This document shows positions 1 through 64,000 of a stretch of 64,000 nucleotides of DNA, piece after piece (position 1 is the stretch's first letter; each line of letters starts with the position of its first letter). The stretch lies in NCBI GenBank assembly GCA_036345935.2, contig JADWOT020001649.1:18001-82000 (forward strand), written 5' to 3'. A program made the position numbers and the translations under genes. Below the pieces are notes generated by a model. It made no database searches, was not told where the DNA came from, and saw nothing but the letters and a program-made list of their open reading frames with translations. This stretch comes from Taenia hydatigena. Lineage: Eukaryota; Platyhelminthes; Cestoda; Cyclophyllidea; Taeniidae.

Positions 1-460
1 AGCTATTAGCGTGCAGTGACTAATTGTCTGCGATTGAGCCGTCTAAAATGGCCATACTTTTGACTTTCTGTTAGACTAAGAGATGATCCTACAATTAGCG
101 CTACATAACAAAGAGGGTCGATGCAAAAATTTCCGGCAATGATGCACCTGTAACGCAGTCAAATGTTCTTGATATAGGAGATGTGTCCCATCAGTTGACT
201 GGTAGGACACCGGCCTCAGTAAAAGCTTAGGAAATACTAAGAGCTCCCAATCATAACAGGAGCCTTAACAAATAGTAGTACAATTGGAGCAGGCTCCTTT
301 ATGGGAAGGCGTGATACGTTGTCAAGGCAAAGCAGCAACTTAGGGCGCTGGTGGAGTTGCTCAAAAATAAGCCTGTCGCTGAATCAGATTGAAAGCGGGA
401 TCAAATTGACTGCTGGTGTAACTAACAGAAATGCAAAATGGCCTCAGCAAAATAAATGCC
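1..460. other. Leading segment, no gene supported
   Basis: The segment has short frames in all phases. The longest, 301-636 (+), is 111 codons but runs into the diverged kinase repeat starting near 460 and shows no motif. No splice, promoter or RNA-gene signal was convincing, so I call nothing here. Confidence 0.4.
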
Positions 461-1738
461 CTGTAGACTTGATATTTGGCGTTCATTTAGTGGCTATTTC
501 AAAGTGTCTTTCAAATCAGTCATGCATGACATTAAAATGTACAGCGCTGTTATCTGAACTCTGTCTGGAACAATGCTCAAAGCGTGCCGCGACACAAATC
601 GTCACCATTGGCTCATCATGGATATCGCTGCATTAACGCCGCACTCCTCTGGATTCGAAAGCTTCGTGGTCGAGTGTCAAGAAATGATAAACACATCTCC
701 GCTCGAGTGAATCGTATGAGTATGTGGTTCTCTCAGAGAGCATAGAGCATCGCATAACCATTTCGCAAGCGAAAGAGCTTTGGTGCCCACGTCAGTATCA
801 TAGTAAATTTTTCACCTCCCTTTAGTGCATCAAACTTCCCAGGTCCGTTATTTTTATCACCGCAGCGTCATTCTTGCACCTCTCGACGGATCTTATAAGC
901 TTGGACTAATGCTGACTAGTTTTGAGTGAACCGATCAAATCGAATCCAGCTCCCTATTGGTTCATTTTATTTAAATTGGTTTTCTCGAGAGTAAGCGAAG
1001 ATTGCCTGGACCAGACTAGTTGAGGTGACTGATGCTGTCGGTAATGAAACTTGCTGTGTGGTGAGTAGCATTCACGCAAGTGCCTAGTCCCTCCTTCCAC
1101 AGATTAGCCTTCATGATTGACGCCGGCTGACAGATTGATGATTTGTCGAATGAGGTCTCAAAGGAGGACAAAGTGGAAAATCAACCCTACCGCAGTGGTA
1201 GCTCTTCCTTCTTTTGGCTTTAACTTCGAGACGTCCTCGAATGCAGTGCTATGCTTACTAAACGGCATATCAAATGCACACTTAGGCGAGTTAGATTGTT
1301 AAATCTGCCCCTACAAACTTAGCTGCGAACGACAGCCGTGAAAAGGCGATGAAATAATGGTTATAAATTAGTTAAAGCCTTCAAAGTTTGGTCCATATAC
1401 ACATAAGACGAATTTTTGCTCACTAATTTAAGCAGACATTGATGCATGCGCAGGGGCTGCTTTGAAAGCTCCATTTCATCACCTGAGTGAGAATTTCAGG
1501 TTTGGAAATAATCGCCGTAACCGATGGAGTGGAGAGTGTTAGGTAACCAAAAGCAAAGTGGCTAAGTACTGTGAGAGGATTGAATGTCAACATAGTTCAT
1601 CAGAATTTCAACTGGGTCAACACTGACGGATGATTGGGCAATCACCGCAAGGGATGCTTCTTGGGGCGAGCACAGCCATCACAAACTCCATCTCCGTGAT
1701 TGACATTCTAAAAGCGCGAATGCATTGGCATTAACGCA
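460..1738 (+). repeat. Kinase-bearing repeat, copy A (diverged, internally deleted)
   Basis: This stretch aligns by eye with copies at about 6980-8865 (+) and 34770-36605 (-). Landmarks are the CTTGATATTTGGCGTTCATT block near 470, the 'CTCCTCTGGATTCGAAAGC' block near 645 and the block at 1180-1300. Copy A lacks the kinase catalytic core that copy B has at about 7150-7560, so it is an internally deleted relic. The homology stops at about 1738, just before a (GTT)7 microsatellite. It is more diverged than B and C are from each other, so it looks oldest or least constrained. No functional product is expected. Confidence 0.7.
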
Positions 1739-1740
1739 AA

Positions 1741-1761
1741 GTTGTTGTTGTTGTTGTTGTT
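1741..1761. repeat. (GTT)7 microsatellite
   Basis: There are seven perfect GTT units directly after the end of kinase-repeat copy A. A (CAA)5 run, the same motif on the other strand, lies at 37637-37651 beyond copy C. Confidence 0.95.
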
Positions 1762-1795
1762 ATTTTGTCGTGTATGGCAGTAATGATAGCCTCAT

Positions 1796-1915
1796 ATACT
1801 GAGTTCCCAGCTCCCCTCCCTATCTTGTAATCAAAATTACGGAAGGAAGGGAAAGCGGGTAGAGCTTGACATCAATTGTCGCGTGGTCCGAAGTACTATT
1901 TGCTTTGTATTCTTA
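1796..1915 (+). repeat. Short duplicated block, partner at 36770-36890
   Basis: This block aligns in direct orientation with 36770-36890. Both share an ACTAAAATTA/TCAAAATTAC core, a purine-rich GGAAGGAAGGGAAA stretch, then GTAGAGCTT and a CGCGT segment ending in TATTC. It lies next to kinase-repeat copy A (+), while its partner lies next to copy C (-). One of the two loci has therefore been inverted relative to the other. No coding signal was seen. Confidence 0.6.
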
Positions 1916-3900
1916 TCATTCGATGTATGCTAGATTCTATGCTAATTAGATGGATTAGAATTGACGTGTTTTATTTTTGATCACGGTTAATCCTCTCATC
2001 CTTTGAGGTCATATGGCACATGACTGAACACGCGTTGCGCTCTGTGTTTAAGTTACACAGAAACATCGACCTTTTGTAGGTGTTTTCTCATACATATCAC
2101 CAACAAATCCGGCATCGTATTTACTGATCAGGTGGGTTTGCACACACAATGTTGTCGTTTTCGCTTAACCTTTTATTGCGTTAGGGGTGCTGTGTTTGAT
2201 ACTGCGCCACGAACTCAAGGTGTCCAATTCTGCGCGTTGTTGGGTGCTGGAGCCGCAGACATATGCATGTGTGTATATGCCCTACTGGCTATATTCTGTA
2301 AGGTGGGGGCTATTCAGATTGATAAACATTGCAATTGGAGTTGGAGTTCTGTTGTTGCTACTCTAAACAAAGCATGCATTGCTAAGAGTTTGGAATTAGC
2401 CTAGTTAAATTAGAATATTATAAGCATAGATCGCACACACTTATGGTGCCAATGCTGCAGTGCCCAGCGTTGACATGCTCGCAAAGCTTTGGAATGTCCT
2501 AGCTATGTCAGTTAAAAGTAGGTCTTTGCAACAGGATTTTTCTACTCTACTTACTAATCTCGAGTCCTATCAACTGTAAGGCAAGCATCTCATTGTAGAA
2601 TTGTCTCATGCAACTATTCGCGAAATGCCTTGTGGCGTTAATTCACATTAGCAGTAAAGTAGATAACAAGAATTCATCCCTTTTCGCTTATGTTGCAAGC
2701 AATCCCCTTATCCAGTAAGATATCCAAAAGAAATGTAAATGAAAATAAGAAGGATTATTCAAAGTTAGTGATGACTTCAAATTTAGGCAAATACTTGAGC
2801 AAACGAATGTATCATCGTGATGTTGCAGCGAATGCAATTCCCGTCTCGCCCTACGCGATCACAAAAGCACACTGCTGACGTGAAGTGAAAGGTGGAGCGC
2901 AAAATCGCGCTTCTCACTGGTTACTTTGCTCTCGGCACGGCGAAGCAGGTTAGTTAGACCTAAGGGCAATTTGTTAGCCACAAAGTAAGCAAATGATAAG
3001 GATTAAGAGTTATATTGCTAAATAGCTAAAGCCTGGTACAGTTTATTGCGCTTGTCAAAATCAAGCACTGCGACCATTACCATAGAATACGACATTACCT
3101 TGCGTGTATGGAATAAAAAGGAGACAGATAGCTCCGTATCCTTCTAAACCAGTGTCATTGCCTTGAAGCGATTGCAGCAAACTAAATAGTGGATATTCTT
3201 AACGAAGGAAAAAATGTTTTGGCCACTACGCTACAAAATGTAGTTTTTCTCATCACCGGCATGCAGTGTATTCAGGCGATGCTCTTTTAAATGTAAGGCA
3301 ATTCACATGTAAAGAGGTCTGTTAAAAGTGTATCCAATTTGACCTTTAGTAAGTAGACCATCCTTCTTAAGTGGGGCAAACTGGCTCAAATGAGCACTGA
3401 GGTCGGCTTCGTGCAAAAGACCCTCTTGCGGTTATTCATCCCTTGTTCGTGCTTGTCGCGACTGTTTCAAGCATGCTCTTAGACTACCCGTTCCATAATT
3501 ACTACCCGTAGCTGTCTATTGATGGGTGGGATCGTTGACATGGTCGTAGAATGATCAGAGGGATATATTTGAACCCCTGTGCGTTTATTTTGGCCTTGCA
3601 AAAGAATAGGGCATAGCGAAGTCGTGATTCGAGGATAATTACTGAATTGGAGGAACTTTAACCATTTGTAAGCCATTAGTGCTCAGTTGGATACTAATGG
3701 AACCATGCTAAGGTGATGAGGCGTTAATTGTAAGTTACCGATCAAGCCCTTTTGTCCACGCAAAAGGGGATTTTGGGGAGTGAACTAATTTGTGAACCTT
3801 GAAAGCAACCGCTTTAATGGGTTAAGCGTTGTCATCGTTCATCGTTCATCCCCAAAACAAATTACTTTAGCGAATTTCAGCTTTTCGCATAGCTCTAAGG
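1916..3900. other. Unassigned stretch with weak exon-like frames
   Basis: No gene could be recognised. Two open stretches are worth listing. A frame at about 2190-2300 (+) is preceded by a TTGCGTTAG-type acceptor and followed by GTAAGG. Another open frame at about 2441-2579 (+) ends in TAA and is rich in leucine and serine. Both are short and could be chance. The rest shows no repeat or RNA feature that I can support. Confidence 0.3.
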
Positions 3901-3922
3901 AGAACGCTTTACAGGAGATCAG

Positions 3923-3932
3923 TTTATTTATT
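3923..3932 (-). terminator. Poly(A) signals AATAAATAAA on the minus strand
   Basis: Two overlapping AATAAA hexamers on the minus strand lie about 115 bp beyond the TGA at 4048-4050 that ends the open frame of the neighbouring minus-strand gene remnant. Their spacing fits a real 3' end. Confidence 0.5.
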
Positions 3933-4047
3933 TTTGAAAAATTAAGGCGCACTTAGTGTTAACCATCAAAACATACTATGAGAATCACAAAACACATAGA
4001 ACAACAAAACACCAGCATCATAGCCACTAAATAAAAGACTTCCGAGG

Positions 4048-4600
4048 TCAGTCTGCAGACGCTTCACAAAGGAAGCCAATAACTCGTTTTGTCAGTTCTA
4101 CTATAATTTTGAGATCCTCACCTTCACCATCTTGCCTTTGATCTGCTTTAGCACCAAGCTGATTTCTGGGTGTCATCTCTAGAGTCCACAATTGCTGCTT
4201 GTGCCTCAACAACATGTCACAACCAAATTGGTGCGGGGTGAAAAAACCCTGCGTCTGCCTTGCCTTTGTGCCTCAGACATTGATGGCGTAACTGAGGTTG
4301 CTCTGCGGTTGACGGTGTAAAGAAGTCTGAACCAGGCATAGACATGCTGGCAGCAAGCTGCTGGAGAAGAATATAATTTGGGATTAGGAACACGCTTGCT
4401 GGAAGTTGTTAATATGCGCTTGGCGTTAGAAACGGTCGCTGCACCTGTGGTTGTAGCAGCTCTTGACGTAATTTTGACGACGTGTCAAATAGGAGTGGTT
4501 TGGCGTTGGGCGGGTCGGCGACGTAGTGGCAGGTTGAGGTTGACCTGAACTTCCACCTTGCTTTGGAGGTAAAGACAGTTTGACGCAGGATGTTTGTAGC
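4048..4600 (-). pseudogene. 3' end of a multi-exon gene (unassigned), frameshifted
   Basis: Read on the minus strand, a Gln/Pro/Thr/Ser-rich exon ends at 4445 (CCACAG then GTGCAG). An 84-nt intron spans 4444 down to 4361 and ends CTTCTCCAG. The last exon starts at 4360 and reads QLAASMSMPG. From 4248 to the TGA at 4048-4050 a 66-residue frame is open; it contains EMTPRNQLGAKADQRQDGEG and ends LCEASAD. Poly(A) signals follow at 3923-3932. A paralogue at 62387-62761 (+) has the same exon boundary and an intron of the same length. Relative to that paralogue this copy lacks one C in the upstream exon, and the start and end of the last exon are in different frames, so it is probably broken. The low-complexity part followed by a polar tail resembles several scaffold or nucleoporin-like proteins, but I cannot name a family. 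Confidence 0.6.
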
Positions 4601-4758
4601 ATTACAACCTATGTAGGGCTAGTCGGTAGTTGTTTAAAATATTGGAACTACTTAAGCTTGTTCGTGGAAATTTTGTAAAGTAAAACCGTAAGGTAATATT
4701 GACCCTTTCCTTGAATCATCCACCACTTGATCAGTTAACTGGCAAATTTTTATTGCAG

Positions 4759-5008
4759 ATACGATTCGTCAGCAGGAGGGCAAAATGGTGAGAGATAAAC
4801 TAGCAGCTGATGCAAGTGCGAACCAGCAGGATTCGTACCTTGGAGGGATTTCCTGTTTTCTCAAGTCTATTCGAGAAAGGGAATGCAGCATCACCCACGT
4901 GAGCAAACCTTGTACTAATATGCCTTCTTGCTTTAATAATTTTACTTTTCATTTGTTTGCATTCAGAGCAAGGTGGGAAGACGAGGCGCCAAACATCGTG
5001 AAATTTAG
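4759..5008 (+). pseudogene. Two terminal exons of an unidentified gene
   Basis: A pyrimidine-rich TTTTTATTGCAG acceptor precedes an exon at 4759-4898. An in-frame ATG at 4785 begins MVRDKLAADASANQQ. A 68-nt intron (4899-4966) starts GTGAGC and ends TTTGCATTCAG. The second exon reads SKVGRRGAKHREI and stops at TAG 5006-5008. AATAAA follows at 5023-5028 and 5037-5042. If translation starts at 4785 the product would be 51 residues, but the acceptor implies upstream exons that I cannot locate. The arrangement of acceptor, donor, acceptor, stop and poly(A) signal is good, but the product is not recognised. It may be a real gene end or a duplicated fragment like its neighbours. Confidence 0.4.
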
Positions 5009-5022
5009 ATAAACCAATATTT

Positions 5023-5042
5023 AATAAAGAACTGCAAATAAA
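5023..5042 (+). terminator. Two AATAAA poly(A) signals
   Basis: AATAAA occurs at 5023-5028 and 5037-5042, 15 to 29 bp after the TAG at 5006-5008. This fits the 3' end of the two-exon remnant upstream. Confidence 0.45.
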
Positions 5043-6979
5043 ACACGCGAAGTCATTTTTGGACTTGAAAGATATTTTGTATTACTAGAGGAGGCTCAAC
5101 ATTTAATGGAGCAACAGATGTGGTCAAATGCGCCCTCAGTTAAGAGGGCGCTAACTGCAAATTTGAGGCGAAATAGAAGGAAGGAGTTGTGGAATGGTCG
5201 CGCGCATACTTGATACTGGGTCTATCAAAGCAAACTTTTACGCAGAAGTAAAGAACCCTGCAATCAATAGTAAGTCATTTTTAGGAATCATGAGGCAGAA
5301 ACTGCGAGAAAAATGAAATTAATGCTCTGACAATCCACCATCAAGGCAGTTCTGTGTGGTTTTAGATGTCAGGGTATCACATGTGCAGTGGTTTCTTAAT
5401 CGCATTTGGGGTTAAATAATTGGTAGCAAGAATAGTGGTGATTCGAGGTAATTGTTGCTTAACGTACAACTAAATGTAAATTCACAATTCATCTCAATAT
5501 CAAAGACCATTTGTAGGAATGCGAATGGTGTAGACAGTAGTCCTCTTACGCTTAGGAAGAATTAAATGCACAGTTTTGTGAGTGCTGGACAACCACATTC
5601 ACTCTTCGTTAGATTGTGCTTAATGCCACATTGGTTACGTTGCTGTTCTTACTAAAGTGATTAATGTACTGAAGGCAAGGCTTGGGTAGTGCACGATACT
5701 TTTCTGCCAAGATGCTCTATTTTGAAACTACATTTAGGCCAAAGTACGCATAAATACCATTCCAATGGCATATGAGTTCAACCAGACGGTCATGTGGTTT
5801 CATGGCAGCGTGACTACAATTTCGTCCATCGTAAAGGGTAGGCCGGAATCTTCTTTTTGGTTCATCGACGCTATGTTACTGTTTTTCATACGACAGAATC
5901 AAAAGTCACGCACCGTAAATGATTCGTGTCCTCGAGGAACCCAAAGTTTTAACGTGCCATCAAATAGCCGGTCTATTATTTTTGCCTTGAGCGCATTATA
6001 AAACTTTAATTAAATCAGGTGTCTAAATGACAATCAGAAGTCAGAAAGCAATTTATTTGCAGCTTGAAGATGCGGCAAGCACCACTGGAACAATTGTCTG
6101 AGGTTCCTCCTATGTTCCATGTGACATAATTTGATGGGATATATGCAGCGGCTGGAAGATGACATGGGCCAGCATGGGCACAAGAAATCAACTTTTGTCG
6201 TTGTTGCCCTTCGAGAGACGACAAGCGGTCCTCGTGTCCGTAAGTGCGATAGTACCTTCTGGCTCTCTTCAATTGTGCATGGACAGTAGAATGGCTGCAT
6301 TGACTGAAACGAAGTGTAAGTTTAGGTGTGAATGAGAAGGTGACGTGCAGAAATTATTTCCTACAAAATTGGCAGGTGCGACTGAGTCAAAATCACAACT
6401 TGGCAGTCTGATTAGAACCACGTTACTTATGCACACCTCATTTCCCCAATCCTTTCCACAAAGCACCAACACGGATTCCCCGTTGTAAATTAACAACATT
6501 AGAAGTCGTCGTTCACTTGCTTTCAGTCCGCAAACAAACAATTAAATTTCCGCCTCACTTAAATGACCCCTCACACAAATCCATCACAAGTCCATTTCTA
6601 CAAAGCACGTGCTTTTACCCGGCAAATCGGAACTGTAGTGTTTCATCGTAATGTAAAGAATCTCCTCTATTTAATATTTTGTTAAACGGAAGTCAGTACT
6701 ACGCAGACGAATACAAGACTGGGGTTAATAGCATTTTGTAAGCCTATATTTAAAGCGTCGTCACGTTTATTTGCATCATGTGATGGGATGCCCGAGATCA
6801 ATGATGGCCTTGCCGTTATAGGTCACCACGATGGATGGATGACATCGCTGCCACTGTGAGAAATGCTACAATTCGGTTGTACTCTTTAAGCACTTGCAAG
6901 GGATTCTCGAAGAATCTCGCATTCCGAACAAGGAGCATCGAACTTTCTTAAAGGGGGTTTCGACTTCCTCCAGACAACC
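5043..6979. other. Unassigned stretch
   Basis: A 40-codon open stretch at about 5092-5214 (+) is rich in Arg, Asn and Gln and follows a TATTACTAG-like acceptor. Frames at 5765-6001 (+) and 6269-6541 (-) show no motif. I see no repeat family, RNA gene or promoter here. Confidence 0.3.
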
Positions 6980-7029
6980 CCTGTGTATTCGGAACTGAAA
7001 GGCCCTAACACAATAAATGCAACAATATT

Positions 7030-7870
7030 TGTCCCAGTCTAAATATCGCTTTAAGAATCTCAAAGCTGTGGCCAAATTAGTGCTGCTCAGACTTAATATT
7101 TGGCCTCCATTTAGTGCCAATTTTTAAACAATGGTCGAATCAGGCATGCGGGATGTCTACGACTCATCTTTATCCTTCCGGTACCTTCAACTCTGGCGTA
7201 ACGCCTTTAATGATTTTCAAGTTGTATAAGGTGGATCTGACTTGCAGGATCTCGTCGCATATGTTGGCTACCTCGGTGAATTTAAAGAGCAATTTACAGC
7301 TGAGATTATTTGTGGTCTAGAGCGCCTTCACATCATGCGCATCGTCTACGTAGACGTTAAGCCTGACAATGTGCATATTGTTGACTCAGATTACATTTTG
7401 ATTGCAGATTTCAGTCACTAATACGGCATGTCTCGAGAATTGAGACCTCTCAAAAAGACTGACTTCACCAGGCACCCTTGTTCATAACATCCGAGATAAA
7501 GGATGAGCTCGCAATCACGGCGAAGGCTTGCAATATGCGCTCATGCCACTGCGTGCGATGCTACTCGTCGCAGACATTGCAGCACAAATGTCACATCCCT
7601 CTGGATTTGAAAGTTGTGCGCCAGAGTGTCAAGAAATAGTGATTACATCTCTGCTGGAGTGATTCGGACAAGCATGTTGTTCTCTCGTATAGCACAGAGC
7701 ACAGCACAACTGTTTCACAAGCAGAAGATATTTGAAGTCCACGTTAAATCGTAGTAGGCTTTTCATCTTCCTTTAGCAAATTTGGCTTCTCAAGTCTTAT
7801 GCGTTGTATCACTGCAGCCTCATTTTTTCGCCTCCCTACTGACCTCAGAAGCCAAGATCACTGCTGAGCG
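7030..7870 (+). pseudogene. Protein kinase pseudogene (AGC-like), copy B
   Basis: A shifting + frame reads GGSDLQDLVAYVGYLGEFKE, then FTAEIICGLERLH, the usual residues before a kinase catalytic loop. The loop VYVDVKPDN (7344-7370) matches the HRDxKPxN consensus, with the His-Arg pair replaced by Tyr-Val. The metal-binding DFG has become DFS (ADFS at 7404-7415), and a TAA stop at 7419-7421 follows two codons later. An activation-loop-like SRELRPLKKTDFT segment follows. Stops and the lost Arg and Gly make this non-functional as a kinase. The GGxLxxL helix, followed in copy C by a C-terminal PSFGTLDFSSLM segment, resembles AGC kinases. The subfamily is not resolved. Confidence 0.75.
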
Positions 7871-8127
7871 GTTTTGAGTAGACCGATCAAATCAGTTCCA
7901 GTTATCTATTGATTCATTTCATGTGAACAGATTCCTCGAAAATTGACGAAGATTGTCTAGATTAGACTAAATGAGGTGAGTTTTTGACGTTAGGCATGAC
8001 CGATGCTGTAGGTGCTGAAGTTTGCTGTATGGTGAGTAGCAGCCACTTGAGCGCCTAGTCCCTCCGTCCACGTATTAGCCTTCGTGGTGACACTGGACGA
8101 CATATTAACGATGCGTAAAATGATATC

Positions 8128-8613
8128 CTAAAGGCTAATGTCGTCAGAAGTTGATCCTACGACAGTTTTAGCCCTCTTTTTTCTTAGTTTTGTCTTCAGG
8201 ACGCTCTCGAATGTAGTGCTTTGCTTACTAAAAGACATCTTAAAATGCGTACTTAAACAAGTTAAATTACTAAATCTGCGTATTACAAACTTAGCTGTGG
8301 ATGGCAATGACCATGGATTAGTTGTAGCCATCAAATTCTGATTCACACACACACAAGGCAAAATTTTACCGAAAGTCAGTAAACCCTGACGTATATGCAG
8401 GAACTGCTTTGCAAACTCTACTTCATTGCCTAATTGAGAAGATTCATGTCTTGGAAAAGTCCCCGTGACCGATGGGGTAAAGATCGTAAAGCAACCAAAA
8501 GCAGAGTGGTTAAATACTCTGGGGGGACTCAAGATCAGCATTCGATTAAATGTTTGAGCAGAATTCATCGGAGATGCAATTGGGTCAACACGGACTGCCG
8601 ATTGGTCAATCAT
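8128..8613 (-). CDS. 161-codon frame antisense to the kinase repeat, conserved core
   Basis: This is the longest uninterrupted frame in the window. Its C-terminal 67 residues begin MATTNPWSLPSTAKF, directly after a TGTGTGTGAATCAG acceptor-like sequence, so the true coding part may be just that exon. The copy C counterpart (35225-35500, +) keeps the frame open, with 51 of the first 62 residues identical. Copy A keeps an FSKHSTAFEDVSK segment. Of 21 differences in 186 bp between B and C I count about 13 replacement and 8 silent, which is little sign of purifying selection. The frame is Lys/Ser/Thr-rich and has no signal peptide or known motif. It may be an exon of a separate antisense gene or a fortuitously open relic. 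Confidence 0.35.
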   Translation of the reverse strand: MIDQSAVRVDPIASPMNSAQTFNRMLILSPPRVFNHSAFGCFTIFTPSVTGTFPRHESSQLGNEVEFAKQFLHIRQGLLTFGKILPCVCVNQNLMATTNPWSLPSTAKFVIRRFSNLTCLSTHFKMSFSKQSTTFESVLKTKLRKKRAKTVVGSTSDDISL

Positions 8614-9616
8614 CGTGAGTGATGCTGTAGGCTTGTTAACGCTGTAGATTCGGAGCCAGCGCAGCTAACACAAACTCCATCTCAGCGATTGACATTTATA
8701 AAGTACGAACGCATCAGCATTAACGTAACCTCATCGATTTTGCTTCCATCCACTTCCCCCTAAATGGCCTTCTTGTGTGGTCACTGCAAAATGTGTTGAA
8801 CAGTGGCATACTTCCTCGCTGTGGAGTGCACCGTCTTTCTGTGGCAAAAAATAATAAACTTTTGCATGGTTGAGTGCGTATGGGACATGCATTCACTGGG
8901 ATGAATTTGTGCTCCGTCACTTGTACGCTGCTAGCCTCGATACCAATTGCTGCACCGAATTGCATACAACTCGTATTTTCATGTTAAATGCAGATTTCAT
9001 GCTATGTTTACACGTGCGTGCAAGCACCACTTTTGACTTTTCCTAACTTCCCTTGTTCCTTCGAGGCAGACAAAATTCATTAGGATCTGATGTTAACAGC
9101 TGGGTAGCATCGCATTCAGTCTACTCCATCCCAACGACAATATCCACCGTGGACTGTGGAAATTTCTCTGTGTCCTGTGTTAGACAACAATGATCGACTA
9201 AATTGTCAGGGATTATTCAAAAGCGATGCCCTCAAAATGAGTAAGCGAAGACTTTACGCACTTCTGTGACCCTTACGAGTACTTTTACATGCATGTGCTG
9301 CGCTGTCCAATTTATTCAGTGAAGTGACATTTGAGATTTTCCCACTGAATCGCCTCAGGCACAGTTCCAACGCCACGGTGAAATTAAGGTTCTCGTTGTT
9401 AGTTCGATCATTGTGGAAGAAAGACTCTTGATTTACCTCCACGTTCCTTGCAAGTAACATGCACTTTAAGATGCTTTTGTGTTGCCCTATTGCAAAAATT
9501 CGCATTCGGACCTTTCATAAATTAGTTCAACTCAATCTACCGACGTGAATTAAGCGGCCAGCAGCTGATATGTTGCAACCAACAGTAGTTATTATATGAA
9601 TGCGTTTTTTTAATTT

Positions 9617-10039
9617 TCAGCTAAAAGCAGAAGAACGTGTTTGACTTCCTCTCTTGCGATTCCTCCCGTGTCATTTGCAATAATCCGCACAGTTGAAAGC
9701 AACAAAGCACATCTGACGTTCTATGAGCATTTGCTCACCAATACGTCCCCAGAAAATATCAACTTTCGTGTGGTTCCCGAGCCACGTATAAGAAAGGTAA
9801 AGTTTTTCTCAGTTCGTTCTACTCTGCTGCCCTTCCAATTGGATCTACACTCTTCTATGCCTCCTTCTCTGCCACATTCTCTCACTGCTAGGCATCCGGA
9901 ACAATACATTTCTGAGCAAGTCTCACAGTGCTTCGCAAAATATATGCGATTTGGTAACGTCAATCCTGACACTGCCGCATCTGTTGTGACTGCTTTTGTT
10001 AATGACAATTGCAACCGGCTACCTCGCTGGATGAGATGA
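9617..10039 (+). CDS. Exon-like frame of an unidentified gene, left arm
   Basis: A TTTTTTTAATTTTCAG acceptor lies just before an open frame with residues SLAIPPVSFAIIRTVES, then NINFRVVPEPRIRK, followed by GTAAAG at about 9797. A second acceptor (CTCACTGCTAG) precedes a segment ending FVNDNCNRLPRWMR and TGA at 10037-10039. Read either through (132 codons from 9641) or spliced, both parts look protein-like. The mirror copy is at 31842-32240 (-) with one replacement (QCFAKY versus QRFAKY, base 9929). I do not recognise the family. Upstream coding sequence was not identified. Confidence 0.4.
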   Translation, partial: SAKSRRTCLTSSLAIPPVSFAIIRTVESNKAHLTFYEHLLTNTSPENINFRVVPEPRIRKVKFFSVRSTLLPFQLDLHSSMPPSLPHSLTARHPEQYISEQVSQCFAKYMRFGNVNPDTAASVVTAFVNDNCNRLPRWMR

Positions 10040-12287
10040 AGACGTACGAATAGGTCATTTTACACGCACCAGCACAGCACAGGTGAGTGTGAGTATCTCA
10101 TCTCCTACAGTGCGATTCTGAAAAATGTGTTTACTTACCCCCTGCATAAAAACCCGTATGTCCTCAAAGACTTGTACAAATATAGGCTCAACTTCCCGCA
10201 TCACTTTTGCCTTCTGCGCTCCACTTGCTACCTGACGAGCAGATGAAGCTGGTTAGACTAGTGCGATAAACGGTCACTACTTAACCCGTCTTCCCTGGTT
10301 CCTTCAAAAATGCAAATCTACCAGCATCGGAGCAGTCCGTTTCGCAGCACTTATGGTGATTGTAAGGCAATGTACCAACCAGAGTACCAAGACTTATTTT
10401 GACATTTTTTTCAGTCAGTCCCATCAAGGACTTGAATCTTTAGTTTGTCCGTTAAATTTTACAGAAACTGCAACTTTCTGCAACGCTGACCAACTTCTTG
10501 TTGCCACAACGACTACAGCTGCCATTGCGGTGTTTCCAATCGTGTGATATGCTACTCCCAGCCTGCCATCTCACCATAAGAAAATGCAAATAGGGTCGTA
10601 TTACAGCAAATCCAAGTGTATTAATATCTTTGACTGAAAGTATTTGAGTAGTAGATTTCAGCAATTTTCTCATCCTCACGAACCAGAACTCTGTCTAGTC
10701 ACACCCTCCATAGGCATTGTGAACCGCTCTCTTGTTTCCATTTCCACAGTCTCTCCTTTGAGTTATTCCACTTAGAATTTCAAGAATAATCCAGCCTCAT
10801 GTTAACTTATTGGCGGCTTTCAAAGACTGACCAGAGGGAAGTTTGACCGCGACCACCTTATCAGGCGATTACAAACGAATCTCTTTGCTTAAAGCCATTG
10901 CACTACTAAGATTTTGCTACATCGATCTGGGTTAGTACACATAAGGATGTCAGAAGTAAAAAGCTCGGCGTCGCTAACAGACTCCACCACGTTTATCTGG
11001 TTCACATAGAATTTATGCTATGTCTGAATATATGTGCATAATCCACCCCTTCAATCTCTCTCACCCTTCTCATTCGAACCGACCAAACTTTGGTAGATTC
11101 CAATTCACTGACACCTCCTTACGATTGCGGCTGGAGAACGTGGTGAGCAGAAGCAATGCAAAACACGTGAGCAGCTCTTCATTTTCTCCATTCACTTCAA
11201 TTTTTGTAACCTACCTTGCTTTGAGATAGATTATGCAGAACTAGAATTCGAAATAATGTAAAATTTGTTTTGCTTGGGCTCCGTTTGGTGTAAGTCTTCA
11301 ACCTTGATACGGTATGCTTGAACTGTACTGTCTACAACTCGAAATTCCATGTAACTATAAGAGCTATGCAGCGTTTGCACACATGTGTTAATTTTGACCA
11401 TTTCTGTGGTCTTCACTCTCACTTGTTCTAAAGCGGAACAAACTCACTTTGATCTGGTTGTAAGAACAGCAGAAGACATCTCTGTTGCCACCATGGTGGC
11501 CACATTTACCTAGGTCTCCCAAAACACATCCGCCTCGTTTACGGCCACCACACACGAGTGTCCCAGCCAAAAGAAGATGTTAGACAAAGCTGACCAACCG
11601 AATTTTAAAAATTGGCAGAAGAATGAGTTAAGCATTATTTAAAGTAACGTAACCTCTTCCAGTATCAAAGATGATGAAAATCGGCAGCGGGCTCAAAACT
11701 GCCAGTGTACTTAGGTGACACAGAATTCCACGCAAGCAGGATGGTGAGATGTACCGTTGTCGGTGGATGGCAGCTGTCAATTTCCTGTTACACAATGACA
11801 TAAACCAATGAAATTGTTTGACACGATGAGGGACAGGAGGTCGGTTGAGATAAGAACTTCAACAAACAATCAGTTTTCCTTTCAAGGAAGGAAAGCGATT
11901 TCCTTAGCTGAATAGACCAAAACGTTGGTGCACCACCTATTAAATTTTAGCCAAAGATTATTGAGAAGATTGCTTACTCTTTCTTTTGTTATCACAGAGA
12001 AGCGGGTCGTTTGCATGTTTGCCACACTTCCGACATCACCACATGGTTCGCTCCCTCTCCACGTCATCAGAAATTGTGAAAAAAATAATCCTGTTTCAAA
12101 TTCTCACCATGGTCATTCGTCTCATCATTAGCAGTCTTGTCCTCGACTCTGCTAGCAGCAGGTAGCCTTCGCCAACAGCGAATTGTCAAGTATGCGGAGC
12201 GGAAAGTGTTGGTCACATCGCATAACAAATATATCGCCAGGGGATTCCAAGGTAACGGATACGACAAAGCGCAAAGTCACTTGCAAC

Positions 12288-12509
12288 TTATTTTCCAATG
12301 TTAACATTACCAAGCGTAGTGCTTGAAAGGACAATTTTTGTTAAGTTTAATGCCTTGAGCCTAGCGGTGTGGACAACATCTCGTATATCCAAAGTGAATG
12401 CAAAATTCGACTCTACCTTACACATGTACTGACCATAAAGTCCAACTTTCAAACAATGCTTTAATTCGTCAATGGATTCGTCTTTTAAATCAAGGAATTC
12501 GTTTTCCAC
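12288..12509 (-). CDS. Exon-like frame, left-arm copy (acidic N-terminal part)
   Basis: Mirror of 29372-29593 on the right arm. The minus-strand frame begins VENEFLDLKDESIDELK directly after a CTTTTTAG acceptor and stops at TAA. See the right-arm copy for the description. Confidence 0.35.
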   Translation of the reverse strand: MENEFLDLKDESIDELKHCLKVGLYGQYMCKVESNFAFTLDIRDVVHTARLKALNLTKIVLSSTTLGNVNIGK

Positions 12510-12984
12510 CTAAAAAGCATTGTTTTTTAATTTTTGGAAACTTTGTGTATTTGCTTTGGAATAAGAGTGTGGATGGTTAGGACGCCGAATTAAGCTACGT
12601 GTCCCCTTATCCATCTGCTTTTATCACCAAAACTTCAGGGCGATTATTGTGTCCAGAGGTCTCCTTGACAATGGTGATGGCCTCCTGTGAGATTAACAGA
12701 CACTATCCCATCACAAACAGTTATTTAAAAGCAACTTTCTGCCAAATTTTCGCCATCATCACGACTAACACCTTTTTTAAATCTGTGTCAATTTCCTTGT
12801 CAACATGGTTCGATGCTAAAGGGAAAGACGAGAGGTCAATTCCAACATTGTCCTTAACCTCGGAAGAATTTGGTCGCTAATCGTGGGCTATAATGTCGGT
12901 ACAAGCCAGGCGCAGAGGAAGCATGATGCTGGCGGTCCAGAGAGGCAAGATTTATCCTTCGTTTTTAAAATAAACAAGGCGTTC

Positions 12985-13215
12985 TCAGAGATTGAATTTT
13001 TGCCTTTGATCATCTACTGAATTGGTTTCTAAGCACAAATTTTTGGTGTTCCAGCATTCAATCTGCTGCCGGTGCTGTCTTGTGTTATTGAGGCTCTCAT
13101 CCCTTTCTTCATTTTCAGCAATAACACCAAGAAGGGCCGCTTTGGCAGCCAATATACTCTGCACAATTTGGTCACCATTCTCTTTATCTGGGTTAGAGAA
13201 GAGGACATTTTGCAT
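12985..13215 (-). CDS. Coiled-coil-like exon, left-arm copy
   Basis: Mirror of 28666-28896. The frame contains DKENGDQIVQSILAAKAAL and ENEERDESLNNTRQHRQQ and ends QKFNL-stop. The high content of Glu, Asn, Gln and Arg with spaced aliphatics suggests a helical or coiled-coil segment. The product is not identified. Confidence 0.35.
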   Translation of the reverse strand: MQNVLFSNPDKENGDQIVQSILAAKAALLGVIAENEERDESLNNTRQHRQQIECWNTKNLCLETNSVDDQRQKFNL

Positions 13216-16200
13216 TGTGCATCATTTTTAGGACGTTTTAACCAATATTCTACAAAATTCCTTTAGCAGCAATCGGGTTACTTATCCAGCAGTGAAGGTG
13301 GTTCTTCAGAGTACATGTTGTCAGTCAGTAGGTGGAAGGTGAGGATTCTGAGTTCAGTGGAAGTTCAAAGTTCAAAGCAACTTAGCCCTGCAGGAGTGAA
13401 CATTGGACACCTCTTTGTCATTCGATCAATTTTTGCCGTCGTTAGAGTGCACACTCCTACTTCACCTTACCAAAATGATGGTTGAGGTGTGTGGTCCCAG
13501 CGACTGATTGATCCTCTTCACCACAAAGGAGGCAAAGTACTAGAATAGTTGATTGATCGTCTCGCTGCTAAGTCATTTTGAATCGCTCTATGCTGAAATA
13601 GGAACGCAGTTCCAATTCACTGCTAGAATGCATGGACTCGGTTTCATTTCCACGGCTTTCGCTGTGAGCTAATATTGTCACCACCAAACAAGTTTTCAGG
13701 GTGCATTCTTGGTGGTTAGGGCTGGCTGTCGCGTTGTTTTCTTGAAATCCTTTTCAAAATTAACCACAGAGCAGAACATGCTGTTGTGAATAAGCTACTT
13801 ACAAAGATTCTTTGGATAAACACGAACCCGCAAATTGGGAAGGCAGTTAATGGACCTCGCATTAATGTGGCATCAAAGCAACAGCAACAACAGTCATAAT
13901 GTGTGCCAGCAATGGGATCTTGCCACACATGCCCATATGGCACCTCAGGTGATGATACCGGTTTGCTACTAATTGGATTTTATTAGTTTCACTCTGAATG
14001 CTTTATGAAATAGGACGATTTGTAATCCTGGTGTATGGTAGCTTTACCGCCCTATTTATAGTTTGATGAAATTTTTCAGTGACCCATAGTGGCTTTGCAC
14101 CACAAACATTACGGAATAACTGATTGAACATTTTGTCTAAACAAGTCAAAAGGTCATGAGCAGGAGGCAATGTCAGATCCCCTCAAAAAGTTCGTAAGTA
14201 TGTGAATGATAATGGCTAGAAGGTGGAGTTTGAATTCCAGACTTACCGGCTTTGTACGCAGGAAATCATTTACGATAAATGTTAGTTGTGAGGAGTGCAG
14301 CAACACCCCATAGCGAAGTTAACGTCGTCATCTAGAGCATCCCAGGTCGCACTTCATCAGAGTAAGGTAACTGCATCTCCTTGCCATTTCCTCCCCTACA
14401 TTACACCTTCTTTCTTAGCCAGTTGTGGATGGGATGCAAATGCGTTGTGCGACGTTAAAATCGACCGCAGAGTAAGAGATTGGAACAGCCCTGCTTCTCC
14501 AACGCCTAAACATGGTTGCCTGATGGCATTGAAGAAAGGCTAATGTTTGCAATTCGAACATACAAAACCTGTCAAGTGTTGGTGGAAACCACACCTTCAA
14601 AATTCCACCAAAACTCTTGAGAAGTCACGTGCTTTGAAGCGAACCGGCACCGTTTTTTTAGGTTATGCCAACTTTAGGCAAAATATTGTAATCCCAAGCA
14701 TGCATTCATTTAGATATCCTCACTTGTTTTACTTTAGGAGGTGTGAATAGGAAAGTGCAAAGCCGAACTTCACTGAGCTTAAGCTATCACACTCATTTTG
14801 AAGACTTAAGCGTGATTGACTCATTAGGTAACATTCGGGATTCTGTCGGCGCACGCTACTACCGAAGTCAAGAGGGTCGAGCTGGCGCGTAGCTGTGACT
14901 TGTACACACAGTTCTTAGAAGGCGGGACATCGAAAACCACTCCTAATACTTCATTCAACTTTAATGATGCGAGTTAACATGCAATGCCAGTTTGGAATCG
15001 AAACTAATAGTTATCAAGGTATTTTGCAAGCGAATCCTTATAGTTTTCGTGACATTGCGTGAGTAGCTAAGCGATAGCAGAATAAACTGAGTCTGTTTGT
15101 CCATCTTTGTCCAAAAGTAAACATTAATTTCGGGCGACAGCAAAAACCATGGAGACATCAGCAAAAGATCATGTAGGAGCCATGAAAGGCATTTCATACA
15201 CGATCAGCATCGGCTGTGCATTCGCAAAGCATGAGATCTTTACCGACTCAAAACTACCTGTTAATTCTTTTTGCATCCACCTTACAACTCACCCTTACTG
15301 TCGCTGTGTTGATCGGCAAGGCGGTGCCGAGGCTAAAGACAGATCGTTCCGATGTACCAAGGCTTTGCAAAGTCGAAGCAGTAGCCGCGAATAAGGATGA
15401 GAACAAAGCGCCTAAAAAAGTAGTGGAGGCGAGGCTGTTTTCATGACAAATAGGTTGCGTCCCCTTCCAGCAATTTATAAATTTGTCCACTGCCATAACA
15501 CTAGAAAAACCTAATGTTCCTCATGTCTTAAGATCACTCGTTTTCGCCATTGACCACTCGCCTCTGCTTAATGCCATGGCACTACATTCTATAAAATGAT
15601 TGAACTGGTCTGCATTACCCCATCTCTATGCAATGCTATAAAGTTAAGTATCACAATGCTGCGTCGCGAACAACATTATAGTGATTAAGTTCACAAGACC
15701 AGAAGTTAGCATTTTGCTGCTATGGTAAGCCGAAGAGAGGATTATATCAAGTGCATTTCTTCCTAAGAATTCTCTCTAATAGAGCTGGTTCAGAAATTCC
15801 TCATAGCATAACCAAGCAACTGCAGGGACAGCACAATACCGAATCGTGCAATCAAATAGAAATTCCTTCAGTGCGTGATTAACACGGAATAAGAGCGAGG
15901 AGGAAGAAGTAAGGTAGGGAAGGTGGAGGCAGCCACAAACACATACTGGGTCAAAATATATGGCCCATCCAGCACTATTCATTCAAAGCATAAAACGTAA
16001 AAGGAAATCGCTGTCTTGACGAATCAATCGGTGAAACCTGTCACAAAGTGAACACCTACATTAGTCCTCCAAAGAGTTCTGCACCTTAGAATAACGACCG
16101 CAAACAGTCGAAATCATCATCAACCGCGGGAGCAGCAGCAGAAGTTTGCAAAAACGAGTATCCGGTTTGTGTCACTTCTCTTAAAGTCTGCATTTCCTTA

Positions 16201-16949
16201 GTCTTCTTTTATGAATTCCATTCTCTTAGCCACTTATTTTTTTCCCTTTCCACGCTGTAGCAGCCATTCCACGGTACTGTCTCCCATAGTTGTAATGCGA
16301 CGAAATTAATCGCCATCCCGTCATTCTACCTCTGCCATCTCTAAAACAAAGATAAATTAGGCTTGTGAATCCCAGTGCTACATTTACGCGCAGTTAAAGC
16401 ACGCAATTAAATATAAGTTAGCGCAGATGTACCGCTTGTGCATTGCAGCCAACCTCTTGATTTCTTCAAGATCACCCAATGTCCTTCGGCGCGCGTCACG
16501 CCTGCATTCGTTCAATCATTCGCTCACACAACTCGTGCTAAACGTAACAAACACTTTGCCGAGCTTTTGCAATGCAATTCCTTAACAGCGAATAGAGACG
16601 GTGGTGCATTCGGATGATAAAACGGAATTATTTCCTATTCACAAAATCGACGTCTTCTAAAAACAAAGCAAGCTTATTGATCAACGAGTTTATGTGAGGT
16701 GACTAAGATGGAATTTATGCTCTGAGTTCTGGGCAAAGAATGGAAAAGGCTTCAAGGTAAATTGGCTGGTTCTAGTATGGGTAAATAGGGCGACTTTTAT
16801 AAGTATGTAAAAGCTTGAGTGTGACATTCATGAAAGTCAAAGTTCTTTCATCAAGTCAATTCCCTTCATATTTTACTTAGTCTAACAGCTAGATGGGGGC
16901 AAGCGAATCATTTTGGGAACAGATAGGAGCAAGACCAAAAAAATAAGGC

Positions 16950-17350
16950 TTGCTGCATCACAGCACTGTGCAAAGTCATCCAATCGTACCATCTCACTTT
17001 AATTCCTGCGGCTTTATTCACTCTACCTCCTCCTTATTCATTCCTTTGTCTCTTTCAGCTGAGTAATCATGCTACTCCGCTCCCACCAAAGAAATGCATT
17101 CATCGTCACCGCCTATCCATTGGGTTTAGCGGCTGATTTCTCAATTTTACAGTGTCACTTCGCCTTAAATGTCGACAAGTCGAAGAATAGCGCATAATCT
17201 CCACACATTGTCCGTTTCCAAACCTTTTTTTCTCATCGTTGAGCCTTCCCACTTTTACACTTACTACTTTTTACGTCTCTTTCTCTATCTCAATCATCCC
17301 TTTGTCTCTTTTAGCTGAGCATTAATGTAACTTTGCCCCTATAGAAGAAA
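16950..17350 (+). repeat. Internal duplicated block inside the arm
   Basis: Two direct units offset by roughly 255 bp share CCTTTGTCTCTTTCAGCTGAG (17043) and CCTTTGTCTCTTTTAGCTGAG (17299). A related block lies in reverse orientation at about 19060-19140 and another at about 56590-56740. The mirror in the right arm is about 24530-24932. This is an old interspersed repeat carried along with the palindrome, with no coding evidence. Confidence 0.55.
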
Positions 17351-18399
17351 CGAATGGATCACTACTGCAAATTGCAATGTAAGATAACAATTTCCGCAAG
17401 AAAAGTATCAGGGATAGGCATCAAAGCAGTTGTGAACTTCAGCGGTAATACACCGATTTCTGAATAAATTTTTTGCCCTGCACCACGCATTCTGTGCCAC
17501 GCTTGCTTTTATTGTCTTCTGGTTGGTGCGATGTCACACGATGCTGGTGAGTAGGTCAACACACCAAAATGACAGAAGAGTCGAAGGCGGAAGTTTGTGC
17601 AACGATTATGGTCAAATTTGGGAATTGAATTGTAGTGTTCAGGGTGTAAGTAATTTGAAGCAGTGAATGCTGGTGTTTCGAGCCACCAATATTTGGGAGC
17701 ATGGGAATGCATGCTGGAGTTAGCAGACCTCATCATATTCGGTAGATCAGAGGTATTTCAGGGCTGGCACGCAAAACGGCATGCTGGGAGATCAACAGTG
17801 TCTGCTTGACTTGGATGTAGACCTTCTCATTGACAAGGTAACTTAAGCGGTCTGCGTATCGTTCCCATTTCAATATCGTTAGTTAACTCGAAGTGGCGAA
17901 GTGGATGATTGGAATGCGCCGTAGCTCTTTGGTTGGTACTTCCACAATAGTTGAAGAGTGAGTCCGCCATCTCGTTTGCCGCCTATTGCTTGCAGTGCAT
18001 CGATTTGATTGACGGACAACGTTGTTCCGCACCCTCACAGCCAGCAGGAAATAATGGCGACACAAGGGACATCTGCTTTTCACTAGTGTGAGGGCCTATG
18101 CCAGTTTTATAAGTCGCGTCATCTTCACACCAAAAAAGGGGAAAATAGAAACCAAGAATTAACAATAATCCAGGTTGAGCTATGCTAAAAGGGGAGCTGG
18201 TTTTAGCAAAGCGTGAGTGAGACAAACCAAGTCCAGTCCGTACTGGCCTGACTTAGGCGATCGTCTTTTCATCATTGTACCATGTCATAATTTGGAGTAA
18301 GAGTAGTATAGATAGGAAATAGAATTACAAATATGGCACTAAGAGTCGATGTGATTGGAGGAGGAGGAAGGGTAGTGACTGATAATTGATCCAAACGAA

Positions 18400-20046
18400 A
18401 ATAAACGAAGGCAAGGAAATAGATGCAGAGTGTGCGCACCCCCTTTTGTCTTTGGTCTAATGTGGTGGGCATACACGGTGGGACATAACGCAAGGCGCAG
18501 TGCGCGAGAGCATATTGCAGCGTAGTAGGAGACACAGGAGCCACTCAGCAAAGGTGTGTTAGAGTAGGGCATGAGAAAGGAGGCGTTGACAAGAGAGCTC
18601 CTTTCTACCCATTTTGAATCCGTCATCAGGCCTTCTTCTTAAGTGTGTGACTCGCTACTTAATGCCTACGTAAAAGAAAGATGCTGACGTAAAAGGCGTG
18701 TCTGAGGATGTGGCATGCACGATAGATGAGATAGCTCTGTTTACTCCTATCTTTCCTATTTAATCCACACCTGTCATTACCTGGCATAGGCAGTGGGGCA
18801 TGCATAGTGAGCTAGTTATAATTACCGTAATAGACCTTCAGATACGGATGTTTGAGACATGAATAGTTTATATGGCACAGTAAATGTAGTGTAGAGTAAA
18901 AATCTATTGAGGGGTCGATAATTTGGTCCTAGAGACTGCTCTTGAGAAAACAAAGGTGCGTGTTATAAGCCCATCCCTGATTTGATGTCAAAACGAATTG
19001 GTAACCCTACACTACTATTGGCAATCGTGCTTATAGCTAGACTCCAATAGGTGCAAAGTTACGTAAACAATTAGCTGGAGGAGACAAGGATTGGAAATGG
19101 ACGCAGTAGGATGACTTGACAGTGCTGTGGTGCATCGTGCCCTAGTACTTTTCGTTTTACATCCATTCCTAAACTGGTCTAGTTGTCTATTCAGCCGAAA
19201 AGGTGGCTAGGCAAAGTTTAATTTATTTGCCCTTATGAAGCAAATTTAGGTGTTTTAGATCAGAGCATTCGTAGCACCTAGGGACAATCGTGTCCCACGC
19301 GATTTGTATTAAGGAGCATATTATATAATGCTGTTAAAGCACGCACAAATTAAAAAAGAAAAAGGAAAGGATAATCAGAGAGAGGAGGGAAATCAGCCTC
19401 CGTTTCCTCGTTATCTATCTGCTTTTATTTCCGAGATAAAGAGGGTTGCAGTAGAGGAAAGGATGGAAAGATCATAAGTGAAAGGAAAAATAAAGCAGAA
19501 AGGAAATGCTGGTGAACGGCAGAATGGTGGGAATGCCGCTGTAAATCATGATAAATAATGAGGGACTATACAACGCGGAGAAGAGCATGTTAAATGGCAT
19601 GCTTTGTGATTGACTTCTTTGAATCTGACGCGTGTGATCGGCTAAAGGCACATGTCTCGTGGTGTCTCTCGGTGCCATCTGACGTACGCTTTTGATAGCA
19701 TAGCTTGTGCGTGGTTTTGTTGGGGCAGACATTACTTGCCTTAATGCCTCATAACTTGGTCGAACTTGGTGCAGTGTAGGGCATGCAAAGGAGGCGGAGG
19801 AGATGAAGAAGAGCCACCGATGCTAATGCGCTCCAAATTAAATGCGCTGCCAATTCTAGACTGCTTGTCCTCGAAGTTTTGCACTTGGTGTTGCCTTTTG
19901 CGACTGAAGCTCTTCTGGTGATTAAAACAGTTTAATCAACACGAGGTATGATTGAGTAACGAAAGTGGCCAATCGCTTATAAAGATTGCGATAAAGCTAG
20001 CGATGATGAATTTCGAGCCAATTGTCATCTTGCACCAGGATCAACA
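18400..20046 (+). repeat. Inner-arm block with diverged relative at 55988-57660
   Basis: The inner part of the arm aligns in order with 56.0-57.66 kb. Anchors are GAGAAAGGAGGCG near 18573/56265, GATAGATGAGA near 18720/56431, TGCAAAGGAGG near 19785/57430, GCGCTGCC near 19838/57490 and TTGTCATCTTGCACCAGGA at the end, matched by TTGTTGTCTTGCACCAGGG near 57630. The homology runs right up to the inner palindrome boundary. The mirror copy occupies 21836-23480. Confidence 0.65.
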
Positions 20047-20336
20047 CACTAAGCAGTCGCATCTTAAGTCCTGTTGATTCTCAAGTAATTAAAAGGTCAG
20101 TACTGAGTTAGGGAACGTCTCAGTGCACGACTCGCATCCAAGAGATCATGTGTGCTAAGAGGGCATAAACCAGCCAAAACGAAACCCGAAACCACTGTAC
20201 TTATGGCCGTACATATTGGATTAAGGTCATAAAGGCCAACTTCTGCACAATCGATGGTGAGACAAGTTACTTGCAGTAGGAAAGCTCTCGATGATAATAG
20301 AACGTTTCTTTCCAACTTAATTATCACCGGGTCTAG

Positions 20337-20356
20337 CGGTACGGTACGGTACGGTT
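20337..20356. repeat. (CGGTA)3 plus CGGTT pentamer run
   Basis: There are three exact CGGTA units and one CGGTT in the spacer, about 270 bp upstream of the promoter of the Trp-rich gene. Confidence 0.9.
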
Positions 20357-20594
20357 CGATACTGGCCTGTGCTTTATGACCTCTACATTGGCAAGTCCAT
20401 CACCATTCATAGAACATTGCCAAATTTCTATGTTGAGAAGTCACATGCAACTCACAGTCTAGACGACACCTGAAATATCAGCTGAGAGCGTTGGCATCAC
20501 GAGAGCATCGATGGCGATCGGCAAGCACGAGTGTAGAGCTTTAAGTACAGTGAGCACGAGGGTAACACGAGATAATTAGGGACAAGGCGACTGG

Positions 20595-20629
20595 TATATA
20601 AGTGGGCACACCTCAGCTCGCAAGTCAGT
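20595..20629 (+). promoter_or_regulatory. TATA box plus TCAGT initiator core promoter
   Basis: TATATAAG at 20595-20602 is followed by TCAGT at 20625-20629. The first T of the TATA box is 32 bp before the initiator A at 20627, the canonical spacing for arthropod-type RNA polymerase II promoters and usual for metazoan TATA promoters. A start at 20627 would give a 27-nt leader before the ATG at 20654. This compact architecture is typical of small, strongly and tissue-specifically expressed genes such as cuticle, eggshell or secreted-peptide genes. The assignment rests on motif and spacing only. Confidence 0.7.
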
Positions 20630-20653
20630 ATCAAGGAAAGCAGAGACAGAGAA

Positions 20654-20863
20654 ATGGTGTGGGGAGGTTGGCCATGCTCGTATCCGTGGAAGTGGGCACC
20701 GTGGGGAGAGTTTGAGAAGGGTTCGCAATGTGGACAGAAGTGGGCATTGTGGTCTGTGCAGAAGCCGCAATGGTGGTCGCCGTGTGAGTGGCCGTGTGAG
20801 AAGAAGCCGCAATGGTGGTCGCCGTGTGAACAACCGTGGGGATGGTCGCAGCAATGGTGGTAA
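20654..20863 (+). CDS. Intronless tryptophan-rich 69-residue protein
   Basis: ATG at 20654 (context GAGAAATGG) opens a frame to TAA at 20861-20863. The 69-residue product has 16 Trp (23%), 5 Cys and many Pro, Gln and Lys. The second half contains KPQWWSPCEWPCEK and KPQWWSPCEQPWGW, a 14-residue repeat encoded by a 42-bp tandem period; looser WPC/PWKW units occur before it. There is no signal peptide or membrane helix in this frame. Its start lies just downstream of a TATA/initiator promoter. I know no family that matches. Repeated aromatic/Cys/Pro motifs suggest a structural, cross-linked or membrane-active peptide, which is inference. Other frames over the same DNA are Arg/Gly-rich (+) and His-rich (-); the promoter favours the Trp frame but does not prove it. 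Confidence 0.55.
   Translation: MVWGGWPCSYPWKWAPWGEFEKGSQCGQKWALWSVQKPQWWSPCEWPCEKKPQWWSPCEQPWGWSQQWW
20760..20829 (+). repeat. 42-bp-period tandem repeat inside the Trp-rich frame
   Basis: A 27-bp segment starting GAAGCCGCAATGGTGG is perfectly repeated at 20761-20787 and 20803-20829. The period of 42 is a multiple of three and keeps the frame. Exact identity points to a recent in-frame expansion. Confidence 0.9.
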
Positions 20864-21321
20864 GCATCAACCACCACCGAGGTTGTGCCTACACCGATAC
20901 TTGTGAAGACGCCTCCACGTGCCATGGAGGTGAAGGAGCTAGTCAGCGGTGTACATGCCCTCCTCTACTTCTCCCTTGTTTTGAGCGCACAACTACCGCT
21001 ATTATTTCTGTATATCGCTTGCGACTTCCTAATTATTGATTAGACATCATTGCTTCAACTTACACCGAACTTTCCTTTGGCATTTTCTAGTTGGGTATGC
21101 AAGATGAATTAGCGAATAGAAGTTCTGCTATTGTTTTCTCCTAGAGGCCTTATTGCATGGTCGGATAAAAATGCTGCCACATTCATTATTTCCTTTATTT
21201 TTCCTTGACTTGCATAAGTACAGCCCTTGATTTCTGCCACTTCTAATGTTGGATGAAATGATTGGAGAGTGAAAATGCTATGCCTTTATCCTAGAGTAGA
21301 TTTGGGGTATGGTTATGGTTG

Positions 21322-21327
21322 AATAAA
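21322..21327 (+). terminator. Candidate poly(A) signal
   Basis: This AATAAA is the first clear + strand poly(A) hexamer I found after the Trp-rich frame. It would imply a 3' untranslated region of roughly 480 nt, long for such a small gene. The link is tentative. Confidence 0.3.
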
Positions 21328-24300
21328 AATGCATTCTTGCATCGACAACCATGTGACTTTTAAATGAAGCGATGGCACACACTCCTTGAAAGTGCAACAA
21401 AGGTATTTCAAATCAAGCAAAGTTGAATTTGATGCAGGAGTTAATGTGGTATCATTTTCAGTGGATAATTCTGAGCTTCTACTTTCGCACTTCATTTTGT
21501 TGATGGTTTGCTTTAGTTCCATGTTTCGGCCCATAGTGATCCAACATGTGAACATCGTGCGATATTTGAAAGTGCAGTACAGCTGGCTATGTGATTTTCC
21601 ATTTCCATCAAATTTTAGCGACAAGGAGTTGGCTTCTGTCTGTTGGACAGTGACCTGCTGAAGGGACTAATGAATGCTTGTCATCACAATTTCGACAGCA
21701 ATATTGCTTTCACTGTGTATTTATTGGAGCATTCGCCTGTCGGTTTTAAGTGAGACTTAACCATACTGTATATTAAAATAGTCAATTTCATGTAAACCAC
21801 TGCCTTACTATGCGGTGCATTATAATTGCCTTCATTGTTGATCCTGGTGCAAGATGACAATTGGCTCGAAATTCATCATCGCTAGCTTTATCGCAATCTT
21901 TATAAGCGATTGGCCACTTTCGTTACTCAATCATACCTCGTGTTGATTAAACTGTTTTAATCACCAGAAGAGCTTCAGTCGCAAAAGGCAACACCAAGTG
22001 CAAAACTTCGAGGACAAGCAGTCTAGAATTGGCAGCGCATTTAATTTGGAGCGCATTAGCATCGGTGGCTCTTCTTCATCTCCTCCGCCTCCTTTGCATG
22101 CCCTACACTGCACCAAGTTCGACCAAGTTATGAGGCATTAAGGCAAGTAATGTCTGCCCCAACAAAACCACGCACAAGCTATGCTATCAAAAGCGTACGT
22201 CAGATGGCACCGAGAGACACCACGAGACATGTGCCTTTAGCCGATCACACGCGTCAGATTCAAAGAAGTCAATCACAAAGCATGCCATTTAACATGCTCT
22301 TCTCCGCGTTGTATAGTCCCTCATTATTTATCATGATTTACAGCGGCATTCCCACCATTCTGCCGTTCACCAGCATTTCCTTTCTGCTTTATTTTTCCTT
22401 TCACTTATGATCTTTCCATCCTTTCCTCTACTGCAACCCTCTTTATCTCGGAAATAAAAGCAGATAGATAACGAGGAAACGGAGGCTGATTTCCCTCCTC
22501 TCTCTGATTATCCTTTCCTTTTTCTTTTTTAATTTGTGCGTGCTTTAACAGCATTATATAATATGCTCCTTAATACAAATCGCGTGGGACACGATTGTCC
22601 CTAGGTGCTACGAATGCTCTGATCTAAAACACCTAAATTTGCTTCATAAGGGCAAATAAATTAAACTTTGCCTAGCCACCTTTTCGGCTGAATAGACAAC
22701 TAGACCAGTTTAGGAATGGATGTAAAACGAAAAGTACTAGGGCACGATGCACCACAGCACTGTCAAGTCATCCTACTGCGTCCATTTCCAATCCTTGTCT
22801 CCTCCAGCTAATTGTTTACGTAACTTTGCACCTATTGGAGTCTAGCTATAAGCACGATTGCCAATAGTAGTGTAGGGTTACCAATTCGTTTTGACATCAA
22901 ATCAGGGATGGGCTTATAACACGCACCTTTGTTTTCTCAAGAGCAGTCTCTAGGACCAAATTATCGACCCCTCAATAGATTTTTACTCTACACTACATTT
23001 ACTGTGCCATATAAACTATTCATGTCTCAAACATCCGTATCTGAAGGTCTATTACGGTAATTATAACTAGCTCACTATGCATGCCCCACTGCCTATGCCA
23101 GGTAATGACAGGTGTGGATTAAATAGGAAAGATAGGAGTAAACAGAGCTATCTCATCTATCGTGCATGCCACATCCTCAGACACGCCTTTTACGTCAGCA
23201 TCTTTCTTTTACGTAGGCATTAAGTAGCGAGTCACACACTTAAGAAGAAGGCCTGATGACGGATTCAAAATGGGTAGAAAGGAGCTCTCTTGTCAACGCC
23301 TCCTTTCTCATGCCCTACTCTAACACACCTTTGCTGAGTGGCTCCTGTGTCTCCTACTACGCTGCAATATGCTCTCGCGCACTGCGCCTTGCGTTATGTC
23401 CCACCGTGTATGCCCACCACATTAGACCAAAGACAAAAGGGGGTGCGCACACTCTGCATCTATTTCCTTGCCTTCGTTTATTTTCGTTTGGATCAATTAT
23501 CAGTCACTACCCTTCCTCCTCCTCCAATCACATCGACTCTTAGTGCCATATTTGTAATTCTATTTCCTATCTATACTACTCTTACTCCAAATTATGACAT
23601 GGTACAATGATGAAAAGACGATCGCCTAAGTCAGGCCAGTACGGACTGGACTTGGTTTGTCTCACTCACGCTTTGCTAAAACCAGCTCCCCTTTTAGCAT
23701 AGCTCAACCTGGATTATTGTTAATTCTTGGTTTCTATTTTCCCCTTTTTTGGTGTGAAGATGACGCGACTTATAAAACTGGCATAGGCCCTCACACTAGT
23801 GAAAAGCAGATGTCCCTTGTGTCGCCATTATTTCCTGCTGGCTGTGAGGGTGCGGAACAACGTTGTCCGTCAATCAAATCGATGCACTGCAAGCAATAGG
23901 CGGCAAACGAGATGGCGGACTCACTCTTCAACTATTGTGGAAGTACCAACCAAAGAGCTACGGCGCATTCCAATCATCCACTTCGCCACTTCGAGTTAAC
24001 TAACGATATTGAAATAGGAACGATACGCAGACCGCTTAAGTTACCTTGTCAATGAGAAGGTCTACATCCAAGTCAAGCAGACACTGTTGATCTCCCAGCA
24101 TGCCGTTTTGCGTGCCAGCCCTGAAATACCTCTGATCTACCGAATATGATGAGGTCTGCTAACTCCAGCATGCATTCCCATGCTCCCAAATATTGGTGGC
24201 TCGAAACACCAGCATTCACTGCTTCAAATTACTTACACCCTGAACACTACAATTCAATTCCCAAATTTGACCATAATCGTTGCACAAACTTCCGCCTTCG

Positions 24301-27300
24301 ACTCTTCTGTCATTTTGGTGTGTTGACCTACTCACCAGCATCGTGTGACATCGCACCAACCAGAAGACAATAAAAGCAAGCGTGGCACAGAATGCGTGGT
24401 GCAGGGCAAAAAATTTATTTAGAAATCGGTGTATTACCGCTGAAGTTCACAACTGCTTTGATGCCTATCCCTGATACTTTTCTTGCGGAAATTGTTATCT
24501 TACATTGCAATTTGCAGTAGTGATCCATTCGTTTCTTCTATAGGGGCAAAGTTACATTAATGTTCAGCTAAAAGAGACAAAGGGATGATTGAGATAGAGA
24601 AAGAGACGTAAAAAGTAGTAAGTGTAAAAGTGGGAAGGCTCAACGATGAGAAAAAAAGGTTTGGAAACGGACAATGTGTGGAGATTATGCGCTATTCTTC
24701 GACTTGTCGACATTTAAGGCGAAGTGACACTGTAAAATTGAGAAATCAGCCGCTAAACCCAATGGATAGGCGGTGACGATGAATGCATTTCTTTGGTGGG
24801 AGCGGAGTAGCATGATTACTCAGCTGAAAGAGACAAAGGAATGAATAAGGAGGAGGTAGAGTGAATAAAGCCGCAGGAATTAAAGTGAGATGGTACGATT
24901 GGATGACTTTGCACAGTGCTGTGATGCAGCAAGCCTTATTTTTTTGGTCTTGCTCCTATCTGTTCCCAAAATGATTCGCTTGCCCCCATCTAGCTGTTAG
25001 ACTAAGTAAAATATGAAGGGAATTGACTTGATGAAAGAACTTTGACTTTCATGAATGTCACACTCAAGCTTTTACATACTTATAAAAGTCGCCCTATTTA
25101 CCCATACTAGAACCAGCCAATTTACCTTGAAGCCTTTTCCATTCTTTGCCCAGAACTCAGAGCATAAATTCCATCTTAGTCACCTCACATAAACTCGTTG
25201 ATCAATAAGCTTGCTTTGTTTTTAGAAGACGTCGATTTTGTGAATAGGAAATAATTCCGTTTTATCAGCCGAATGCACCACCGTCTCTATTCGCTGTTAA
25301 GGAATTGCATTGCAAAAGCTCGGCAAAGTGTTTGTTACGTTTAGCACGAGTTGTGTGAGCGAATGATTGAACGAATGCAGGCGTGACGCGCGCCGAAGGA
25401 CATTGGGTGATCTTGAAGAAATCAAGAGGTTGGCTGCAATGCACAAGCGGTACATCTGCGCTAACTTATATTTAATTGCGTGCTTTAACTGCGCGTAAAT
25501 GTAGCACTGGGATTCACAAGCCTAATTTATCTTTGTTTTAGAGATGGCAGAGGTAGAATGACGGGATGGCGATTAATTTCGTCGCATTACAACTATGGGA
25601 GACAGTACCGTGGAATGGCTGCTACAGCGTGGAAAGGGAAAAAAATAAGTGGCTAAGAGAATGGAATTCATAAAAGAAGACTAAGGAAATGCAGACTTTA
25701 AGAGAAGTGACACAAACCGGATACTCGTTTTTGCAAACTTCTGCTGCTGCTCCCGCGGTTGATGATGATTTCGACTGTTTGCGGTCGTTATTCTAAGGTG
25801 CAGAACTCTTTGGAGGACTAATGTAGGTGTTCACTTTGTGACAGGTTTCACCGATTGATTCGTCAAGACAGCGATTTCCTTTTACGTTTTATGCTTTGAA
25901 TGAATAGTGCTGGATGGGCCATATATTTTGACCCAGTATGTGTTTGTGGCTGCCTCCACCTTCCCTACCTTACTTCTTCCTCCTCGCTCTTATTCCGTGT
26001 TAATCACGCACTGAAGGAATTTCTATTTGATTGCACGATTCGGTATTGTGCTGTCCCTGCAGTTGCTTGGTTATGCTATGAGGAATTTCTGAACCAGCTC
26101 TATTAGAGAGAATTCTTAGGAAGAAATGCACTTGATATAATCCTCTCTTCGGCTTACCATAGCAGCAAAATGCTAACTTCTGGTCTTGTGAACTTAATCA
26201 CTATAATGTTGTTCGCGACGCAGCATTGTGATACTTAACTTTATAGCATTGCATAGAGATGGGGTAATGCAGACCAGTTCAATCATTTTATAGAATGTAG
26301 TGCCATGGCATTAAGCAGAGGCGAGTGGTCAATGGCGAAAACGAGTGATCTTAAGACATGAGGAACATTAGGTTTTTCTAGTGTTATGGCAGTGGACAAA
26401 TTTATAAATTGCTGGAAGGGGACGCAACCTATTTGTCATGAAAACAGCCTCGCCTCCACTACTTTTTTAGGCGCTTTGTTCTCATCCTTATTCGCGGCTA
26501 CTGCTTCGACTTTGCAAAGCCTTGGTACATCGGAACGATCTGTCTTTAGCCTCGGCACCGCCTTGCCGATCAACACAGCGACAGTAAGGGTGAGTTGTAA
26601 GGTGGATGCAAAAAGAATTAACAGGTAGTTTTGAGTCGGTAAAGATCTCATGCTTTGCGAATGCACAGCCGATGCTGATCGTGTATGAAATGCCTTTCAT
26701 GGCTCCTACATGATCTTTTGCTGATGTCTCCATGGTTTTTGCTGTCGCCCGAAATTAATGTTTACTTTTGGACAAAGATGGACAAACAGACTCAGTTTAT
26801 TCTGCTATCGCTTAGCTACTCACGCAATGTCACGAAAACTATAAGGATTCGCTTGCAAAATACCTTGATAACTATTAGTTTCGATTCCAAACTGGCATTG
26901 CATGTTAACTCGCATCATTAAAGTTGAATGAAGTATTAGGAGTGGTTTTCGATGTCCCGCCTTCTAAGAACTGTGTGTACAAGTCACAGCTACGCGCCAG
27001 CTCGACCCTCTTGACTTCGGTAGTAGCGTGCGCCGACAGAATCCCGAATGTTACCTAATGAGTCAATCACGCTTAAGTCTTCAAAATGAGTGTGATAGCT
27101 TAAGCTCAGTGAAGTTCGGCTTTGCACTTTCCTATTCACACCTCCTAAAGTAAAACAAGTGAGGATATCTAAATGAATGCATGCTTGGGATTACAATATT
27201 TTGCCTAAAGTTGGCATAACCTAAAAAAACGGTGCCGGTTCGCTTCAAAGCACGTGACTTCTCAAGAGTTTTGGTGGAATTTTGAAGGTGTGGTTTCCAC

Positions 27301-28665
27301 CAACACTTGACAGGTTTGTATGTTCGAATTGCAAACATTAGCCTTTCTTCAATGCCATCAGGCAACCATGTTTAGGCGTTGGAGAAGCAGGGCTGTTCCA
27401 ATCTCTTACTCTGCGGTCGATTTTAACGTCGCACAACGCATTTGCATCCCATCCACAACTGGCTAAGAAAGAAGGTGTAATGTAGGGGAGGAAATGGCAA
27501 GGAGATGCAGTTACCTTACTCTGATGAAGTGCGACCTGGGATGCTCTAGATGACGACGTTAACTTCGCTATGGGGTGTTGCTGCACTCCTCACAACTAAC
27601 ATTTATCGTAAATGATTTCCTGCGTACAAAGCCGGTAAGTCTGGAATTCAAACTCCACCTTCTAGCCATTATCATTCACATACTTACGAACTTTTTGAGG
27701 GGATCTGACATTGCCTCCTGCTCATGACCTTTTGACTTGTTTAGACAAAATGTTCAATCAGTTATTCCGTAATGTTTGTGGTGCAAAGCCACTATGGGTC
27801 ACTGAAAAATTTCATCAAACTATAAATAGGGCGGTAAAGCTACCATACACCAGGATTACAAATCGTCCTATTTCATAAAGCATTCAGAGTGAAACTAATA
27901 AAATCCAATTAGTAGCAAACCGGTATCATCACCTGAGGTGCCATATGGGCATGTGTGGCAAGATCCCATTGCTGGCACACATTATGACTGTTGTTGCTGT
28001 TGCTTTGATGCCACATTAATGCGAGGTCCATTAACTGCCTTCCCAATTTGCGGGTTCGTGTTTATCCAAAGAATCTTTGTAAGTAGCTTATTCACAACAG
28101 CATGTTCTGCTCTGTGGTTAATTTTGAAAAGGATTTCAAGAAAACAACGCGACAGCCAGCCCTAACCACCAAGAATGCACCCTGAAAACTTGTTTGGTGG
28201 TGACAATATTAGCTCACAGCGAAAGCCGTGGAAATGAAACCGAGTCCATGCATTCTAGCAGTGAATTGGAACTGCGTTCCTATTTCAGCATAGAGCGATT
28301 CAAAATGACTTAGCAGCGAGACGATCAATCAACTATTCTAGTACTTTGCCTCCTTTGTGGTGAAGAGGATAAATCAGTCGCTGGGACCACACACCTCAAC
28401 CATCATTTTGGTAAGGTGAAGTAGGAGTGTGCACTCTAACGACGGCAAAAATTGATCGAATGACAAAGAGGTGTCCAATGTTCACTCCTGCAGGGCTAAG
28501 TTGCTTTGAACTTTGAACTTCCACTGAACTCAGAATCCTCACCTTCCACCTACTGACTGACAACATGTACTCTGAAGAACCACCTTCACTGCTGGATAAG
28601 TAACCCGATTGCTGCTAAAGGAATTTTGTAGAATATTGGTTAAAACGTCCTAAAAATGATGCACA

Positions 28666-28896
28666 ATGCAAAATGTCCTCTTCTCTAACCCAGATAAAGA
28701 GAATGGTGACCAAATTGTGCAGAGTATATTGGCTGCCAAAGCGGCCCTTCTTGGTGTTATTGCTGAAAATGAAGAAAGGGATGAGAGCCTCAATAACACA
28801 AGACAGCACCGGCAGCAGATTGAATGCTGGAACACCAAAAATTTGTGCTTAGAAACCAATTCAGTAGATGATCAAAGGCAAAAATTCAATCTCTGA
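28666..28896 (+). CDS. Coiled-coil-like exon, right-arm copy
   Basis: An open + frame reads NPDKENGDQIVQSILAAKAA and then ENEERDESLNNTRQHRQQ, ending QKFNL-TGA. Composition and heptad-like spacing suggest a helical scaffold segment. Another open + stretch at about 29005-29160 (PNSSEVKDNVGIDLSSFP, then LKKVLVVMMAKIWQKVAFK-stop) lies 0.1 kb downstream, so several exons of one unidentified gene may be present. An identical copy lies on the left arm. Confidence 0.35.
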   Translation: MQNVLFSNPDKENGDQIVQSILAAKAALLGVIAENEERDESLNNTRQHRQQIECWNTKNLCLETNSVDDQRQKFNL

Positions 28897-29371
28897 GAAC
28901 GCCTTGTTTATTTTAAAAACGAAGGATAAATCTTGCCTCTCTGGACCGCCAGCATCATGCTTCCTCTGCGCCTGGCTTGTACCGACATTATAGCCCACGA
29001 TTAGCGACCAAATTCTTCCGAGGTTAAGGACAATGTTGGAATTGACCTCTCGTCTTTCCCTTTAGCATCGAACCATGTTGACAAGGAAATTGACACAGAT
29101 TTAAAAAAGGTGTTAGTCGTGATGATGGCGAAAATTTGGCAGAAAGTTGCTTTTAAATAACTGTTTGTGATGGGATAGTGTCTGTTAATCTCACAGGAGG
29201 CCATCACCATTGTCAAGGAGACCTCTGGACACAATAATCGCCCTGAAGTTTTGGTGATAAAAGCAGATGGATAAGGGGACACGTAGCTTAATTCGGCGTC
29301 CTAACCATCCACACTCTTATTCCAAAGCAAATGCACAAAGTTTCCAAAAATTAAAAAACAATGCTTTTTAG

Positions 29372-29593
29372 GTGGAAAACGAATTCCTTGATTTAAAAGA
29401 CGAATCCATTGACGAATTAAAGCATTGTTTGAAAGTTGGACTTTATGGTCAGTACATGTGTAAGGTAGAGTCGAATTTTGCATTCACTTTGGATATACGA
29501 GATGTTGTCCACACCGCTAGGCTCAAGGCATTAAACTTAACAAAAATTGTCCTTTCAAGCACTACGCTTGGTAATGTTAACATTGGAAAATAA
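29372..29593 (+). CDS. Exon-like frame after a TTTTTAG acceptor, right-arm copy
   Basis: The frame opens with GTG directly after AATGCTTTTTAG and reads VENEFLDLKDESIDELKHC, then LYGQYMCKVESNFAFTLDIR. A GTAAGGTAG donor-like site occurs inside at about 29460, so the exon may be shorter than the frame. The N-terminal part is acidic and helical. It follows the coiled-coil-like frame at 28666-28896 by 0.5 kb on the same strand. No family is recognised. Confidence 0.35.
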   Translation: MENEFLDLKDESIDELKHCLKVGLYGQYMCKVESNFAFTLDIRDVVHTARLKALNLTKIVLSSTTLGNVNIGK

Positions 29594-30310
29594 GTTGCAA
29601 GTGACTTTGCGCTTTGTCGTATCCGTTACCTTGGAATCCCCTGGCGATATATTTGTTATGCGATGTGACCAACACTTTCCGCTCCGCATACTTGACAATT
29701 CGCTGTTGGCGAAGGCTACCTGCTGCTAGCAGAGTCGAGGACAAGACTGCTAATGATGAGACGAATGACCATGGTGAGAATTTGAAACAGGATTATTTTT
29801 TTCACAATTTCTGATGACGTGGAGAGGGAGCGAACCATGTGGTGATGTCGGAAGTGTGGCAAACATGCAAACGACCCGCTTCTCTGTGATAACAAAAGAA
29901 AGAGTAAGCAATCTTCTCAATAATCTTTGGCTAAAATTTAATAGGTGGTGCACCAACGTTTTGGTCTATTCAGCTAAGGAAATCGCTTTCCTTCCTTGAA
30001 AGGAAAACTGATTGTTTGTTGAAGTTCTTATCTCAACCGACCTCCTGTCCCTCATCGTGTCAAACAATTTCATTGGTTTATGTCATTGTGTAACAGGAAA
30101 TTGACAGCTGCCATCCACCGACAACGGTACATCTCACCATCCTGCTTGCGTGGAATTCTGTGTCACCTAAGTACACTGGCAGTTTTGAGCCCGCTGCCGA
30201 TTTTCATCATCTTTGATACTGGAAGAGGTTACGTTACTTTAAATAATGCTTAACTCATTCTTCTGCCAATTTTTAAAATTCGGTTGGTCAGCTTTGTCTA
30301 ACATCTTCTT

Positions 30311-30433
30311 TTGGCTGGGACACTCGTGTGTGGTGGCCGTAAACGAGGCGGATGTGTTTTGGGAGACCTAGGTAAATGTGGCCACCATGGTGGCAACAGA
30401 GATGTCTTCTGCTGTTCTTACAACCAGATCAAA
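30311..30433 (+). CDS. Possible exon with GTGAGT donor, right arm
   Basis: A coding-like stretch ends CAGATCAAA followed by GTGAGTTTG at 30434. Two frames are open here: one is Gly/Cys-rich (VCGGRKRGGCVLGDLGKCGH). The other, from about 30266, reads SNIFFWLGHSCVVAVNEADV with one TAG, then MVATEMSSAVLTTRSK. The second looks more protein-like but is interrupted. Its mirror is at about 11448-11570 (-). Confidence 0.25.
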
Positions 30434-31841
30434 GTGAGTTTGTTCCGCTTTAGAACAAGTGAGAGTGAAGACCACAGAAATGGTCAAAATTAACACATGT
30501 GTGCAAACGCTGCATAGCTCTTATAGTTACATGGAATTTCGAGTTGTAGACAGTACAGTTCAAGCATACCGTATCAAGGTTGAAGACTTACACCAAACGG
30601 AGCCCAAGCAAAACAAATTTTACATTATTTCGAATTCTAGTTCTGCATAATCTATCTCAAAGCAAGGTAGGTTACAAAAATTGAAGTGAATGGAGAAAAT
30701 GAAGAGCTGCTCACGTGTTTTGCATTGCTTCTGCTCACCACGTTCTCCAGCCGCAATCGTAAGGAGGTGTCAGTGAATTGGAATCTACCAAAGTTTGGTC
30801 GGTTCGAATGAGAAGGGTGAGAGAGATTGAAGGGGTGGATTATGCACATATATTCAGACATAGCATAAATTCTATGTGAACCAGATAAACGTGGTGGAGT
30901 CTGTTAGCGACGCCGAGCTTTTTACTTCTGACATCCTTATGTGTACTAACCCAGATCGATGTAGCAAAATCTTAGTAGTGCAATGGCTTTAAGCAAAGAG
31001 ATTCGTTTGTAATCGCCTGATAAGGTGGTCGCGGTCAAACTTCCCTCTGGTCAGTCTTTGAAAGCCGCCAATAAGTTAACATGAGGCTGGATTATTCTTG
31101 AAATTCTAAGTGGAATAACTCAAAGGAGAGACTGTGGAAATGGAAACAAGAGAGCGGTTCACAATGCCTATGGAGGGTGTGACTAGACAGAGTTCTGGTT
31201 CGTGAGGATGAGAAAATTGCTGAAATCTACTACTCAAATACTTTCAGTCAAAGATATTAATACACTTGGATTTGCTGTAATACGACCCTATTTGCATTTT
31301 CTTATGGTGAGATGGCAGGCTGGGAGTAGCATATCACACGATTGGAAACACCGCAATGGCAGCTGTAGTCGTTGTGGCAACAAGAAGTTGGTCAGCGTTG
31401 CAGAAAGTTGCAGTTTCTGTAAAATTTAACGGACAAACTAAAGATTCAAGTCCTTGATGGGACTGACTGAAAAAAATGTCAAAATAAGTCTTGGTACTCT
31501 GGTTGGTACATTGCCTTACAATCACCATAAGTGCTGCGAAACGGACTGCTCCGATGCTGGTAGATTTGCATTTTTGAAGGAACCAGGGAAGACGAGTTAA
31601 GTAGTGACCGTTTATCGCACTAGTCTAACCAGCTTCATCTGCTCGTCAGGTAGCAAGTGGAGCGCAGAAGGCAAAAGTGATGCGGGAAGTTGAGCCTATA
31701 TTTGTACAAGTCTTTGAGGACATACGGGTTTTTATGCAGGGGGTAAGTAAACACATTTTTCAGAATCGCACTGTAGGAGATGAGATACTCACACTCACCT
31801 GTGCTGTGCTGGTGCGTGTAAAATGACCTATTCGTACGTCT

Positions 31842-32240
31842 TCATCTCATCCAGCGAGGTAGCCGGTTGCAATTGTCATTAACAAAAGCAGTCACAACAG
31901 ATGCGGCAGTGTCAGGATTGACGTTACCAAATCGCATATATTTTGCGAAGCGCTGTGAGACTTGCTCAGAAATGTATTGTTCCGGATGCCTAGCAGTGAG
32001 AGAATGTGGCAGAGAAGGAGGCATAGAAGAGTGTAGATCCAATTGGAAGGGCAGCAGAGTAGAACGAACTGAGAAAAACTTTACCTTTCTTATACGTGGC
32101 TCGGGAACCACACGAAAGTTGATATTTTCTGGGGACGTATTGGTGAGCAAATGCTCATAGAACGTCAGATGTGCTTTGTTGCTTTCAACTGTGCGGATTA
32201 TTGCAAATGACACGGGAGGAATCGCAAGAGAGGAAGTCAA
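31842..32240 (-). CDS. Exon-like frame of an unidentified gene, right-arm copy
   Basis: Mirror of the left-arm frame at 9641-10039, differing by one replacement. The palindrome therefore encodes this candidate exon twice, on opposite strands and pointing toward each other across the spacer. Confidence 0.4.
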   Translation of the reverse strand: MTSSLAIPPVSFAIIRTVESNKAHLTFYEHLLTNTSPENINFRVVPEPRIRKVKFFSVRSTLLPFQLDLHSSMPPSLPHSLTARHPEQYISEQVSQRFAKYMRFGNVNPDTAASVVTAFVNDNCNRLPRWMR

Positions 32241-33015
32241 ACACGTTCTTCTGCTTTTAGCTGAAAATTAAAAAAACGCATTCATATAATAACTACTGTT
32301 GGTTGCAACATATCAGCTGCTGGCCGCTTAATTCACGTCGGTAGATTGAGTTGAACTAATTTATGAAAGGTCCGAATGCGAATTTTTGCAATAGGGCAAC
32401 ACAAAAGCATCTTAAAGTGCATGTTACTTGCAAGGAACGTGGAGGTAAATCAAGAGTCTTTCTTCCACAATGATCGAACTAACAACGAGAACCTTAATTT
32501 CACCGTGGCGTTGGAACTGTGCCTGAGGCGATTCAGTGGGAAAATCTCAAATGTCACTTCACTGAATAAATTGGACAGCGCAGCACATGCATGTAAAAGT
32601 ACTCGTAAGGGTCACAGAAGTGCGTAAAGTCTTCGCTTACTCATTTTGAGGGCATCGCTTTTGAATAATCCCTGACAATTTAGTCGATCATTGTTGTCTA
32701 ACACAGGACACAGAGAAATTTCCACAGTCCACGGTGGATATTGTCGTTGGGATGGAGTAGACTGGATGCGATGCTACCCAGCTGTTAACATCAGATCCTA
32801 ATGAATTTTGTCTGCCTCGAAGGAGCAAGGGAGGTTAGGAAAAGTCAAAAGTGGTGCTTGCACGCACGTGTAAACATAGCATGAAATCTGCATTTAACAT
32901 GAAAATACGAGTTGTATGCAATTCGGTGCAGCAATTGGTATCGAGGCTAGCAGCGTACAAGTGACGGAGCACAAATTCATCCCAGTGAATGCATGTCCCA
33001 TACGCACTCAACCAT

Positions 33016-34769
33016 TCTTCCATCCACCCAACCATTCAGCATTCGTCCATTTCATATTCATGTCCATCAGTGCCAATTTTACCTGCTTTTCACCCCTTTA
33101 TTTCGCATTCATGCACCCATTGAGTCGATGATGTGTACCTCGTGAGCACTTCAGGATGTTTCAGTGACTGACTGTCAGGCTTTGCTTCAGCGTCTATTTA
33201 ACGTTATGTACATTCATTTCTGCCTCAAGCTAAATGATTTTTCAATGTAACTTCGACAACATCATACGAGGCCGCAGAAATATAAGGTCAACTCTGTCAA
33301 ATTACTCGACCGGCTGTTCTATGCTCAACCCATAGACTCTGCAACATGCGTGTGTCGCTTTTTATTTATAAATCAGATTCCAATTCATTTAGCCCCAACA
33401 AACCAACCTGCAGTCCGAAGTGCCGACTCGCTCTTAATCACACAAATTAATGCACCTGTGTGATTGCACAGTTAAGCTTGGCAACATAAACACCTAATTG
33501 GATGGCCAAATAAGGAGCCAAACTAACTAATGCAACTCATGTCAATTTTTCACTCCAATGCTGCATTCTAAGATGGCTGAAGAAGAACTGACTTGAAATC
33601 TCTAATGCGTATGATGGTATTCGCGTGAAGGATGAAGTCGGTTGTTTGTCGCACAAGAATTGTTTTGCTCCTTTGGCCGAGAAAGGAAGCAAACGCACTC
33701 TTATGACCCAAAGTATTCATACGCGCTACTAATCGATGTACGTAAGTCGCCTTTTGGTGGTACAAGGGGATCAAACATCACTTAGCTTTGAGAAAATTGG
33801 AATGCGTACAGATCCAGCATGCCATTTTATATCTTTAAGTTGCCACCACAATTACGGACAGGAATAAATCTCGAGCATTAATATTTATCTAGTACTTTGA
33901 CACGCCGATGCCAGGAAAATAATGTGGATTGTGTTTCACCTCTTTAACGGCTGACTAATTCCCAACTACTCAACAATCTGTAACGAAGCAATTTAAAGGA
34001 GGTTATTACAAAATAGAGAACTAACTGTATTTCTATAGAGTCTTCCACAGGTAGGTGTAAACCATTAATTATGCAGCCAAAGGGGAGAGGGAATTGAATG
34101 TAGAAAAAATGGAGCGAGAGTGGCAACCAACGCATGATTGAGGGAGTACAATGCAGGGCTGATTGTTTTAATCTGGTGAATTCGGGTGAGAATTGGATCC
34201 AAGGAGACAGTTTAGCCTGCCTCTTTCCCTCATATCCAACATTATTGCTTTCCTTAGTCGGAAGGGGTGTTTTGTTCGGCCGCATTTTGTCAGTGCATCA
34301 GAACAATCCGATTCTACCATAGATGACACTTGAAGTAGGTTTAATGATGCCTCGAGGAGGTACATTGGTGCCAGTGTAGGGATAGTCTGTTGTACACTGC
34401 TGGTCTAGAGTGCGTTCACCAAAAAACGCAATTATCACTGTTGTCGCCTTTCTGAAGCAGTTGCTCAAATATTAAACACTGCAAGGTGGCGCAACCATCT
34501 GACATGATAGCAGATGTGAACATCCCGACAGCAAGGTAGTAACGCGCTCTCCGCCCTTCTGACTCTGTGTAACGTTTCAACCAGGTACTTGGCCAAAACT
34601 AAGTTTAGAGGAGGCCAAAAGTTGGTGGATGTGTTCAAAGAAAAACGCAGTGTTAAGCAATAAATAGGCTTCCCTTACATATTCATATCTTAAATGCTAA
34701 CCAGTGAATGTATGGCAGACATGTTTAAGATTAGAAATATCTATTCTTGACTTGACACAACGAAATCGC
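33016..34769. other. 1.75-kb segment present only on the right flank
   Basis: On the left, the arm end (ACCAT at 8866-8870, read inverted) joins directly to GCAAAA of the kinase repeat. On the right the same two edges are separated by this 1,754-bp segment. I see no target-site duplication or terminal inverted repeat at its edges. Frames at 33568-33774 (-), 33944-34285 (-, 113 codons) and 34134-34322 (+) have no motif. It could be an insertion on the right or a deletion on the left. Confidence 0.7.
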
Positions 34770-35224
34770 GCAAAATGTCACATTTTTTCGCTACACAAAG
34801 ACGGTGCACTCCACAGCCAGGAAGTGTGTCAGTTCAACACACTTTGCAGTGACCACGCAAGAAGGCCATTTTAAGGGAAGTAGATGGTAGCGAAATGCAA
34901 CGAGGTTACGTTAGTGCTGATACATTCGCGCTTTTTGAGCGTCAGTCGCTGAGATGGAGTTCGTGTTAGCTGTGCATGCGCCGAACTGAGAGAGTGAACA
35001 GGCTTACAGCATTGCCCAATCAGCCGTCAGTGTTAACCCAATCGCACCTCCGATGAACTCTGCTGACATTCAATCAAATGCTGACCTTGAGTCCCCTCGG
35101 AGTATTTAACCACTTTGCTTTTGGTCGCATTGCAGTCTCTACTCCATCGGTCGCGGCGACCGATTAGGCAACGGAATAGAGTTTGTAGAACAGTTCCTGC
35201 ATGTACGTCAGGGTTTACTAACTT

Positions 35225-35500
35225 TTGGTGCGTAAAATTTTGCCGTGTGTGTATGTAGATCAGAATTCGATGGCTACAACTAATCTATGGTCATTGTCAT
35301 CCACAGCTAAGTTTGTAAAGTGCAGATTTAGTAACTTGACTTGTTTAAGTGCGTGTTTCAAAATGTCTTTTAGTAAGCAAAGCACTACATTCGAGAGCGT
35401 CCTAAAGACAAAACCAAGGAACGAGAGGACCAAAACTGTCGCAGGATCAACTTCCAACGCATCCTCCTTTACGACGACCAATGTCAACCACGAAGGCTAA
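35225..35500 (+). CDS. Counterpart of the antisense frame in copy C
   Basis: A 91-codon frame whose core starts MATTNLWSLSSTAKF after TATGTAGATCAG, matching the copy B frame (51 of 62 residues). It ends FTTTNVNHEG-TAA, a different C terminus from copy B. It runs antisense to the kinase relic. No motif is recognised. Confidence 0.35.
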   Translation: MVRKILPCVYVDQNSMATTNLWSLSSTAKFVKCRFSNLTCLSACFKMSFSKQSTTFESVLKTKPRNERTKTVAGSTSNASSFTTTNVNHEG

Positions 35501-35708
35501 TACGTGTACGGAGGGACTAAGCACTCACGTGACTGCTATTCACCATGCAGCAAACTTCACCACCGACAGCATTGGTCATGCCTAACGCCGAAAAGCTCAC
35601 CTTAATTAGTCTAATCCGGGCAATCTTTGCCAACTCTCGAGGAATCTGTTCACATGAAAAGAATCAGTAGAAAGCTGGATCTGATTTGATCGGTCTACTC
35701 AAAACTGC

Positions 35709-36560
35709 TTAGCAGTGACCTTGGCTTCTGAGGTCAGTAGAGAGGCGAATAAATGAGGCTGCAGTGATACAAAACATAAGACTTGAGAAATCTAATGTGC
35801 CAAAGGAAGGTGACAAGTTCACTAAGATGTTGACGTGGACTTCAAAAAGCTTCTGCTTGTTAAACAATTGCGTTGTGCTCTGTGCTCTACGAGAGAACAA
35901 CATGCTCGTCCAAACCACTCGAGCAGAGGTGTAATCACTATTTCTTGGCACTCTGACGCAAAACTTTCACCGTCAGAGGGGTGCGACATTTGTGCTGCAA
36001 TGTCTGCGACGAGTAGCATCGCACTCAGTGGCATGAGCGCATATTGCAAGCCACGAGGATACCCTGACTCCGGTTATACGCCTTCGTCGTAATTGCGAGC
36101 TCATCCTTTATCTCAAATGCCAGGTTGAAGGGTGCCCTGGTGAAATCAGTCTTTTTGGAGGTCCCGACTCTCGAGACGTGTCTTATGAGTAACCGAAATC
36201 TGCAATTAAAATGTAATCTGAATAAACAATAAGCACATTGTTGGGCTTAACGTCTACGTAGACGATGCGCATGACGTAAAGGCGCTTTAGACCACAAATA
36301 ATCGCAGCTGTAAATTGCGCTTCAATTTTACCGAAGTGGCCAACATGTGAGACGATTCCTGCAAGTCGGATCCACCCTGTAGTACTTGAAAATCATTTAC
36401 GGCGTTGCGTCAACATTGAAGGTACCGGAAGGATAGAGACGAGTCATAGAAATCATGCATGCCTGAATCGACCATCGTTTTAGAGTGGGCACCAAATGGA
36501 GGACAAATATCAAGTCTGAACGGCACTAATTTGGCCATAGCTTTGAGATAACCAAAGCGG
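35709..36560 (-). pseudogene. Protein kinase pseudogene (AGC-like), copy C
   Basis: On the minus strand the catalytic loop reads VYVDVKPNN (36237-36263), again with Tyr-Val in place of His-Arg. The metal-binding motif is intact here as DFG (36192-36200) but is followed after YS by a stop. The region beyond reads QYALMPLSAMLLVADIAAQM and LLEWFGRACCSLVEHRAQ (frame 35822-36049). A C-terminal PSFGTLDFSSLM...STDLRSQ segment (about 35715-35840) is reminiscent of the AGC-kinase tail (FFxxLDFxxL...PPFIPxxTD). Several frame changes separate these pieces, so it is dead. Confidence 0.75.
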
Positions 36561-36643
36561 TATTTAGACTGGGACGAAAATTGTTGCATTTATTGTGCTG
36601 GGACTATTTTTGAGCCCTGTTAATTGCATCAGTAATCGTCTAG

Positions 36644-36744
36644 ATTCTGCTTTCATATGGCACTCTCTTTGGGAGAGGTGGAAGCAGAATTGCCTTGATT
36701 CGCCTAAGTAGTCACTTAGTCGCATTCACCCCATGGGTGTGAAT
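36644..36744. other. Cluster of three hairpins beside kinase copy C
   Basis: Hairpin 1 pairs ATTCTGCTT (36644-36652) with AAGCAGAAT (36682-36690) and has an inner CTCTC/GAGAG stem. Hairpin 2 pairs CTAAGT (36704-36709) with ACTTAG (36714-36719). Hairpin 3 pairs ATTCAC (36724-36729) with GTGAAT (36739-36744) around the palindrome CCCATGGG. Three consecutive stems in 100 bp could mark a structured RNA, a regulatory element or a mobile-element end. Confidence 0.5.
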
Positions 36745-36769
36745 CACAAGCCGATTGACACGGGTAGAC

Positions 36770-36890
36770 CACCCTTAGTCTTGCCCCTTATCTAGTTGTC
36801 ACTAAAATTATGAAAGGGGAAGGAAAAAAGTAGAGCTTAACGTTGATTGCCGCGTACTCTAAAGTGCTATCAGCCTCGTATTCCATGTTT
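36770..36890 (+). repeat. Short duplicated block, partner at 1796-1915
   Basis: Direct-orientation relative of 1796-1915. It lies outside the hairpin cluster beyond copy C of the kinase repeat. Confidence 0.6.
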
Positions 36891-38600
36891 CCATGTAGCT
36901 TAAAGAAAAGACCAGAGCGTCTCATCAGTAACAGCGTGAGCCGACGAGTGATCTTGTAGCATTTGGTTTTGGGGAGCATGATCTAGTTGGCATTGAAAAC
37001 ATCTTTTAAGCGCATTATAGTGGAAAGCGAGGAGCAACTGACTGGGTGTTTTTTCGTTAACATCGCATAAGTTGGAACAGCAACATCACACCTACTAAGC
37101 AATTGTATCGAGACAAATCTGAGTTGCAGACTTCAAAAGCAAATAAGTGATCAACAGTATGTCAACTCGGTCAACCCGAACCAACGAAACTGATTACATT
37201 ACAATCTGCAACGCAGGTCTAAATTGTTATTGGCTGTGGGGAGTGATTTGCGTACACCCAACCCTTTGAGAAGGACACAGCTTACTTCCTAGCATGCCAA
37301 ACTTCGAGCAGGATGACTACGCTCTTATTCATGTCCTATATACTCCTATTATTTGTAGCACCGATTCACCGCTCTCAAGCAATTTGTACCCACTTTAAGC
37401 TTTAGTTACCCATCTTGATTCTGTTCACTCGCTTACTGGAAAAATTAGACGCAAAATTTACTATCTGGGCCTTATATTTTCTAGGCACCTACTGACCGAT
37501 GGGTCAGGCGATTAATTAAAAATGAATGTGCAGATTGCTTAAGTTTCGCCTACATTTTTATGTCCTCATGGAAGTAATTGTGCAGAGAGCACCTCCAATA
37601 CCCAAGTAAAATTTTTGCGTTGATTAAGACTATCACCAACAACAACAACAACATAAGTCAAACCAATTCCGACTTTGTAAAAATTAACCCTAAACAATGT
37701 AATCAATAAAGAAAGCTGCTTAGTTCAAGAAAATTTGTTTTGCACAATGGGTTAGCTACAGGCAAACAAGAAACCTGTAACGTATAAAACAAGAAAGGCT
37801 GCAAATGATGGACGAAATAGGCATATGGTTACTGATTCGGATCAGCATGAATGAACCGTTGTCTCCCATTTCCCTCTCCCACAACAGGCTCACTCTACGT
37901 GCCTCAGAACTACACAAGTAATATTAGGCACGAAAATTGCTACATTCAATCGCAGCTGCGTTCTATGCTCACTGGAGTCTTACTTTTGTTATACACAATG
38001 GTCAGACACTTTAGACACTGTCGGATAGCGTGGATGATTGGAGTGAAAACAGATGATTAAGCACCTACCTAGTTCAAAACAGTGAAGGTGATTGACCGCT
38101 AAGCTGAGTGTTGGCATGAGGAACGGTGGCACTATGATTGAACAGTTTTACACAGAAAAGTGTCTGCTGATGACAATGCGTGCATTGGGTGTTCGATTTG
38201 GTACCTACATTTCGACTCCTTACTTTTTTTCTACTTAAGTGTCACGAGAACGCCTCTTACTTCTGAATCCCTCACGCGACTTTACTTTACTTTACTTTCT
38301 TTACCTCGTATTTTCACACCTTTGCATTGCCAATCTTTAAGTCTAAACTGCTTTATCTTTGTTCTAAGTGCACAAACCTTTCCTCACTTTTTCATTTTCC
38401 TTTATTACCGTGATTTCTTAGCTCTCCTTGCCGATATAGACAACTTGCACTTTAAGTGTGCCGACATTTCCTGATTTTATAGCAAGACCTGCTGCAAGAA
38501 TTTACAAAAGTACGCAGCCGAATCGCATAACTGGGCAACTCGAGATCAATACAGACAAGGTAAAGCGCATCCCTAGACCTGTAGTGTCCCAGCTTTCCTT
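36891..38600. other. Unassigned stretch
   Basis: This stretch contains a (CAA)5 run at 37637-37651, an (ACTTT)4 run at 38279-38299, and frames at 37851-38060 (+, 69 codons) and 38160-38474 (+, 104 codons, pyrimidine-driven Leu/Phe/Ser content). No motif, RNA gene or repeat relationship was found. Confidence 0.3.
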
Positions 38601-38637
38601 GCCACGATAGACACCCTTCACCTCGACCACAACTACG

Positions 38638-38985
38638 GTGTCCGATTTTAAAAGGAAACTGCTGCAATCTCTTACAGAAGGTAACGAGCTGTTGATACCC
38701 AAGTCTGAGGAAGTTTGCATTAGTGTAAATAAAAACAAATGGAGCTCTGTACTTTTGCTAGTACCGAATTCGTTGCCGAAATTGGACTGCCATGCCACGC
38801 CAAACAATTGCAGGAGAGCCTACTAGCAAGTCTTAATATTGAACAAGTCTGGATCAAAATCGCATGTATTTGCGCTATCGCAACTTTCTTTGCCAAAACG
38901 GACTCCCCACATATCGAACATGCCAAAATTGCTAGATATGTGAACAAGAACTGCTACAAGCAAGTGCAAAAGGAAGCCAAATGGT
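38638..38985 (+). CDS. Exon-like region with a candidate transmembrane helix
   Basis: Two overlapping + frames cover the region. One opens MSDFKRKLLQSLTEGNELL (38638). The other, from 38739, contains LPCHAKQLQESLLASLNIEQ, then the hydrophobic run VWIKIACICAIATFFAK, and ends YKQVQKEAKW immediately before GTGAGT at 38986. A short helix, one hydrophobic span and a Lys-rich tail recall small single-span mitochondrial subunits in layout only. A frameshift between the two frames or an unrecognised splice is needed to join them. Confidence 0.3.
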
Positions 38986-39574
38986 GAGTTTCATTTCTGG
39001 CTGATTTTAGGTTAAAGAGGGGAGCAAAGGGTTTCGCTCTATACCCCTGTTGAAAGCGTTTACAGAACAAAACATGCATATAGCTATCAACTTCAACCAG
39101 TTCTGATCACTGAGAGTGCGTACTCGTTCAATGTCAACTGTGTCATCCTAGGCGCTCTTATCATCGGCCAAACCTTGCTCTTTTACAAGTTGATAAAGGA
39201 ACTGCCGCAAACAACTACTGAATAGAATAGGGTGCTAGAATACAATTTTGGTCGGCTCTATATCTAAATAGACCAAAAATAGCGCAACTTTACGTTCCTT
39301 CGTTATTTTAACTTGCTTTGTCAAAATAAGCTACTTAAACATCGGCCAGGTTCAAACTTTAATGCACAACACGGAAAATACCACAGCTACCAGCGATGGA
39401 AGGAAGAGTCAAGTACAAAATTAAATAATTTTGATAAAATATCAAGATCACAGGTATGTACTTATGCTGTCCCAGTTTTCGTATTAAAAGTATTTGCACT
39501 GCATTGTGTTCATTCCTAGGCATCAAACGTCCTACAATTGAAATGCGTTTTGCTGGAGCGCAGGTAGCCTAACA

Positions 39575-40445
39575 CTTATAGCCTAATCCTAACCAAATTT
39601 AGATTTAATAAACAAAATTTGGCGCGTCCTTATTTTCTTTAATGCACACTCTCAGTCCAGCTGCATGACACAAAGCGTTATAGTTTCAAAGGAGATCTGC
39701 GTATCATTTGCAAAAGAGAGCCTACTACTAAGCAGTTAAGTAAGTCGGAGCCTTATTATGATCACTTTAGGACTGAAGTAAAAAAATTCTTAGGGCACAG
39801 TACACTTTGTCTAATTTGGCATTGTTTTACTTGTGTAATGCCTTATGCATACACTGATCCAAACTCCCATTTAAAAGCCGATCCCATTCTGACCTTTCCG
39901 ACGGCGGTGAGCAGCTATTTGGAAGTTAAGTCCTTTTCTCGCCTTGTCTTAAAGGCTTTTAACTATAACTTCATAGCTACTAAATAACCCAGAATTACCA
40001 ACATTTGTATAGGTGTAGGTCGGTGCTATGGCAATTTACTGCGCATTAATGATTAAAATCTTGGTAATAAGCAGTAAAGTCTAATTATCCAGTAAACAGT
40101 TATTTTTAGTTAATGCATGGCAAGTGTGGTAAGAAATCATGAAATGCAATTTATTCTTACCTGCGATATGTGCAAAGCAATGCCAAACGTGGGACCCTTA
40201 TCTTGAATTCCTCGTTAAAGGACGCAGTGCATTCTAATGAAATTCATGTCCCATAAATCCATTTTTACCGGGTAATTCTCTGAAAAACTTAGCTCACTTT
40301 TGCCTAAATCATGTCATTTTGGCGTTACGATGGTCCCACTTACCAACGAGGTGGAAAGCAGTTACCGCTGATGACCTCCAAAATGTTTAACGACTTAATT
40401 AACTTAAAGACTCGTTTCACCTAACAAAATATGCAATCGACAACC
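39575..40445 (+). pseudogene. 0.87-kb duplicated unit D1 with decayed coding part
   Basis: Aligns in reverse with 54937-55815. Shared anchors are CCTAATCCTAA at the 5' end, ATGCCTTATGC near 39840, AATTTATTCTTACCTG near 40150 and GAGGTGGAAAGCAGTTACCG near 40350. Here the 3' part reads RWKAVTADDLQNV-stop, with two more stops nearby, whereas D2 keeps the same stretch open. This copy is the more degraded one. Confidence 0.7.
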
Positions 40446-43400
40446 GGCGTGCGTCAAAAAAAATTACAAAGAGCATGCGTATTTATTTTTGGTCTCAAAT
40501 GATGCGTAATGCATTTCAAAATGACTAGGTTCTATAAACTTCATTGGATTTAAATCTGCCACTCATCATACGCGCGTGCCTATATTTAGCAAAATACTTT
40601 TTTGCGTTCTGTTCTATTTATGTTTATAGACGAGTTTTAGGAACAACATCTTTGTCTCATTCTTTTCGAATATCAAATCTACTTTGCACTAATCTGTACC
40701 TACGAAATGATACGGCAAGTAAAAGTGATCTTAGGTACACCAAAATTGCACATTTCTTGTGCATTCAAAGGTGGTTTTTTGCAAAGTGTAGGCGTACAAC
40801 AGGTCAAAACATATTGGGGAGCGATATAATATTTCCACCAACAGCAGCTCAACAAACAAGGAGATCATAACGTGTGCTAGGCACTACACCATGTAGTGTC
40901 CCTTTTGTTTGGCAACTCATTCCTTAAAATAAACAAAGCATGCACTTTGAATCTAATAATGCTTTTATTTATTTCTTGACTATGCTTGTTTGATCGAAAG
41001 CACGCTAAAAATCAATATTATTATGACACGGTCTATGAGCGTCATTAATTTATTTATAGGCTGTTGTCGCAAAGCAATTTTGCTATCTATACAACTAACC
41101 GTGTGAGAGAGACATGCGATTCAGGAAAACCGACATCATTATTAAAGGCCAGGCTCCTTTACTACGTTCTCTGAACAAATGAGCTCTTATTAATAAAATT
41201 TGTCCAAGAGGAATATTGTAGAAGCGTGCAGCAAGTATTTGCGCGGTAGCAACACCACAATTTGTTAGGTTGGGTTAGATTCGGCTCATCAGCTACGAGA
41301 AGTCGACAAGGGCTGAAGTAGGAGCCCTGGTGTGTGGTTCGACTGACAATTGCAAGCGGCTCTACTGCTTGCGAAGTCCTGTAGGTGGGTGGTGGGTCGG
41401 TGCGCAGCGGTTTTATTGTCTGATAGGTGGATTTCTCTTCTCTGCCACCTTCCCTCCCCACATTGCTCACGACTAGTTGTTGAAAGAAGTGGAAGTTGGG
41501 TTGACAATGGTAAGGAGAAGGGTGGTCTTCCTCCTTCCAAGTCACTCCAAGGAACTTGCTCACGACTCTTCAATTAACGCGTTCTTCGCAACGTCTTCTT
41601 ATGAAACAACACCACTGTCTTATTGATTATGCGGAGACTGCTTTTATTAACAAAATGAATGCAGACGGATGCCTCTCTTCTGCTTTTTCTTCTCCTCGGC
41701 CTCTTTTGCAATCCCCCTCATCTGTGTGCAACCCCCCACTCCAACCAACGTCTGATCAAATAGCCACCCTGACGTGCAACTCCTACTGAGCGTCAATTCA
41801 GTAGAAATAATATTCCGCCTTCAAAACATTGCAGCAGTAGAGACTGTCAGCAGGTAGACACCGCATGGGATAAGAGTTGTGACGACAATCGTCCTTTTTC
41901 TCCTCCATCTGTGCCCTTGTTGGTGACACAGTAACGAAGCATGCAAACTACTTTGTGACACAGTAGTTACCGCTGCTAGGAATGTTTTGTTTAGAATGCA
42001 AGCCGTATGTAAATTGGAGCCTTACCTTCTTCTGGTGGAGGTTGTGCTGATGGTAGTTTGGGTAGGCATGCATGCATGTATGCATTTTCATCCCAACGTG
42101 GTGACGCAGTGTGTTGAGAAGGTAGCACCGCTGCATTTGCTATGATGGTGAAGGAAGAAGGTATCGCAACTCTCACACCACGCTACGCCTACAAGGGTGT
42201 TTCCAAAGGCAATTTCACGAATATCCCTCCGTGCAATGTTTCTCAGTTAGCGAGCTCTGCACGGCCAGTGGCAACTTATCCCGCTTAAATTCTTGGGCAC
42301 AATAAAGATGTGCATCCTACCTCCGTCTTTCTCCCCACAGGTCCTCACTTCCACTCCCAAAGATGAGGCCACCGCGGAAACGATGCGGGCACCAATTCCT
42401 GCTGACCGGAAGCATACCGACTCGTCCCCATCCCCTTCCTCCTCCTTTTCTTTCTCTTCCTTTTCCCTTCTTCTAGTGTAGTTTACAGTCACTTGGTTTG
42501 GTAGCAGTTTCCAACACCGCTCACCAGATGTGCCAACATTTAGAAACGCCTTACTTTACAAGGGGCATAGTCCGATTTCAGTCTTCTATATACACGCAAG
42601 CAACGTAGCAACCTAAAGTATACGCATACACACAATTTAAGAGAGACGAGGCTATAATCCTAGCGCCCCTCAACCGCAAATACTTTTCAAACTTCACCGC
42701 ACAACTAACGACTTTGCGATGGCAATGGCTGTAGCGACCCGAGGCTCCCTCAAAGGCAAAGGAAGGCAAAATACTAGAGTAGAATGTGTATATATACAAC
42801 GAGCAGAGAAAAAAATAAGCTGCTGACATGATCCTGAGGCCAGCTTACGCAGTTAGGGCAATATGACCACCTCTGTGATCCTGACCGATAACAGTAGTTC
42901 ACACAAGCCAAGTGCTACAATGGCACTTAAAATCAAACCAAATAACGTGCTGTGATACCAGACCAGATTAATTTTGTGAGACTGAACTAAGTACTGCATT
43001 ACCCATGTGCACGATTTTGACTTACCAAGGTAGAATGTTTGTAGACTTCTTGTTCAATTAATACGTCTATTGTCTCTTTAAGAGATTGTCTGCACATTTG
43101 GGAAGGAGAACTGGAACCCAGTCCAGCAAAGGCTCACCATAAGTTTACTTGCCTTCTGCAATATTTTAACGCCCTTCTTAGTGCCCACCAGTGCGTTGCT
43201 TGGCTTCTCAACTGACCTCTAACCCAATTTGAGGACTTTATTATTGCGTCGTTATGTGCGGTAGACTTCAAAGGCAAGTGTTTTCGATGCAATCCCTGTC
43301 TAGACCCACGCTTATACCCTTTATAAATGAATAAAGACGTTTCTCATTAATGCTCTTCGTAGCTCTACATGAATGATTCTGGGATCTTGAATTTTTGTAT

Positions 43401-44194
43401 TCCCCATTCGCTTAAATTTGCCCTTTGGATCACATACCTTCCCACTTCGCTTCAATCTCACTATTATGTGGTGAACTAACCCATTTTTAGTGCATTTCAC
43501 ACCGCACATTTATTATGTATCACTAGTGTGCCCTTATTTGTCACAAGTTATACATACAACTTTAATTTTCCATTTACAAATTTTCGCCTTTAAGGTCGTT
43601 GGTCGTCTGGCGGCGTTGCAAAGGCCATTGACCATTTGCCTGTGTACCATGACTTAAGTCTACTGAACAATGTAAGTTGCAGTTAGAAGTTATGTAAAAG
43701 CCGTCAAGAAATTAGAGCCGCAATAAATCACAAACAAAAGTACGTTTCCCTAGGCCTTATAAATCAACTTGGAAACAAACACCAAGCTTGGCGATTCTCA
43801 AAACAAACGCTAAATCACTGTTCAAATTGCAAAACTAATAGCCAAGGACTCTTGCGATCTTATTTTAGCGCCCTTTAAATCTAGAATTTGCTGCTAGTTT
43901 TGTCACTTACATTTGCCAAGGAATTTATTTCGATTACATTGTTACTTTGTAAATCTATCACTCAAAACAAAAGCTAAAGATTTTAAATAGTTTTTTGCTT
44001 GTATAAATGCAAACAAACTAGATGTTGATTTGTTTTATCGATCAGCATTAAAATGGCCAACTAGATTTGTGCGCGAAGTACGTGAGCAGTGTTTCTTTTG
44101 GTGGTCATTATTTTCGGTTCATTGGACTTAACTAGCTCGAACAAGTTGGAAGGCGGTAAGTATTTGGCATTTTTTGCTGTTTTTAATTTGTTAT
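40446..44194. other. Unassigned stretch
   Basis: Frames of 108 codons (40544-40870, +) and 133 codons (41162-41563, -) lack motifs. An AATAAA lies at about 40928, after the first. Low-complexity C/T tracts occur at 42420-42480. I see no kinase, D-unit or palindrome-related block, tRNA or snRNA here. Confidence 0.3.
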
Positions 44195-44755
44195 GTGTTA
44201 TTAGGTCCTTTTCATGTCGATTGGCTTCCTTTGTACGCCTACTTGCTAGAGTAAACTCAAAGGCTTCATAATGGGAATGTTAAGACGTTTTTTTGTTTTC
44301 CAGCTGCAAATTCCACCTACGTCCATTATTCGCCATGCAATATTTTAAGTAACAAACAACATTGTTTCGGCAATTTGTCAACCAGTTAGTTTTTTTAATG
44401 ACTGTGGATTTTGGTTAATGAGTCGTAATTTTGTTGAGGAGTGCTTTAACTTTGCTAAGTGCTTGGCGCATACTCATTATTTTCGCTAGAAAGTATTCAT
44501 TATATGCCTTATTGTCTATAACTTTGAACCGTGCATTTGTTAGGTCGGATGTTGACGTCGCCGTCAAAAATTTGTGCTTTGCGAAAAATGGAGGTGCTAT
44601 GAGGGTGCAATGGATGCGAATCTCGACTTGGCTATCGCTTCCCAAGTAAGCGATAGCTTCCTCAGGTAAGATTGGATCGCAAATACTGTTGCTGTCTTTT
44701 CTATGCAGCAATTGATTCGGTCTGCGTCCTTATTTTGGGTTGAAACATGCTTGCA
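44195..44755 (-). repeat. Tandem unit E1
   Basis: First of two direct units offset by 606 bp. Shared anchors are GATTGGCTTCCTTT (44219) versus GATTGGCTTTCTTC (44825), TAATTTTGTTGAGGAGTG versus CAATTTTGTTGAGAAGTG, CTCATTATTTTC versus TTCATTATTTTC and GGTAAGATTGGAT at the end. The minus-strand reading is the coding-like one. Confidence 0.75.
44415..44711 (-). CDS. 98-codon frame in tandem unit E1
   Basis: The minus-strand frame begins MLHRKDSNSICDPILPEEA, contains GSDSQVEIRIHC and FFAKHKFLTATSTSDLTNAR and ends LLNKITTH-stop. Unit E2 keeps recognisable pieces (GSDSEGGGRTHC, FLAKEEVLTGSASTS) but with stops. D2 shares the ILPE start context (ATTCTTACCTGAG). The frame is basic and Ser/Thr-rich with no known motif. 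E1 is the best preserved copy of whatever this unit encoded. Confidence 0.4.
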   Translation of the reverse strand: MLHRKDSNSICDPILPEEAIAYLGSDSQVEIRIHCTLIAPPFFAKHKFLTATSTSDLTNARFKVIDNKAYNEYFLAKIMSMRQALSKVKALLNKITTH

Positions 44756-44800
44756 TCACATTTTTGTGAGGTTCAAGATCCGTTCGTTTTAGTTTCTTGG

Positions 44801-45361
44801 TTGCTATTACGTTCTCTGAATGTTGATTGGCTTTCTTCATACGCCTACGTGCTAGCGTAGACGCAAGGGTCACGTGATGTGACTGTTGGAACGTATTTCC
44901 AACTGCAGTGTTTACTCACGTCCACTTTTTTCTTTGCAATACTGTAGGCGAGAATTTGGGATTGTTATGGCAGTTTGTAATGGTTTCGTTCTTTAATGAC
45001 GGTGGATTTGGCTTAGTGAGACAATTTTGTTGAGAAGTGTTTCAGTTCCACTGACTACTTCGTACCTATTCATTATTTTCTTGCTAAAAGGCATTTATTA
45101 TACCTACATGCCTTTAATCCACTCCCTTTATCCGCTTACATACTAGGTAGACGTTGAAGAGGTAGATGCAGATCCTGTCAAGACTTCTTCTTTTGCCAAG
45201 AAGGGCGACATTATCTGTCAGCAATGAGTGCGGCCCCCGCCTTCGCTATCACTTCCCACGTTCCTCGGGTAAGATTGGATTGCTGTAAGTGAATTTTTGC
45301 CGTCGATTTTGTATAGCTATAGGTTTGATTTGCGTTCCCATTTAGGGTAGGAGCAAGCCTT
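44801..45361 (-). repeat. Tandem unit E2 (degraded)
   Basis: Second direct unit of the E pair. It is more degraded: the minus-strand frame corresponding to E1 is interrupted at several codons. The units are adjacent, so they probably arose by local tandem duplication. Confidence 0.75.
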
Positions 45362-46674
45362 TACCATTCATCTGTAGACCATTTTGTATTTCATGTGGGG
45401 CAAAAGGTGTGTTATTTTCATTACTATGATATCCGTGTTGGCGGATCACACATACATATATGGAGGGCGTGAGACACTTGGAGACTTCACTGCTCATTGA
45501 CTTGGAGACCAGGTTTATTCTTGTGCTGGTGTGATCTTTGCGAAGCGTGTTGTGGGGAGGGTGTCGGTGATGGCTTAATGGCGGGCTCAGTTTTGACGAC
45601 ATGAGTTGGTGTCTGGGCGAGGTAGCCGCAGCAGAAGCGGAGGAAGGAGTGACTAGTGGGAAGCATTCGCATCACTACGCAGATTGTACTTTGCAGCAGT
45701 CTTAAACGTTTGCTTGTTAAGGTGTTTTCTCCCATCATTAGTTATGTTGGGAGACGTTAGCTTTGCAGCGTATTAGACATCCATGCATTGGCTCTTCCAT
45801 TGTTTGCTTTATTCCTTTTCGGATGCTACAAAATTACTGTGGCGGTGAGGTAACATTTGATGAGTCTGTGGAATGGTAAGCAGTACGAGCTCGTGGAGTC
45901 ATTGGCGGAGGCGTCCTCGTCTCGGCTGTGCGATGTGGATGTCGGGATGGACGATGTTGGTGTGTGTTGGATGGCATAGCGGTAGGTGTGAGAAGGGTGA
46001 GAAGGGCGTGGGCGCATGCTGAATAGACTAACTGGAGTGTAACACTGATGGGCTGGGTGCGGAGGGGCGGGCTTATTTTTCGCGTCGATAAGTTGCGCTG
46101 GTGATTGTGTTAATACGGAGAAGATGGAGGGGAAGAGGAGGAGAGGTGTTACAGATCTTTTTTTCAAAAATACCATAGGTGCTTATCTTTTCGTAAATTT
46201 GGGTGTGTGTGTGTGCGTGTGTGGGCATTTCTTACTGTCTACTAATTGTTTTGTTGCATGTGAATCTACGCGTATTGATATTTTCAAGGTCGTCTAAGGC
46301 TCGTTTTTAGTTCCGTAAACGTGTGTGTGTATAGGGATCCCTTTTTTGTTAATGAGGTTCTAGAAAGAAAATTTGACGTGTTTTGGTTGGTTGTTGAATG
46401 GCAACGCTTTTTCGCGTTCGCTCTATGTGCTGAACAATGGAGTAGAGGGGATTGATTGGAGTGGGTAGGTAGGTGGGGTGTTATTTGAATAAGGAGGGAA
46501 TGATGTTCTGATGGTGAATGAGGCCTCGTTTGATGGGAGGGAAGCCGAGGGGGAGAACTTGGCTTTACATGGTGCTAAAGTGGTCGCGGGTCCAAAGTAT
46601 AACAAAAGGAAATTTTCACTTCCTCTGGCGCATTATGTGGTAGGCATGGGGACTTGAGTGAGTGGCACTAGGCG
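45362..46674. other. Unassigned stretch with (GT)n run
   Basis: It contains a (GT)6 run at 46203-46214 and another short GT run near 46320. Minus-strand frames of 83-116 codons between 45487 and 46176 are Pro/Ser/His/Thr-rich and look compositional. No gene is supported. Confidence 0.3.
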
Positions 46675-46974
46675 TCAGTTTTGTATGCAAGACTTGTAAG
46701 TGCAGTATTTATGTGCTGTAGTAGTCGGCCTCTGACCAACGCTGGCTGCCTCGCCACCATCGCCGCCATTGTTCGCAACGCTGACTACGTGACGCTTCTC
46801 AACGTCGTCGTCGTCGTCAATCACTGACTCATCAAGCTGCCTGCTAACAATAACACATCGTTGTCGACGGTGACAATAATTGCAAGGGGAAATCATGGAC
46901 GTAGAAGCCGATCCATGGGAAGCCACTGGGCCTACACCAGGGGCCTTTGAACTCGTCGTTTTCGACGGCGACAA
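46675..46974 (-). CDS. 99-codon frame with a penta-Asp run
   Basis: The minus-strand frame begins MSPSKTTSSKAPGVGP, contains PCNYCHRRQRC, VIVSRQLDESV and the run DDDDD encoded by (GTC)5 at 46804-46818, and ends YCTYKSCIQN-stop. The polar, acidic and Cys/His-containing composition is more protein-like than that of nearby frames, but there is no homology I can name and no splice or promoter context. Confidence 0.25.
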   Translation of the reverse strand: MSPSKTTSSKAPGVGPVASHGSASTSMISPCNYCHRRQRCVIVSRQLDESVIDDDDDVEKRHVVSVANNGGDGGEAASVGQRPTTTAHKYCTYKSCIQN

Positions 46975-47166
46975 CTATGGTGTCAAAGCGATTATTAGAG
47001 AAGCAGTAAATGCGATTGAGAGTTCCCTGGCTTCTTTTCCTCCTCCTCCTCCTCAGTGTGGACTATCCCTTCACGCGGGGCATAAGCAGGCAAGCAGCGA
47101 TCCGGCTGTGCGCTTGTAGGAGGGCCCAACATCATGGAAGACTGGATGGGGCGTGTGTGGTTGCCA

Positions 47167-47185
47167 GGCGGGCGGGCGGGCGGGC
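47167..47185. repeat. GGGC microsatellite
   Basis: About four and a half GGGC units form a locally extreme GC and G-run stretch in an otherwise AT-leaning window. It could adopt a quadruplex. Confidence 0.85.
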
Positions 47186-48505
47186 AAGCGGGCAGGCGAG
47201 AGGAAAGGGAGAGTGGAACGATACCTTGGTAAGCACTCCTTCAGTGGGCAATGTATGTCGTGCATGTTGAGCGAGATCTTATCATAGGCTTGCGCCACTT
47301 TTGCTTGTTCCTCGTTCTTTTTTACTCTAAGGTAGTAGTCAGGTTTTGCGACCTTTAACAGTAAAGACAACAACGAAATGGTGTGAAGTGAAGCCGGTGT
47401 GAGGCTATGTTATTATACGCCTTCAGGCCATGCATTGGTTTTTCATGACGTCCACATTTGTGAGCTTTGTGTGGGGTGACTTATTGCTAAAGTGCGGTTG
47501 ATAATTTGCAGTGGAAGGCGGAGGAGGAACCAAAGATGCCCTACGATTTAATGCGTACTTACTTCTGCCCATTAAACATTTACAGTTAATGCCATGTGGA
47601 AACGTTCTAACACTTATCGGTGTTTTTTCCACATCGCACTGCTAGGCTTATAGCCATTAATCGCTTAACGTTGCACCTGTGACTCTGCAGGATTTGTGCA
47701 ATGATTTTTTTGAAATGAAACTTTGAGAGACGAAGAGGCAGCCATCGCACACCTAGTGATGAAAGTTTTGTCGAAATCCCCGAGAGGAGAAAGGGGAGAT
47801 AGTGACGCGAGCAACCCAGGTTCACAATAAAGTCCGTTAGCTGTGATCCATCTGTCCAAAGGATTTTGAGGCAGAAGACGAGGAGGCGAACGGGAAGCGC
47901 GCTACATCTCTATCCATTGTGTAATGACTATGTCGACAGAGGCCACCGTTTCACTACCCATAAGGACTGCGTCGATGCTGTCATGAGTTAATAAGTTTAT
48001 AACAAAATATCCAGTCTGCTTGAGGATAGCAATTCAATTCTCACATGTGGTGCATAATGTTCTGATGTCCTTTTCCAGAATAAATACAGATTTCTATAAT
48101 AGGATGCAATTTTGTAGCTGTAAATCAATTGTCAACTAATCAATTTTCGAATATGAACTGCATTTTGTTTGCATACACTCGCAAAGACAAATTTTAACAG
48201 GTGTTCAAAGGCCAAACTTGATGGCGTGTTTTGTGTATTTTCAAAAATTCTTGAGATTGAGAGATATTTGCTCGACAGTGGTCCTTCAAGTTTGGCAGTT
48301 TCAATGTCATCGGTCGTGCTTGGCATGCTGTCTTACGATGCGGTGGGCACGTTGCCTGTTTTAATTGCGGCATTATTTTGGCCGGATAAGCTTTATTAGT
48401 TCAAGAAGGGAAGAAACTGTTTCATTGTAGGCTTCACGTGAGGTCAGTGATGGTCCGAGCCTTGGGGGTGACAAGAATGTACTTGTCTGTGGTGGCGCAT
48501 CTAAT

Positions 48506-48755
48506 ATGCTGCAAGGGGTTGCTGAAAAAAAGCCGAATTTGAAGTTGGAGTTCTCCGTTGCTCTCTATTACTGTCCAGAAGTTGGTGTGATCTGTGCTGC
48601 GTCTCAATGGATTCGTGGTATATCCTTTTCCGAAGTCGATTCACAAATGCAATGTGACGGCTACATTTTCCAAATTGATGCGATAACCACACCGGTCGAA
48701 TTTGTCGTGTTGATTGGACGCAGATATGGCTGCAGTGCCCTACGAAAGGGTAGTT
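48506..48755 (+). CDS. Exon-like frame, weakly Tudor-like
   Basis: The frame from ATG 48506 contains LYYCPEVGVICAASQWIRGI, then CDGYIFQIDAITTPVEFVVL and GCSALRKG before a GTAGTTG sequence. The order of a Val-Gly/Ala-Ala pair, a Trp-x-Arg and a later hydrophobic-Ile-Asp segment recalls Tudor domains (VGxxCAA...WYRA...FIDYG), but the diagnostic Asp-Tyr-Gly is absent. A further open + stretch at about 49095-49280 (LLEDCEVGCKWCRVVTPVLW) has a similar flavour. This is a suggestion only. Confidence 0.25.
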
Positions 48756-49299
48756 GAATATTTTCTTCTCCACTATAACCTCAGTAGACGCGATCCGAAC
48801 AAACATAGACCAACGTCGTAAAGATTCTGGTGTGACCGTGGCGTCGGCGTGCGGTCCACTGTGTCGTCGCTCGGCGTATCAATCCACCGCCTTGATTGGC
48901 ATTGTTTCTTTAAGTCTCAGTTTGTTCCTGCAGATTCGAGGATGTTCCTCGAATGGGGTATTTGGTAACGCAGGTGATAGGTGGATGCAAACATCGAATT
49001 TTACCGCGCAAAGTGGGGACGACTGAACAAAAGAAGCAGCACATCAGTTATGCTTCCTTCAAGTCTGCAAAGGCTCTGTCACCGTCGAAAGGCGTTTTAA
49101 CAATCAGCGTTCGCTGATGGGATTTTGCTGAAACTGTTGGAGGACTGCGAAGTAGGGTGCAAGTGGTGCCGCGTCGTGACCCCTGTGCTGTGGAGTGGTA
49201 GGCGAAATGGCCATGTGAACGAGTGTGATGGCTATGAATGCATGGAGGAAGTGACTCGCCGATTGATAGGTGCGTACAAATGCACGTTTTTTTTATATC

Positions 49300-52200
49300 T
49301 GTAAAGTCTCTACTTGTGCATACCATTTGCTTTTTATGCACTTTGATGAGGTGTGACGCCTTAGTGCGAGGTGTAGTCCTTTACATCGGTCACAATCGCT
49401 GTGTATTTTATGGGAATCAAACGCTGCTTTAGGAGTGACTGTGTCTCTTCTTTTCCATTTTCTACTTGTTCCACTTGTTTGTTGTCATCATTTGTTTGGG
49501 TGTCTTAACCCGGCAGTGGTATGCTTTGATTGTTGACAGTTCTAACTTTTGTGCTCATTGACATCTGGTCATGCTGTTAGCTGCATTTATCCATTTCGCG
49601 CATCTTGTTATCGCTTTTCGCTTAGAATAGTAGATGGCATACGTTCGTCCATTAATCTTATTTTGTTATAACCTAACCGTGAAAGGTCGCGCGTTTAGGG
49701 GGTTTGAATAAATATGCGTGTACTTTTTTGCGAATTTTGATTGGAACAAGTTGTTAGTGTTCACTACAAAGCATGTTGAATTCGTAGTTACCATATTGAG
49801 TGTACTGGATGCTGGCAGGTAGAATACGGCGATTTGCTTTATAGCAAATTAGTGTTTTCTGCCAAAGTCGGAACAGTAAAATGGGCACTACGTGCAGTTG
49901 CATGAAGTGAGTAGATTTCAATGTACTTGTGGTTGGAAAGCTTGCTGCTGCTTTACTTCTTTTCATTATTTTGTGGAGTTGAGGAGGACCATCTCGTAAT
50001 TTAATGCCCATTTTTACGCGCGCTCAAATTTTACTGATTATCAAGCTATTTTGTCGGTTCCTTCTGTTGATGCTATTTGTAAATGAGAAGAAAGGCAGGA
50101 GATAGGACACGAGTTTGACTGTTTAGTGTTCCTCGTGTAAACCACGGAGCTGTGCACATTTGTCACTGTCAAAAGAGGCATCCCGAGGTGCCTGCATCCG
50201 AAATACATATGGATGGAATAGTTATTAGAAGCGTATTGTCACGGTAATGACTTGGAAGGCAACCCACTGATTACCTCGGTGTGTTCACTCCTGCTGTGGC
50301 AGTGTACTAGGTCCGGTGTGATCTTCGCCACCCTTGTGTTAGTCGTAGTAGTAAGCAGCTTTGGCCTTAGCTGTTTTTCCTTTGAGGCTGATAGTTGGCT
50401 GACGGATCGCGGACACAGGCGAAATTGCAGGTTTGGCGTCTCCCTTAAGTTAGCCGGATTGGTATTCTTGACGGCCAATAGTTGGTGGACGTCTCCCAAG
50501 ACACAGGCAAACGTGGATCGGCAAGCTTTAGGCTTCGTCTCTTTGGTTACTCATGCTCTTCACTTATCTGTTAATAGGATCATTTGGTTGGTAGAGGCGA
50601 AGGTGAGGCGATCTACTTAATTCACTGTCTTTGGACATATTCGCCAAGTTATCTTCACCAGCTTTACTTCAGGGGTGTGAGGTGTGGCGTTTGAACGTTC
50701 ATACAGTCCTGCCTGATGTGAGTGGTCGTGCCGCCTCATGTGCATTAGAACATTTGACTGTCGGAGGTGCTAAAATTAACACCTCTCTGACGCATTTTTC
50801 CGGGTGCATTGCTTCATATTGATTGCATTATTGCTGCTAAGAATGCTTAGGATGGAAGTTGCTCACAGTGGAAAGGAACGGGATGCTTTTGCCGTGTCAT
50901 CTGTCTTGTTCACGTACGGTACTTGTTCCATTGTTTTAAGCACACACGCAAACATGGCAGGTGTATTGTACATACTGTTGATTGACTGAGTGCTGTCATG
51001 CCTGTGCGATGCAGTGGAGTTATGGGTGCACTGGGTAGTTTGAGGGGAACGGGGAGGGGGGAGGAGGGTGTCACCGGCATTGACATGCCCAAGGCATAGG
51101 GGCAAGTGGTGCACACGGGCCTCGAATCCTTTAATGCGACGCAGACATGGGCAAGGGCCCGGTGTGGTCCAGTTTGCACTCTAGTTCTGCGTCATTATTT
51201 GGCTTTGTGTCTGTCGCACGAGTGCTTTTTTTGCGGTGCGCCGCCTTTCCTGTGGTATATGTATAGCAGTGATGGGAACCTGGATGGGACAGTCGTTGCA
51301 AGTAGCGTCTTGTCCCCGCCTTTCCTTCTGATCATGGTATCCTTTTCTTCCATCACACCTATTATGGGTGTTGTTTCGAGACGATTACTTTGCGAATTAT
51401 TTTATTATTTATTTGCGTCGCTGTTCCTTTTTGTTCACTTGTTCGGCCATTTGGTAGAGATGTAGAGGTAGAGCCTAGGTGAGGCGGTAAAGCTAGTGCC
51501 GGCTGTCCAATGACTTTTTACGTCATTCCGTTTGCCTCAGTCTCTTCATCTGTCAATCCACCTACATAGCCGCATGTCTGTTGATTTTTCGACTATCCAT
51601 CTGTTCGCCCGGCCCTTTCTCGACATGCAAAACGTGTGGCGGTAAATTTGGGCTGCATGCGGTAGACATATGAGACTGACCAAGACGGACCTGTGGACAA
51701 TGAAAAGCTATGTTAGAACGCACCTTAGTCAATCGAATGTAAAGCTACGGGGGGAGGTGCAAACACCAATTTTACGCTGGTAGATTACCAAAATTGCCGA
51801 TTAAAAGTAAGGGAGGTGGGCAGTTGTCAAGTCCTGTGGTTGCAAGAATGCAGGTGCTGCCGGAGATGGGATGCAGCAATGCTGAAAGGCTAGCTGGGCC
51901 ACACTAGGCACCCATGGACGTCGAAGTGAAGTGGGCCATGCCAGTGCAGAGCTGTGCCGATGGCTTTTCGTGTGCCCCTGAATCCATTTTCTTACAAAGC
52001 GTGGGGAATGGCTACTCCAACGAGTAAGTATAATAGCTGCTGCACAAGTCTTGGTCTTCAAGTAGAGGATTGCGTAGGACGGTGTTGGCTGGTTGAGTGT
52101 TCAAAATCATCAAATGCATGCAATGGAGTTGCGTGTCTCAACGCCGATCCAGACTAGTCTACATGGACACGGGCCCATAACCGGGTATCAATACTGTCAA

Positions 52201-53398
52201 TCTACATCTCTCTTAGGGGTCGCATTATTTATTAACCGGCCGGTGTCTATCCACAGGGTTGCAGGACTCATTCAGGGATCAACGCGTCGAACTGTGTCCA
52301 TCACAATAGGCATGAGACACATCATCGAGTGCTTGACGCGTAGTGTTTTCACAATTGACCTCTGCGTCATTGCTTCTCCCCACTGTGCCATCGTTCTTGT
52401 TTTTTGTTGGTGGGCATGAAGTTACTCCTTTCTTTTAGCATGGGAAGCTCTCTTATTGTAGTTGGAATGATTAACGATTCAATTGTGCTGTTTTCTGTAT
52501 TTTTCATAGATTTTCTATTTAACCATGCTTAGCGCTTTGCGAGGTTTTGCTTAAGTAGTGTCTTCTTTAGGTAATTTTGAGGATGTCGATTGAAAGCCAA
52601 CAATTCGTTATTCCCGTTATCCGGATGGCACTACCCTTTTTGCTAATTCTCTCCATTTTCGCAGTTTTCTCGTAAAACCTAATGCTTTTGAAAAGTAGTT
52701 AAAAGGCGATTGTTTAGCAAGGTAAAGTCGCTTTTGCCTTTTGTTCGCTTGCGAAGAGTAGACAACAATCCATTCACAGACTCGTGATAGAACGACAGGG
52801 CTTTTGTGCCTCAAATTCAACTGTCGTGTGTAAGTTGTGGTGAATCTGCCAGACCGCCTTCTTGCGTTGCTTCATTTGATTACTGCAAATTTTCTTTGTT
52901 CGTCTGTAATTTTACCTTTCTGAGAATATGCAAAAAAACGAGGCGTTTTATTTCTGCGATTTGGTTCGCCAAGCACTTTTAGCGTAGCCTTCTTTTTTCG
53001 TCTCTAAGCTTGCATCCAACTCATTAGTAGGTTCAAATTTTCTTTTTTTTTTTTCTTTTTAGCTTTTAACCTCCGAAATTAATTATTTTTTGGCGACTCA
53101 GACTTACTTTCCGTTGTGAATTCGTTTTTCTGTGCTACCTTTGCCTTGAGCCTATAATTGCTCGCTGTTCTCAAAGGAGGGATTTTTTGAGCAGATCTCA
53201 TGCTTTTTATTTGTAATAGTTCCTTGTTTCATTCCCTGGGCGACTCCTTGATGTGTGCTGTTTTTTTCTCATAGTGATCCCTGCGATTTTCACTCCCATT
53301 TTTAACTTCGTCCTACGTCATAGACAGATTTAGCGTGTGCAGTATTTCTTACAACCTTTGAATCTAGCGTTTGTCTTCTTGTGGTAAGATGAGTGCTT
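49300..53398. other. Unassigned stretch
   Basis: Frames of 122 (50252-50620, +), 119 (51106-51465, +) and 108 codons (52093-52419, +) are present. At 50239-50620 both strands are open and neither shows a motif. There is a T12 tract at 53043-53054. No repeat relationship to the rest of the window was noticed. Confidence 0.3.
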
Positions 53399-53542
53399 GT
53401 GGTCTGCATTTCATTGGCGCAAGCCATTTGGAAATGTTTGGTCTCAATTGCAACCCAGCTGACGACGACGACGACCAGATCGATTGTGGAGAGGATGCTT
53501 TAACAGGTGTCGCACCTGAATGCATTGAGTAGTTGTGTCAGG
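53399..53542 (+). pseudogene. Acidic exon-like frame with early stops
   Basis: From ATG 53399 the frame reads MSACGLHFIGASHLEMFGL, then a (GAC)5-encoded DDDDD run, QIDCGEDALTGVAPECIE and TAG. The same frame continues for a further 27 codons (LCQADTGDCEVCLTNKG) before another stop. Coding-like composition continues across the stop, which suggests a decayed exon. The product is not recognised. Confidence 0.3.
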
Positions 53543-54936
53543 CAGACACTGGGGATTGTGAAGTTTGCTTAACAAATAAAGGGTCTCAGGAATTACCACT
53601 GTGTGGGTGAGCTGAAGACCAACAATTTCAGGGTATCCACTGGCCGATGGACATCTATGCCCTTAAAGCGTCGAATTGATGACTAGATTGACGCCTCCTG
53701 CTGGTACGGGTATCCAAGATTGTCGATGCCTCCTTTCACAAGAAACTTTGCTTATCGCCGGGCTTCATTGTACACAGGCACTGGCACTGGCCTGTGCCAT
53801 TCTTGATAAATGATGTCTATTCCTTGTATAGCGTGACCTATCTCTTCCTGCTTCGCGTGACACCTCTGCATTGTGAATGCCCATGGGGGCGTAAAACCAG
53901 TGCCCCTGTTTAGACCTTATTTCCTCCCTAGTCATAGAGGCTTTCCCAAATCCATGCTTGCTGTTTCCGATTCGCAGGTTCAAATGTCGATGGTATGTGG
54001 ATTGAATGGTGACGAGAGGTTCGTTGCCCAAAGCGGATCATAAGTGCAATTTGTCGATGTGAAGTCTACGAAAACCACGCGTCAAGAGGGAAATGGGACA
54101 CTGGAATGATCACCTCTGTCTTCTGGTAGCCCTTTGATGTTGAACAGCACAAACTCCCTGGATCTTGATTCCCCACTGTTCCTGATACCTACATCTCCCT
54201 ATCCAAGCTGTGATGGTGTCTCCAGTGTTGTGTGTTCCTGTTCATTTTTATAACTAGCAATTTTAAAAATGTTACCCATTTGTATGTGTTTCTTCGCAAA
54301 CAAGGGAACATGGGTGTTGAGTGATTTTGCGCAGGTGATGATAAATTTGCTTTTTGATCGACGTAGTCGAGGTGTGTGAGGTGAGGTGAGGTGGTCCACT
54401 GTGATATGCCAGAAGAATGTCCAGATTGTGGTGGAAGTGCGGCAGTCACATTTTGCTACGATTGAGTGATTAAATAAAAATGACTTTAGCGCACCACCTT
54501 TGTGTTGATTGGTGAGTGAGAACATAAAATATGCGTAATGGTTTAGGCTAGGTTTTGGCGAGTCTAAGTTGATTTAAATAATTGTAATTGCTAGGACAGA
54601 TTGAGATGGCATGCTATCAAACGGCTAACGTGGTGACTTCAATTAGAACTGTTTTTATGTAATTACGGGTATTTTGGGCCAAAACTTCATTTGTGTCCAC
54701 TTCCGTATGCCAAAGCATTTCGACGTAAGGGATCGCCACATTTTGTTGATGCTGCAACTGCAATGAATAAATTTTACTGAATTTGGACACACGCGCTTAA
54801 TTAGTGATAGATTTTATTCGAATAATGTCTATGAATCTTAGTCATTTAGTCCTGCATGGGAAATGTAATACATCATCTACCGTTTAAGACCGGAAATAAA
54901 TGCACTTGAGGTTCATAATTTCTGAGACACAATTTA

Positions 54937-55815
54937 ACTGCAGATTGTGTATTTTGTTGGGCAACACAAGTCTTTAAGCTAATCAAGTCGCTCATCATTG
55001 TGAGATCATCAGCGGTGACTGCTTTCCACCTCTTTGGCAAATTGGGTCCTTTGATGCACTAAAATGTCGTGATTTTGGCAGGAGAGGCATGAATTTCACT
55101 GAAACGTGTCGCGTCTGACTGGAGCATAATTTGCTAATCATGAGTCCTCTACCTAGCGATTCAGGGTTAGAATTCTGCCTTTGGCGTCACTTCACATGTA
55201 ACTCAGGTAAGAATAAATTACATTTTATGATTCTTTACCACGCTTGTCGTGCATAAACTAACAACAGCTATTTACTATGCATTGCTTTGCTTTTTATCCA
55301 AGACATTAGTCGTTAATTCGCAGTGAAATCGCTTCACACAAATAACTGTGGCACGCATATCTCTCAACTACGTTAAAATCTTAGTCAATTTAAGTTATTT
55401 AATAGCTTTAGGGCTGTAGCTAGAAGCCTTCAAACAGGGCGAAAAAAGAATTTATTTACGAAAAAGCTGGTCACCGCGTTCTACCGCCATCGAAGAGGTC
55501 AAAATGCTATCAGATTTGTACTGGTAGCCTTGATCAATGTAAGCATAAGGCATAAAATGTGTGAAAAAGTGCCAAATTAGCCCGTGTACTCTGTGCTCTA
55601 AGTATTTCTTACATTGGCCTTAAAGTTATTCAATTAAGGTCCCGACCGTTACCTTGTGTGGTGCCAAAGAAGTAGGTCTCCTCTGATACTATAACATTCG
55701 GTGCCATGCGGTTCCACCAAGAGCGTGCATTAACAAACAGCCAGGGCGAATAAATGTTACACTTCCGCGTAATTGGTTCGTCCCAATCTAACGTTAATTA
55801 GGATTAGGCCCCAAA
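54937..55815 (-). pseudogene. 0.88-kb duplicated unit D2, partly open
   Basis: Reverse-strand relative of 39575-40445. On the minus strand it reads DATRFSEIHASPAKITTF, a stop, then GPNLPKRWKAVTADDLTMMS, QNTQSAVKLCLRNYEPQVH and a stop. The open part is longer than in D1. On the + strand the same region contains ACTCAG-GTAAGAAT, which is just the complement of the conserved ATTCTTACCTGAG block. The protein is unidentified. Confidence 0.65.
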
Positions 55816-55987
55816 TGTTGGGTTACTTGCGTCTCAGCGAAGTACAGTTCGATTGTAAGGCATTTAACGCTTAGGAATGAGCACAATTTAATGCGTATGA
55901 TTTTAATACGTAAACTAGGCTAGCTTAAGTACATAGCTGAGATCCACATCAGAGATCAAGGCACGCAGACTAGAAGTAGACCTGATG

Positions 55988-57660
55988 CTCTCTTGTCTAC
56001 GCCTTTTTTCCTCATTGCCACTCCAACGCATCTTCGGTGAGTGTCACCCACCAATTGACTTTACTACATCTAATTGCTTTTTCCTTCCTGTAACTCTTTA
56101 CCTCCGCTTATTTCAGACTGAACTGTACACGGCACATGAACCTGGCAAAATTCATATACCATGTGTAGAAAATTAGTCTCCTGCAAGACACAATACGTGT
56201 GAGTGTATAGAGTGCAGTAGGCGGCAAAGGAGACAGTCTCCGAAGATGCGTTGGGGTAGGACATGAGAAAGGAGGCGCAGACAAGAGAGTCTTTGCCATT
56301 TCAAGTGTCCTTTGACCTCAACTCACATGGCATGCAGTTGTATCGAGTTTATTAAGCAGGCCAAATTAAAATGCTAAGGCGGACTTGAATTTAATGCATA
56401 AGACGTCTGTAAGGATGGGGTATGCTCGATAGATGAGAGTTTAACGACCCGCCCCTAGCTATTGCTATTGAGCTAACAAAGGGGCATTTCTGATGCGTAC
56501 TCCTACTTCTGTGCTTGGAATAATTGTTGTTTTGCATTCGGAACGGCAATTGTGGTCTAGGCGTTTTTTTCGGCAGAAGTTAGTTAACACGAATTTTTTA
56601 GTTGAATGAGACAAGGAATGACTGAGGTAGATGCGAAGAGATGAGAAGTTGCTGGAATGGAAGGAGTGAGAGTGGAGATGGACAGAAGAGGGTTGGAAAT
56701 AGTCGATGCGGGATGACTATCCACATTGCTGTGGCGTAGACTTCTTTACTGCTTTCTATATTTCTACCATCTATTCCTGAACTGATTCAATCGCTTACTC
56801 ATCTGAACACGTGTCTAGGTAAAATTTGAAGATTTCGTCCCAATGACACGTGAACTGCCTAGTCATAGCTCCCTTTCCATGTAATTATGCTAGATATCGA
56901 ATGTGAAAATAGTGAATTAACGCGTGCAAGTGAATTCCGGGAGCAGAAGGTAGCACTAGTAGAGGAAGGGATGTTAGCACTAAAGATCACCCCTAATTTT
57001 AATAATTTCCATCTGTTTTCGCCCTTTCGACGTCTCTTTTAACAGAAGAAATGAAAGGCTTGGAGTGATGAGGAGATGGAGGGGGTAGCGATGGAACTAA
57101 GGGATACAAATACGGCTGGGGGCTTGAATGAAACGAGGCAGGAGAGAGACACCGATGAATAACTGAATGTCAAGAACGGCAGCGCGGCAAAGCAAGATGA
57201 ATAAATGTAGGCGTGCAACACGTAGAACAGCATGTCTGACGGTTTGTCGTGTGGTGAACCAATTTAAACCTGACACGTGCAAATCGATTGCAACACGTGC
57301 CGTGTGGTGTCGCCCAGTGCCGTCTAGGTGTGGACTTTGGACAGAACTACTAGGAAGTGGTTTTGAGGGAGCTGGCGCCACTCACTTCTGTGCTTTCGTG
57401 GCTTGACCGATTTATGTGCATTTTAGTGCATGCAAAGGAGGAGAAAGAAAATGAGAAGAACCACCGGTACTAATGTGCTTTGACTTAAATGCGCTGCCTC
57501 GTTGTGACTGCTTGCCCTCGGCTTTCCTTGAGAGGATGCCTGTTATGCATTGGCAACTCACCCCTTGTGGTTACTAGGGCTCGAGCGAAGGTACGTTTCT
57601 GCCGATCAATCCAATTTCATGCAAAGACTAGTTGTTGTCTTGCACCAGGGAGTACAATGG
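55988..57660 (+). repeat. Diverged relative of the inner palindrome arm
   Basis: Aligns in order with 18400-20046. A 50-bp inverted repeat is nested at its start: 55988-56038 (CTCTTGTCTACGCC...) and 56238-56290 (its reverse complement) enclose about 200 bp. The portion 56042-56518 recurs inverted at 62748-63230 with high similarity. Purine-rich A/G stretches are frequent. No open frame here is convincing. Confidence 0.65.
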
Positions 57661-60600
57661 TGGCGAGCAAACATCACCAACCTGGGCGAAACAACGAGGC
57701 GGAAGCGGGAGGTTTACGGAGGGTAAGTAGAGGAAAGGATGAGAAAGTTCAAAATGGGATGTCTTTGCACGGTGCTTGGGCACTGAATTTCTTATTTTTT
57801 TTCTGCATGTTCTTAAATATCGCCATTGGCCTACTTTCCTAGCCATTTATTTAAGTGGGGCATACAGAAATCAATTTTGTGGAAGGAATATAAGTTTCTA
57901 TTAAACGCCACACTCGAAGACGCTACCCATATTTCTACACCGATTAGTGAAACACACTAGGATACTAGTCGTGACGAAAATAGGGATTGGGAGAATGAAG
58001 GAAAGATAAAGCAGGGGAGGAGGAGAAGCTAATGACACAAGTTATCTATAATTTTTATGCTCTTAATCTCTTCTGGTTCTTTGATGTTAAAACGGTAAAG
58101 TGTGCGCTTGGAGGTATCAGAGAGATTGAGGTGGAAGCGGTGGCGGTGGAAGCTGAGAAGCAGACCAAAGGTGAGTAGCTGACAAAGGAGTACTGAAGCA
58201 CTGACGAAGAATTGGGCGGTGGAAACAACGACAACTTGGGAAGCAAGATAAATAGTGGAAGGCGAGAGAACGCCGTGTGATTTATTGTTTTTTTCTTCAC
58301 TCGATCGGTGGTTCGTAGTGTCTGGTGGTTTCTTGGAAGCAAATGCCATTTGCCTTTGTGCTTCTTCACTTCAGCTGACACTCGTGCATCATTGCGCGTG
58401 TAACGCAGGCGGAAGACAATGCAAAGGACTATTGATACTTGTGTGCCTTAAAATACTTCTCGTTATCTCGATTGCCAAACCTTGATTTCCTTCCCAGCAT
58501 GGCGATTAGATAAGAGTGTGATGAAGAAGCAACTTGAAAAGTAGCATTCTCATGATGGAAGCACTACTCATTAAGTTGTATTTCTCCATTTTTGGCAGCA
58601 CAAGAATCGGATGTTGGAGTGCTAAGAACTCGCAGCAACAAATAACAGTGATGACGAAACACCCGCTAACACTTACATCAATTAGGGGAATTGCGAAGGC
58701 TCGCCAAGTAAGTGTCGCCCACATGGGATAATTGAAAAGCTATGCTTTCAAGTATATCAGAATTACCTTTTCTTTTATTGCATGGACCATAGAGTTGCGC
58801 GATGCATTTCCGATTGCTTGCTAACTGAGTTACTGACTTGTGATGAGAAGCAGTTTTGCATTGCAGTGTTGGGTGGTCAGAACCACAAATCATTTGGCCA
58901 TTGCCTCAATAGTCTGCGCTTCATATTTTTTCCAATTGCGAACAAAGGCGTTCCCTACAAGTCCCTCCAGAAGACCAAACTTTTGCCGCTGCAGTACATC
59001 TGATTGGTAACATTTGAAGAAATAGTGAAAGCCTGATGCATGGCAGCGCAAGACCTCTTCCGGCAAAATAACCATCTTTTAGCCTTTGCGTTTAAATGAG
59101 ATCTAGAACCGCCTTAGTTCTTTCATCCATTATCCTTCACATCCTTTGATACGATGTTCTTCATCACCTCATGTCGTGTGATGATAGCGTGGGTTGAATA
59201 GGCATGGAGATCTGAGAACTCGAAGTTTGATGGAAATGATGGTAATGGATTTCGAGTTGCTTGCTCTAAGAGCGCAAGCAATTTAGCAATGGTATGCCTT
59301 CTCTAAGTGCATTGGTGAACCTATGTAGATTATTTTTGCAGACTGTAGAGAATCACTAAGAATGACACCATTCTAAGGCACAAATTCGGGTGTAGAGGTG
59401 TGCAAACTGTTGCCTACTGGGATCGAATAACACGCAATTTGGCATTTTGGGCATTTGTCAAGTCTTCATTCATCACAGATTGGCATTTGCTTTAAGCAAC
59501 AAAATTTTACGTAAAAAGATCTTCGGTTCTACTTGCATTGAAAATGGTTATCTTCTGTTTTACTTAATTGTGCCTTAATAAAAGGCTATTTATCGGAATG
59601 GACCACTTTTGCTAATCGGCTACGCATTGTACTTGCCCTGACTTCTACGTAAAGCAAAGCAGAACAGCCCTTCACTTTATATCTTTGTAGCAATAATATT
59701 TTCAACTGGATTTACACTTTTGGACAAGATCCCAAGTCAGAAGGCAGTGATTAGTCGATTTCCGCCAGACCATTAATTTTACAACCATGCCGATCCCTAC
59801 TGCGTCCAATCAGCGCAACGCAACGAGCGCATACTTGGCTCATTTAAGCCAATCGCCATCGAAGATGTAGTGGGCAATAACGCAGCATTGTGCGTGTTTT
59901 GGGCATCTTTGAATTTTGCAAAACCCTTGCCTAACAATTTTCCCAAGCGTGTGCATTTGCAAAGTTCTCCACAATTAACTCGTATTATGAATATCGCCTT
60001 TTGATAAGGCTCTGCAAAACTGTCAGAAATAACGAGCTCATGGGCTCAATTTCGTGTGCAAAATCCCTTTTAGTTGATCCCTGACTTATTTGCTTTTTTT
60101 AAAAAATACACATGAACTATAAATGAATTTCTATCTAATGAGTACGGAAATTCTTCTTTAGCTAGATTAACGCCGTTGCCTTGGCAACAAACTGGTTAAA
60201 AAAATGAGGCAATCCTAGTTTCGAAGTCGTCCATATGATGCATTGCTTAGGTCAGGTTTCCGAATCAAGCAATTAAGCTTCTGTCTGTGCGTTCTCAATT
60301 GTTAATCCAAACAAACTTTGAAGTGCGTAAATCACATCTCCAGTGAGTGACGGAACAAATAGGTGGCAATGGGAATTTGTTTCAATGCACTTTTCTAATG
60401 ATTAGCCGTCAGCACATGCCAATCAAGCGACTGAGTGAAGATCATTGACCTCTAAAAGTAAACCGCCTTCCACTCTCTGTAACTTCAATTCACTTGGACA
60501 ACACCTAACCAGTAAAAGGCATCCACTCTGCTCACCCCTGAAGCATACAATGCAGAGGTGGAAGATAAAATCGCTAAACTCATTACACGCATGTATAAAT

Positions 60601-62150
60601 GTTCTCAAGACAGTTTTTGATGTCAACCTGACCGCACCTCCTCCGTATTCCGTCAGCTGTGAAAGTTGGTACTACGATGAGGGAAGAGAAAATAAAGATG
60701 CTAACACTTGGGTATTGCAATATCGTCTCTGAAATGAGGGATGTAGCAGAAACAACGTCTGTGGCTTAGACCTTCAATGCCATTCCTCCGAGTTGGTGAT
60801 GTCTGTGCGGTGGGGGAACTCGGACAGAGGTGACTGAGACCAGGCCATTTGTAAGCCATTCACTTACGGTCGACTTCGAAAATCATTAACTTCTCCTGCA
60901 ACAGTGCGTTTCATTGTACCATCTCCTCGCCTTGTGGAAGTAAATGCAACCATTTCTCCTCTTGCGTTTTGTAGACTGATCAGTCTTTAGTTAGGCGTCT
61001 CAACTTTGATCCACTAATGATAAAACACGGTGCTTCAGCTAATAATAAGTGCCAACGACGTTTTTCTCATTGACAAAATCCATGCAACTTGTTGCCGCCC
61101 AAACCTCGATGTCACTGACCTGCATAGACTATGCTGGTATGAGATTAAAACAGAAGAGGGATTCTCACCAGATGCTCGACATTTAAGTCTTTCGCACTAT
61201 AAGATGACTCGACTGATTCTGCTAAGCGATTTTACTGAAAAAAGTGTAGAGCCTTCTGTTTCCCCTTAACAGTGCCACAATTTATCAGATTACGCAACTT
61301 TAGAATTTTAAATTTGGAAATTCGACGTAAACAGAATCTGCACTGCTTAGAAGGTGTGTCAGCAATTATCGTAACTTGGTGATGTGCACACGTGTCTGCT
61401 GGATGCTAATGAGGTCACCAGCCAGACAGGAGACAAATGATAGACTTCTGAGAGGGCGGCATGACATACAAATGCAAAGAGTGCGCGAAGAAGGCACGGC
61501 CATTCTGTAGTTGTCCTGTGGGTATTTCGCGAGGACCACCTGAGAAGGAATCTGCATGGAGCTCAATCCCGATCAAAAGGGGAGAGGAGGGGAAAACAGG
61601 CACGTGAGCGAGAACACCATTGTCCAGGATGTTTGAAGATCAGCAATCAAGTGCAACTTTCGAAAAGTTGGGAAGAAAAGCGTTTTGAGTTTGCAGGCAT
61701 CTGAAAAACTGATCTTTAGGTAAGGCGTGCTAGCCGTGATCATGTCAACATTTAGACTCATCAATTTCCGCTTTACTGAAAGGGTTCTGGAGGCGTCTTC
61801 GAACGTAAGACACTTTACAGATGTTAGCTAAACTATTGCTTAGGCAAATCTGTTCCTTGACGGTAAAATGAGCCAAAAATTTCGGATCAGGCCGCTCGCT
61901 GATGCTCCAGTTAGAGGGATTGAGACATCCAACATCGTGTATGACAGAAGAATTACATCTTTAGTTATCTCATTGCAGACATTAAGGCATGAATGAGCAC
62001 TTGACACAAATAAATGCAATGATAGCATCTACTTACATGCAGATACACATGTTCTTATTTCACTTGTTTTGTTTGTACAAATGCACCAATGCGGAATGCC
62101 CATTCGTATCCAGAGGAGGGACAAATCGCATGCTTAACAATTAGCCGCAT
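57661..62150. other. Unassigned stretch with scattered exon-like frames
   Basis: Weak candidates are 58534-58731 (+, followed by CAAGTAAGT), 58782-59003 (+, 73 codons), 60445-60732 (+, 95 codons, with a competing frame reading AYNAEVEDKIAKLITRMYKC) and 61030-61269 (+, 79 codons). None has a recognised motif or a complete splice context. No block related to the kinase or D/E repeats was noticed. Confidence 0.3.
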
Positions 62151-62386
62151 CAGCTTTGTCACCAATCATGCAACAGCAAGTGGAACAAGCAACACCTTCT
62201 ACCTCACAAAAGGCGGAAGAGACGGTCTCTGCTCTGGCTAAGCCTCCAGTACGTTTAAGATTCGCTTCCCTTTATGTTTTCGCTACAGAACAGCCACGAA
62301 AGCAAACAAACCCAGCTAAATCCTTCGCCACTAAAATAGCTAAAAATTGATGAGGCTGCTTAAAATAAATAGGATATCTTAGGGGA

Positions 62387-62761
62387 ATGCCTATACATCC
62401 CACACGCATTCCGAAATCGACCAACTCTCCGAAGTCTGTACAACAGCAGACATCCTGCATTGACTTGTCTTTGTCTCCAAAACTCAGTGGAGGCTCAGGC
62501 CAACCTAAAACTACCACTACGAGGCCGAACTTCCTAACGCCAAACCCACTCCTATTTGACACCTCATCAGAGCTAAGTCAGCAGCTGCTACGGCCACAGG
62601 TGTAGCAACCGTTCTCACCACCAAGCACGTGTCAACAACTTCCGGCAAACTTCTCCTCAATTATAAAATACTTCCATTTCCAGCAACTTGCTACCGTCGT
62701 ATCTATGCCTGATTCAGCAAGCTTCTTTACACTACCAACCGCAGAACAAGCACAGAAGTAG
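62387..62761 (+). pseudogene. Truncated paralogue of the 4048-4600 gene end
   Basis: The frame from ATG 62387 (71 codons to 62599, Ser/Thr/Pro/Gln-rich, LSGGSGQPKTTTTRPNFLTP) ends at CCACAG/GTGTAG. An 84-nt intron (62600-62683) ends CCATTTCCAG. The next exon reads QLATVVSMPDSASFFTLPTA and stops at TAG 62759-62761. The stop lies in sequence shared with the 56-kb repeat, which begins at about 62748, so the last exon appears cut off by a repeat junction. The minus-strand relative at 4.05-4.36 kb continues for another 0.3 kb. Confidence 0.55.
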
Positions 62762-63230
62762 GAGTACGCATCAGAAATGCCCCTTTGTTAGCTCAATAGC
62801 AATAGCTAGGGGCGGGTCGTTAAACTCTCATCTATCGAGCATACCCCATCCTTACAGACGTCTTATGCATTAAATTCAAGTCCGCCTTAGCATTTTAATT
62901 TGGCCTGCTTAATAAACTCGATACAACTGCATGCCATGTGAGTTGAGGTCAAAAGACACTTGAAATGGCAAAGACTCTCTTGTCTGCGCCTCCTTTCTCA
63001 TGTCCTACTCCAACGCATCTTCGGAGACCATCTCCTTTGCCGCCTACTGCACTCTATACACTCACACGTATTGCGTCCTGCAGGAGACAAATTTTCTACA
63101 CATAGTATATGATTTTTGACAGGTTCATGTGCCGTGTACACTTCAGTATGAAATAAGCGGAGGTAAAGGGATACAGGAAGGAAAAAGCAATTAGATGTAG
63201 TAAAGCCAATTGGTGGAAAGCTGGTCGAAT
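62748..63230 (-). repeat. Inverted copy of 56042-56518
   Basis: Reverse-complement match to 56042-56518, at roughly 95% by eye. It runs from AAGCACAGAAGTAGGAGTAC at the left edge through GGGGCGGGTCGTTAAACTC and GAGAAAGGAGGCGC (on the complement) to the CCAATTGGTGG block. The pair are 6.2 kb apart, so they could form a large inverted repeat. Confidence 0.85.
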
Positions 63231-64000
63231 GCTAGCGAAGTGTAGAGTTGAGATAGAATGGCCAAAGAACTAGCCATCGAATAGACGACAAAAAGAGATT
63301 TTATTGCGCCCAGGGCGAAAATGTCGATTTGACCTAGCTGCTTTTGTAAGATATCAACTCAAGCGACTACCTAAGCGACGGAATTAAAGGTAAACGATGC
63401 GGTATACACGAACTTAGGCAAACAGACAAAGGCGTAGATACATGGAGAAAATAAGGAGGGCGGTCTAGAGTGGAAAACCAGGCAAAGGAATTCTTTACAA
63501 TAAGAATATAAGGAGTGGACAGTGAGGTGAGCAGGTAGAGATTCGAGCAGCTTACAAATTACAAAGTAAGAAGCTGGAGCAACGAGCCCACCTTTGCTCC
63601 TCAAAGGCTAAGTGAAGGCGCAGAAGTAGGAGATGGAATTGAGGCGAAGTAGTGTGGTACAAAATAAAGCGACAGAAAGAAAGACAAAAATGGAGATTTG
63701 ATGGTAATCTTGGGCAGAGCGTGATTGATTCAGGTCCAGTCTAACTCGTGCAAGTCTGATCTAAACGAAAATCTGCGCATTATTTACTCATATCGCAATC
63801 AAGATTGGGACTAGTGGAGAGATGAAAGGGAACCTACAAAGAGGGCACCGGCAGATGGTGAGGTAGGAAGGGAAGGTGAGAGAAGCTCAAAGGAGGCAGA
63901 GGAGCGAGATATTCTAGTACAATAAAGTGGAAAATAAGGTAAGAAGCTGAATTGTAGGAATTGTTTGCTCCTCTTTTCGGTATGTACTTTATGCGAGGAG
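63231..64000. other. Purine-rich tail, no gene supported
   Basis: A/G-rich sequence resembling the purine-rich parts of the 56-58 kb and arm repeats. A 77-codon minus-strand frame at 63371-63604 has no motif. Confidence 0.35.

Follow-up and report, generated by a model that had tools for sequence, protein, structure and literature searches.

A dispersed palindrome family carrying divergently transcribed copies of a tryptophan-rich gene in Taenia hydatigena, with copies homogenised within most loci tested

The stretch of Taenia hydatigena DNA analysed here (64,000 nucleotides, hereafter the window) contains a long palindrome that is probably one locus of a dispersed, amplified taeniid palindrome family, in which gene conversion within each locus keeps the copies at most loci near-identical while the loci themselves drift apart. 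The palindromes form a family, with a centre shared by the four loci in which it was read and homogenisation within the locus at most of those tested. The ancestral core unit, which forms part of the same reading and shares its good probability, would be an asymmetric centre of ~1.4 kb between two divergently transcribed copies of a 69-codon tryptophan-rich gene. The pattern is one of concerted evolution, with arm-to-arm gene conversion as the simplest likely cause, and the family may serve to keep gene copies intact and abundant.

When the window is compared with itself by BLASTN, positions 8866-20046 on the forward strand align with 33015-21836 on the reverse over 11,181 columns with an identity of 99.893% (E = 0). 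The left arm, of A-type sequence (8866..20046, plus strand, 11,181 bp, 99.89% identical to 33015-21836 when rounded), the right arm (21836..33015, minus strand, 11,180 bp) and the unique spacer between them (20047..21835, 1,789 bp) have the lengths given in a preliminary description of this DNA, which had so far counted eight substitutions and one indel; the single indel stands, a 1-nt A, and the full list of substitutions comes to 11 (9 transitions and 2 transversions). The strongly diverged paralogues reported beside the arms are likewise present, as outer repeats at 7009..8852 (plus strand) and 34782..36597 (minus strand) that are inverted, in register and 82-85% identical. Palindrome and outer repeats are beyond chance. 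C240 and C796 likewise have long inverted arms, >99% identical, on either side of a unique spacer.

The two flanks are of different types. Pieces of the left, B-type flank (301..8865, plus strand) are 88-97% identical to palindrome flanks in C240, C796 and C1157, with the homology extending to 301 only in C240, and the right, A-type flank (33016..36764, minus strand) matches C427, C121 and C1258 at about 96-98% identity, its segment 33016-34781 being without a counterpart on the left. The junction between B-type flank and A-type arm (8864..8867), inspected by eye in comparison with C796, C240 and C1157, has about 1 bp of microhomology and a loss in register of roughly 1.75 kb. Scans of the window against Rfam and for tRNAs gave no match. 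Separately, a search with the SRCR profile gave 3 exon matches, one with the Chitin_bind_4 profile gave no match with its controls equally silent, and COX1 was not found in the assembly.

The spacer, made up of a remnant of a palindrome centre and one gene, has homologues in the inner, gene-bearing regions of C255, C968 and C218. The remnant (20047..20341, plus strand), recognised by its homology to other centres as part of the ancestral asymmetric centre that once lay between divergent gene copies, shares 81% identity with the end of the centre in C255, 78-88% with pieces from C968 and C218, and 81-82% with centre pieces in C10. The window copy is derived: it has lost most of the centre together with the left gene, and comparison with C255 suggests that a deletion of ~2.5 kb took both. 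Next to the spacer lies an inner-arm module common to many loci (18790..20046, plus strand), mostly 90-93% identical on many contigs, where the matches considered are those spanning positions 944-2200 of a query made from window 17847-21846.

The gene in the spacer (20654..20863, plus strand) encodes 69 codons with 16 Trp, 9 Pro and 5 Cys, and was compared in 27 copies. A TATA box, TATATAA (20595..20601, plus strand), lies 59 bp upstream of its start codon and occurs in 27/27 copies read, including that of the window; downstream of it is an initiator-like AGTCAGTATCAA, a motif present in 21/27 copies read. The frame is open in 26 of the 27 copies with a pN/pS of 0.28, and diversity is reduced within it; judged by this substitution pattern, the predicted gene is under purifying selection. 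An overlapping antisense frame rich in His and Cys (20500-20964) was considered as a gene and rejected, since it has a stop in 12/27 copies; its low pN/pS (0.34) is due to its third positions coinciding with those of the sense frame. In a genome search with the sense frame, 150 matches were scored out of 540 candidates and 24/150 have stops; in the genome search with the antisense frame, 44/150 rows do. The palindromes reveal an amplified, selected gene family, whose relatives were not found in the collections searched; the protein database, which may contain few tapeworm proteins, gave no candidate homologue.

Where these genes are paired, the arrangement is divergent. Pairs within 3 kb number 41 divergent, 0 convergent and 0 tandem; they take up 82 of the 150 copies scored, and 68 lie outside any listed pair. 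The centres of all four loci read (C255, C968, C218 and C10) are collinear and homologous, and the gene pair is therefore older than these loci. Pair members are each other's nearest copies in 12/14 gene pairs read and identical in 9/14, while palindrome centres differ by 6-26% between loci. Of the pairs read, 11 were a non-random choice (10/11 had equal scores). Over the whole set, the two members have equal bit scores in 30/41 pairs, compared to 2.0 on average and at most 9 in 10,000 shuffles. Scores are unequal in 11/41, by 13.8 bits in C94. The C218 pair is not homogenised, differing by 2.00% internally versus 1.22% from C968, and the nearest-copy test for the C968 pair is a tie.

The arms tell much the same story. 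DNA of the window arms occurs as inverted pairs on five further contigs, and arms at one locus are 96.8-99.9% alike among the loci sharing it. The full B-type centre of 2.7 kb is present in C240, C796 and C1158, which are 95.6-99.1% identical over it, inner arms included. Inner arms differ within a locus by 0.19% (C240), 0.27% (C796), 2.76% (C1158) and 0.35% (C1134, which is shorter), versus 1.1-5.8% between loci for B-type inner arms, and same-locus arms are closest by distance in 4/4 B-type palindromes, with the corresponding fork supported in 3/4. Arm identity in C240 changes stepwise, each 500 bp holding 42-61 mismatches over the outermost 2 kb, then 9-15 and then 0-6; C796, C1134 and C1158 lack clear outward steps of this kind, and in a tree of outer arms C1158, C1134 and C1157 are not sorted by locus. 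Arms closer within a palindrome than between loci, in palindromes older than those loci, are hence found for the family though not at every locus.

Arm-to-arm gene conversion would make the copies within a locus near-identical and leave separate loci to diverge. In the window, the A-type copy that forms the left arm now meets a B-type flank, an arrangement for which the right arm may have served as template, in conversion or in break-induced copying, or which may go back to one recent inverted duplication. The last of these, in which a fold-back copy of the A-type arm became attached at a break in the B-type flank, with no need for continuing conversion here, is a serious possibility, somewhat short of an even chance. 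It is consistent with the scant microhomology at 8866, where B-type flank meets A-type arm, and with 9/11 substitutions that resemble new mutations on one arm. Moreover, among 38 contigs listed, some of which end nearby, only that of the window has the mid-arm (13300-16300) as two near-identical inverted copies; it is single on nearly all the others, and the 11-kb arms therefore need not be old. Against a single duplication, homology between the flanks, inverted and in register, continues past the junction, an outcome rarely expected of a random join, and homogenisation is seen at other loci. The window also has, at two linked sites (9048 and 9056), a state that only the right arm and C255 have in common, which is what one would expect of a short conversion tract. 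The initial proposal of either recent duplication or active conversion thus holds in part: homogenisation between arms is found for the family, and the window's own arms fit either reading.

An assembly artefact, whether a fold-back or a haplotype-joining chimera, is unlikely. The contig of the window, C114, is short at exactly 82,000 bp and probably debris of Hi-C scaffolding, the A-type contigs C427, C121 and C1258 terminate within the arm, and an arm difference of 0.1% could be heterozygosity; however, the 1.8-kb spacer is unique, the flanks are unlike, the arms differ by substitutions rather than by indels, and the pattern is repeated at other loci with divergence of their own, including the large contigs C10 and C7. 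Less probable still is a fold-back or terminal-inverted-repeat transposon of very large size, as might be suggested by many dispersed, inverted copies: common outer ends were not seen, homology continues for kilobases beyond the arms into both flanks at other loci rather than giving way to unrelated sequence, and Pfam gave no match above cut-off in ten window ORFs (three fell under it) and none in two read-through frames within 34-49 kb. A place on a sex chromosome or a germline-limited one, as an ampliconic palindrome of which such arms had been called the hallmark, is very improbable and was dropped in spite of the high arm identity, spacer and amplified gene and the 33/150 gene rows on C10, because tapeworms are hermaphrodites, with coverage that is even or unimodal and without a sex-chromosome signal in the part of PMC9187692 that bears on it, and because the family also lies on five multi-megabase contigs (C5, C7, C8 and C10 of 11.6-20.9 Mb each, C3 of at least 9.8 Mb), in a genome with Taeniidae antigen genes (PF05596, 6/7 matches above cut-off, against negative controls only).

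Large palindromes that undergo conversion are mostly considered in the context of sex chromosomes, as a way to make up for the lack of crossing-over there, and palindromes at many loci in a hermaphrodite are a natural test of this idea. Dozens of dispersed palindromes might, a little less probably than not, constitute a genome-wide copy-keeping system, with conversion holding tryptophan-rich twins that face away from each other identical as loci diverge. If so, what favours palindrome conversion would be amplified gene dosage or the repair of copies per se, and not the absence of crossing-over on sex chromosomes. No paper on tapeworm palindromes was found among the best matches in the open-licence literature, and a precedent in print is possible.

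The family has parallels of several kinds. Closest in host are the ta-TRIM elements, also amplified, lineage-specific repeats of taeniids, which as described in the relevant part of PMC4558846 are small LTR elements, a distinction by description and not by sequence; the same source mentions a few cases of gene conversion in T. solium. Silkmoth chorion HcA/HcB pairs, in the sections cited (PMC4639761), resemble the tapeworm genes as many head-to-head divergent pairs with TATA boxes and copies that are alike, but combine genes of two types that encode eggshell proteins, set 330 nt apart and grouped in a single cluster, whereas the tapeworm pairs have the same gene twice, about 2.2 kb from start to start, at dispersed loci. 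Palindromes of the willow W chromosome (excerpted from PMC7023750) likewise give evidence of conversion outside mammals, with conserved 20-kb stretches, though they are two palindromes in one sex-determining region and not a dispersed family with no sex chromosome. The ampliconic palindromes of the human and ape Y and X, in the portions of PMC3403216, PMC3723533 and PMC8981503 consulted, share inverted arms of ~99.9% identity, a unique spacer and protein genes inside, and their arm-to-arm divergence of 0.02-0.03% is far under the 1.44% between orthologous arms, a contrast that recalls the one within and between loci at most tapeworm loci tested. Unlike these, with arms of tens to hundreds of kb, the tapeworm palindromes have arms of about 2-13 kb, lie at dozens of small loci on several large contigs of a hermaphrodite, and carry one 69-codon tryptophan-rich gene.

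The palindrome lies where the preliminary description had placed it, with arms at 8866–20046 (forward) and 21836–33015 (reverse) that are 99.89% identical over 11,181 aligned columns, differing by 11 substitutions and one 1-nt indel, around a spacer of 1,789 bp. Outside the arms, 7009–8852 and 34782–36597 are inverted copies in register at 82–85% identity, and 33016–34781 occurs on the right side only, without a left counterpart. The left flank (B-type) is 88–97% identical to contigs C240, C796 and C1157 of the same assembly, and the right flank, which like the arms is A-type, is 96–98% identical to C427, C121 and C1258. C427 and C121 (L010/L014), two contigs that end or start within the arm, match each other perfectly over 2,622 bp, in opposite orientation, and are perhaps the two arms of one palindrome, or alleles. 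Beyond the palindrome lies an inverted 470-bp repeat (56048–56517 and 62747–63216; 96.8% identity), and positions 8001–18000 of the window's own contig, C114 (L030), show patchy direct similarity (72–79%, one piece inverted) to 41757–52547, the trace of an older duplication in these surroundings.

The palindrome belongs to a dispersed family. The arm's first 3 kb have at least 47 genomic matches (best 40 of 153 candidates scored), with inverted pairs on five other contigs, where arm-to-arm identity in the fetched parts (2.8–8.5 kb across the five) is 98.3% (C1134), 99.88% (C796), 96.8% (C1158), 99.92% (C240) and 97.3% (C1157). In C240 the arm extends to 12.8 kb at 98.1% overall, its identity dropping outward stepwise; no such clear steps were seen in the arms of C796, C1134 and C1158. 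The inner arm plus spacer has at least 137 matches (best 40 of 1,558 candidates scored). A second type of palindrome has a 2.7-kb centre without the gene described below, whole in C240 (L021–L022), C796 and C1158 and partial in C1157 (~1.9 kb kept) and C1134 (~0.3 kb).

In the window's spacer, a TATATAA box (20595) precedes an ATG (20654) that opens a 69-codon frame (20654–20863, forward) with 16 tryptophans. This frame is under selection: in 27 copies, the window's included, pN/pS is 0.28, third positions account for 28 of 57 variable sites (binomial p = 0.01), the frame is open in 26, TATATAA is present in all, and diversity per 30-bp bin is 0.01–0.09 within the frame and 0.06–0.15 outside. 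Among the remaining five frames, pN/pS exceeds 1 in four; in the antisense one whose third positions coincide it is 0.34, and 12 of the 27 copies are interrupted there by stops. Searches of 5.8 billion proteins, of Pfam and of PDB yielded no relative; the protein's richness in Trp, Pro and Cys leads us to guess that it may be structural.

A genome-wide search for the gene gave at least 150 matches on 75 contigs (150 of 540 candidates scored), 24 of these 150 with stops. The 11.84-Mb contig C10 holds 33 of them, at 0.59–7.08 Mb and none past 7.08 Mb among the matches listed, and C7, C5 and C8 hold 7, 4 and 2. Eighty-two of the 150 are arranged as 41 divergent pairs, their members no more than 3 kb apart, with a median start-to-start spacing of 2,233 bp, and none form convergent or tandem pairs within that distance; the other 68, including the window's copy, lie outside any listed pair. 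The ~1.4-kb centres of three loci, C255, C968 and C218, are homologous throughout in the same order (77–94%); that of a C10 pair, which has the opposite orientation on its contig, is homologous to them at 74–80%. The gene-pair unit thus predates the split of these four loci. One pair on C8 (5633997–5634690) is just 487 bp apart and encodes proteins 99–100% identical to the window's, while identity in the neighbouring outer arm is only about 82%.

Most loci tested are homogenised internally. Both members were read in 14 pairs: those of C968, C255 and C218, and 11 fetched for the purpose, a non-random draw in which 10 had equal search scores. In 12 of the 14, each member's closest match among the copies read is its partner, the nearest other copy being 3.4–7.3% away, and in nine the two are identical over 327 bp. 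The exceptions are two closely related loci (L025–L028), C218, with 2.00% between members against 1.22% to C968, and C968, with 1.22% both within the pair and to the other locus; their greater likeness between loci than within C218 hints at exchange or recent duplication between them. Equal scores, a mere proxy for equal sequence, occur in 30 of the 41 pairs (10,000 shuffles: mean 2.0, maximum 9) and unequal ones in 11, C94 differing by 13.8 bits. Inner arms are likewise nearest within their own locus (C240 0.19%, C796 0.27%, C1134 0.35%, C1158 2.76%), compared to 1.1–5.8% between loci, and their tree has a supported fork for three of the four; C240 shares an unresolved fork with C1157, which entered with one arm only. 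In the outer-arm tree (2.6 kb), C240, C796 and C114 cluster by locus, and C1158, C1134 and C1157 are not resolved by locus.

The window copy differs from C255, where the order is arm, reversed gene, centre, gene, arm. The window lacks the left gene and most of the centre, arm position 20046 adjoining centre position 20047; if C255 is the older state, some 2.5 kb would have been deleted. At 8866 the B-type sequence stops and, after ~1 shared base, the A-type arm begins, with roughly 1.75 kb skipped in register. Among the 38 contigs listed (best 40 of 240 candidates), C114 alone has the mid-arm (13300–16300) as two near-identical inverted copies; because several contigs end close by, a second mid-arm could be cut off there. 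In C224, two diverged mid-arm pieces face opposite ways at a distance of 47 kb. The window's 11-kb arms are thus recent as such, substitutions on each amounting to about 5 in 10,000 sites. For nine of the 11 substitutions the derived state sits on a single arm, in six cases the right and in three the left (polarised by 2 to 17 other copies); one, at site 9116, has the same state in a distant C8 copy. Sites 9048 and 9056, 8 bp apart, have a state common to the right arm and C255 alone (17 other copies). Conversion, break-induced copying and one inverted duplication would all fit this palindrome.

Such arms had been read as the hallmark of a sex or germline-limited chromosome. The genome tests as that of a taeniid, with 7 matches (6 above cut-off) to the Taeniidae antigen family PF05596, for which the 14 control genomes, all negative controls, gave no match. 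According to the available text of PMC9187692, almost all flatworms except schistosomes are hermaphroditic, and coverage in hermaphroditic cestodes is even or unimodal. This leaves no known sex chromosome on which the palindrome could lie, and that placement is not upheld. The assembly comprises 306.03 Mb in 1,354 contigs, the window being C114:18001–82000, with 43% G+C; an excerpt of PMC8384839 gives 308.5 Mb and 43.0% G+C for version 1.2 of the Taenia hydatigena genome, with a Hi-C version later. C114, C427, C255, C1258, C121, C240 and C1157 each span a whole number of kilobases, as if a scaffolder had cut at fixed intervals, and the lengths of others end in 204, 404 or 596.

Paired gene copies, a selected frame and, at most loci tested, homogenisation within the locus are established by these data. 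The mechanism proposed for them is conversion between inverted arms during repair, which would preserve intact gene copies and keep the dose of the small protein high. Among the best matches of an open-licence literature search, the combination of a hermaphrodite, many dispersed loci and twin genes was not found. Converting palindromes are described on the willow W, in the portion of PMC7023750 seen. Human Y palindromes, going by extracts of PMC3403216, differ by 1.44% between species versus 0.02–0.03% between arms, the same signature as in the tapeworm family. The gene pairs themselves resemble the head-to-head pairs of silkmoth chorion genes, as these are presented in part of PMC4639761.
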